Virus record (IMG/VR): IMGVR_UViG_3300032053_000197
Location: 1-39,266 of that record
DNA from: a virus
Length of the DNA stretch: 39,266 nt
Direction: 5' to 3' (one strand)
The notes below the pieces were generated by a model, which was not told the origin of the DNA, did not search any database, and saw nothing but the letters and a program-made list of their open reading frames with translations. The translations under genes and the position numbers were made by a program. Shown in pieces: positions 1-39,266 of this stretch (position 1 is its first letter; every line of letters starts with the position of its first letter).

Positions 1-1167
1 TTGTTGTGATAATGTTTGTCCAGTTTTCAATAAAGAATCTTTGTTAGATTCCATTAATAACCAATTACTTGAACTTATGTTGCCACTTTCAACCGTACAT
101 AATTGAATCGGTAGAGATACTAAATCAATATCTAAATTAGTGCCGACATAAATTCTTTTAGGAGTCTTAGAAGAATGTCTAAAAGATTTTGCTATTTCAT
201 AAGAATTGTGGTCTTTATATTGACAGACTTCGTTTATATAGCCAGCATTACTTCCACCACAAATATATCCAAAACCATTTAAAGAAAATGCCGTAGCACG
301 TTCCCTTAAAATAGTAGAATTTGCTTTAGATATCCAATTATTTAAATTATCGTTATATTGGTTTGTATCATTTAAATAGCCATATGAACTACCAGTATTT
401 ATATATCCAAACCCATTTAAGGAAAATGATGCGGAATCCCTACGCGCCTGAATTACATTTGCTTTAGATGTCCAATAATCATTAACCTCATTATATTGAT
501 TAACTTCATCTGAATACGCAGGAGTTTGATCTTGCCCTGTACAAATATATCCAAAATTATTTAAAGAAAATCCAGATAAATTAGTTCTAGCAGTACCACC
601 ATTAGCTTTTGTAGTCCAAACGTCAATAACATCATTATATTGGTTAACTTCATTCGTAACGATTCCAAATCCATAACTTCCATTACAAGTATATCCAAAA
701 TTATTTAAAGAAAATCCAGATAAATCATGTCTGGGTGTGCCACCTGGAGTTTTATCAATCCAAGTATTTGAAATATCATTATATTGACTCGTAGTATTTA
801 TCGGATCTCCATTATCACCATTACAAATATACCCAAACCCATTTAATGAAAACCCAACAATTCGTCGTTTACCTTCATTTTCATTTTCTTTAGCGATCCA
901 GACATTTAAAATATCATTATATTGATGCACTTCGTTCAATAACGAGCTTCCACCAAAGCCATTGCACATATATCCATATCCATTTAAAGAAAATCCAGAT
1001 GATTCTGCTTTAGGTGTTCCAACTTCACCTTTTGTTATCCAGTAATTTCCACCGACGTTTTCTGGAGAAATGTCAATTTTATATGAGGTAATATTTTTAT
1101 CTACATAATTACCATTTATATCAGATAAAGTTTCTAAAATATTTTTTTTATTATTTTGATATGCCAT
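1..1167 (-). CDS. Kelch-repeat beta-propeller adhesin/fibre protein (C-terminus beyond window)
   Basis: The first 389 residues are open on the minus strand from an ATG at 1167 and the frame runs off position 1. Six tandem repeats of about 50 residues are visible. Each ends in a W-I/T-x-K motif and continues into a strand resembling FSLNGFGYICNG, then NEVxQYND. This is the Kelch/galactose-oxidase propeller pattern and six repeats would close a propeller. The first repeat begins near residue 42 and the last ends near residue 335; the next 50 residues are different and probably start another domain. Its ATG overlaps the TAA of the upstream gene by one base (TAATG), so the two are cotranscribed and probably translationally coupled. 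By context it is a late virion or host-recognition protein; the ligand is unknown. The repeat architecture is seen directly; the adhesin role is inferred. Confidence 0.8.
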   Translation of the reverse strand, partial: MAYQNNKKNILETLSDINGNYVDKNITSYKIDISPENVGGNYWITKGEVGTPKAESSGFSLNGYGYMCNGFGGSSLLNEVHQYNDILNVWIAKENENEGKRRIVGFSLNGFGYICNGDNGDPINTTSQYNDISNTWIDKTPGGTPRHDLSGFSLNNFGYTCNGSYGFGIVTNEVNQYNDVIDVWTTKANGGTARTNLSGFSLNNFGYICTGQDQTPAYSDEVNQYNEVNDYWTSKANVIQARRDSASFSLNGFGYINTGSSYGYLNDTNQYNDNLNNWISKANSTILRERATAFSLNGFGYICGGSNAGYINEVCQYKDHNSYEIAKSFRHSSKTPKRIYVGTNLDIDLVSLPIQLCTVESGNISSSNWLLMESNKDSLLKTGQTLSQQ

Positions 1168-1640
1168 TAGAATATTCGCCATTGGCTATTAGCATAAATA
1201 TAATGATATCCCGCATCATCAGTATCTATAATATGTGTTGGAAAATTATCTATAGTATTACCATTACCACTTATTGTAATAATATTTGAAACTACATTTC
1301 CAGTTTCATGCTTAACCAAGATTTCTTGTAAATCAGATGGTAATGGGGGTAATAAAATTGTTACTGGTCCACCAGTAACAGTTACCCCAACATATACCCG
1401 ATTTGCAGATTGTGTGACTGCAATAACTTGAGAAGTTTGTAATTCATATTGATTTAATTGCGACCATGTACCTCCTCCAGAGATAGATAATGCGCTAATT
1501 TGCATTTGCAAATCTGCCGAAACTGTCATTATTTCACTTTTTAACCCAATTACTCCCAACTCCCCATTAGCACCTGCGCTTGGAGCAGTTGTTCCAGTTG
1601 GATCACTTATACTAAAAACTGTTATTTTGGAATGTTTCAT
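1167..1640 (-). CDS. Small phage fibre-tip-like structural protein
   Basis: About 157 residues. The ATG at 1640 is preferred over the in-frame GTG at 1646 because AGAGAG (1646-1651) lies five bases from the ATG but directly abuts the GTG. The N-terminus is Gly/Ala/Thr-rich. From about residue 80 the sequence becomes a beta-strand-rich domain with an ITISGNGNTID stretch and ends in a GYHYIYANSQWRIF-type terminus. That pattern is common in C-terminal domains of phage tail-fibre and appendage proteins. A TATAAATA box lies 33 bases upstream, so it is probably the first gene of a late transcript continuing into the Kelch gene. Exact function is not recognised. Confidence 0.7.
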   Translation of the reverse strand: MKHSKITVFSISDPTGTTAPSAGANGELGVIGLKSEIMTVSADLQMQISALSISGGGTWSQLNQYELQTSQVIAVTQSANRVYVGVTVTGGPVTILLPPLPSDLQEILVKHETGNVVSNIITISGNGNTIDNFPTHIIDTDDAGYHYIYANSQWRIF

Positions 1641-1672
1641 GACCACTCTCTGTTAATTAAGGTTATTATTAT

Positions 1673-1680
1673 TATTTATA
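1673..1680 (-). promoter_or_regulatory. Candidate T4-type late promoter box (TATAAATA)
   Basis: Exact TATAAATA on the minus strand in the divergent gap, 33 bases before the ATG at 1640. Transcription would start near 1667, leaving a leader that contains the AGAGAG ribosome site. The T4 late consensus is the same octamer. Its use here is inferred from position and from similar boxes at 6993, 18926 and 35665. Confidence 0.55.
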
Positions 1681-1716
1681 TATTAATTATTAAAATTCGA
1701 TACAATAACATTCTTC

Positions 1717-1743
1717 TTGCATTTTTAAAAAAATATGTATAAT
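1717..1743 (+). promoter_or_regulatory. Candidate sigma70-like promoter for the HNH gene
   Basis: TTGCAT (1717-1722) and TATAAT (1738-1743) are separated by 15 bases, slightly shorter than the usual 16-18. TG directly precedes the -10. Transcription would start near 1750, just before the AAGGA ribosome site (1754-1758) of the gene at 1765. It lies back to back with the late box at 1673-1680. Confidence 0.5.
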
Positions 1744-1764
1744 TCAATTAATTAAGGATATAAT

Positions 1765-2322
1765 ATGACATTTAGATGTATAAAATTAGATGCGAGTTGG
1801 AATCCGGTGGATATAATTTCGTGGTATAGCGCATTTTGCCAAGTTTATTTAGAACCATATTCGTGTAATTTGTTACATTCTTATCCAGAAAAATATAAAA
1901 TACGATCAGTTTATAGTTCGTGGAGTTATCCTTCAATAATAGTTTTAAAAAATTATGTAAAACCAAAAAAAGAAAAGGTTAATGCAAAACCTAGTTTAAA
2001 ATCTATTTTAACGAGGGATTTATATAAATGTGCATATTGTGAGGTCACATTAACAACAAAAAATGGAACAAGAGATCACGTTATTCCAGAATCAAAAGGT
2101 GGAGCAACTTCTTGGACAAATTTAGTAGCTTGTTGTAAAATTTGCCAAGCGAAGAAAAAAGATTTTCTTCCTGGTGATATAAATATGCATCCTAAAATTC
2201 CTCCAAAAATTCCGTTATTAAACGAAAGATTTAATAAATATATAAAATTAGCGTCATCATTTGAACGAAATGTATGGAAATTAGGGTTAAAAGATTTAGG
2301 TTTAACTCAATTTTCAACATAA
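1765..2322 (+). CDS. HNH homing-type/free-standing endonuclease
   Basis: 185 residues; AAGGA lies six bases upstream of the ATG. The HNH core covers roughly residues 84-133: a first CxxC (C89, C92), the catalytic-type D104-H105 in RDHVIPESKGG, N119 in SWTNLV, and a second zinc CxxC (C124, C127) followed by a Lys-rich stretch. All hallmarks of a zinc-stabilised HNH nuclease are intact, so a DNA-nicking or cutting activity is expected. The N-terminal 80 residues resemble no domain I can name. It sits at the head of the plus-strand cluster with its own promoter, which fits a free-standing mobile endonuclease or an early host- or competitor-DNA nuclease. It is not inside any interrupted gene that I can see. 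Nuclease assignment is strong; biological role is open. Confidence 0.88.
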   Translation: MTFRCIKLDASWNPVDIISWYSAFCQVYLEPYSCNLLHSYPEKYKIRSVYSSWSYPSIIVLKNYVKPKKEKVNAKPSLKSILTRDLYKCAYCEVTLTTKNGTRDHVIPESKGGATSWTNLVACCKICQAKKKDFLPGDINMHPKIPPKIPLLNERFNKYIKLASSFERNVWKLGLKDLGLTQFST

Positions 2323-2327
2323 ATATC

Positions 2328-2355
2328 TTGACAAATATAAGTATTAACATATAAT
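2328..2355 (+). promoter_or_regulatory. Sigma70-type promoter, TTGACA-N16-TATAAT
   Basis: A perfect -35 hexamer TTGACA (2328-2333) and a perfect -10 TATAAT (2350-2355), separated by 16 bases, fill the 61-base gap between the HNH gene and the gene at 2384. This is the strongest host-type promoter seen in the window and should drive the cluster from 2384 onward by unmodified host polymerase. It suggests early expression. Confidence 0.75.
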
Positions 2356-2383
2356 CAAATTAACCCAAGACAAAGGATATTTC

Positions 2384-2923
2384 ATGGCTAAACAAAAAAC
2401 ACCAATAATAAACGTTAATGACGCAATATCTAGGATAGATAATTGGAAAAACGGAATTAACACCATGTTTAAATGTGGTGATGTAGTTGAGCGTAAGGCT
2501 GGCGAAATTGGGGTCATAACTATATTGTTATGTGAATGTGAACAATATAGAGTAAAATGGTATAAAGGACCAAATCCTTGGGATTTTATAGAAGGAAAAA
2601 GTAATGGATATGAATTAAAATTGTCAAAGAAGCCAAACCCATTAAAATATACAAATGCTCAACGATATCCAGGTCCAGCAGCAAATCAAATTAAAAAATT
2701 AAATGAAGTTTTTAATAAAGATATTGATAAGCCAAAAACTGGAAAAGATGTAGACAAATATATACAAATTTTAGAAGAAGAAATAATAAGAAATAAAGAT
2801 AATAAAAAAGTAAGTGATGATATTGATAGTGTTGTTGATGAAACATTAGAAGAAGATTCGTCAGCAGCAACTATAATAGATAGTGTTGATATAAAACGTA
2901 AAAATATCATAGAAGAGGAATAA
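2384..2923 (+). CDS. Hypothetical protein with possible SH3-like N-terminal segment
   Basis: 179 residues; AAAGGA lies six bases before the ATG. Residues about 30-65 (FKCGDVVERKAGEIGVIT through YRVKWYKG) look like a small SH3/KOW-type beta barrel: a G-D-V-V turn, then alternating hydrophobic strands. The C-terminal third is strongly charged, with Lys/Asp/Glu-rich coiled-coil-like sequence ending in IIEEE. No catalytic motif is visible. The next gene starts three bases after the stop, so the two are in one operon. I do not recognise the family. A nucleic-acid- or protein-binding accessory role is a guess based only on the barrel-like segment. Confidence 0.7.
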   Translation: MAKQKTPIINVNDAISRIDNWKNGINTMFKCGDVVERKAGEIGVITILLCECEQYRVKWYKGPNPWDFIEGKSNGYELKLSKKPNPLKYTNAQRYPGPAANQIKKLNEVFNKDIDKPKTGKDVDKYIQILEEEIIRNKDNKKVSDDIDSVVDETLEEDSSAATIIDSVDIKRKNIIEEE

Positions 2924-2925
2924 GT

Positions 2926-3555
2926 ATGGAACTATTAATTTGTATATTAATAGTTTATGGATGTACGTTATTGTGTGTTCAAGGAAAAATATTTTCTACT
3001 TTTAAAATATTTTTATCTAATATAAGATTAAATATTGAAAATAAAATAACTATGGATTCACGTTATATTAAAATGTTAATAGATAGTAAAAGTTATTTGA
3101 TTGATGATGCTAATACTAAATTATATAATCACATTTTAAATAAACTTTATAACGAAACAAATGATAAAACTATAAACGAATTAGGAACTTTATTAATTGA
3201 ACTAGAAAATAAAATAAAATCTATTATTTTAAATAAATATAAATATAAGTTGTTGTTATATAAAGGATTATATAGTATATTGAATAAATTTTTAGAATTG
3301 ACTTCGTGTATGATGTGTTTGGGATTTTGGATAGGCGTTATATTTACGTTAATTAATTTATTTTTAAATATAAGTATTTGTAATTATTCTTTAAATTTAA
3401 TACCAATCGGACAAACAGGAATTTCTACAAGTATGACTATAATATTTTTGTCATATTTATATTCTGGAACTTGCTGGATAATAAACTCGTTTGTTGATTT
3501 TTTTGTAGAAATTAAAGACAAATTAGGATCTTTTTTAGATAAACAACAAAACTAA
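2926..3555 (+). CDS. Membrane protein with CxxC-G-F-W motif (DUF1360-like)
   Basis: 209 residues, AGAGGAA ribosome site. There is a hydrophobic N-terminal segment (residues 2-19), a charged and probably helical soluble middle (about 40-110), then two hydrophobic segments at about 124-150 and 168-190. The second membrane segment opens with SCMMCLGFWIG (C128, C131, W135). This resembles the C-P-x-C-x-G-F-W motif of DUF1360-type membrane proteins that occur in phages and bacilli; the function of that family is not established. It lies between a soluble unknown and the 408-residue helical protein with tight spacing, so it may work with them at the host membrane. The membrane topology is seen; the family link is tentative. 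Confidence 0.7.
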   Translation: MELLICILIVYGCTLLCVQGKIFSTFKIFLSNIRLNIENKITMDSRYIKMLIDSKSYLIDDANTKLYNHILNKLYNETNDKTINELGTLLIELENKIKSIILNKYKYKLLLYKGLYSILNKFLELTSCMMCLGFWIGVIFTLINLFLNISICNYSLNLIPIGQTGISTSMTIIFLSYLYSGTCWIINSFVDFFVEIKDKLGSFLDKQQN

Positions 3556-3570
3556 TACGGAGAAATTTAT

Positions 3571-4797
3571 ATGGGATTAGACTTCGGAAATATAGAAAAT
3601 CAATCAAAAAGTGTGTGTTTTAGTTTACCAAATACTGCGCCACTTTTTGACGCATTAAAATTTCCAAATCTTAATTTAAAATTACCAAAATTAGGACTTC
3701 CAGATTTTAGTAAATTAAATTTCGGTTTAGGAAAACTGACAGTAACGTTGCCAAGTATAAAATTAAAATCTCCATCATTTACTGGACTTAAATTCGGAGG
3801 ATTGGATAATTTAAGAAATAAAATTGGAGCTATAAAAATACCTACAACAATTTGTATCAATATTGGTGGAGAATTTGGATTTGATTCAGTATTTTCACAA
3901 ATTGGAGACGTTCTTGATGCGCTTGTTCCAAAATTACCAACTATAAATTTATTTGAAGGTGGAACCTTTAACATATTTCCACAATTACTAATAAATCCAG
4001 CATTTCCTATAGACTTGTCATTTGAACAAGTTTTAGCTATGGCTAAAGATAACTGCTTACAAAGTATATTAAATGCTTTGCGAGCATTTGATCCATTTGA
4101 AAGATTAAAGAAATTATTTGAACTAGCTGCTCAAATGTGTAGTGAAATGTTATTCGATAAATTAAGAGCAGTAATCGATGAAATTCAAAAGGCTCAAGCT
4201 GAAATTATAGCAAATGCATTAAATGCTATAACAGACCCATTTGCGAAACTTGCTAAATTAATTGATATGGCAAATGACGCATTAAACGCTGGCGCATTTT
4301 CAGCTTTAGAAGAAATAACTAAATTGTTAGGTAGCACTCAATTTGATTCATTGTTAGATTTTATAGATAAATTAGATCCAACGGTAGCATTTGCAGCTTT
4401 GAAAGATGCAATAAGAAATTTAGTACAATTACAAAATTTTGGTCCTATAGCTCAACTATTATCAATAATGCAGATATTAAAATCTAAGCTTGCTGGTATT
4501 ACGGATTTGGGACAAGCTGGATTAAATTTACCAGAAATGACAATAGATGCGTTACAAAATGCAATAAATAAATTATTAGACGATGACGATTTATTAGGAA
4601 TTCAAAGATTATTATCAGATTTTATGAGAAATAAATTTGCATTAGTGGATCAATTAAAAGCGTTAGATCCAGCATCATTTTTAAACCAGATGTTACCATT
4701 ATTGAATTCAGCTTTGAAAAATTTTGAGTTTGGACTATTTAATGCATTATTAAAAGAATTAACTGATAAAATTTGCTTAGAATCTGCTACCACATAA
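3571..4797 (+). CDS. Hypothetical amphipathic-helix-rich protein lacking Tyr, Trp and His
   Basis: 408 residues; GGAGAAA precedes the ATG. The first 90 residues are a run of short Leu/Pro/Phe/Lys segments (LPKLGLPDF, LPSIKLKSPSF) suggesting repeated beta turns. From about residue 140 the sequence is almost entirely amphipathic helix with two similar repeats, DPFERLKKLFELA and DPFAKLAKLIDMA. I find no Tyr, Trp or His anywhere in the protein, which is striking because Tyr codons are abundant in its neighbours. No enzyme motif is seen. It is followed after three bases by the SprT-like gene. It could be a structural, scaffold-like or membrane-associated helical protein. I do not recognise the family. 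Confidence 0.72.
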   Translation: MGLDFGNIENQSKSVCFSLPNTAPLFDALKFPNLNLKLPKLGLPDFSKLNFGLGKLTVTLPSIKLKSPSFTGLKFGGLDNLRNKIGAIKIPTTICINIGGEFGFDSVFSQIGDVLDALVPKLPTINLFEGGTFNIFPQLLINPAFPIDLSFEQVLAMAKDNCLQSILNALRAFDPFERLKKLFELAAQMCSEMLFDKLRAVIDEIQKAQAEIIANALNAITDPFAKLAKLIDMANDALNAGAFSALEEITKLLGSTQFDSLLDFIDKLDPTVAFAALKDAIRNLVQLQNFGPIAQLLSIMQILKSKLAGITDLGQAGLNLPEMTIDALQNAINKLLDDDDLLGIQRLLSDFMRNKFALVDQLKALDPASFLNQMLPLLNSALKNFEFGLFNALLKELTDKICLESATT

Positions 4798-4800
4798 TGA

Positions 4801-5235
4801 ATGCAAAATATGATACTAACATCTATTATAAAATATGAAAATGAACTTAATACTATTTTAAAATTGCAAAAAGTAGTATATACGATGTTAACTAAATTTA
4901 AATTAACTTGTCCAAAAAAATATAATAAAGTATTAGAACCTTTACAAAAAACCCCTATATGTATATTTATAAATTATAAATTTTCAGAGGTTGTTGCTGC
5001 GGTAAGCTGGACCGGAAATAGAAAAATAAAACAAATAAATATAGAATTTAATCACCTTATATTTGAGTGTAATAATAAACAAACTAAAGCAATAATATCA
5101 CACGAATTAGGACATGTTATAGACTTATTATATAGAGGAAGTAAAAGTCCAGACCATGATAAAGTTTGGAAAGAAATTGCAGTTATTTTTGGCGCTCTAC
5201 CAAATTCAACTATACCAAGAGACTTTTTACCATAA
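4801..5235 (+). CDS. SprT-like zinc metallopeptidase
   Basis: 144 residues. The zinc site is clear: H101-E102-L-G-H105 within IISHELGHVIDLLYRG, followed by H119 in SPDHDKVWKEI. This reproduces the SprT/Spartan-type arrangement of HExxH, then a third His shortly before a conserved Trp, then a helix and a short Gly segment. SprT-like proteases in cells act on DNA-protein crosslinks, and phages often carry minimal versions of this fold whose target is unknown. The protein is short and has no separate DNA-binding domain. The start at 4801 follows the upstream TAA directly with no obvious ribosome site, so it probably depends on coupling to the 408-residue protein; ATG at 4810 is an alternative start. 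Protease assignment is from motif only. Confidence 0.82.
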   Translation: MQNMILTSIIKYENELNTILKLQKVVYTMLTKFKLTCPKKYNKVLEPLQKTPICIFINYKFSEVVAAVSWTGNRKIKQINIEFNHLIFECNNKQTKAIISHELGHVIDLLYRGSKSPDHDKVWKEIAVIFGALPNSTIPRDFLP

Positions 5236-5249
5236 TATTTAAAAATATA

Positions 5250-5258
5250 TGATATAAT
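5250..5258 (+). promoter_or_regulatory. Extended -10 promoter (TGATATAAT) at a start codon
   Basis: TGnTATAAT lies seven bases before the ATG at 5265, with no convincing -35. With a normal -7 to +1 distance, transcription would begin at the A of the ATG, giving a leaderless message. Read-through from upstream could also translate the gene. Confidence 0.5.
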
Positions 5259-5264
5259 AACATT

Positions 5265-5687
5265 ATGAAAAATTTAATAGAAATTTTAAAACAAATACTT
5301 TTTTTAATATCAAATTTTTGTTTAGATGTAATAAAAGCTACTTGGGAACCATTATTAACAAAATTATTAAAAATAACAATAATTTCTTCAATAATTTTTT
5401 TAATAGCAACTTTAATTCCTCATAATATTTTGTTTATATCTAATATATCATATTTAGGATGGGTATCATTATATTGTATAATTAATCTACTTTTATATAA
5501 AATAGAAGAACCGTCAGATTTTGACGTAAATAACATGGATAAACAATTAGATTCGGATACTGATGTCGATGTAGATCAAGAAAACGTTGAAGCTATTCGT
5601 GAAAATTCACCTATAGAATTTTTAAATAATAGTATAACTGGAACCCCTAACAAAAAAGAAGTTATTGATGGCACAACTAGAGAATAA
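5265..5687 (+). CDS. Small membrane protein with acidic cytosolic-type tail
   Basis: 140 residues. An amphipathic N-terminal helix (1-30) is followed by two hydrophobic segments at about 33-51 and 56-79, then a highly acidic tail containing DSDTDVDVDQENVE. No signal-peptide cleavage site or enzyme motif is evident. There is no Shine-Dalgarno sequence before the ATG; instead an extended -10 sits seven bases away, suggesting leaderless translation. The last 20 bases overlap the start of the next gene, indicating coupling. It could be an inner-membrane partner for the SEC-C protein downstream, but that is only proximity. Family not recognised; holin function is possible but unsupported. Confidence 0.65.
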   Translation: MKNLIEILKQILFLISNFCLDVIKATWEPLLTKLLKITIISSIIFLIATLIPHNILFISNISYLGWVSLYCIINLLLYKIEEPSDFDVNNMDKQLDSDTDVDVDQENVEAIRENSPIEFLNNSITGTPNKKEVIDGTTRE

Positions 5688-6201
5688 TGAAGATGTTATC
5701 GTAGAAATACGCAATACTCAAGATCAATGGGAATTGCCAATAGATTTTTTAGAATCTACTTTACCATTTAGACAAAATACTGTTTATACTGTACCAGAAA
5801 ATACTATAAAATTTTTCAATTTTCAAACTAGTATAGGTGAGCAAACTGCGGAAGAAAAAAACGAACAAATAGATGCGATTAAAGAACAGGCTAAAATGGG
5901 GATAATAAAATTAACTGAACAACAACAACAGCCAATACAAAATTTAGATGCGGATTCTTCATATAATTCGGATTTAAATTTAACCGTTACGTCACCAATT
6001 GTTACAGTTTTAAATGGCGTTACTCAACAATCTAGTTCTGTATATTCAGATTTATTTAATAAGAAATCAGTAGTTGAAAAAAAGACTAGCAATTTAGATA
6101 TTTTAAAAATAATAAAAGGCAAAACTAAAATTGGCAAAAATGAACCGTGTGTATGTGGAAGTGGAAAAAAATATAAAAAATGTCACGGAAAAGGTGAATA
6201 A
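5668..6201 (+). CDS. SEC-C motif protein
   Basis: 177 residues from the ATG at 5668; the TTG three bases earlier is less likely, and an AAAAGAAG purine tract lies just upstream. The extreme C-terminus is a textbook SEC-C zinc finger: NEPCVCGSGKKYKKCHGKGE, with C161, C163, C172 and H173. In SecA this element binds zinc and contacts SecB and ribosomes, and it is reused as an adaptor in many small proteins. The N-terminal 150 residues are polar, Gln- and Asn-rich and probably partly disordered, with no other domain visible. It ends one base before the stop of the convergent gene on the other strand. The motif is certain; its partner in the cell is unknown. Confidence 0.82.
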   Translation: MAQLENNEDVIVEIRNTQDQWELPIDFLESTLPFRQNTVYTVPENTIKFFNFQTSIGEQTAEEKNEQIDAIKEQAKMGIIKLTEQQQQPIQNLDADSSYNSDLNLTVTSPIVTVLNGVTQQSSSVYSDLFNKKSVVEKKTSNLDILKIIKGKTKIGKNEPCVCGSGKKYKKCHGKGE

Positions 6202-6987
6202 TTAAAATCCTGGATAATTTAAAAATTCCGGTCTATATACGATTCCATAATTAGTTTTATATCCAACTATTACATTAGATTGCGCTATAGAATATCCACC
6301 ATTTCCTCCTAAAAACAATATATTACCAACTTGACCAGGAATATAATCATTATTTGGGGAATCTTCTCTAACTTCCCCAGTTTCAACACTTTCAGCAGAT
6401 AATGTTATACTAATTGTCATCATCACAGAAAAGTCACTATCATATAAATTATACGTAACTATAGAATATAATTTAGATTCTGACGTAGCTGACGTAACAA
6501 TATTATCATATTCAAAATCATTCGGAAATTGTTTTATCCCACTACAACTCGATGTTCCAGTTGATATAAATGTTCCAAAGATAGAACTGGATATTATTTC
6601 AACTGGAGTGCCTTTAGTGTAATCTGGAGAATTGGTATAAGTTATTGGAGTAGAAGCAGTTATATTACACGTAGATACATTAATTACCGAAGAATCTTCA
6701 AAAGTCCAACTGTTAGTATCAAATTTATTAAAATATTCTCCAGTTAACGGAAATCTATATCGCAATTCACAAAATTCACAATTTAAATAAAATCCACTCT
6801 CGTCTATAACTTCCCAAATTACACCTTGAATACAAGACGTAATTAGATCATCTGACACATATGCAAGTTTATAAATACCATCAGTATCTAAATACACCAT
6901 TTTCCCAGGAGCAAATCCGTCTAAATTTAATTGTTTTATAAATTTTTTATCTAAATGAAAATGATTTATAGTTTTATCTTTTAGCAT
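6202..6987 (-). CDS. Orphan small fibre paralogue sharing a domain with the 1393-residue fibre
   Basis: 261 residues on the minus strand, isolated between plus-strand genes. Residues about 110-205 align closely with the region around 13700-14060 of the large fibre gene at 12768-16949. Both contain a Cys then T-rich strand, an Ile/Ser-rich segment, C-S-G-I-K-M/Q-F-P-N-D-F, then K-L-Y-S-x-V-x-Y-D/N-L-F/Y. The N-terminal 90 residues contain a compact domain with a CEFC pair, and the C-terminus is Gly-rich (GNILFLGGNGGYS). A TATAAATA box lies six bases before the ATG, placing the predicted transcription start at the start codon; no Shine-Dalgarno is visible. Probably a late minor virion protein or a detached fibre domain; function inferred from the paralogy only. 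Confidence 0.72.
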   Translation of the reverse strand: MLKDKTINHFHLDKKFIKQLNLDGFAPGKMVYLDTDGIYKLAYVSDDLITSCIQGVIWEVIDESGFYLNCEFCELRYRFPLTGEYFNKFDTNSWTFEDSSVINVSTCNITASTPITYTNSPDYTKGTPVEIISSSIFGTFISTGTSSCSGIKQFPNDFEYDNIVTSATSESKLYSIVTYNLYDSDFSVMMTISITLSAESVETGEVREDSPNNDYIPGQVGNILFLGGNGGYSIAQSNVIVGYKTNYGIVYRPEFLNYPGF

Positions 6988-6992
6988 AAAAG

Positions 6993-7000
6993 TATTTATA
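6993..7000 (-). promoter_or_regulatory. Candidate T4-type late promoter box (TATAAATA)
   Basis: Exact TATAAATA on the minus strand, immediately upstream of the ATG at 6987. With T4 late spacing (-13 to -6) transcription would begin at 6987 itself. It gives this lone minus-strand gene its own late signal, back to back with a plus-strand promoter at 7018-7026. Confidence 0.5.
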
Positions 7001-7017
7001 GCTTTTTATTAAAAATT

Positions 7018-7026
7018 TGTTATAAT
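7018..7026 (+). promoter_or_regulatory. Extended -10 promoter (TGTTATAAT) for the 7053-9520 cluster
   Basis: TGTTATAAT, part of the 12-mer TTTGTTATAATA, lies 26 bases before the ATG at 7053. Predicted start is near 7033. The same 12-mer occurs in both arms of the inverted repeat at 37952-37990. No strong -35 is seen. Confidence 0.55.
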
Positions 7027-7052
7027 AGTATCATGAATAATGAGGATAATAT

Positions 7053-7193
7053 ATGATTACCATTGAAAAAATAACTAATGGGTATATTTTAGAATTTAAA
7101 AATACTGAACAGCAAAAAGTAAAAATCCATTTTCCTAATTTTGATGATATGTCAAATTGGTTAAAATTACAAATCGATACCGAAAGGAAATAA
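7053..7193 (+). CDS. Short hypothetical protein (46 residues)
   Basis: ATG at 7053 to TAA at 7191-7193. The start has a good ribosome site, GAGG at 7042-7045, seven bases away. The product begins MITIEKITNGYILEF and continues with a mixed hydrophobic/charged beta-like pattern ending in a short helix. The stop is two bases before the ATG of the next gene, whose ribosome site AAGGAAA lies inside this frame's end, a normal operon arrangement. A seven-codon frame (7033-7056, ATG to TGA) overlaps its start in ATGA style and could be a leader peptide. No family recognised. Confidence 0.62.
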   Translation: MITIEKITNGYILEFKNTEQQKVKIHFPNFDDMSNWLKLQIDTERK

Positions 7194-7195
7194 TT

Positions 7196-7378
7196 ATGAC
7201 CCAAGTTAAATGCCCAAATTGCAATTTACTATTGGAAGTATCTATACATGGACAACCTATCATATGTTGCACATGTTTACGAACTCACTGTAAGCAATTT
7301 ATAATGCTTGAATATTCGGAAGAAAAACATATAAATCTTGGAGATGGATTTTTTCAAAAAGCGAAAGATGTAAAATGA
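7196..7378 (+). CDS. Small zinc-ribbon protein
   Basis: 60 residues from ATG at 7196, chosen over the longer upstream reading (7157) because GAAAGGAAA sits correctly before it and the upstream part is taken by the 46-residue frame. Two CxxC knuckles, CPNC near residue 6 and CCTC near residue 28, indicate a zinc ribbon, with a further Cys downstream. Zinc ribbons of this size in phages are usually nucleic-acid- or protein-binding accessory factors. The TGA overlaps the next ATG (ATGA), so it is translationally coupled to the nucleotide kinase. Confidence 0.72.
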   Translation: MTQVKCPNCNLLLEVSIHGQPIICCTCLRTHCKQFIMLEYSEEKHINLGDGFFQKAKDVK

Positions 7379-8016
7379 CTTATATAATAGGATTAGCTGG
7401 ACCAGGACATGTTGGAAAATCAACAACCGCTAAAAAAATATTGGAAGCGTTTAATACGTTTACTATATCCAACAAAAGGACTTTATTTACAAAAATATTT
7501 CCAGACGTTCCACTTCCTTTAAATCCAATATTTGATTTGAAAATTGGGTCATTTGCGTTTGCTATGCCAATATACGAATTAGTATCATCAATTACAGGAT
7601 TTGAAATATCACAATTGAAAGATGAAACATTTAAAGAAACTCCATGGACTTCCGAAAACTCTCCTATGCCATGTTTAATCGACTGGACTCCTAGAAAATT
7701 ACTCCAAATTATTGGAACTGAATGTTTTAGAAATAATGTAAATAAAGATTTTTGGATAGAGTTATCTTTATCTAAAATAAAAAATTATGATATAGCTATT
7801 TGTGAAGATAGTAGATTTTCTAATGAATATAAAAAATGCGATATTGTTATAGAATTAGAACGTGATGGGATTGATTATCTTATGAATCATGCGAGTGCTA
7901 TGCCTCCAGATAAAAAATATGTTTGGAAAAAAATAAAACTTCATAACGATATCGATTATAAACAAATATTAGAAGATATATTATTAAAATATATAAAGGA
8001 TAAAAATGCCATATAA
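7375..8016 (+). CDS. Deoxynucleoside monophosphate kinase
   Basis: 213 residues. A Walker A loop, GPGHVGKST (G9 to T17), starts the protein. The central block is typical of phage dNMP kinases of the T4 gp1 type: SFAFAMPIYELV, an acidic LKDETFKETP stretch, TPRKLLQIIGTECFRNNVN with a following DFW, then DIAICEDSRFSNE, where the D/R/F/E set lines the nucleotide site. The enzyme would phosphorylate dNMPs to dNDPs to supply phage DNA synthesis in the cytosol. Size is close to the T4 enzyme (241 residues). It overlaps the zinc-ribbon gene by four bases and the next gene by eleven, so it is in a compact operon. Substrate range cannot be read from sequence. Confidence 0.88.
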   Translation: MTYIIGLAGPGHVGKSTTAKKILEAFNTFTISNKRTLFTKIFPDVPLPLNPIFDLKIGSFAFAMPIYELVSSITGFEISQLKDETFKETPWTSENSPMPCLIDWTPRKLLQIIGTECFRNNVNKDFWIELSLSKIKNYDIAICEDSRFSNEYKKCDIVIELERDGIDYLMNHASAMPPDKKYVWKKIKLHNDIDYKQILEDILLKYIKDKNAI

Positions 8017-8218
8017 TTTCTTTAAAGAAATAAAATTAAGATGTAATTTATGTAAAGATGTAATAACTCCCAATTCTAATACAGAATGGGTTGAATGTAG
8101 TTGTGGGTCTATACAAGTAATAGGAAAAAACTCATTTTTAAAAATTAAAGGCACTGAATATACAAATTTGTCAACTTATGATATGTCCAATCTTCCAGAT
8201 TTTATAGAACCATCTTAA
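8006..8218 (+). CDS. Small Cys-rich (zinc-ribbon-like) protein
   Basis: 70 residues; AAGGA precedes the ATG inside the end of the kinase gene. One CNLC knuckle (near residue 13) and a CSCG pair (near residue 32) probably bind zinc, followed by a strand-rich tail ending in NLPDFIEPS. Proteins of this length and pattern are frequent among T4-like phage hypotheticals, but I cannot give a function. Confidence 0.7.
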   Translation: MPYNFFKEIKLRCNLCKDVITPNSNTEWVECSCGSIQVIGKNSFLKIKGTEYTNLSTYDMSNLPDFIEPS

Positions 8219-8232
8219 CTAAAGGAAACTAT

Positions 8233-8826
8233 ATGCGATTTGAAATACCATTATCAGAAGAAATTTTACTTCACAGTACACAATTAAACGATTGTTTATT
8301 TTTAACTGGTGAATTAAAAATAGATATAGCGACTGTATTGGTTCAAGATTTGATGAAATTAGAAGCTAGAAATAGAGCTAATAACGAATTTAATCCAATT
8401 ACTCTTCTTATAAATTGTCCTGGAGGAGATTTATATAGTGCTTGGATGATCATCGACTGGATGAACCAAATGGTTACACCTATTGAAACATTTGCTTTAG
8501 GTCAAGCTGCCTCAGCAGGCTTAATGATTTTTATGAATGGTACTCAAGGTCTTAGAAAAGCCACAAAAAATACGCAATTCATGTCACATAGATATTCAAT
8601 TGGTATAGAAGCGAGTCATGCAGATTTAATGGCTCAAAGAAAAGAATTGGATAGAACTCACGATAGAATTATTAATCATTATATGAAATGTACTAAATTG
8701 ACTAAAAAAATTATTCAAGATCAATTATTAACTGAACATAATGTGTGGTTGGATGCTAAACAATGTAAAAAATTTAATATATGTGATGTAGTAACCGTAG
8801 ATTTTTTCAAAACTAAAGGAAAATAA
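8233..8826 (+). CDS. ClpP-like serine protease
   Basis: 197 residues, AAGGAAA ribosome site. The fold signature is clear: an LLINCPGGD segment with the oxyanion-loop glycines, then FALGQAASAGLMIF with nucleophile S94, then FMSHRYS with H119. S to H spacing is 25, as in E. coli ClpP. Near the C-terminus, TEHNVWLDAKQCKKFNICD aligns without gaps to the E. coli segment that begins TERDRF and ends in VD; this puts N170 where ClpP has its catalytic Asp171. The protein could be a weakened or altered ClpP-family enzyme. Its position next to nucleotide-metabolism genes, not head genes, favours a host-interacting or accessory protease over a prohead protease. Family assignment is strong; activity is uncertain. 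Confidence 0.85.
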   Translation: MRFEIPLSEEILLHSTQLNDCLFLTGELKIDIATVLVQDLMKLEARNRANNEFNPITLLINCPGGDLYSAWMIIDWMNQMVTPIETFALGQAASAGLMIFMNGTQGLRKATKNTQFMSHRYSIGIEASHADLMAQRKELDRTHDRIINHYMKCTKLTKKIIQDQLLTEHNVWLDAKQCKKFNICDVVTVDFFKTKGK

Positions 8827-8830
8827 TAAA

Positions 8831-9520
8831 ATGAACAATAATAACACAGAAATTTCAAATTCGGAAAAAAATAATAAATCATTATCACTGGTAGACAAAT
8901 ATTGTTCCAAGTCCATTATGACTTCTGATGATTTTAAAGCATTAGCAGAATCTTCAGATTTTATGGTTAGTACATACGAAACAGTTCCAATGTATAGACC
9001 ATTAATAATAAAATTATTTGGAGTATTGGGAAATAAAGATTTTCCAACAGTTGATTCTAGATTTCATCAATGTAAAGTTGAAGCTGAAGTACATTCAAAT
9101 GAATTAATTAGAGAGTTACACGAATTGCAATTACAAAAAAATTCAATAGACCGCGCTGAATATCTTTTAAAAGAAGTTATGCAAAATAAATATGAAAAAG
9201 AAACTGATATAATAGGCAAAAAGGAAATAGAATTTGATATGAAAGATCAAGTAATTATTATATCTAAGAAAAAATTTGAATATGTCCAATTAGAGAAAAA
9301 AATAAAGTATAGAATTTCTGAAATAAATGAATGGAGATTAATTTCAGAAAAATTATTTAAATCTCCAGATTATAAAAATCAAAAGTATGAAGAAATAATG
9401 GTAGAATTATTAACTAATAGTTATTCAAACGAATTGAAAAAATCATCTATTAAAGAAGATGATAAACAATTTATTACATCACAATTAAATATTCTTAATA
9501 CACTTTTAAATAAAACTTAA
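8831..9520 (+). CDS. Hypothetical coiled-coil protein
   Basis: 229 residues, starting five bases after the ClpP-like gene with AGGAAA upstream. Roughly residues 75-190 are charged and helical (long Lys/Glu/Ile stretches without Pro or Gly), likely coiled coil. The N-terminus contains a Ser/Asn-rich lead and a conserved-looking segment around residues 40-65. No enzyme motif is visible. Its TAA and the TAA of the convergent fibre gene share TTAA, leaving no room for an intergenic terminator. Possibly a partner of the ClpP-like protein, by adjacency only. Confidence 0.68.
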   Translation: MNNNNTEISNSEKNNKSLSLVDKYCSKSIMTSDDFKALAESSDFMVSTYETVPMYRPLIIKLFGVLGNKDFPTVDSRFHQCKVEAEVHSNELIRELHELQLQKNSIDRAEYLLKEVMQNKYEKETDIIGKKEIEFDMKDQVIIISKKKFEYVQLEKKIKYRISEINEWRLISEKLFKSPDYKNQKYEEIMVELLTNSYSNELKKSSIKEDDKQFITSQLNILNTLLNKT

Positions 9521-11421
9521 AATCCTATTATTGTAACGTTAATATCAGTAGGTGTAGTTAATATTATTCTTGTATTACATATATCTAATGCAAAAACTTC
9601 TTGAGGATTTATTTTTCTTCCAGATGAAGTTTCTATAACGTTTATAGTAAATGAATATTTATCATTTAAATACAATAAGTGTGGAATATCGTATTGAAAC
9701 CCTAAAAATGTAGCCTCGCCAGACATCGTATATGACGTAGGCGAAAAATCAGTTGTTAATATAGCTTGCGAATAATTTTTTGAGGCACCACCATCTAATG
9801 TAATTATGTTTACACCGTTAAAATATTGTAATGAATTGTTAATAGGATTTAGCCAAATTGGAGCGCCATATTCCATAGAATAATTAGCGAAATCTGATAC
9901 TGAACCTTTAGCAAATCCAAGTCTTAATTCATTTTTATGACCTATACCAAAAGCTAAATCTGAACCATTCCAAAACGATTTCATTGGTTTTATATTAAAT
10001 GTAGTTCCAGTAGTTCCAGTAGTTCCAGTAGTTCCAGTAGTTCCAGTAGTTCCAGTAGTTCCAGTAGTTCCAGTAGTTCCAGTAGTTCCAGTAGTTCCAG
10101 TAGTTCCAGTAGTTCCTGTTGTTGGCGCGATTGAATTATATACGCTTACATTATAATATTCGTCAAATCCAAACACATTTAAAACGCTAGTCTCATTTAC
10201 ATCTATCCAATCTTTAATTGTGGTTAAACCACCAGTATATTCAACCAAAGTATTATATTCATTTCGTATGATATTAACATTACTTATAGTTATTTTTGAA
10301 TCATTATAAGATTTCAATAATTTAGTATAAACATTAGAAAATGAATACCCATTCCAATAAAATTTTTCATCTAATGTAGTATTATTTAAATTTACCTTAC
10401 CACTCTTTATTTTTACGCCAGTAAATGATGTAACTTGGGAATTATCAGTATTAGTTGTTGCATTTGGCTGCTGTGCCATTCCAAATGTCATATTATTAAT
10501 TGTAATTAAAGTTTCAGCATGATGATTAATATATATTAATTCAATTTCATTCGAATTTGGAATTACATTACTTATAGACCCAATACGCAACCCATCAATT
10601 AAAATATTAGATATTAATGGAGTATCATCGGTAGATACATCTATTAATCTATTAAAAGAATTACTTCCACCATAAAATGAAACTGACAAATTTAAAAAAT
10701 TAGATCCACTATGTTCTTTTATAACATTACTTATTGGAGAATTTTTTATTTTTATAGCAGTCATATAAGAGCAATTTACAAATTCAAATGCAATATTTTC
10801 AATATAACATGATATATTATTAGTAGAATTTTTATCGATTTCGAAGAAATGTAGTCTATCACTCAATGTTCCATTAAAATTATTAAGTCTTATTACTGGA
10901 TTACCTACGCCTATAATTTTTATACCATTTTTATTTAAAATTAATGGGCTAAAAGTATCATCATTTTGAAATTCGTAAACCCCAATATCAGAAGTTTGTT
11001 CTAATACTCCTTGCGGTTTATGAGACCCCATAACAAATATATTAAAAGAATTGTATCCATTATATAATTGTAAATTTGCCCACGTTACAGCATCTATTAA
11101 AGAATTATAAATTTCACCATCTACAATTTTATCATTTGTTATAGTGGAATCCACATATATAAATCTAGTAGAATCTTTTTGATATGCAAATTGATTTAAA
11201 TACCGCAATGCGTCTGCAACATTGGTAACACCTGTAAAAAATGAATTTGACGAATCAAATAATACTTTACCACTCAATATCGCTTCAATTAATTGAGTTA
11301 ACGTTACTCCAGATGGATTTGGAATATCAGAAAGAATCAGATTCCCATTGGCATCATCTGTTAATGCGCTAGGTATTCTTCCAACTTGATATACACTAGA
11401 TTTAAAAGGTTCAAGTGCCAT
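9517..11421 (-). CDS. Tail-fibre protein with beta-helix and collagen-like stalk
   Basis: 634 residues. AAGGGGAT lies seven bases before the ATG, which overlaps the previous stop (TAATG). The N-terminal 85 residues include a DANGNLILSD...GVTLTQLIEA pattern that loosely matches the head domains of the fibres at 11421 and 16951. Residues about 100-420 have repeating short hydrophobic strands with Asn turns, as in a right-handed beta-helix (GIKIIGVGNPVIRLNNF and onward). A collagen-like stalk of about 12 Gly-Thr-Thr triplets follows, then a roughly 170-residue beta-rich tip. It is the last gene of the late operon and is a strong candidate distal fibre or receptor-binding protein. Role is inferred. 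Confidence 0.75.
   Translation of the reverse strand: MALEPFKSSVYQVGRIPSALTDDANGNLILSDIPNPSGVTLTQLIEAILSGKVLFDSSNSFFTGVTNVADALRYLNQFAYQKDSTRFIYVDSTITNDKIVDGEIYNSLIDAVTWANLQLYNGYNSFNIFVMGSHKPQGVLEQTSDIGVYEFQNDDTFSPLILNKNGIKIIGVGNPVIRLNNFNGTLSDRLHFFEIDKNSTNNISCYIENIAFEFVNCSYMTAIKIKNSPISNVIKEHSGSNFLNLSVSFYGGSNSFNRLIDVSTDDTPLISNILIDGLRIGSISNVIPNSNEIELIYINHHAETLITINNMTFGMAQQPNATTNTDNSQVTSFTGVKIKSGKVNLNNTTLDEKFYWNGYSFSNVYTKLLKSYNDSKITISNVNIIRNEYNTLVEYTGGLTTIKDWIDVNETSVLNVFGFDEYYNVSVYNSIAPTTGTTGTTGTTGTTGTTGTTGTTGTTGTTGTTGTTGTTGTTFNIKPMKSFWNGSDLAFGIGHKNELRLGFAKGSVSDFANYSMEYGAPIWLNPINNSLQYFNGVNIITLDGGASKNYSQAILTTDFSPTSYTMSGEATFLGFQYDIPHLLYLNDKYSFTINVIETSSGRKINPQEVFALDICNTRIILTTPTDINVTIIGF
10001..10117 (-). 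repeat. 9-bp tandem repeat encoding collagen-like Gly-Thr-Thr
   Basis: Thirteen head-to-tail copies of GTAGTTCCA as read on the plus strand; the last ends in T instead of A. On the coding strand this is ACT-ACT-GGA (Thr-Thr-Gly). The near-perfect nucleotide identity points to recent expansion by slippage or unequal exchange, so copy number probably varies between isolates. Confidence 0.95.
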
Positions 11422-12758
11422 TATGCATCCCCTTGTGATTTAATTTTTGTAGCGATCCAGTCGATGGTCCCAGTAAAATTATTTTCTGCCACAATAGTAA
11501 ATCCGGTCGATTTTTTATTAGTATACCACGTATTTATATTTTTATTACATGATAAATTTATTATATAATCACTTCCAGTAAAAGGATTTGCAAATGCAAT
11601 ATTAACATAATTTTGATTTTTAAACGATACATTTCCAGATTTTCGACCTATTGAATCATTTTTATTAATATCAAATATTATCGTATCTATACTCATATTG
11701 GTTATAGGAACATTAGATATAGAATTTGGAAATCCTAATAAACGACGTTCTAAAGATTTATAATGAATTCCGTTAGTATTACCATCTACACAACTATAAG
11801 ATACATCAGAAGTTAATATATCATCAGTATGAAATTGTATAGTTATTGTATGCGGTGGATCATTTTGTAATTCTATTTGATCTGACGTATTATCACAATT
11901 ACAACTAATTTTATTAGCAGTTGTAAATTCTGGCAATGCGCCAACGAATGTCAATATTGGTTGTTGTTCGGACGACAATGCCGAACTATTATTTATAGAT
12001 TTTCTATCCAATTCTACATTCGCAGTTTTATCAAATAATCTAAATAATATAGGTAAATTAGAAGATACTAATCTAGCATTAACTTTCGCTAATATAAAGC
12101 ATGCTTTATTAACATCTAATGGAGGCAATATAATTGATAAATTTGGAACATCGTGCCATCTCATAGACCCATCAGCATTATATGCATACCCATTAGGAGT
12201 TATATTAGAATCATAATCAGATAATTGTGATAAATATCGATCTAAAGAAAAAACTTTAGTGCCAACAGCATTACCAGGATAATCGTTAGTTTCAGTCAAT
12301 TTTACGAAAATTCGTCCATCTACAGTATTTTCTACAACTGTAGGATCTCCATTCACATCTACAATTATATTATTGCAATCATTATTTGTTATTTTTGTAC
12401 TACCGATCCAATATATGCCGCCAGTAGTTAATTTACTTTTCCATTGAACATATGCATCTATTATTTCTTTTAATGAATAAGGACGAGGAACTGTAGAATC
12501 TTTAAAATACAACACTCCATCAACAGAATATACACCTTGAATTCTTTGAAATAAATCTTTTAATTTAATATAATTTAATGGATTTCCATTAATATCAGTT
12601 AATGTTTTTGTATAATTATCTTTAAAAATTAGATTGCCATCACTATCAGCAGATATAGCATTATCCAAAGATGTAATATCGGTAGCACTTTGATTTGGTA
12701 TTCCCAAGCTTATTCCGTCAGTTATAAATGGTTCAGATGGTATTATAGGTTCAGTCAT
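11421..12758 (-). CDS. Fibre/adhesin with N-terminal docking-like domain and C-terminal beta-sandwich module
   Basis: 445 residues, AAGGAA before the ATG. The N-terminal 140 residues (DSDGNLIFKD...YIKLKDLF...GVLYFKD...SLKEIIDAY...GGIYWIGS) follow the same pattern as the N-terminus of the 650-residue protein at 16951-18903, suggesting a shared attachment domain. The middle is beta-rich with several Cys residues (CNCDN, YSCVDG). The last 75 residues are one copy of the recurrent module: VNIAFANPF, YIINL, NTWYTNKKSTGFTI, FTGTIDWIAT. It lies within the late adhesin operon. A virion adhesin role is inferred from module sharing and position. Confidence 0.75.
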   Translation of the reverse strand: MTEPIIPSEPFITDGISLGIPNQSATDITSLDNAISADSDGNLIFKDNYTKTLTDINGNPLNYIKLKDLFQRIQGVYSVDGVLYFKDSTVPRPYSLKEIIDAYVQWKSKLTTGGIYWIGSTKITNNDCNNIIVDVNGDPTVVENTVDGRIFVKLTETNDYPGNAVGTKVFSLDRYLSQLSDYDSNITPNGYAYNADGSMRWHDVPNLSIILPPLDVNKACFILAKVNARLVSSNLPILFRLFDKTANVELDRKSINNSSALSSEQQPILTFVGALPEFTTANKISCNCDNTSDQIELQNDPPHTITIQFHTDDILTSDVSYSCVDGNTNGIHYKSLERRLLGFPNSISNVPITNMSIDTIIFDINKNDSIGRKSGNVSFKNQNYVNIAFANPFTGSDYIINLSCNKNINTWYTNKKSTGFTIVAENNFTGTIDWIATKIKSQGDA

Positions 12759-12767
12759 AATTATTCC

Positions 12768-15700
12768 TTACTTATTAAATATATATCCATTTTCTGGTGG
12801 ATTTTGTATAATATCTTGCTCTGTAGTTTTCATAGTTACGGTTGCCATATAATCTACGGTGCCCGTCCAATTACTCATTTCAGATTTTATTGTGAACCCG
12901 CTAGTAGTTTTATTTTCCCACCAAACTTTTATATTTTCACTACAAGTCAATGCCACGTAATAGTTTGCGCCTACATCATCAGACATTGGAGTTGCAAATG
13001 TTACATTAACAGAATTCGTATTCGATTCAAAAAATACAGTGCCAAATCTTTCAACATCTATATTAGATTCAGCTTCAAATATAATACAATTTAAATCTGA
13101 TCTATTTCCATTAGCAGAAATAGCACTAGTATTAGTTGTATAATATGTATTAAAACGTCTTCCGTAATAATTTTTCAAGTATGAGTCTTCTTCTGGAATA
13201 TCTTCGGTATTCCATATATAAATTCGTTTAGAAGTAGGAGATGAATGCATACCACTTCCTAATAAAGTTTGCCCAACACTTCTAGAAATTTTATGTCCAC
13301 CAACTATTACAGATTTATCAACAGTTCCAAATATCATTTGTCCTATATTCCAAAATCCAATCTCTCTCCATTGAGTTACTGGATGAATTTTTACAGTTTT
13401 AAATCCAGAACCTAAAATAGAAATAGTATCATAATTTGGAGAATCGCCACCTAATCCTACACCATCCATATAACGTTTCCATTTACTTTGCAACATTATT
13501 CCTTTATTTGGAGTTAATACATTATTAGCATTAGATGTTACAACATATTCTGGGACTTTATATCTGCCGTCATCTCTAAATTCTTGTATGAAATTGGTAG
13601 AATATTCAGAATATACGTTACCACTATCCCCAACATTTATATCATGATTAGGATTTTCGTGAGTTATTAACGATTCGCAACTTTCAATAACGCAAGTTTT
13701 TAATTGAACTTGTACAATACCTGCTGGACACGCTTCCAATGTTGATATTAAAGTTCCTTCATTTTTTGCCAATAAAATAAGATTGATAGATGTTTGTAAC
13801 GTATTAGCACACGTATTAAATAAATCATATCTTACATTTGAATATAATTTTCCACTAGAAGTAAATTCAGTAGAACTTATAAATGTAAAATCATTAGGGA
13901 ACATTTTTATACCACTACAACATGCAGAACCAATTGAAGAAAATGATCCAGAAATTGCACTAGATACTACAGATTCAGCAGATCCCGTAATATAATTATT
14001 TCCACTAATACAATGCATTGCAGATATAGAAGTTAATGTACAATTTATTGGAAGATATGCTGTCGTATTATATGAATCAAATTTCCATTTTGTATTATTT
14101 ACAAAATTATATGTAACAGTTTTTAGATACGTTCCAGAAGATAGTATTGATGGAGATACGCTATTTAAAATAAAATTGTCACTATCTGTAGGAAATTCAA
14201 ATATTTCATTAGAACTAGTGATAGTACCTGTTACAAGTGATTCGACTGTAGTATTTGGACAACTATATAAACAATTAGTAGAAGAATCAAATTGGTATGT
14301 CAAACTTCCTGATGGCACAAAATTAACTGATGAAATATTCCAAATACATTCGTCAATATAATTATATTCTACATTAATATGTCTAGTACCATCAGTAGAG
14401 CTTATAGAATCAGAAATAGATTTTAAAAAGAAATGTGATGGAAATAAATGCCCGCCACCAGAGCAACAATTTAAATCTGGAAATGAATTATCTCCAGAAT
14501 TGCAAATTAATGAATATGTTTGAATACCACCAGTAATATTTACTAAGGTTGAAGACGGAGTAAATGTATAACTACATATTCCACTCACTCCAAGAGTATC
14601 AGAAATATCATATAATCTACCAATAGAATTCGGTTCATATGTTACAGTATTTACATTCCAATATGCTTTTATTTCTACATCATTTAATGCTACAACATTG
14701 TGTACTTGATCTTTGCTGTTACCTTCTACATAAATTCTATTATTTATTAATGCCATTGCGGAATTAGAACTAAATACTAAATTTGTGATAGAATAAAGAG
14801 TTTCAAATTTATTTCCATTAGAAAATTCAGTTCTATAATTGAATACATAATTTCCTAAATAATCTGTATCATTCGTAAATGCTGATGACCATAATGGTAC
14901 ACCCCATCTTTCATTAGTATCATTTCCTATAGATGCTATTATATTAAATTTTTCAGCAATATTAAAACTACTATCTTCCAATGTATATATCCAATCATAA
15001 TTTTTATTTTGTATTCCAACCATTACCCCATTATCACTAATCGTACTGAATTTAACTTGCGAATCTCCTGAAATAAAGGTTCCAGAAATTGGAAGCATAA
15101 GTGAATCAATAAGAGTTAGATTTTGTACGGACGAAGCATATGTATCAGTTAATATGGCATCACGTATATCATCTAATTTATTATACATTATATTGAACAC
15201 GCCTCTGTTTGCATATCCAGATATTGCGCCATTAATAGATGTATACATAAATGTATGTTGAAATGCGCCAATTAAATTTACTACCGATTCGTTTGCAACT
15301 ATACTTTGCAATGAACAACCTTTAAATTCATTGGTTATTGCACCAGATACATCATTTGGATACATTTTTATTTTATTTTTATATTGTAATTTAATTTCAT
15401 CAATAAATATTTGTCCATAAAATTCTATAGGTAAACTAGAAATACTTAATGTTGCAGCTTTTACTGGAAAATGATTGGTAGTTATTGATTGAAAATTTGC
15501 ACTTATAGTCAAAGTATCAACCGTTGGATAAGATATAATTACATTTGCTCCAGATATAATCTGATAATTTGACATTTCAGTAACCGGATTAACAGTATTT
15601 ATGAGACATGGAATATTTTTCCACGCAGTTCCCGTACATACAGGACTTCCTAAAATATTATTATATGACACAGCACTTAATCCGAAATCGAAACTTCCAT

Positions 15701-16949
15701 TTTCAGGAATAGATAAAAACGAAAACTTTGGAAAATCTGCATCTTTTATAAAATTAAAATAATTTCCAGTAGTATCGGCAGAATATGATGGATTACTTAT
15801 TAATATATGATCTCTATTAAAATTTGAGTTGTCAGTCCAAATTGGCTCTTGCCAACAAACACTAGAACTTAATGTTTTTGGATATCGTGTTCCATATAAT
15901 TTATCTTCTATTACATCTTTTATAAATTTATTATCAAAATTGAAATCGGAAAATTTAGGTAAGTCTAAGTTATCTAAATCACTATTATATGAAAAAGTAT
16001 ATTTAGAAATTGTTTCGTGTATTCCTCCAAAAAATACCGCATGAGTATCATTACCAACTCCACTATGATAGTAAACAGATTCTATTAAATTTTGTTGTCT
16101 TATCCAAGTTGTACCATCATATTTATAAACCAAATCTAATACTCGCGCTTTTTCCAATTCTGATTTAGATTCTAAATCGTCGAATAACGTAGAATATTTA
16201 TTCGTATATTTTTCGTTTATTTTAGTTTCAGCATGATCCAAAGAACTAGTTTCACATCTTCCACCAGTTGATAACCCGTTGCTATTATTACCAACATAAA
16301 CCATACCGTGACATTCTACCGGATATTTTTTATTTGGATTATTTTTAGAAAATCCAACAGCTAAACTAAAATGATCAACAGTATCAGTCGAACATCCACA
16401 TGTATCAGCGTCTTCTCCTAAATAACATATTGCAACATTGATTGCACCATCATTATTATCAAATGAATTATCATTAAATGTAAGTGTCAATGTTGAATTT
16501 GGAGCATTAACACATATATCAGAAAAGGCAATTTGTGGATTTTGATTAATATATTTTGCAATTTCTGCTGAACTTGCAAATCCAGCGGGGGTTACAAATA
16601 TAGATTTAAGATAATTACCATTTATAAAAACTTTTAAATCTGCAAAATATGTATTTTGTGGCGTAATAAATGAATTATCATCTGGTCTGCGATAAAACAA
16701 AGCTTGAGCTAGTCCAATTAATGGTAGTCCAATTAAGCCGCCAAATAATAATTGTGATATATCTATTCGTATATTTGTTCCAGGAATGCCCCATGATCCA
16801 GGAACTATATCATTTAAAGGGTCGAAATTATTTATCGTGGTTAAAGCTGATCCTATAGCGCCAGCAACACCTTCGGCAGCATTACTCGCAGCATTCCAGG
16901 CATCACCTAAAGCATCTGATACTGAACCTAATGGATTAGAATCTCCCAT
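12768..16949 (-). CDS. Very large Cys-rich fibre/adhesin protein
   Basis: 1393 residues from the ATG at 16949. That start is preferred over 16976 because GGAAGGAAGGGG lies just upstream of it and because the longer form overlaps the previous gene. The N-terminus has an Ala-rich amphipathic stretch and a hydrophobic segment (about 68-90, ending in ALFYRRPDD), unusual for a fibre. Many paired Cys occur (CGC, CCSG, SCP). Residues around 900-1110 hold three tandem beta repeats, each beginning near F-P and ending in V-x-Y; the third is the copy also found in the gene at 6202. A FRDDGR motif and one W-W-x-x-K...G-F-T-I module (about 12800-13040) close the protein. Function inferred as virion adhesin. 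Confidence 0.75.
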   Translation of the reverse strand: MGDSNPLGSVSDALGDAWNAASNAAEGVAGAIGSALTTINNFDPLNDIVPGSWGIPGTNIRIDISQLLFGGLIGLPLIGLAQALFYRRPDDNSFITPQNTYFADLKVFINGNYLKSIFVTPAGFASSAEIAKYINQNPQIAFSDICVNAPNSTLTLTFNDNSFDNNDGAINVAICYLGEDADTCGCSTDTVDHFSLAVGFSKNNPNKKYPVECHGMVYVGNNSNGLSTGGRCETSSLDHAETKINEKYTNKYSTLFDDLESKSELEKARVLDLVYKYDGTTWIRQQNLIESVYYHSGVGNDTHAVFFGGIHETISKYTFSYNSDLDNLDLPKFSDFNFDNKFIKDVIEDKLYGTRYPKTLSSSVCWQEPIWTDNSNFNRDHILISNPSYSADTTGNYFNFIKDADFPKFSFLSIPENGSFDFGLSAVSYNNILGSPVCTGTAWKNIPCLINTVNPVTEMSNYQIISGANVIISYPTVDTLTISANFQSITTNHFPVKAATLSISSLPIEFYGQIFIDEIKLQYKNKIKMYPNDVSGAITNEFKGCSLQSIVANESVVNLIGAFQHTFMYTSINGAISGYANRGVFNIMYNKLDDIRDAILTDTYASSVQNLTLIDSLMLPISGTFISGDSQVKFSTISDNGVMVGIQNKNYDWIYTLEDSSFNIAEKFNIIASIGNDTNERWGVPLWSSAFTNDTDYLGNYVFNYRTEFSNGNKFETLYSITNLVFSSNSAMALINNRIYVEGNSKDQVHNVVALNDVEIKAYWNVNTVTYEPNSIGRLYDISDTLGVSGICSYTFTPSSTLVNITGGIQTYSLICNSGDNSFPDLNCCSGGGHLFPSHFFLKSISDSISSTDGTRHINVEYNYIDECIWNISSVNFVPSGSLTYQFDSSTNCLYSCPNTTVESLVTGTITSSNEIFEFPTDSDNFILNSVSPSILSSGTYLKTVTYNFVNNTKWKFDSYNTTAYLPINCTLTSISAMHCISGNNYITGSAESVVSSAISGSFSSIGSACCSGIKMFPNDFTFISSTEFTSSGKLYSNVRYDLFNTCANTLQTSINLILLAKNEGTLISTLEACPAGIVQVQLKTCVIESCESLITHENPNHDINVGDSGNVYSEYSTNFIQEFRDDGRYKVPEYVVTSNANNVLTPNKGIMLQSKWKRYMDGVGLGGDSPNYDTISILGSGFKTVKIHPVTQWREIGFWNIGQMIFGTVDKSVIVGGHKISRSVGQTLLGSGMHSSPTSKRIYIWNTEDIPEEDSYLKNYYGRRFNTYYTTNTSAISANGNRSDLNCIIFEAESNIDVERFGTVFFESNTNSVNVTFATPMSDDVGANYYVALTCSENIKVWWENKTTSGFTIKSEMSNWTGTVDYMATVTMKTTEQDIIQNPPENGYIFNK

Positions 16950-16950
16950 A

Positions 16951-18903
16951 TTATAACCCCTTCCTTCCGGCACCATTTATATAAATAATTCTATATTTTC
17001 CACAATTTGTAAGATTTATAGATGTTCCATTTTTTTCTTTACAATCTACTATTAAAACATCTTTAACTTTTGATATACATTTACCAGTATATTTATTTTC
17101 ATCAAATCTAAATTTATCAGCAACATTTATAAATATACAACTTATTTCTTCAAATGAATCTAAAATATCATCATTGGTAGTAGTAGTTGACAAATACGAA
17201 TTTCCAGTAGAATTGCCTCCATATATAAATCCATTTATATTAATTATACTATATCGCTTTGCATTAGAAGTTCCAGAATAACTATCGACAAATTCTGTAA
17301 TGCGCTGTTCATCAGTACTATTAGTTGGATATGTTTTTAATATATTAGTAACTTCAAATTTATCTTTTCTATCATCTACAGTAACATCCAAAGTTCCTGC
17401 CGCGTCGCCTCGCCCTATTGTTAAAAATATATCAGGAATTTTCTTAAAATATGACACTAATGGTATATCACTTTTTATAAATATTTCCATATCATTTCGT
17501 ACTGTAGTTTTACCATATTCTGAAAATTGAGTTTTATCAGAATAATTAAAATCTGAAAATCCTCCAACAACTACTGCACATTTTGAAGTACTTCCACCTT
17601 GCAAATGAAAGGCTCTTTGTACATTAGCATGAGTATCTATATTTTTTAAAAATCCTATACTATTCCAAATTTCAACGTTGTCTAATATTTTAGGAGCTGA
17701 ATTTTCAGATTTCTGAATTCCTCCAAATACTATACCTTCACTTATATCACCATTAGCACCACCAAAAGACCGATCAACATTTAATAATCCCAATTGTCTA
17801 GAATTATTATTTAAATCCGAACTTTTCCAATTTATAGGATCAATAGTATTTAATACTTCTTTTTTATTGGGATTATATTGAGTATTTAAAGAAAGTTGCG
17901 CTGATATAAGATGCGATATTTCATTACTTGAAGTTGTTGAAGTATTATCGTCACAATTTGAACTTTTATAATTTCCCAATTGACCTATATTTTGTAAATT
18001 TGCAGTATTAGTTAATCCACCAATCCAATGATTAATAATAGTGTCAGTAAACACCCCAGAATTATGATTTGCTTTTGTTTGGGAAATATCAAATACTACA
18101 TCTGCTGTAGAATCTTTTATTCTAGTTCCTAATGTGGAATCTATTGTGTAATATTTACCAAAGAAATTACTATCAAAAGAATAATTTAAATTTAATAAAA
18201 TTTGAGCTATTTTTAATTTTTCGAATGGTTTTGTTGATATTTGTAAATCTGGAACTGAAAACCATCCATTAGAATTAAGATCATTAGAATTTATAGGACC
18301 AGAATATGTTGTAGGATTTTTTGAGTATTTTTTATATTCGTCATTTAAATATTTATCTGGCGACCAAAAGCTTAATAACTCTTTTGCACCTTGTGACCCA
18401 AAGCCATATCCACTAACATTAGGAATTGATACGTTTAAGTATCTAGAGTTATTTCCTTCTAAATCCGTAGTCACTTTTCCAATCCACCAAACGTTTCCAA
18501 ATTTATTCAATCTATTATATACTAAAAACGAATCAACATCTTTAACGAAATCGTATAACGTTATTTCGCCAACATCTATATCTTTAAATGTTAACTGTTC
18601 TTTTATTTCAGACCACGACAAATTAGAATTAGCATATTCCCACAATTCTTTTAAAGTTATATAATCTATTTTTTCATTTGACCCCGAAACTAATAAGGTA
18701 TTATTAGTCCATTCATCTTTAAAACACATTTCAGAACCACTTCCAGAAGGCACTTTTGAATGAAATATATTTTTAAAATTTGGAGCATAAATTTTACAGG
18801 AATCTTTTTTATTATACGTAAATACAATGCCCGTATATGCTTGAAAATATTGCATTGGGGATGGAGTAGAACATATACAATTTAATGATGGAGTAACTGC
18901 CAT
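16951..18903 (-). CDS. Adhesin with shared N-terminal domain and Kelch-like repeats
   Basis: 650 residues. The N-terminal 150 residues (KDEWTNNTLLVSG, YITLKELWEYA, LTFKDI, LYDFVKDVD, NVWWIGKV) mirror the head domain of the protein at 11421. From about residue 380 there are degenerate Kelch-type strands: EGIVFGGIQ, CAVVVGGFSD and INGFIYGGNSTG, spaced over about 220 residues. The start ATG follows GAGGA, and two TATAAATA boxes occur in the 61-base gap upstream, so this gene probably begins a late transcription unit covering 18903 down to 9517. The protein ends in a small Gly-rich tail (NGAGRKGL). The stop lies one base before the next ATG at 16949. Receptor or glycan binding is inferred. Confidence 0.73.
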   Translation of the reverse strand: MAVTPSLNCICSTPSPMQYFQAYTGIVFTYNKKDSCKIYAPNFKNIFHSKVPSGSGSEMCFKDEWTNNTLLVSGSNEKIDYITLKELWEYANSNLSWSEIKEQLTFKDIDVGEITLYDFVKDVDSFLVYNRLNKFGNVWWIGKVTTDLEGNNSRYLNVSIPNVSGYGFGSQGAKELLSFWSPDKYLNDEYKKYSKNPTTYSGPINSNDLNSNGWFSVPDLQISTKPFEKLKIAQILLNLNYSFDSNFFGKYYTIDSTLGTRIKDSTADVVFDISQTKANHNSGVFTDTIINHWIGGLTNTANLQNIGQLGNYKSSNCDDNTSTTSSNEISHLISAQLSLNTQYNPNKKEVLNTIDPINWKSSDLNNNSRQLGLLNVDRSFGGANGDISEGIVFGGIQKSENSAPKILDNVEIWNSIGFLKNIDTHANVQRAFHLQGGSTSKCAVVVGGFSDFNYSDKTQFSEYGKTTVRNDMEIFIKSDIPLVSYFKKIPDIFLTIGRGDAAGTLDVTVDDRKDKFEVTNILKTYPTNSTDEQRITEFVDSYSGTSNAKRYSIININGFIYGGNSTGNSYLSTTTTNDDILDSFEEISCIFINVADKFRFDENKYTGKCISKVKDVLIVDCKEKNGTSINLTNCGKYRIIYINGAGRKGL

Positions 18904-18925
18904 TTATAATATAATCCTCAAGTTG

Positions 18926-18933
18926 TATTTATA
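18926..18933 (-). promoter_or_regulatory. Candidate T4-type late promoter box (TATAAATA), proximal
   Basis: Exact octamer on the minus strand, 23 bases upstream of the ATG at 18903. Predicted start near 18920, just at the TGAGGA ribosome site, so the leader would be about 17 bases. Confidence 0.5.
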
Positions 18934-18956
18934 TATTATAACAGGTTTTATAAATA

Positions 18957-18964
18957 TATTTATA
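18957..18964 (-). promoter_or_regulatory. Candidate T4-type late promoter box (TATAAATA), distal
   Basis: A second exact octamer in the same gap, directly after the stop codon of the upstream gene. It would give a leader of about 48 bases with the full ribosome site. A plus-strand TATAAATA (18949-18956) abuts it, so some of this may just be AT-rich palindromic sequence. Confidence 0.4.
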
Positions 18965-20632
18965 TTAACATTCAGATGGAGCAATAGTGTAAGAACCTGT
19001 TTCTGGAATATCGTCTGGAGGATTACAAACCGATAATGTAGTTTGTCCAACCAAAAAGTTTCCATTAAACGTATCTAACACACTTAATCCATCTCTAGAT
19101 ATTGTAAATAACGTTATAGCGCCACGAACATTTTTAAGGTCTTTAAAAAAGTCATAATAAATTTCAAAATATCCCAAATTTCCATCAGTTATTAAATTTT
19201 GTGGAATTGCGACTATATAACTCAATTTATTAAAAGATGTTATATCTGGATTTCCAGGTTCTCCAGGATTTATAGTTTTAAAATATACGTCAAATTTTAT
19301 ATTTTTACAATAATTATTTACATCGTATGGAGTTCTTAAATTTATATTCGTTTCGTAACAACTTCCATCATATTGAGTACAGTCTAATGCTGGAAATTGG
19401 ACATTTTCGCTAGTTACAATCTCAGAAGTTTCACAGGTTATCGTTTCAGAAAATTCATTCTCTGTTATAAAATAATTAAACCCTAAACAGCATATTCCTG
19501 GAGTTGGACCATTAGATTTCATGTTAAAATGTAAATATCTAGTAAATCCAGGATCAAATTCAAATGCGCTCACTTTTGGGGAATCGTCAGTGTCATTATT
19601 TAATTCTATTAATCTTGGTCCAGATATCGCATCCCAATCAAACTGTATATCTTTATTATATTGCATTAAATGTAAAATTTGTTCTTTTGTCAATAATTCG
19701 TTTAATTTATTAGAATAATTGGCTGCTACATGTCGCCCATTTACTGTTGTAGAATTAACTTTTAAAATATTATTTTTAAAATCGTAAAATTGATTTATAT
19801 CTACATTTTTAAAATCATAATTATCATATGGTATTGGCAAAGCTATTAATACCATATTTGAGATAGCTATAGCGCCATCTAAGCGAGTTCTGAATATTTT
19901 TATCTTAACAGATGATGTATTTAACCCTATATTAAAAGGTATATAAACCGTTCTATAAGCAGGATTTACATCAACAATTTGATTATATTGTAAAAATTGT
20001 GGCCATGGACCTAATGTTTTTGCATTTACCGTGTCTACAATTGCCCCTTTAACTTCAATAACTACATCTTCATATCTTGATTGACACGTCCCACTTATAC
20101 TAACTGCCGAAATTCCTCCAACAGTTGACGAATTACAATAAGAAAATTCTATAGTATCTGCATCCGAATTAGTTGGAATTGAACTAAGTCCTGTACCTTT
20201 TATAGCAAATACAAATGATCCACCCCTCAATTCTGGAGCTATGTAAAATTCACGTTCTATCCAAGAATTAGAATCAGTTTGACTTTCTATAGTAGATGCA
20301 ATTCCATTATATACTAACAAATTATTAACAGTGTTTGATATTGTACTATCATTTACTACAACAGTATTTTCTACGGCAGTCCATGAATTTTTATTTTCAA
20401 ATGTATTAAATGTTCCACCATTACTGGATGTTTTGTTTCCATTATTATCATAATTTAATATATTTTCAGATCCTTGTTTGGTTCCGTTTATATTGGTAGC
20501 AGAAATAAGATTTAATAAATATTTAATATTTGCTTGCAATTCAGCAGATATAGTATTAACAACTTCATCTGTAGATAGGTCATTTGGACTTACTTGTGTT
20601 ATATCATCATTAAATTCGCCGTCTGTAGTCAT
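18965..20632 (-). CDS. Hypothetical virion protein (baseplate/fibre associated)
   Basis: 555 residues; AAAGGAAT precedes the ATG at 20632. The N-terminal 50 residues are helical with a VVNTISAELQANIKYLLNLIS stretch that could trimerise or dock. The remainder is beta-rich: about 120-270 looks like a jelly-roll (WIEREFYIAPELRGGSFVF, YRTVYIPFNIGL), followed by a helical linker and a second Cys-containing beta domain (CCLGFNYF, CETSEI, DCTQYDGSCYE). No catalytic motif is evident. It sits between two giant adhesins in the late operon. The family is not recognised; a carbohydrate-binding jelly-roll is plausible but unproven. Confidence 0.65.
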   Translation of the reverse strand: MTTDGEFNDDITQVSPNDLSTDEVVNTISAELQANIKYLLNLISATNINGTKQGSENILNYDNNGNKTSSNGGTFNTFENKNSWTAVENTVVVNDSTISNTVNNLLVYNGIASTIESQTDSNSWIEREFYIAPELRGGSFVFAIKGTGLSSIPTNSDADTIEFSYCNSSTVGGISAVSISGTCQSRYEDVVIEVKGAIVDTVNAKTLGPWPQFLQYNQIVDVNPAYRTVYIPFNIGLNTSSVKIKIFRTRLDGAIAISNMVLIALPIPYDNYDFKNVDINQFYDFKNNILKVNSTTVNGRHVAANYSNKLNELLTKEQILHLMQYNKDIQFDWDAISGPRLIELNNDTDDSPKVSAFEFDPGFTRYLHFNMKSNGPTPGICCLGFNYFITENEFSETITCETSEIVTSENVQFPALDCTQYDGSCYETNINLRTPYDVNNYCKNIKFDVYFKTINPGEPGNPDITSFNKLSYIVAIPQNLITDGNLGYFEIYYDFFKDLKNVRGAITLFTISRDGLSVLDTFNGNFLVGQTTLSVCNPPDDIPETGSYTIAPSEC

Positions 20633-20653
20633 TTTTTATTCCTTTATAAGTAT

Positions 20654-23600
20654 TTAATTTAATTCTTGCCACCACTCTATTCCTTTTTTAATTGCTACCC
20701 AATGTATAGTGCATGGAGTAGGAGAACTGGTTTTTATTCTAAATTGATTTGATTCTTTTTCATTCCAGTAAATATTTATATTTTCATCACTGGAAAGTAT
20801 CAAAGAATAGCCAATATCCATATCCATATTCATAATACCAGAATCGCCGTCAACTGTTATTTCAGGTTTTACCAACAATTCATTATTGTACCAAACTGGC
20901 ATATTTGCAGTTGTTGGTGATTCTCCTTGAGTAGTTTCTACAGATCCTGTTATAACTCTTTTTCCAACGTATATGGAATTCGGCGTATAAACTCCACCAA
21001 ATATGTCTCTATGAAATGCCATCCAACAAACTTCTTTGACTAAATAATTACTACAGGTAATCGTAAATTTATTATTACATACGAGCTGCCAATATACTTT
21101 TTGATTGGCTGGATTTGATAATACTATGAAATAATCCGAATTTTTAAAAGGAGTTTTAAATTTTATAGTTTCACTTTTTACTTTACCATTTACTTTTAAT
21201 GACCCAGATTTAAATAATGAAGTATCCATAGTTTTAGATATTATCCAATCTATATCTTTACTAAACCCGTTAAATGATGTTAATAAATTAAATCTATTAT
21301 CATCTTTTCGTTCATAATATGTATTTACATTAGAATTTGGTGTTAATGAAACAAGACCAGTCATTCGTGTATTGTTTGTTTGACCCATATTTCCTCCTGC
21401 GGTACTTCCAGATTCTATTATATCAAATCCGAATTGTCTTATATCATTTATATAAGTATAACTAGGTTTTAAGACATTTGCTGTTTGTTTTATAAAATCT
21501 ATAAATTGTGTTTTTACATTTTCGTCAAAAAATAGACTTTCTTCTGCTGGAGTATCAATTTCCATATCAAATTTGTGGGATTTGTATACTTTAGCTATTC
21601 CATACATATATTCTTTTTCTATTTTTGTTAATCTCAAATCTCCATTTGAAGTTTTTTCGTATATCATTGGTTCGCCAACATTGAATATTTTCCCAGTATT
21701 GTATGATAATCTTTCATCATACAATATACTTTCAAATGACCAAGTTCCTAGATTACTAGGAGAATTAAATAAATTCTTTTTTAATTTGATATATTCGGTT
21801 TTACTTTTAGCTGATTCGGCACATCCGTAAAATAAATATATTTTTGTATTAGGAACATAATTTGTTAATTTTATCCATAATACTACATAATCTTTAGAAT
21901 ATTCGAATGTATTAATTTTAAAATTTATTGGATTTGAAAAATTCGAATCTGAATATAATCTTAAATTTTTATCATTAATATTCATTTTTGAAAAATCAAA
22001 AGGATAATCTTGAGATAATTTGTAATTTTTATTTAATCTTAATGTGTTAAAATCGTCTACAGTTAACGTATTAAATTGATCAACTGTTAGTGTATTTAAA
22101 TACAATTTAGGATTGTCAGTTTTATAACCATTTCCATATAATATAATTGGTATAACAATATCTCTATTTAAGTCATTAATACTATTATCAATACCATATA
22201 TATTCATTATTCTATAATATTTAAATTGGGTTTGATTTTGAAATATTTGTTTATTAACTTGAAGTTCTGATCCAATATCTATATTTAAATTATTTAAAAA
22301 TGCATTGTGCGTATTTTTAATATAGTATAAATTTTGTGAAGTAGAAGAATTTAACACTTCTAAATAATTTATTTTCATATTAAACGTTTTATTTGGATTA
22401 ATTAATATATAACTTAAATATGTTATGCTAGTCACTCTAGTTTGAATATCAAATATCGGAGTAATATTACCTTTAAAATAAAATTTATAATTTACCAAAT
22501 AATCATCAGGACCTATATTTTTAAAATAAAGTTTTATGGAAAACGGTTGATATGTTCCAGGTTCCAAAATATATGGCAGATCGTCGATTTGTAAATTTTT
22601 ATAAGTTTTTCCTAAAGGCTCACTAGATGTACCCGTAGTGCCAGTGGAACCAGTGGAGCCACTAGAATTAGTATTATAATATGTATCATTAAATGAATCG
22701 TAAACTGAATCATATTCTATGTTGTTTTTATCATAATATGCAACTTTCCAAAGATTTTTATTAAAATTATATTTAAATGAAATTTGTGAATTTGATGTAG
22801 CTGGTAATGTTGAAGCTATAGTAATCCATTCATCTTTGTATGTTCTATCTGCCCATTCAATAGGAATTGATAAACTATTCGATTTTGAATCATCTATTAT
22901 ATTTTGTTGAAACCATGGTCTATCATATGGAATTCCATTTGGCATGTTATTAATCGTATTTGATAACGAAAAATATGTCAATTTATTTTCATATACGTTT
23001 TCATCATTGTCTATAGAAATATCAGTAGTAAATAATAAATTATTTAAATTTGTATTATTATTGTCTAATTCATATGTAATAAAACTTTTTTTAACTTTAA
23101 ATTCTTTTGTATGAATTGAATTTAAATCTACATATCTAGTTCCATCTAATAAAGATTTTATCGTTCTTAATGATTCAACGTCCGAATCTACATTTTTTGT
23201 ATCGGAAATTATTATCGAATTTATAGAATTCTTAACATTATTAAATGCTGTAAGTCTTTGATCTGTCAATAATGTAGTTGGGAAAAGTCTATGAGATAAA
23301 ACCTGAGAACTATCTCCAGGAAAATGCTTAAATTTATTAAATTTATTAGATATTATATCTTTTTCGAAAACGTATAATAATTGATTTTTATTTAAATTTA
23401 TATCAGATATATTTACAATTAGGGAGTTTTTAGTATCTCTAGTAAATAATATAAATAAATCGTCAAATTGAGATAAATTTATACCTTCTACATATTTTCT
23501 TATTATTTTATTATTATCTAAATTAAAGTTTAATATATGTCTATTATTATATCCGACATATATAGAATCAAATGTTACACTATTTGTCCAAATGTTAGTA

Positions 23601-24700
23601 TGCAGAACATCAACTGTTATTCTTTCATATGTATTTTCTGACCCGAAAAAATTAACATCTGTAGTATGTATTTTTTCTTTCCAAAAAATTATATAATCAT
23701 CAATATTATAATACGATTTATAAATTCCCATTATATCTTTAGAAATAATAGACTCGGTATCTAAAATATTTTCAGGTATATTTAAATTTATTTGAATAAA
23801 TTTATTATATTTAGAAATATCATCAGGTTTAACTGTTAATAAAAAATAATTTTTTATATTTTGAGTTTCTGTATAATAAAATATTATTATTTTATCTTCT
23901 TTAACAAATGTATTTACGATATTAATGAAACTTAAATCAACTTCTTTTGGAAATAATTCTTTTAAAATTATTTTTGAACCTTTGCCAGAAGTTATAGTAT
24001 AATCATACCAATTTGCTAATGGAATTCTACCATCTAATTTTTCATATACTATTTCTATTGGAGTAGAATTTCCGTTATCATATTCATTTATCGTTATAAT
24101 AAAACTTTCTACAAAATCGCCATCTGGAGCTTCTGTCTTATTTAAAATTAAAGTTCTTTTTATCCACAATTTTATGCAGGTATTAGGTAATAATTCAGTT
24201 GGTAAATCTGTAGAATCTAAATTGGTTTTAAAATTTAAATTTAATTTACCTGTAGAATCATATTCATCCTCTAAATATATTGAAGGATTTCCAGGTTGCG
24301 ATATACTTTTGGTTGGAATTGGTCTAGATACTTCCCCAATAGTATATACTCCATCAAATGCTATTTCTATGTCGGAAAAATATATACCATTATTATTATT
24401 AACCATTTCACTAGTAATAGTATCTAAAATAATATTAGATGTGCTAGTATTTTTTATAAAAATTGATCTATAATTAATATTATCTTTAATAATATCAGTT
24501 GAAGAAATTGTATCAAATATATTATAAGTTTTATAATTTAAATTACAATTTATAATTTGTCCGTTTAAAAACTTTTGTGATGTAAGAATTTCGCCGCCAA
24601 GAGATTTCCCAAAAAAGTTTTGGTCTATTGACATACCACAAGAAGAGTTAAATGGGTTTCCCTTTGATAAATAAAATAAAATATTAGAATTTATACTCAT
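20654..24700 (-). CDS. Giant adhesin with DUF2341-like domain and two beta-sandwich modules
   Basis: 1348 residues; AAGGA upstream, ATG overlapping the preceding stop (TAATG). The first 650 residues are beta-rich with no recognised family. A short degenerate collagen-like stretch (GSTGSTGTTGTS) lies at 22624-22665. A 9-residue repeat (NTLTVDQF, NTLTVDDF) occurs at about 22040-22100. At about 21800-21990 is a segment matching the DUF2341 pattern: a D-x-x-L-R-x-Y-S-D start, a VLWIKL strand, then KIYLFYGC. DUF2341 is usually found in secreted polysaccharide-binding or adhesive proteins. The C-terminus has two copies of the recurrent module (about 21010-21210 and 20690-20850), the last ending the protein. 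Probable virion adhesin. Confidence 0.75.
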   Translation of the reverse strand: MSINSNILFYLSKGNPFNSSCGMSIDQNFFGKSLGGEILTSQKFLNGQIINCNLNYKTYNIFDTISSTDIIKDNINYRSIFIKNTSTSNIILDTITSEMVNNNNGIYFSDIEIAFDGVYTIGEVSRPIPTKSISQPGNPSIYLEDEYDSTGKLNLNFKTNLDSTDLPTELLPNTCIKLWIKRTLILNKTEAPDGDFVESFIITINEYDNGNSTPIEIVYEKLDGRIPLANWYDYTITSGKGSKIILKELFPKEVDLSFINIVNTFVKEDKIIIFYYTETQNIKNYFLLTVKPDDISKYNKFIQINLNIPENILDTESIISKDIMGIYKSYYNIDDYIIFWKEKIHTTDVNFFGSENTYERITVDVLHTNIWTNSVTFDSIYVGYNNRHILNFNLDNNKIIRKYVEGINLSQFDDLFILFTRDTKNSLIVNISDINLNKNQLLYVFEKDIISNKFNKFKHFPGDSSQVLSHRLFPTTLLTDQRLTAFNNVKNSINSIIISDTKNVDSDVESLRTIKSLLDGTRYVDLNSIHTKEFKVKKSFITYELDNNNTNLNNLLFTTDISIDNDENVYENKLTYFSLSNTINNMPNGIPYDRPWFQQNIIDDSKSNSLSIPIEWADRTYKDEWITIASTLPATSNSQISFKYNFNKNLWKVAYYDKNNIEYDSVYDSFNDTYYNTNSSGSTGSTGTTGTSSEPLGKTYKNLQIDDLPYILEPGTYQPFSIKLYFKNIGPDDYLVNYKFYFKGNITPIFDIQTRVTSITYLSYILINPNKTFNMKINYLEVLNSSTSQNLYYIKNTHNAFLNNLNIDIGSELQVNKQIFQNQTQFKYYRIMNIYGIDNSINDLNRDIVIPIILYGNGYKTDNPKLYLNTLTVDQFNTLTVDDFNTLRLNKNYKLSQDYPFDFSKMNINDKNLRLYSDSNFSNPINFKINTFEYSKDYVVLWIKLTNYVPNTKIYLFYGCAESAKSKTEYIKLKKNLFNSPSNLGTWSFESILYDERLSYNTGKIFNVGEPMIYEKTSNGDLRLTKIEKEYMYGIAKVYKSHKFDMEIDTPAEESLFFDENVKTQFIDFIKQTANVLKPSYTYINDIRQFGFDIIESGSTAGGNMGQTNNTRMTGLVSLTPNSNVNTYYERKDDNRFNLLTSFNGFSKDIDWIISKTMDTSLFKSGSLKVNGKVKSETIKFKTPFKNSDYFIVLSNPANQKVYWQLVCNNKFTITCSNYLVKEVCWMAFHRDIFGGVYTPNSIYVGKRVITGSVETTQGESPTTANMPVWYNNELLVKPEITVDGDSGIMNMDMDIGYSLILSSDENINIYWNEKESNQFRIKTSSPTPCTIHWVAIKKGIEWWQELN
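22624..22665 (-). repeat. Short degenerate collagen-like tract
   Basis: Encodes GST-GST-GTT-GTS. Unlike the tracts at 10001 and 34591, its codons are diverged, which suggests an older or non-expanding copy of the same element. Confidence 0.75.
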
Positions 24701-27700
24701 TAAATGTCCTTAAATAATATATTTAGCATATTATCATTTATAACTATTTGGTCTATTTTCTTATTAGAATATTTCATATATGATCTCAATTCATCTGAAT
24801 AGTATGTTTTATCTTTTATCAAAATTGGATATTCTGTGGCAAATCCTTCTTGATATATTCTTAATATTATATCATATCGCCCCAATATACCACTTAACGA
24901 CCAATTAATAGTCCTGTCACCACCAATAGTAAATACTAATCTATCTTCCAATTCCAATGTAGTAGTAGTATAATCTATTAATATATCATTTCTATATAAT
25001 TTAATTTGAGATAAATTAGGAATAAATTTATAAAAATCTTCAGGATTTGAAATATTGTAACAATTTTCATTTAAAGACCATATTATTTCATGATCACCTA
25101 CAACCCATTCATTTAACCCTATCCCAGAATCATCTTTTTGTATTTTTTCTATAATAATTATTTTGTCTTCTACTACATAAAACGTTTCTACTGGACCATT
25201 ATATTTATCTGCGGCATTATTTGCGTGTTTAAAATATAATACATCATTTATTAATATATAAATAGTAAAGTTTAGAGCTTGTTGAATTTTCTTAATATCA
25301 GGATTTTTAGGTAATGAATATATAAATTTTATATTTTCAATTAAATCATTATATGAGACACCATCCATACCAAATCCACATTTGTAATCTTTTGGTTTAT
25401 AATACTCAAAAATTACATTTGTTATATATGTATACGGATTAAACACTCTAAATCCAGAATAATAACCATTTATTGGCAACGTTTTCGCCAATTCTTCTTT
25501 GAAATTCTTTAAAGTATAATCTTCACTTACAGTTGTATTTAAATCTATAGGATAAGTAATTGACAAATTTTTTAAACCAACAACTATACTTTGCAATGTT
25601 TCAAATTCTCCCTTTAAATATCTTTCAGTCAATTTTTCATATTTCTTATCTATATTATAATGTAATACTAATTGCTCATTTTGACCACGTTCATTTAAAT
25701 ATACATTTATATAAGTTTCATTAATGCTGGCTCTTACTGTATACCATGTATCATTTTTTATACCTTTTGTATTAAAATTTCCATATGAAGCTAGATAGGT
25801 TTCCTGTATTAAATTCGCCCCACTAACAGATCGCATCCCCAAACCTATATCAAAGTTATAAGTGCCAATACCAACAAAATAAAAATCATTTATTTTATTT
25901 TCACCGTCTGTATAATTATTTTTCGCTTTCAATATTAATTCAAATTTTCGTTCATAATTATTATCAAATATTATTTTATCAAATATTACATCACACGATA
26001 TAGAAAAATTATTTGAAGGATAATCTATTAAATTTATTACATCTATAGACCCATTGTTATTATTTATTCCAACATCTATTCCAACTGAGCCATTACCACT
26101 AAACGCATTAGAACTTTCATTATCGAACTTATTAGATAATTTATAACACTGTTCACCTTTATAATTTTCGATTATAAACGGTTCAGATTCTGAAGCGACT
26201 TTTAAACTTAAATCTGGAGTTCGTCTAGCAACTTTATATGTATTATTTTCTGATATTAAATTTATCCAATTTATTTCTCTAGTTTTGATAAAGTCATCTT
26301 TTAATGTATTTTTTTGTAATTCTACATTTGTGTATTTATCAGAATATACACTTACTATAATTTTACTGTCTCCAATTAAAGTATCATAATTAAATTGAGA
26401 AGACTGAGTATTTAATACGATATCCGTGGTTTTTGTTATTTGATTGGTTTTTAAATAAAATGAATCTGGGGGAATTTCATAATTATCTATTACTATTTGT
26501 GAGATATGTGTCACCCAATTTGGATAATATACATATTTAGATGGTATATTATACATAGAATCAATACCGTTAGATACTCCCAAAGTTATTTCATTTTGTT
26601 GTGACGTATTTTCAAATACTTCTAATAATTTTATTATAGAATTTTTTGTAGGAATATATTTTTCATAAAATGACCAATATGAATTTAATTTAAAATACAT
26701 ATTATCTATTTGACCATATATATTATTAAACTTAAAACAATCTACAAATTGTGAATTTAATTCTGTAATTTCCCAATTATATCTAAATGGTGAAGTTGCA
26801 TTATTTATTTTATTTGCGTGACCGTAAAACCAATTATATAAGCCATATGGACTTATCGTTCTTGATATACCAGATTCTCCATCAATATAACTTCCAAAAT
26901 ATAAACTCAAATTACCAGAAGTTGTAACATTTTGCAACGGCAATGGCGCATTTATATTTGCACCAATAGATATTACTTTTTCATAACCTAAAATACTTGA
27001 ACTATTTTCATCAAACCCTATATTGTTATATCCAGATATGCTAAATATTCCAATATTATATTCGTTTTTATCTGTTGATCCAAAGTTGCCATCCCAACTG
27101 GTATTTGACACACACCACGATGAATCTATAATGTATTTTCCAACATCTGCATAAAAATTATCTAAAGATAACTGTAGCCCTTGGCTATTTTCTATATAGT
27201 TACCAAAAAAATAATTAGGATCATTAAGTCCAGAGTATACAGCGTTATTAGTATTATCTGGATATGATATAGAAAAATTTCGTTTTAGCCAAGATCCTTT
27301 AGGACTCCACCATTCATAATCTGCTGCAAAATTATCAGAGTTTGCTTCTAAATATTTTATAATATTTATTATTTCTGTTGGCATAATAAATGCATTTGGA
27401 ATACTACTACACGCATCTTCTGATAATATATTATTAGGCTCTTGATTAACTCCACACTTATATTCTAGATTAAAATTGACAGGATTTTTAATATATTCAG
27501 TTATTTTTCCATAAAATCTAGTATCAATATCAATATAATAATTAGATTTTATTAACGATTTATATTTAGATTCCCATCTATTTAATTTATTTAATATTAT
27601 TTCGGTTTTTGATTTAACATTTAATTTATCTATAGGTATATTTACATATACGCCTTTTAAATGTATAGATGGAATATTACCACTTCTAAATATTTCTGGT

Positions 27701-30700
27701 GCTGGTAAAAATATCAACTGATTAACTGATAATTTTCCAATAGGTACAAAATATCTAATAGGGTTAATATTTTCTAATTTTAAGTTACTGTTAGCGTATT
27801 GCTCAAAATTATCTATAGTGTGACCAGTGGTTTCAGGTAAAGTTATTTCATAAAGTCCCCAAATTATAGAATCTACACAATAATCACATATTAATACGTC
27901 CATGATATCCGAACTTCGAACTTTAACGCCAATTGCATTATTTTTAGTGGTTTTATCTAAATAAATTATTTCAAATACTTCGTTATCAATCACAGTTACA
28001 GCATTTGACGTAGTTATTGCCCAAGTTGAAACGTTAGATAGTGGACAAACTTCTTCCCAAACGCCATTATATACGCTTATATCTGTAGAATTTAATATTG
28101 TTGATAATGGATTTTTGGTTGATAATAACAAAAGATTATTACTATCTTTATTCATTTCTGATATATAAATTTTACTATCAGAACTTAAAGCCATCGTATG
28201 AGGTAAAATTTTAGAATTTTCTGTTATAAATGGAGTATAGCCACCTTGTACAGATTTAAGATATGCAGTATTGCTAGAATCTATTTCAGACCAATTTATA
28301 TACGGCTCATAAAAATTACCATAAGGAATAATTATAGAATCCATCACGTCATTAACATTTTTAAATCTATTATTTAAATAATCTCTATTAAATATTATAT
28401 TAAATCTAGTGCCCCAATCTTCAATATTGACATTACTTGACGATAAATTATTTATTAAATTATCTGACAATATTAAATTTGTCGAAATTTGACTTTCGCC
28501 ACTGTATGTAGAAGCTATTGTTACATCGTATAATGGTATAGATTTATCTTCGTCATTTTTAGTATATTTTAACACTTTATTATTTCTAGAATCTAAATAC
28601 TTAGTTTTTATGTTTTTATATTTATTTATATTATCATATAAATTTTCATCTACTTTATCGAATGATTGAATTTTAAAATCATGAATTTTGAATAAAGATG
28701 ATTGGACAGCAACTCCGTAATATCCAGCAGACATTATAGGCTCATAAATATCAGAAACGTTTACTATATTATGGTTTAAATCGCACGTTTGTACATCTTT
28801 AGTAGTTTGAGTTACTAAAATATTTTCTAAAAGTGTAACATATTCAGTATCATCAACATATTGTAAAATATTTTTTCCACCATTAGATTTTAAATTATTC
28901 ACCAAATTTGTAAATTTATCGTTTTGTCTATATTTTATAGTCAATAAATCGTCTATTATTGTTAATTTTATGTCATAATATATATTATCTTGCAATTCAA
29001 AATTTAATCCATTCTCATCTAATATAGTTTTATTAAATATTTGTGAATCTTGTAAAGTCAAATTGGAATTTAAATTCAATTTATGAACTATAGGACCGCT
29101 AGCTTCTTTTGAATACATTATTTTAGCTACACTTATTTCGCCATCTAATCCATTTAATATAACAGCATAATAATTATCAATATTCGCATATAAGTCATTT
29201 TTAATATAATTTGCTCTAAATATTAATAATAATGTTTTTTGTGGTAGATTTCTATTAGAATTAGTTTCAAATTCATTTATGGCATTTGAACTAAATTTAA
29301 TATTCATTTCTAAATTTTTATATAATTTATCAGAATTAATTATTCCAGAAATAATATCTGTTTCTTTATTAGATTCAGAATATAATATATTTATTAAATC
29401 CCCACCTTCAATATAATCATTATTAATATATAAATATCCTTTTCCTAAATTATTTTCTATTTCAGATGAATCTAAGTTTATAGTTAAAAATGAATCAGTA
29501 GGGATAGTAGATTTTGCAATTATATTTGCAAATTTTATTACCATGCTTGAAGTGTCATCTAAATACGATTCCCAATATAATTTTAATTTTTTAGTTACCA
29601 ATGAACTATACGCAGCTTTAACTTCAAATGCATAATATCCTTGTTTAAGATAATAGTATCCACTAGATTCATAATTTTGATTTTGTCTTAATTCTATAAT
29701 TCCATATTCGCCTTTTTTAGAATATAAATTGAATGAATTACTATTAGCCGTTGTACCAATTGGTGTTATTACTGTTGTACCATCTCTATCAAATGTTATA
29801 TTATCTATAGAACTTATTTGATTTATTTCTTCCAAGGTATAAGTTTTAGTGTGTTTTAAACTGAATAATGAAACTTGCTGTTCAGATTGATTAGAATCTG
29901 TTTGCGAATTTCCAGATTCTAATCCAAATACATAATATCCATCATTTGGAACATTTATAAAACCCCTAGCAACTATAAAAAAATCATTAGAAGTTTCAAC
30001 TGATATGCCTTGAATTAAATTTGGATCAGTACCAGAAGTTACATAATTAACGAATGGTAATGTCGTTACTAATGACGGTTTTCTTAAAGAATCTTGACTT
30101 ATTCCTGGAATATTATCAGGTACGGTCACGCCAAAATTCCAATCTGCCCAAATATAATCGTCTGTAACATCGCCATTTATTCCAGGTTCATCTATTTCAT
30201 TTAATCCATCTGGTAATACGCCTAAAGTATTAAATAATGTTCCAACATAATTGGTTGGAGCATTCCAAATTTTATAATTTATACTACTATATAATAATTT
30301 ATTTACCCCTTTCCAGTTTTCATTTTTTATTATATTAATACCATCATCTTTAATGGCACTGGTTGCTGAGGTACAAGAAGAAAGTGGTTGAATACCATTA
30401 CAGTATAGCGGATTTGATAACATTCGACCATCATCTCTAAATATCTCTTTAACCATTGGATTATAATCGTTAATTTCAAATTGCGCATTACAACCATCTG
30501 AACTAAGCACATCTCCTGGATATGAAACTTTTGAAATAAAATGATAATTATCTAATAATAAATTATTAAAAGAACCGCATATTTTTGCCTTATTATTATC
30601 CCAACCCGTTATTGAAAATCCTTTAAAAATAAATTTATTATTTGAATTTTCTAATGTAGGATCATTAAAAAAATTATCAGTTATTTCAGTATCTGAAGTT

Positions 30701-31545
30701 TGTGAAAAATTTGTTGTCCATAATTCTTTTATATTAATTATAAAATTATACAATTTAAAAAAGTTTTCTATTCCAACCTTTGATCCATTTTGTTTAAATA
30801 AACTAGCAGTATCTATTATAAATTGACGAAATAATGATATTTCAGGAGGTCCAGCAATTCCTTTTTCTATTCTTTCAAATATATCATAATTTAAAAAATC
30901 TTGTTTGACCGTATTTTCTTCTTGTACAGAATATCCAACTTTTTTAGCATAAAATCTTTTATGATTTAAAGTATCACTAAAAAATTCTAAAAATTTAGGT
31001 GCAACTTTTTTTATATCCATTAAATTAGAAACTTCATTAATTTCTTTGTACATTCTATCATACATAATACTCGACGATGAAATTAAATCATTAAAAGCTG
31101 GACTATTATCCATCGCTTCTAAATGGGGTGCAGTCATGTGCATTTTTATCCACGTTAACATAGTGGATTCTATTTTTAAATCTATAATTTTAATATTTAT
31201 TATTCTAAATACCGTTCCAGTAGCGTTGTCATAAATTTCATTAGAATAAATAGATAATTTTACACTGTATATACCAGGAAATTCATAATATTTTATTTCA
31301 TTTATATTATTTGAATATGTACTATCACCAAAATCCCAAATCGTCTTATCTATTAAGGATACTGTATAACTATCAAGGGATTCGCTGGGAACATATATAA
31401 CGCCGTTTGAATCTACAGCATAAGTATATTCGTTAATTACAGGAATACCAACAGAAGACGCATTTTCAAATTCTATACGAACTGGAGCACTTAATAATTT
31501 TATATCAGTAGGAAAATATGTAAAATCTGATTTGAAATTAGTCAT
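24700..31545 (-). CDS. 2281-residue baseplate-adhesin fusion: PKD, P2 gpI-like, LamG/PA14-like segments
   Basis: The gene directly follows the gp6-like gene (TAATG overlap; AGAGGTTG upstream). Residues about 65-105 form a PKD-type domain (WDFGDSTYSNN, then YYEFPGIYSVKL). Residues about 160-275 carry a segment like P2 gpI baseplate/tail proteins: helical, with SLFRQFIIDTASLFKQNGS and GIENFFKLYNF. Gene order spike, gp25, gp6/J, gpI supports that reading. The remaining ~2000 residues are beta-rich: a PA14-like region (about 29540-29970, GYYVFGLES and LKQGYYAFEV), then two LamG-like segments (about 28910-29310 and 25650-26010, the latter with WYTVRASINETYINVYLNE). It is far longer than gpI (176 residues in P2) or T4 gp7 (1032). 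Domain calls beyond PKD and gpI are tentative. Confidence 0.75.
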   Translation of the reverse strand: MTNFKSDFTYFPTDIKLLSAPVRIEFENASSVGIPVINEYTYAVDSNGVIYVPSESLDSYTVSLIDKTIWDFGDSTYSNNINEIKYYEFPGIYSVKLSIYSNEIYDNATGTVFRIINIKIIDLKIESTMLTWIKMHMTAPHLEAMDNSPAFNDLISSSSIMYDRMYKEINEVSNLMDIKKVAPKFLEFFSDTLNHKRFYAKKVGYSVQEENTVKQDFLNYDIFERIEKGIAGPPEISLFRQFIIDTASLFKQNGSKVGIENFFKLYNFIINIKELWTTNFSQTSDTEITDNFFNDPTLENSNNKFIFKGFSITGWDNNKAKICGSFNNLLLDNYHFISKVSYPGDVLSSDGCNAQFEINDYNPMVKEIFRDDGRMLSNPLYCNGIQPLSSCTSATSAIKDDGINIIKNENWKGVNKLLYSSINYKIWNAPTNYVGTLFNTLGVLPDGLNEIDEPGINGDVTDDYIWADWNFGVTVPDNIPGISQDSLRKPSLVTTLPFVNYVTSGTDPNLIQGISVETSNDFFIVARGFINVPNDGYYVFGLESGNSQTDSNQSEQQVSLFSLKHTKTYTLEEINQISSIDNITFDRDGTTVITPIGTTANSNSFNLYSKKGEYGIIELRQNQNYESSGYYYLKQGYYAFEVKAAYSSLVTKKLKLYWESYLDDTSSMVIKFANIIAKSTIPTDSFLTINLDSSEIENNLGKGYLYINNDYIEGGDLINILYSESNKETDIISGIINSDKLYKNLEMNIKFSSNAINEFETNSNRNLPQKTLLLIFRANYIKNDLYANIDNYYAVILNGLDGEISVAKIMYSKEASGPIVHKLNLNSNLTLQDSQIFNKTILDENGLNFELQDNIYYDIKLTIIDDLLTIKYRQNDKFTNLVNNLKSNGGKNILQYVDDTEYVTLLENILVTQTTKDVQTCDLNHNIVNVSDIYEPIMSAGYYGVAVQSSLFKIHDFKIQSFDKVDENLYDNINKYKNIKTKYLDSRNNKVLKYTKNDEDKSIPLYDVTIASTYSGESQISTNLILSDNLINNLSSSNVNIEDWGTRFNIIFNRDYLNNRFKNVNDVMDSIIIPYGNFYEPYINWSEIDSSNTAYLKSVQGGYTPFITENSKILPHTMALSSDSKIYISEMNKDSNNLLLLSTKNPLSTILNSTDISVYNGVWEEVCPLSNVSTWAITTSNAVTVIDNEVFEIIYLDKTTKNNAIGVKVRSSDIMDVLICDYCVDSIIWGLYEITLPETTGHTIDNFEQYANSNLKLENINPIRYFVPIGKLSVNQLIFLPAPEIFRSGNIPSIHLKGVYVNIPIDKLNVKSKTEIILNKLNRWESKYKSLIKSNYYIDIDTRFYGKITEYIKNPVNFNLEYKCGVNQEPNNILSEDACSSIPNAFIMPTEIINIIKYLEANSDNFAADYEWWSPKGSWLKRNFSISYPDNTNNAVYSGLNDPNYFFGNYIENSQGLQLSLDNFYADVGKYIIDSSWCVSNTSWDGNFGSTDKNEYNIGIFSISGYNNIGFDENSSSILGYEKVISIGANINAPLPLQNVTTSGNLSLYFGSYIDGESGISRTISPYGLYNWFYGHANKINNATSPFRYNWEITELNSQFVDCFKFNNIYGQIDNMYFKLNSYWSFYEKYIPTKNSIIKLLEVFENTSQQNEITLGVSNGIDSMYNIPSKYVYYPNWVTHISQIVIDNYEIPPDSFYLKTNQITKTTDIVLNTQSSQFNYDTLIGDSKIIVSVYSDKYTNVELQKNTLKDDFIKTREINWINLISENNTYKVARRTPDLSLKVASESEPFIIENYKGEQCYKLSNKFDNESSNAFSGNGSVGIDVGINNNNGSIDVINLIDYPSNNFSISCDVIFDKIIFDNNYERKFELILKAKNNYTDGENKINDFYFVGIGTYNFDIGLGMRSVSGANLIQETYLASYGNFNTKGIKNDTWYTVRASINETYINVYLNERGQNEQLVLHYNIDKKYEKLTERYLKGEFETLQSIVVGLKNLSITYPIDLNTTVSEDYTLKNFKEELAKTLPINGYYSGFRVFNPYTYITNVIFEYYKPKDYKCGFGMDGVSYNDLIENIKFIYSLPKNPDIKKIQQALNFTIYILINDVLYFKHANNAADKYNGPVETFYVVEDKIIIIEKIQKDDSGIGLNEWVVGDHEIIWSLNENCYNISNPEDFYKFIPNLSQIKLYRNDILIDYTTTTLELEDRLVFTIGGDRTINWSLSGILGRYDIILRIYQEGFATEYPILIKDKTYYSDELRSYMKYSNKKIDQIVINDNMLNILFKDI

Positions 31546-34500
31546 TACGATTCAACCTCTATGATAATATTTCCCAATAATGGAAATTCATATTTATTTA
31601 AAACTAAATTTTGACTTAATACCCAATTTTTTGTACTAGTTTTTGTATCAGTAACGCTAAACAATGGATCAATTAAAGTAATTAAATCTGGATCTTTAGA
31701 TAATAATTCTAATATTTTTCGTCTTTTAACATCTTGAATTGTTTCAGTTGCTAATGTTGTACCTTCTGTAATATAATCGTTGGGAAGTAACCCATTAGTA
31801 TTTTTATTAATCGCAATTTCTGCATTTTCAACTTCTGAAACTTCTAAAACTATTTTTTGAAGTGGACCTATTTCTATCGTTTCGCCCATTTGATGATTAT
31901 TTCTATCAAAATATTCTGTTAATTGATTTTTTATTAATGCTTGTATTGTTGACGGACTTCCAAATTTTGTAGGTTTAAATCTAACTCTAATATCTATTTT
32001 AACAGTTTTAGCAGCTATTAATTCATGTTCTACTGTAGCCATAGCTTTAAATTTTTTATTTAATGTATTTAATATAAAATCTCTATGCGATTTTAAAATA
32101 GTATCTCCATATTTAGGTAAAGCTACAATAAATATATAATTAAACCAATATTTGTTTAATATATCTTGGGATACCACTGTAGTATTTAGTAAATCTTGAT
32201 ATGATAATACTTGAGTTTTTATTATGTAATCGCTAAAATATTGATCACAAAATGATTTATAATCTTCTATTGAAACAACTCTATCTTGACGTAAATTAGC
32301 AGTTGACGCATTATTTCGCAATTCTTCTACAGTTTCTACAAAATTACCACCATATGCAGAATTTGATTGTTTTACTACTAATTCAGTCTCAGTTAATTTA
32401 GTACCTTCTGAATCATATATAGCAGTGTTAGAAAAAGATTGACCAGCGGCGAAGGTAGTTTGAGATTTTAATCCAACTAATTGAATAAACTGTTGTTCAA
32501 ATTGAATAGTTACGTCTTCATCACCTAAAATATTTTTTGATAATAATATAGACGAACTTAACGAATTTGGAGGAACATTTCCATCAGAACCCACAGATTT
32601 TAAGCCAAAAATCGTTATTTCACTCCCATTAGGATCAATTCCATAATTTATGCCGTCGCCAAACGATATTTCTATTTTTTGATATTCATTAACTCTTACA
32701 AAAAATACTTTTTCTCCGACTTTACTTTCTACAGATTTAGTTTGCGATGATGCATCGGTCCACTCTTCCCAAATATTAGCAGAATTTTTAACAAATACTC
32801 TTATATCAGAATATGAAATTGTAGTATTGTCTATTTGAAATTTTATTTCATCTTGAGATTTTCTATCTGCGGTAAATGATATATTTAAATTATTATTTGA
32901 TGAGTTTATCGCACCATTTGAATTGATGTATGAAAATAATATATTACCTTGTTTTAAATTAGAAATTAGAAATGTTTCTGGGATATTAACAAATCTTATT
33001 CCAGGTAAGACTCCATTTGTCAATTGTCCAGAAAAGTTAACCATGCCATGTTTTTGATATTGATAAAATGATGACTGGTCAGTAAACCAATCTACAGTTA
33101 TTTGACCATCAAACCCAGATTCCACATTAATCGTAAATCCATTTTGTGTCTTATTAGTATACCAAACATTATAATTTAAATTTGCCACCATATGTAATCC
33201 GTAAGTTACATCAACAAATGGTACATCAAATGTTATATCTTTAGTTAATACGTCAGTGGTTAAATTTACTCTTCCTTTTTTCTGAGTTGATGAATCTTTC
33301 TCAGATATTACGGCTTGATCTGTGGATAAAGTAAATAAAGAATATGAAATTGTACCATTGAATACTTTTTCGGTATTTATTTTAAATCCATTTTTATTTT
33401 TTTCAGAGTACCAAACTCTAACATTATCTGACGCTGCTAAAAATACAGTATAATCTACATCTAATCCGTTAATTTGGGGAATTGCGGTATCAAAATATAC
33501 TTGAGTTTGTATTATCTCATTAGTCTTAAATCTAGTAGCTAACCAATTTATTTTTCCAGAAAATCCGGTGTTAGGTTCTATATTTATAGAAAATCCGTTT
33601 TCACTTTTGTCAGTATACCACAATTGAACGTTTTCATTTGGCGTTAATTCAATTATATAATCAACACTTTCACCAGTAGAAGCTGTTGCAAATGGCGCTT
33701 CGAATGGTATGAATATTTTTGTCACATTTTCTGGAACATCAATTATTCCAGTTTTTTGTTCAGTTGTAGTTATGTCTATTTGGGGTATAGCTTGAAAATT
33801 TCCGTATCTCTGACCAACTTCTTTATCCATAGCTTTTATATTAGAATTTGGATCAACGTAACTTGGATATATTTTAGCGAGAGTAACTTCATTAACTCCA
33901 GGATCTTTGGACGTTACCGTTAATGAAGAATTATAATTAGTATCTGGAGAATCTGGATTTCCTACTGTTAGATTTATATTGTAAGATTCTTGATTTATAT
34001 CCCACGAATTTATAGTAAATATTTGAGAGCTAATTTTACCTTGATTAAAGGTATATACTACTCCATCTATTAAAACTTCAAATGGTGGTTTATCGCCCGC
34101 GCGATTTACATCTAAATGAATTTGTTTTATGCCGTTAGTTGTATTTTCTAATTTATCATAACTAAAACTTAACGAATCTAAATTATTAGTACCTAATACT
34201 CCTAAATAAAATCTACCTTTAGAATTATTTTGTATTTGTTTTAATGTATAAAAATCACCATCTTTTTCTAACATTACCGAAATAATTATATTATCCCGAT
34301 TTTCTTCTAGGCGTGAACCTTCTTCCATCAATGTGAGATATGGAGTTGAAGATTGATTGTCGAAATTAAATACTACATAATAAACAACTCCAGGAAGTAT
34401 ATTAAATGCGACAGGTCTTGAATAAATATTTCTATTAAAAGGTTGACCGACAGAAGATGAATCAGATCCTACGAATAATGGAATTAAAGGATCAAATTTT

Positions 34501-35240
34501 TTATAGTTTGTTGTATCTAACCTATCTAATATTGATAATGGATACGTGTCAGACAAATTTAACATTAATTTTTCTGAGTAAAATGTGGGCGTTCCTGTGG
34601 TTCCTGTGGTTCCTGTGGTTCCTGTGGTTCCTGTGGTTCCTGTGGTTCCTGTGGTTCCTGTGGTTCCTGTCGTTCCTGTCGTTCCTGTGGTTCCTGTGGT
34701 TGAACCAGATTGTATATTCCAATATGAAGCAGGTTGAGTTAAAGGTAAAGATAAATTATCATATGAAAAATTAATTTGATCAACTGGAGTTATACCAAAT
34801 CCTTTTACAACATACACAACTTGATTTTCATTAGTGAATGAAAAATTTTCTCCAGAAGAAGTAACTTTATTAGAAAGAAAACTAGAATATGCAGGGATTT
34901 CAAAGAACATATTTTCTTTACCAAAACAATATTCAGGAATTAAAGAACCTATTACATCTAATGTGGAAGATTGTTGTCCTCTTGGATTATATGCTAATAT
35001 TCTTGCTATTCTATTTAAATTTTTATATCTTTTAGCACTTGGTAAAAATGGTTCATTTGCAATAGAATTTATATAATAGCCAAATAATGATCCCAAATAC
35101 GCATGCAATTCAACTATAGAATTTATATTCGATGACGCAAAATCTACATCTTTAAACGAATTTGTTTCTTTTAAATATGAAATAAGTTCAGCTTTTAAAG
35201 CATCGAAGTCTATTGATGTGTAATCTATGGTTAATGGCAT
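31545..35240 (-). CDS. Baseplate wedge protein, gp6/J-like, with inserted collagen and beta-sandwich modules
   Basis: 1231 residues against about 660 for T4 gp6. The N-terminus (residues 1-95) has the wedge-protein pattern: FDALKAELISYLKE, DVDFASSNINSIVELHAYL, then ARILAYNPRG. The C-terminal third has the baseplate-J signature: AYGGNFVETVEELRNNA, then RVVSIEDYKSFCDQYF, and ends with a helix-strand fold around KTVKIDIRVRF. Between them are a Gly-Thr-Thr collagen-like tract (34591-34698) and three tandem W-Y-x-x-K...G-F-x-I modules (about 33525-33770, 33320-33515, 33075-33285). It should form the inner baseplate wedge; the insertions probably project outward as decoration or adhesion domains. 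Upstream is the gp25-like gene, as in T4/P2 order. AGGAAT serves as ribosome site. Confidence 0.85.
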   Translation of the reverse strand: MPLTIDYTSIDFDALKAELISYLKETNSFKDVDFASSNINSIVELHAYLGSLFGYYINSIANEPFLPSAKRYKNLNRIARILAYNPRGQQSSTLDVIGSLIPEYCFGKENMFFEIPAYSSFLSNKVTSSGENFSFTNENQVVYVVKGFGITPVDQINFSYDNLSLPLTQPASYWNIQSGSTTGTTGTTGTTGTTGTTGTTGTTGTTGTTGTTGTTGTPTFYSEKLMLNLSDTYPLSILDRLDTTNYKKFDPLIPLFVGSDSSSVGQPFNRNIYSRPVAFNILPGVVYYVVFNFDNQSSTPYLTLMEEGSRLEENRDNIIISVMLEKDGDFYTLKQIQNNSKGRFYLGVLGTNNLDSLSFSYDKLENTTNGIKQIHLDVNRAGDKPPFEVLIDGVVYTFNQGKISSQIFTINSWDINQESYNINLTVGNPDSPDTNYNSSLTVTSKDPGVNEVTLAKIYPSYVDPNSNIKAMDKEVGQRYGNFQAIPQIDITTTEQKTGIIDVPENVTKIFIPFEAPFATASTGESVDYIIELTPNENVQLWYTDKSENGFSINIEPNTGFSGKINWLATRFKTNEIIQTQVYFDTAIPQINGLDVDYTVFLAASDNVRVWYSEKNKNGFKINTEKVFNGTISYSLFTLSTDQAVISEKDSSTQKKGRVNLTTDVLTKDITFDVPFVDVTYGLHMVANLNYNVWYTNKTQNGFTINVESGFDGQITVDWFTDQSSFYQYQKHGMVNFSGQLTNGVLPGIRFVNIPETFLISNLKQGNILFSYINSNGAINSSNNNLNISFTADRKSQDEIKFQIDNTTISYSDIRVFVKNSANIWEEWTDASSQTKSVESKVGEKVFFVRVNEYQKIEISFGDGINYGIDPNGSEITIFGLKSVGSDGNVPPNSLSSSILLSKNILGDEDVTIQFEQQFIQLVGLKSQTTFAAGQSFSNTAIYDSEGTKLTETELVVKQSNSAYGGNFVETVEELRNNASTANLRQDRVVSIEDYKSFCDQYFSDYIIKTQVLSYQDLLNTTVVSQDILNKYWFNYIFIVALPKYGDTILKSHRDFILNTLNKKFKAMATVEHELIAAKTVKIDIRVRFKPTKFGSPSTIQALIKNQLTEYFDRNNHQMGETIEIGPLQKIVLEVSEVENAEIAINKNTNGLLPNDYITEGTTLATETIQDVKRRKILELLSKDPDLITLIDPLFSVTDTKTSTKNWVLSQNLVLNKYEFPLLGNIIIEVES
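34591..34698 (-). repeat. 9-bp tandem repeat encoding collagen-like Thr-Gly-Thr
   Basis: Twelve head-to-tail units, ten GTTCCTGTG and two GTTCCTGTC as read on the plus strand. The coding strand is ACA-GGA-ACC, so the same Gly-Thr-Thr peptide as at 10001 is encoded with different codons. The antisense frame looks like a repetitive protein (WFLWFL) but is an artefact. Confidence 0.95.
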
Positions 35241-35253
35241 ATAATAAAAATTC

Positions 35254-35640
35254 CTATAGTTTGTCTAATTTAACACTCAAAGTGTCTAATTTTTGAGTGT
35301 TAGTTAATCTATATACAACTTGTATATTATATATAGTAGTTTTCCAATCCATATCTACATTAACATTAACAATTTCAACTCTTGGCTCATAATTTTTTAA
35401 AGTTTCTTCTATTTCAATACCTAATTGTTTAGCGGTAGTTTCATCAAACGGCTCAAATAAAAACCCTTTTATACGACACCCATAATCTGGTAAAAATATT
35501 CTAGATCCTCTTGCAACGTTTATTATCATATATAAACTTTGTTTTACAGATTTTTCATTCGTAACTGTGCTTATATTACCTTCGGAGTTTATTATTGGAT
35601 TTAAAGATAAATCTTCATAATAAATGTCTTTTTTTACCAT
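35254..35640 (-). CDS. Baseplate wedge protein, gp25-like
   Basis: 128 residues, very close to T4 gp25 (132). It shows the family pattern: an early SVKQSLYMIINVARGSRIF helix, a PDYGCRIKGFLFEPFD stretch, and the signature EPR triplet (residues 85-87, in NYEPRVEI) followed by beta strands. In T4-like and P2-like phages this protein pairs with gp6 at the core of the baseplate wedge and is a conserved sheath-initiation element. GGGGA lies four bases before the ATG, and a TATAAATA box lies 25 bases upstream, so it probably starts a late unit. The gp6-like gene follows 13 bases later. Confidence 0.92.
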   Translation of the reverse strand: MVKKDIYYEDLSLNPIINSEGNISTVTNEKSVKQSLYMIINVARGSRIFLPDYGCRIKGFLFEPFDETTAKQLGIEIEETLKNYEPRVEIVNVNVDMDWKTTIYNIQVVYRLTNTQKLDTLSVKLDKL

Positions 35641-35664
35641 AGATTCCCCAAATCGGTTTTATAT

Positions 35665-35672
35665 TATTTATA
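35665..35672 (-). promoter_or_regulatory. Candidate T4-type late promoter box (TATAAATA)
   Basis: Exact octamer on the minus strand in the 57-base gap before the gp25-like gene. Predicted start near 35659 gives a leader of about 19 bases that includes GGGGA. This is the best-positioned of the late boxes seen. Confidence 0.6.
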
Positions 35673-35697
35673 TAATTTTTATTCATTTTTGTTATAT

Positions 35698-37299
35698 TTA
35701 ATCTTCTTTAATAGCTTCTGTTGGAGGTGTTGGGAGAATTGGATTTGTTGGTATGGAAATAGAAGGTCTTCCTGTTCCGGGTGCCATTCCTGGAACAATT
35801 AATGCTGAGTGTAAAATACATGGACTACCTAATTCAGCTAGTCCTCTATTTACTAATGTTCCTCCACAATTGATACCTGCGACAACGTAAGCAAATGCTC
35901 CAACTGTAGTGTCTAATTTAGATGATAAATTAGCATTAGTGCTAAGATTGCCTCCAAATGCCCCAGTACCTGTGAATGTAGCATTTGGAGATAATACGTC
36001 AAATGAATTTGTTTTTACTTTTGTAGATCCACCTATTGTCATATTTAAATTCGCATTAGTTTTTATATTTATATTACCAGAAACATTTAAATCAAATTCT
36101 CCACCAATAGTGCTCTTTAAATTACCACCAATTTTTAAATTGGCATTTTTATTGATTTTAATATTGGCATTTTTTTGAACATTTACGTTAGCATTGCCGC
36201 CAACATCAGCTTTTAAATTACCATTCTTAATTAATAAATTGACATTACCAGATTGTGATACTATACCTATATCATTTTTTACGTCTATTAATGCATCGCC
36301 ATCAACTTGTATTTTTACGCCATTTTTGGCATAAACTTTATATTCTCCTAAAACATACAATTCATGATTTCCTTCGACGCCAACTTCGTAATTACAAGCC
36401 GTATTTTGATCTAAACTTTGTGGAATAAGTTTATTATTGCCTTTTTGTACATTGTGAGACTTTCCAATATATAATTTTTTATTTCCAATTTCGTCAGTAT
36501 GTTCTATACTATTTTTATGTATTATATAAATTTTTTCATTTCCAGAACTATTATCAATTATAACCGTAGTTCCTTGTGCTGTCGTAGTGCTATAAATATC
36601 TCTATTTAAATTTTGATCATCTTTTACTTCTTTTATTTCCAAATTCGGCTTGTTTATATTTACTGCAACTTGCGCATCTGCCCATGTTCCGATATCTGAT
36701 GATTTATTATTTGATCTCGGGGAAAACGTATTCCTAAATGATGTTATTTGTTTAACTTTTTGAGAAATTTCTTCGGATCTTTGTGATTTTTGAGTAGTCC
36801 AATCTCTCGCCATTGGTGCCATGGCAAAATAAATTGGGTTCATATGATTACCAGCTTCGAAAAATAAAAACACCCAATTTCCACGTTTGGGAACTACGAA
36901 TTGACCGCCAGTTCCAGCAGCATTGCCGTATGGATCTATTCGTTCGTCTGCAAATTTGTCTGAGCTTTTAATTTTATCTATATATTGAGAAACGTTATCG
37001 GTAGTACCAGCTACCTTAGAGTTAGATCCTGGGTTATATCTCAAATCATTATTTATTTTATCTTTTGGTGGGGTTATAACATGATCATCATTATTGATAT
37101 TATAACCGCCACTAAAATGCAATCCAAGTGCTGGATACGCCCACGGTAAACTATTTATTGGAGTTTTTTCAGTATCATGAATACCAAAAATTCTAACTTT
37201 AATTCTACCGATATCTTCAGGATCAGCATTATCTTCGACAAGTCCTCTATATATTCCACCAAATGTAAACTTTGGCTTTTCATATGAATTTAAATCCAT
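35698..37299 (-). CDS. Baseplate hub/spike protein, gp5/VgrG-like without lysozyme domain
   Basis: 533 residues; AGAGGATG upstream, TAATG overlap with the previous stop. The N-terminus has an OB-fold signature as in gp5: FGGIYRGLVEDNADPEDIGRI then KVRIFGIHD, and later GGQFVVPKRGNWVFLFFE with PIYFA. The C-terminal half (about 250-450) is a regular beta-helix: VGGNANVNVQ, NINKNANLKIGGN and similar Gly-Asn-turn repeats, then a Pro-rich end. T4 gp5 has a glycoside-hydrolase domain between these parts; here a short linker replaces it and I see no lysozyme-type catalytic residues. It would form the trimeric membrane-piercing needle at the centre of the baseplate. Cell-wall cutting, if any, must come from another protein. 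Confidence 0.85.
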   Translation of the reverse strand: MDLNSYEKPKFTFGGIYRGLVEDNADPEDIGRIKVRIFGIHDTEKTPINSLPWAYPALGLHFSGGYNINNDDHVITPPKDKINNDLRYNPGSNSKVAGTTDNVSQYIDKIKSSDKFADERIDPYGNAAGTGGQFVVPKRGNWVFLFFEAGNHMNPIYFAMAPMARDWTTQKSQRSEEISQKVKQITSFRNTFSPRSNNKSSDIGTWADAQVAVNINKPNLEIKEVKDDQNLNRDIYSTTTAQGTTVIIDNSSGNEKIYIIHKNSIEHTDEIGNKKLYIGKSHNVQKGNNKLIPQSLDQNTACNYEVGVEGNHELYVLGEYKVYAKNGVKIQVDGDALIDVKNDIGIVSQSGNVNLLIKNGNLKADVGGNANVNVQKNANIKINKNANLKIGGNLKSTIGGEFDLNVSGNINIKTNANLNMTIGGSTKVKTNSFDVLSPNATFTGTGAFGGNLSTNANLSSKLDTTVGAFAYVVAGINCGGTLVNRGLAELGSPCILHSALIVPGMAPGTGRPSISIPTNPILPTPPTEAIKED

Positions 37300-37952
37300 T
37301 AATCGCCATCCTCTTCTATTTTAGAATCGTTAAGTAGCTTAAATATATATAATTCTCCCTTTACTTTTTTACTTTTATATTTACCACTAGTTAAATTAAA
37401 TAATAAAGATAAAATTTTAAAAAATTTATTTATTATATATTTTATTTGTGAATCTCTCAAATACGGTGTTCGTTCTAATTTATAAAACCGTATAGTACCT
37501 ATTAATGCGATATTTATTAATCTTGATATTATTTTATCTTTATTAATCTCATTTGTAGTGGCTTCTGATATTTTATATAAATGTACTAAAATTTTAATAG
37601 TATCATTTAATTCTTTATTATGCTCCCATTTATAATCGTATAAATGTTTAAAAACTTGTTTGGCTATTTTATCAGTATATATTTTAGAAATGTCTATTTT
37701 AGCTATAGGATCATCGTCATTTTCACTTTTTATTAACTCATTTGGATCTAACTCATCTTCAAACCATGATGCAATATCTTCTTTAGTAGGTAAACTGGCA
37801 ACTTTTAATCTATTTTTAGATATAAAATTTTTATTGTCTATATATTCATTAACCAACCCGTCAATGTGCTGCTCTAACACATTTGGTTTAATTTTATTTT
37901 TATATTTTTTTAATAAAATAATTTTTATTTTATCTTTATTGTATGTTGCCAT
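37299..37952 (-). CDS. Hypothetical helical protein in baseplate operon
   Basis: 217 residues, mostly helical, Lys/Ile/Asn-rich, with an acidic patch (DDDP) near residue 80 and a basic C-terminus. No motif is recognised. Its position directly upstream of the spike gene suggests a baseplate or assembly role comparable to small wedge or chaperone proteins of T4-like phages, but no residue-level similarity to those is visible to me. The ATG abuts a perfect inverted repeat, and GGTGGA, the only purine-rich stretch, lies within the hairpin 12 bases away, so translation may be regulated or inefficient. Confidence 0.65.
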   Translation of the reverse strand: MATYNKDKIKIILLKKYKNKIKPNVLEQHIDGLVNEYIDNKNFISKNRLKVASLPTKEDIASWFEDELDPNELIKSENDDDPIAKIDISKIYTDKIAKQVFKHLYDYKWEHNKELNDTIKILVHLYKISEATTNEINKDKIISRLINIALIGTIRFYKLERTPYLRDSQIKYIINKFFKILSLLFNLTSGKYKSKKVKGELYIFKLLNDSKIEEDGD

Positions 37953-37990
37953 TTGTTATAATATTCCACCATACAGAATATTATAACAAA
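37952..37990. repeat. Perfect 15-bp inverted repeat with extended -10 in each arm
   Basis: TTTGTTATAATATTC (37952-37966) and its exact reverse complement (37976-37990) flank a 9-base spacer. Each arm contains TGTTATAAT pointing inward, one per strand. The minus-strand one (37988-37980) would start transcription near 37973, just before the gene at 37952. As RNA it would fold into a 15-bp hairpin reaching the start codon. It could be promoter, operator, translational control hairpin or a weak terminator for the dUTPase gene; the sequence alone does not decide. Confidence 0.85.
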
Positions 37991-37993
37991 ATT

Positions 37994-38449
37994 TTACTTT
38001 TTATCAGTGGATCCGAATCCGTTCCGACCGCGATCAGTAGGTTTAGGGATTTCTCGTATCACTTTTATAACTGAATTTAAAACTGGACACATAACAGCTT
38101 GTGCAATTTTATCGCCAGGATGTATTTCAAATGGATATTCTCCAGCATTATATAAAATAACTTTTATTAAACCAGTATAATTGGTGTCTATCGTACCAAT
38201 ACCATTCATTAATCCTATTCCTTTATTTAAAGCTAATCCACTTCTTGCTCTTATTTGTATTTCATATCCTGGAGGTATTTTAAAAATGATTCCAGTATCA
38301 ATTGCTTTCCACTGGTTTGATAATATTACAGTATGTTCACATGAAAATAAATCATATCCAGAATCTGACGGATGAGCCTTCATCGGAATTCTTGCAAATT
38401 CATGATTTAAAAAAATTTCAAATTCTATAGGTTGTGGAATATCAGTCAT
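37994..38449 (-). CDS. dut: dUTP diphosphatase (trimeric dUTPase)
   Basis: 151 residues with all five motifs: I SDSGYDLFS (28-36), II RSGLA (69-73), III GTIDTNYTGLIKV with catalytic D88 and Y91, IV PGDKIAQAV (111-119), and V RGRNGFGSTD (140-149). It hydrolyses dUTP to dUMP and pyrophosphate, keeping uracil out of phage DNA and feeding dTMP synthesis; it should be cytosolic and active. AAGGAAAG lies before the ATG, which is eight bases inside the previous gene. It is embedded in the late tail operon, not next to the nucleotide kinase at 7375. Confidence 0.95.
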   Translation of the reverse strand: MTDIPQPIEFEIFLNHEFARIPMKAHPSDSGYDLFSCEHTVILSNQWKAIDTGIIFKIPPGYEIQIRARSGLALNKGIGLMNGIGTIDTNYTGLIKVILYNAGEYPFEIHPGDKIAQAVMCPVLNSVIKVIREIPKPTDRGRNGFGSTDKK

Positions 38450-38666
38450 TGGTTTCTTTCCTTTCTTTACATAACCAGCATAATGTGGTATTACATTCTA
38501 AATTTTTATTAAATTTTTTACAAAAGAATTTTGCTGAAATTATTTGATCGTTAGCTTTACAACAATTAGTTGCTGGATGATGTTTTTTCTCAATTTGAAG
38601 TGGATCACGATAAATACATGGTCTTGAACCATTTATTTCATTATATTCTCGTTCTTGATAACTCAT
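38442..38666 (-). CDS. Small Cys-rich protein A
   Basis: 74 residues with seven Cys: C17 (PCIY), C35/C36 (NCCKAN), C49 (FCKK), C58, and C63/C66 (CWLCK). The pattern PC-[IL]-Y, then C-K-[AG]-N, then [FI]-C-K, then C-x-x-C-K is shared with its upstream neighbour at 38667, so the two probably arose from one gene or share a zinc-binding fold. Function unknown. It starts directly after the neighbour's stop and overlaps the dUTPase gene by eight bases. The purine-rich AAGAAGAAA serves as ribosome site. Confidence 0.72.
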   Translation of the reverse strand: MSYQEREYNEINGSRPCIYRDPLQIEKKHHPATNCCKANDQIISAKFFCKKFNKNLECNTTLCWLCKERKETND

Positions 38667-39035
38667 TTATTTCTTCTTATATGTTTTACAGTTTTCACAA
38701 ATACTTCTTTTTACCGTACCATACAATTTACATATAGTAAATTGATTTGCAGCATTTGATGATGTTTCAGCAGTACCATCTACCCACGTTTCTACCATAT
38801 CTGCTACTTTTTTTTCTTGATATTCTACTTTTTTATTACCCTTACAAGCACAACCTTTCGTTATTGGTATAACTACAGTTTTATAAACTACGTTGCCATT
38901 TTCGTCTAATTTTGGAATTAAACGTTTTATTTTTGTTATTGTTAAATCATTTGTGGGTGGACCAGATTTATCGAAGTCCTTTATTTTGTAAAGGCATGGG
39001 AACTTATTTAAATCGTCCTGAGTTCTAATAGCCAT
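38667..39035 (-). CDS. Small Cys-rich protein B
   Basis: 122 residues with Cys at 14 (PCLY), 62 and 64 (GCACKGN), 102 (ICK) and 113/116 (CENCK). Four or five of these line up with those of the 74-residue protein downstream. The extra length is a beta-rich insertion between residues 25 and 60 (KLDENGNVVYKTVVIPITKG). Zinc coordination is likely; no enzyme motif is seen. AGAGAA lies six bases before the ATG. It follows a tail-tube-like gene and so may be a late protein, but no virion role can be deduced. Confidence 0.72.
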   Translation of the reverse strand: MAIRTQDDLNKFPCLYKIKDFDKSGPPTNDLTITKIKRLIPKLDENGNVVYKTVVIPITKGCACKGNKKVEYQEKKVADMVETWVDGTAETSSNAANQFTICKLYGTVKRSICENCKTYKKK

Positions 39036-39053
39036 AATGTATTCTCTGTAGTT

Positions 39054-39059
39054 ATTATA
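39054..39059 (-). promoter_or_regulatory. Possible -10 element upstream of Cys-rich protein B
   Basis: TATAAT on the minus strand in the 58-base gap after the tail-tube-like gene, 18 bases before the ATG at 39035. No TGn extension or -35 is convincing, and the surrounding AT-rich sequence makes chance matches likely. Confidence 0.3.
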
Positions 39060-39093
39060 TCTATTTATTTAAATTAATCAACATAATTATTTT

Positions 39094-39266
39094 TTAAACA
39101 TATCGAAGCACAAAATTATTAGTTGGAAACATTCCACTATGTTTCCACGTAATTTCAGTTATCATTTTATTAGCATTTTCAAATGTAAACGATAAAGGTG
39201 GTAAATTTGTGGGAAATGCATCTAAAAATTTAAATTCTGCCACTTTTTCTCTATGATTATTGGTTA
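39094..39266 (-). CDS. Phage tail tube-like protein, C-terminal fragment (start beyond window)
   Basis: 56 C-terminal residues are visible, frame open to the window edge. The sequence runs from EFKFLDAFPTNLPPLSFTFE through ANKMITEITWKHSGMF to the end at RYV. The F-P-T/S-x-L-P-P-L-x-F-x-F, then N-K-M-x-T-x-x-x-W-K-x-S-G-M-F pattern resembles the C-terminus of gp19/gp54-type tail tube or tube-cap proteins of T4-like phages, where the strand after F-P closes the inner beta barrel. gp19 (tube) and gp54 (baseplate-tube junction) cannot be separated with so little sequence; closeness to baseplate genes suits either. Confidence 0.6.
   Translation of the reverse strand, partial: TNNHREKVAEFKFLDAFPTNLPPLSFTFENANKMITEITWKHSGMFPTNNFVLRYV

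Follow-up and report, generated by a model that had tools for sequence, protein, structure and literature searches.

The H-type lectins (PF09458; Helix pomatia agglutinin, HPA; SLL-2; the C-terminal domain of discoidin) are like the module described here in predicted fold, and their Pfam pattern resembles its motif order, V-x-F-x-x-P-F ... N-x-x-W ... G-F-x-I ... W-x-A. HPA is a homotrimer (PMC8431231), other relatives form trimers for which polysaccharide binding is either established or assumed (PMC6363177, PMC6116203), and in lectins and fibres alike the fold touches polysaccharide via its distal loops (PMC6363177). AP22 gp53 (PF21882), the R-pyocin foot and the Pam1 tailspike (7EEA) carry this fold at the C-terminal end of fibre proteins, one domain per chain. 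Carbohydrate-binding-type modules are also found inside wedge proteins. In a Gram-positive myophage, the wedge protein Vp4 Gp119 has CBM folds and binds cells, while a CBM-less homologue does not (PMC11406892), and domain IV of AlgoCIS Alg11 is a large insertion of this type in a conserved wedge protein (PMC8894135).

Unlike the H-type lectins, the module of the locus analysed here scores below the Pfam cut-off, has shorter distal loops, and is arranged in tandem triplets within a baseplate wedge protein; unlike AP22 gp53, the R-pyocin foot and Pam1, to which its sequence relation is weak, it is not restricted to one domain per chain. Vp4 Gp119 differs in having CBM16/xylanase-CBM folds, in being the third wedge protein rather than gp6, and in lacking a fixed triplet (PMC11406892), and Alg11 differs in having two CBMs of another fold and in belonging to a bacterial injection system (PMC8894135), its cage being hypothetical for gp6. 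The T4-like gp6 proteins of S-CRM01, P-SSM2, Cr30 and phiN3 have in common with the present one the N-terminal domain, the core and the order gp25-gp6-gp7, but are 589-647 aa long and carry neither such an insertion nor the module. There is precedent for the fold, for its placement at the ends of fibres and for wedge proteins with carbohydrate-binding inserts; as far as open-access literature searches reached, an H-type lectin fold in gp6, its invariant triplet, a 3+3+1+1 distribution of copies throughout a phage clade and a stand-alone triplet gene are new.

The window, that is, the whole IMG/VR record IMGVR_UViG_3300032053_000197 (a single contig of 39,266 bases), contains eight copies of the module, all on the minus strand, which were all recovered when the copy of the 445-aa protein was used as the sole tblastn query (E 5e-46 to 1.6e-4). 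Three lie in the gp6-like wedge protein P0001: w1 (33531-33749; HMM 82.9 bits), w2 (33333-33518; 64.6 bits, profile match from position 8) and w3 (33075-33275; 70.6 bits). Three more stand at the C-terminal end of P0002, a 1348-aa virion protein termed the adhesin (20654-24700): a0 (about 21233-21379; 47.3 bits), a1 (21011-21205; 60.9 bits) and the C-terminal a2 (20687-20836; 45.8 bits). Single copies end the fibre-like P0003 (1402 aa, 12768-16976), as c3 (12837-13043; 80.6 bits), and P0004 (445 aa, 11421-12758), as c4 (11445-11636; 75.6 bits). In leave-one-out scoring, each copy reached 30.8-66.0 bits against a profile from the other seven (a0, 31.2 bits), compared with a maximum of 11.3 bits among 1920 shuffled ORFs, and in the window alignment the copies were 25-41% identical to the first one. 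The first-pass annotation of this DNA had listed seven copies, all of which are real and lie within about 30 nt of where it had placed them; it had correctly put one at each of the C-termini of the proteins at 12768 and 11421, but credited the adhesin with two copies instead of three, missing a0.

The structure of c4, modelled alone with AlphaFold2 from a 65-sequence alignment, was an H-type lectin fold (pLDDT 93.7, pTM 0.80). Foldseek against the PDB gave the C-terminus of the Pam1 tailspike (7EEA) as the closest solved match (TM 0.79, 1.6 A), followed by SLL-2 (TM 0.68), HPA (0.57-0.68), Helix aspersa agglutinin (0.64), the R2 pyocin fibre (0.61-0.68) and the R1 pyocin fibre. Most of these matches had a probability of 1.00; their E-values of 1e-3 to 0.2, none reaching 0.001, are modest because the query has just 73 residues. 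The matches of the c4 model in a viral structure library were mostly tail-fibre ends. From these models, it is nearly certain that the module possesses an H-type lectin fold.

The sequence comparisons gave a different picture for family assignment. H_lectin was the Pfam family matched by the most members, weakly and in only 12 of 65 (best E 0.0035), and no window copy exceeded its gathering cut-off of 24 bits, w3 being the only one matched at all (13.5 bits). Five of the 65 members weakly matched Gp53-like_C (PF21882; best 4.5e-4), again under the cut-off, and hhalign against the AP22 gp53 family gave a probability of 5.2 and an E-value of 0.0074 (shuffled best 0.081), too weak to place the module in that family. 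A PDB sequence search with the module profile (hmmsearch) returned only 7EEA (E 0.08) and chance antibody matches. Membership of the Pfam H_lectin family is thus not supported by these profile scores. Of the earlier annotation, the fold guessed from the strand pattern was upheld, in one copy, by AlphaFold2 and Foldseek, and so was its statement that no described family has exactly this signature.

P0001 (1231 aa; 31545-35240, minus strand) had been called gp6-like, and several lines of evidence bear this out. Its residues 12-71 match Gp6-like_1st (PF21379) at 32.1 bits, over the cut-off of 27, PHROG 219 (baseplate wedge) matches it at 1.3e-41, and phmmer finds gp6 of PDB entry 9f4a at 3.9e-7. 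Directly upstream lies a gp25-like baseplate wedge gene (35254-35640, minus strand; PF04965 GPW_gp25, 1.5e-17). On the other side, a 2281-aa protein (24700-31545, minus strand) occupies the place of gp7 by gene order; it has no gp7 match and no family beyond a weak PKD_4. The order gp25-gp6-gp7 is the same as in the contigs L060, L063 and L064 and in T4-like phages. In hhalign comparisons with six T4-like gp6 proteins (589-647 aa), P0001 residues 1-150 and 794-1143 align with probabilities of 99.0 and 98.6, corresponding to residues 1-150 and 172-475 of S-CRM01 gp6, respectively. By these alignments, P0001 is a true T4-like gp6 with an insertion of ~640 residues (residues ~151-793; 32862-34790, minus strand) between the N-terminal domain and the core. 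The triplet forms a cassette in the last part of this insertion (residues ~485-755; 32976-33788, minus strand). Its first part (residues ~151-485; ~33786-34790, minus strand) has no recognised family and is retained in relatives without the triplet.

Two 9-bp minisatellites were observed outside the modules, at 34591-34701 in gp6 (residues 183-218) and at 10001-10116 in P0008, with 98% and 100% matches, both encoding (Gly-Thr-Thr)n from different repeat units. The collagen-like loop that results in gp6 is missing from all 17 gp6 orthologues, so it seems to have grown recently in the wedge protein and was ruled out as part of the module system.

AlphaFold2 modelling of the gp6 triplet (P0001 residues 489-733, 245 residues, with 18 orthologues) gave a pLDDT of 86.2 and a pTM of 0.81, and DSSP assigned six, five and six strands to w1, w2 and w3, respectively. 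Three domains of ~75 residues with undefined placement would be expected to give a pTM well below 0.81, so the predictor positions the three domains mutually with confidence, and the triplet is predicted to be one rigid body. No single model in the viral structure library superposed on the whole triplet. T4 gp6 does not assemble as a 'wedge trimer', and a pseudo-trimer within the chain is the more plausible arrangement of its three copies.

Searches with module profiles retrieved many IMG/VR contigs, three of which are 214, 263 and 332 kb long. To offset the bias of such a retrieval, a second search for gp6 used its N-terminal 150 residues as the query. Three strong copies were found in 21 of the 23 full-length close gp6 relatives obtained in this way; these 21 are 1159-1242 aa long, and several of their contigs are near-duplicates. 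The two others, L087 (847 aa) and L088 (874 aa), have no module copy; their gap coincides with the triplet, while the first part of the insertion is retained. Such a clean absence indicates that gp6 can manage without the cassette, and either gain or loss of the cassette could account for the difference. No copies were found in 30 T4-like gp6 genes of more remote relationship, the complete ones of which encode 598-674 aa. Queries with the gp6 core domain revealed no additional group, the w2 profile found no relative in bacterial and archaeal genomes, and a whole-gp6 query of viral contigs, whose exact peptides were too specific, gave no matches.

Copies were then counted with a 65-row profile (A7), as the eight-row copy alignment was too divergent for scanning. 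Exactly eight copies were present in 8 of the first 18 records, several of the others being short or incomplete. When nine phages, the window included, were examined gene by gene, all nine showed the 3+3+1+1 distribution; in one of them (G005), the first adhesin copy was under the threshold yet readable in the translation, and was counted. Five of the nine phages encode the adhesin triplet as a separate gene (260-287 aa), and the other four have it fused to the large adhesin. Stops within the matches had raised the suspicion that the adhesin is read with TAG recoding; this was ruled out, as the triplet is its own gene in those phages and record-wide ORF lengths do not favour recoding. The copies c3 and c4 are always C-terminal, and the length of the proteins that c3 terminates varies between 1342 and 3292 aa. 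Two further records deviate from the distribution: G024 has the gp6 triplet and no other detected copy in its remaining ~24 kb, and G019, the record of L087, has no copy in 38 kb. A 533-aa protein with one C-terminal module was also observed in L045 and L046 (8585-10183 in both), where no gp6 triplet was seen.

Since characterised members of the fold are trimers, the module appears to be used in two modes, one copy per chain and three tandem copies, and as the H-type lectins are homotrimeric, a pseudo-trimer is the natural reading of three tandem copies. In the mechanism that we favour, with a rough probability of 0.45, the modules would form trimeric lectin-type knobs that serve as adhesive contacts around the baseplate, as pseudo-trimers where they lie in single chains. 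The single copies at the C-terminal ends of the two fibre-like proteins P0003 and P0004, which are assumed to be trimeric, would meet as a trimer of three chains, and the three tandem copies of gp6 and of the adhesin would pack as an intramolecular pseudo-trimer, probably with threefold symmetry. Equivalent knobs would then stand on fibres, adhesin and wedge, presumably exposed on the virion, where they would most likely make several weak contacts with host surface glycans and keep the baseplate flat before contraction. That at least some copies bind glycan has a chance near one half.

Host contact is usually credited to fibres. Retention of the triplet cassette in a wedge core protein, on contigs of up to 332 kb, suggests either baseplate adhesion or the use of lectin folds as architecture. 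It is a tentative proposition, which we hold at well under even odds, that an uncultured and partly jumbo-size phage clade has covalent pseudo-trimers of a trimeric lectin fold in its non-trimeric gp6, as knobs matching those of the fibre tips; if true, this would represent a general way of equipping a subunit that lacks threefold symmetry with a binding domain that has it. Adhesion and architecture could each be tested directly on a single small protein, the product of the stand-alone triplet gene (~270 aa), for which the naturally cassette-less gp6 genes of L087 and L088 are ready controls.

The loops and the pace of evolution bear on whether the knobs bind sugar at all. With loop names L1-L5 inferred from strand order, the distal-type loops L1/L3/L5 of w1 have 5/5/7 residues (DSSP on the model), compared with 22/12/9 residues in HPA (PMC6363177). 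In the gp6 modules, conservation is above average in L3 and L5, while L1, L2 and L4 vary. Among the nine phages, the mean pairwise identity is 43-49% at every copy position, and the fibre-tip copies diversify no faster than the wedge copies; such even rates at all eight positions give no sign of host-range diversification. With loops this short and partly conserved, a purely structural knob is a serious rival, possible though somewhat doubtful in our judgement; its trimeric or pseudo-trimeric modules would act as a docking joint that connects fibres, adhesin and wedge, or as a trimerisation cap that shuts the fibre ends, and would bind no sugar. Further, the conserved L3 and L5 together with the equal pace of all copies agree no less well with a structural role or an unchanging ligand than with recognition of different hosts. 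The closest solved match, being the C-terminal end of a trimeric tailspike, also agrees with a cap, as does the strictly terminal position of c3 and c4 despite the widely varying length of the c3 carrier. However, the two relatives without a gp6 cassette, one of them (G019) copy-less throughout its 38 kb, indicate that such a joint is not universal, the solitary gp6 triplet of G024 is hard to square with copies that bind each other, and among the members of the fold that have been characterised, most are polysaccharide binders (PMC6363177).

Adhesive knobs around the baseplate may also be considered against an arrangement in which the gp6 insertion and its triplet surround the central spike, shielding it and making the first cell contact. 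In AlgoCIS, two carbohydrate-binding modules lie in domain IV (residues 278-643), a large insertion in the baseplate wedge component Alg11, and six Alg11 copies form a hexagonal cage; MACs and T6SSiv show such a cage as well (PMC8894135). The insertion in gp6 exceeds that of Alg11 in size and has its three lectin-fold modules at its end. Nevertheless, the module fold differs, AlgoCIS CBM1 having been compared with CBM27, and the same insertion site in Alg11 and gp6 is an assumption, so that we consider a cage of this kind unlikely; a location around the spike could be compatible with either adhesion or a structural role.

In a FastTree phylogeny of 74 copies, w1 (21 copies), w2 (20) and w3 (20) each formed a clean split, with support of 0.94, 0.95 and 0.81, respectively. 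As the copies from about 20 contigs thus form one monophyletic group per gp6 position, the triplication is older than the clade. A recent duplication, or a sequencing or assembly artefact, as the source of the triplet, for which the near-perfect 9-bp repeats in gp6 and P0008 might speak, is refuted by this tree and carries a negligible probability, the copies being just 25-41% identical to the first and the repeats lying outside the modules.

Several other features were observed in the window and its relatives. The N-terminal ~300 residues of P0004 (11421-12758) and P0006 (16951-18903) are related (23% identity, E 1e-7), and the lectin module terminates P0004 but not P0006. A 261-aa ORF (6202-6987, minus strand) has a ~144-residue stretch in common with the middle of P0003 (28% identity, E 2e-8). 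The 214-kb record G005 (L173-L183) carries 18 tRNA genes, one of them with a CTA anticodon (L183:10415-10487; tRNA-Pyl according to ARAGORN), but TAG recoding as a general feature finds no support in its ORF statistics. In the window, a ClpP-like protease is encoded at 8233-8826 (plus strand; PF00574, 1.5e-30), with other non-virion genes next to it, one of them for a deoxynucleotide monophosphate kinase.
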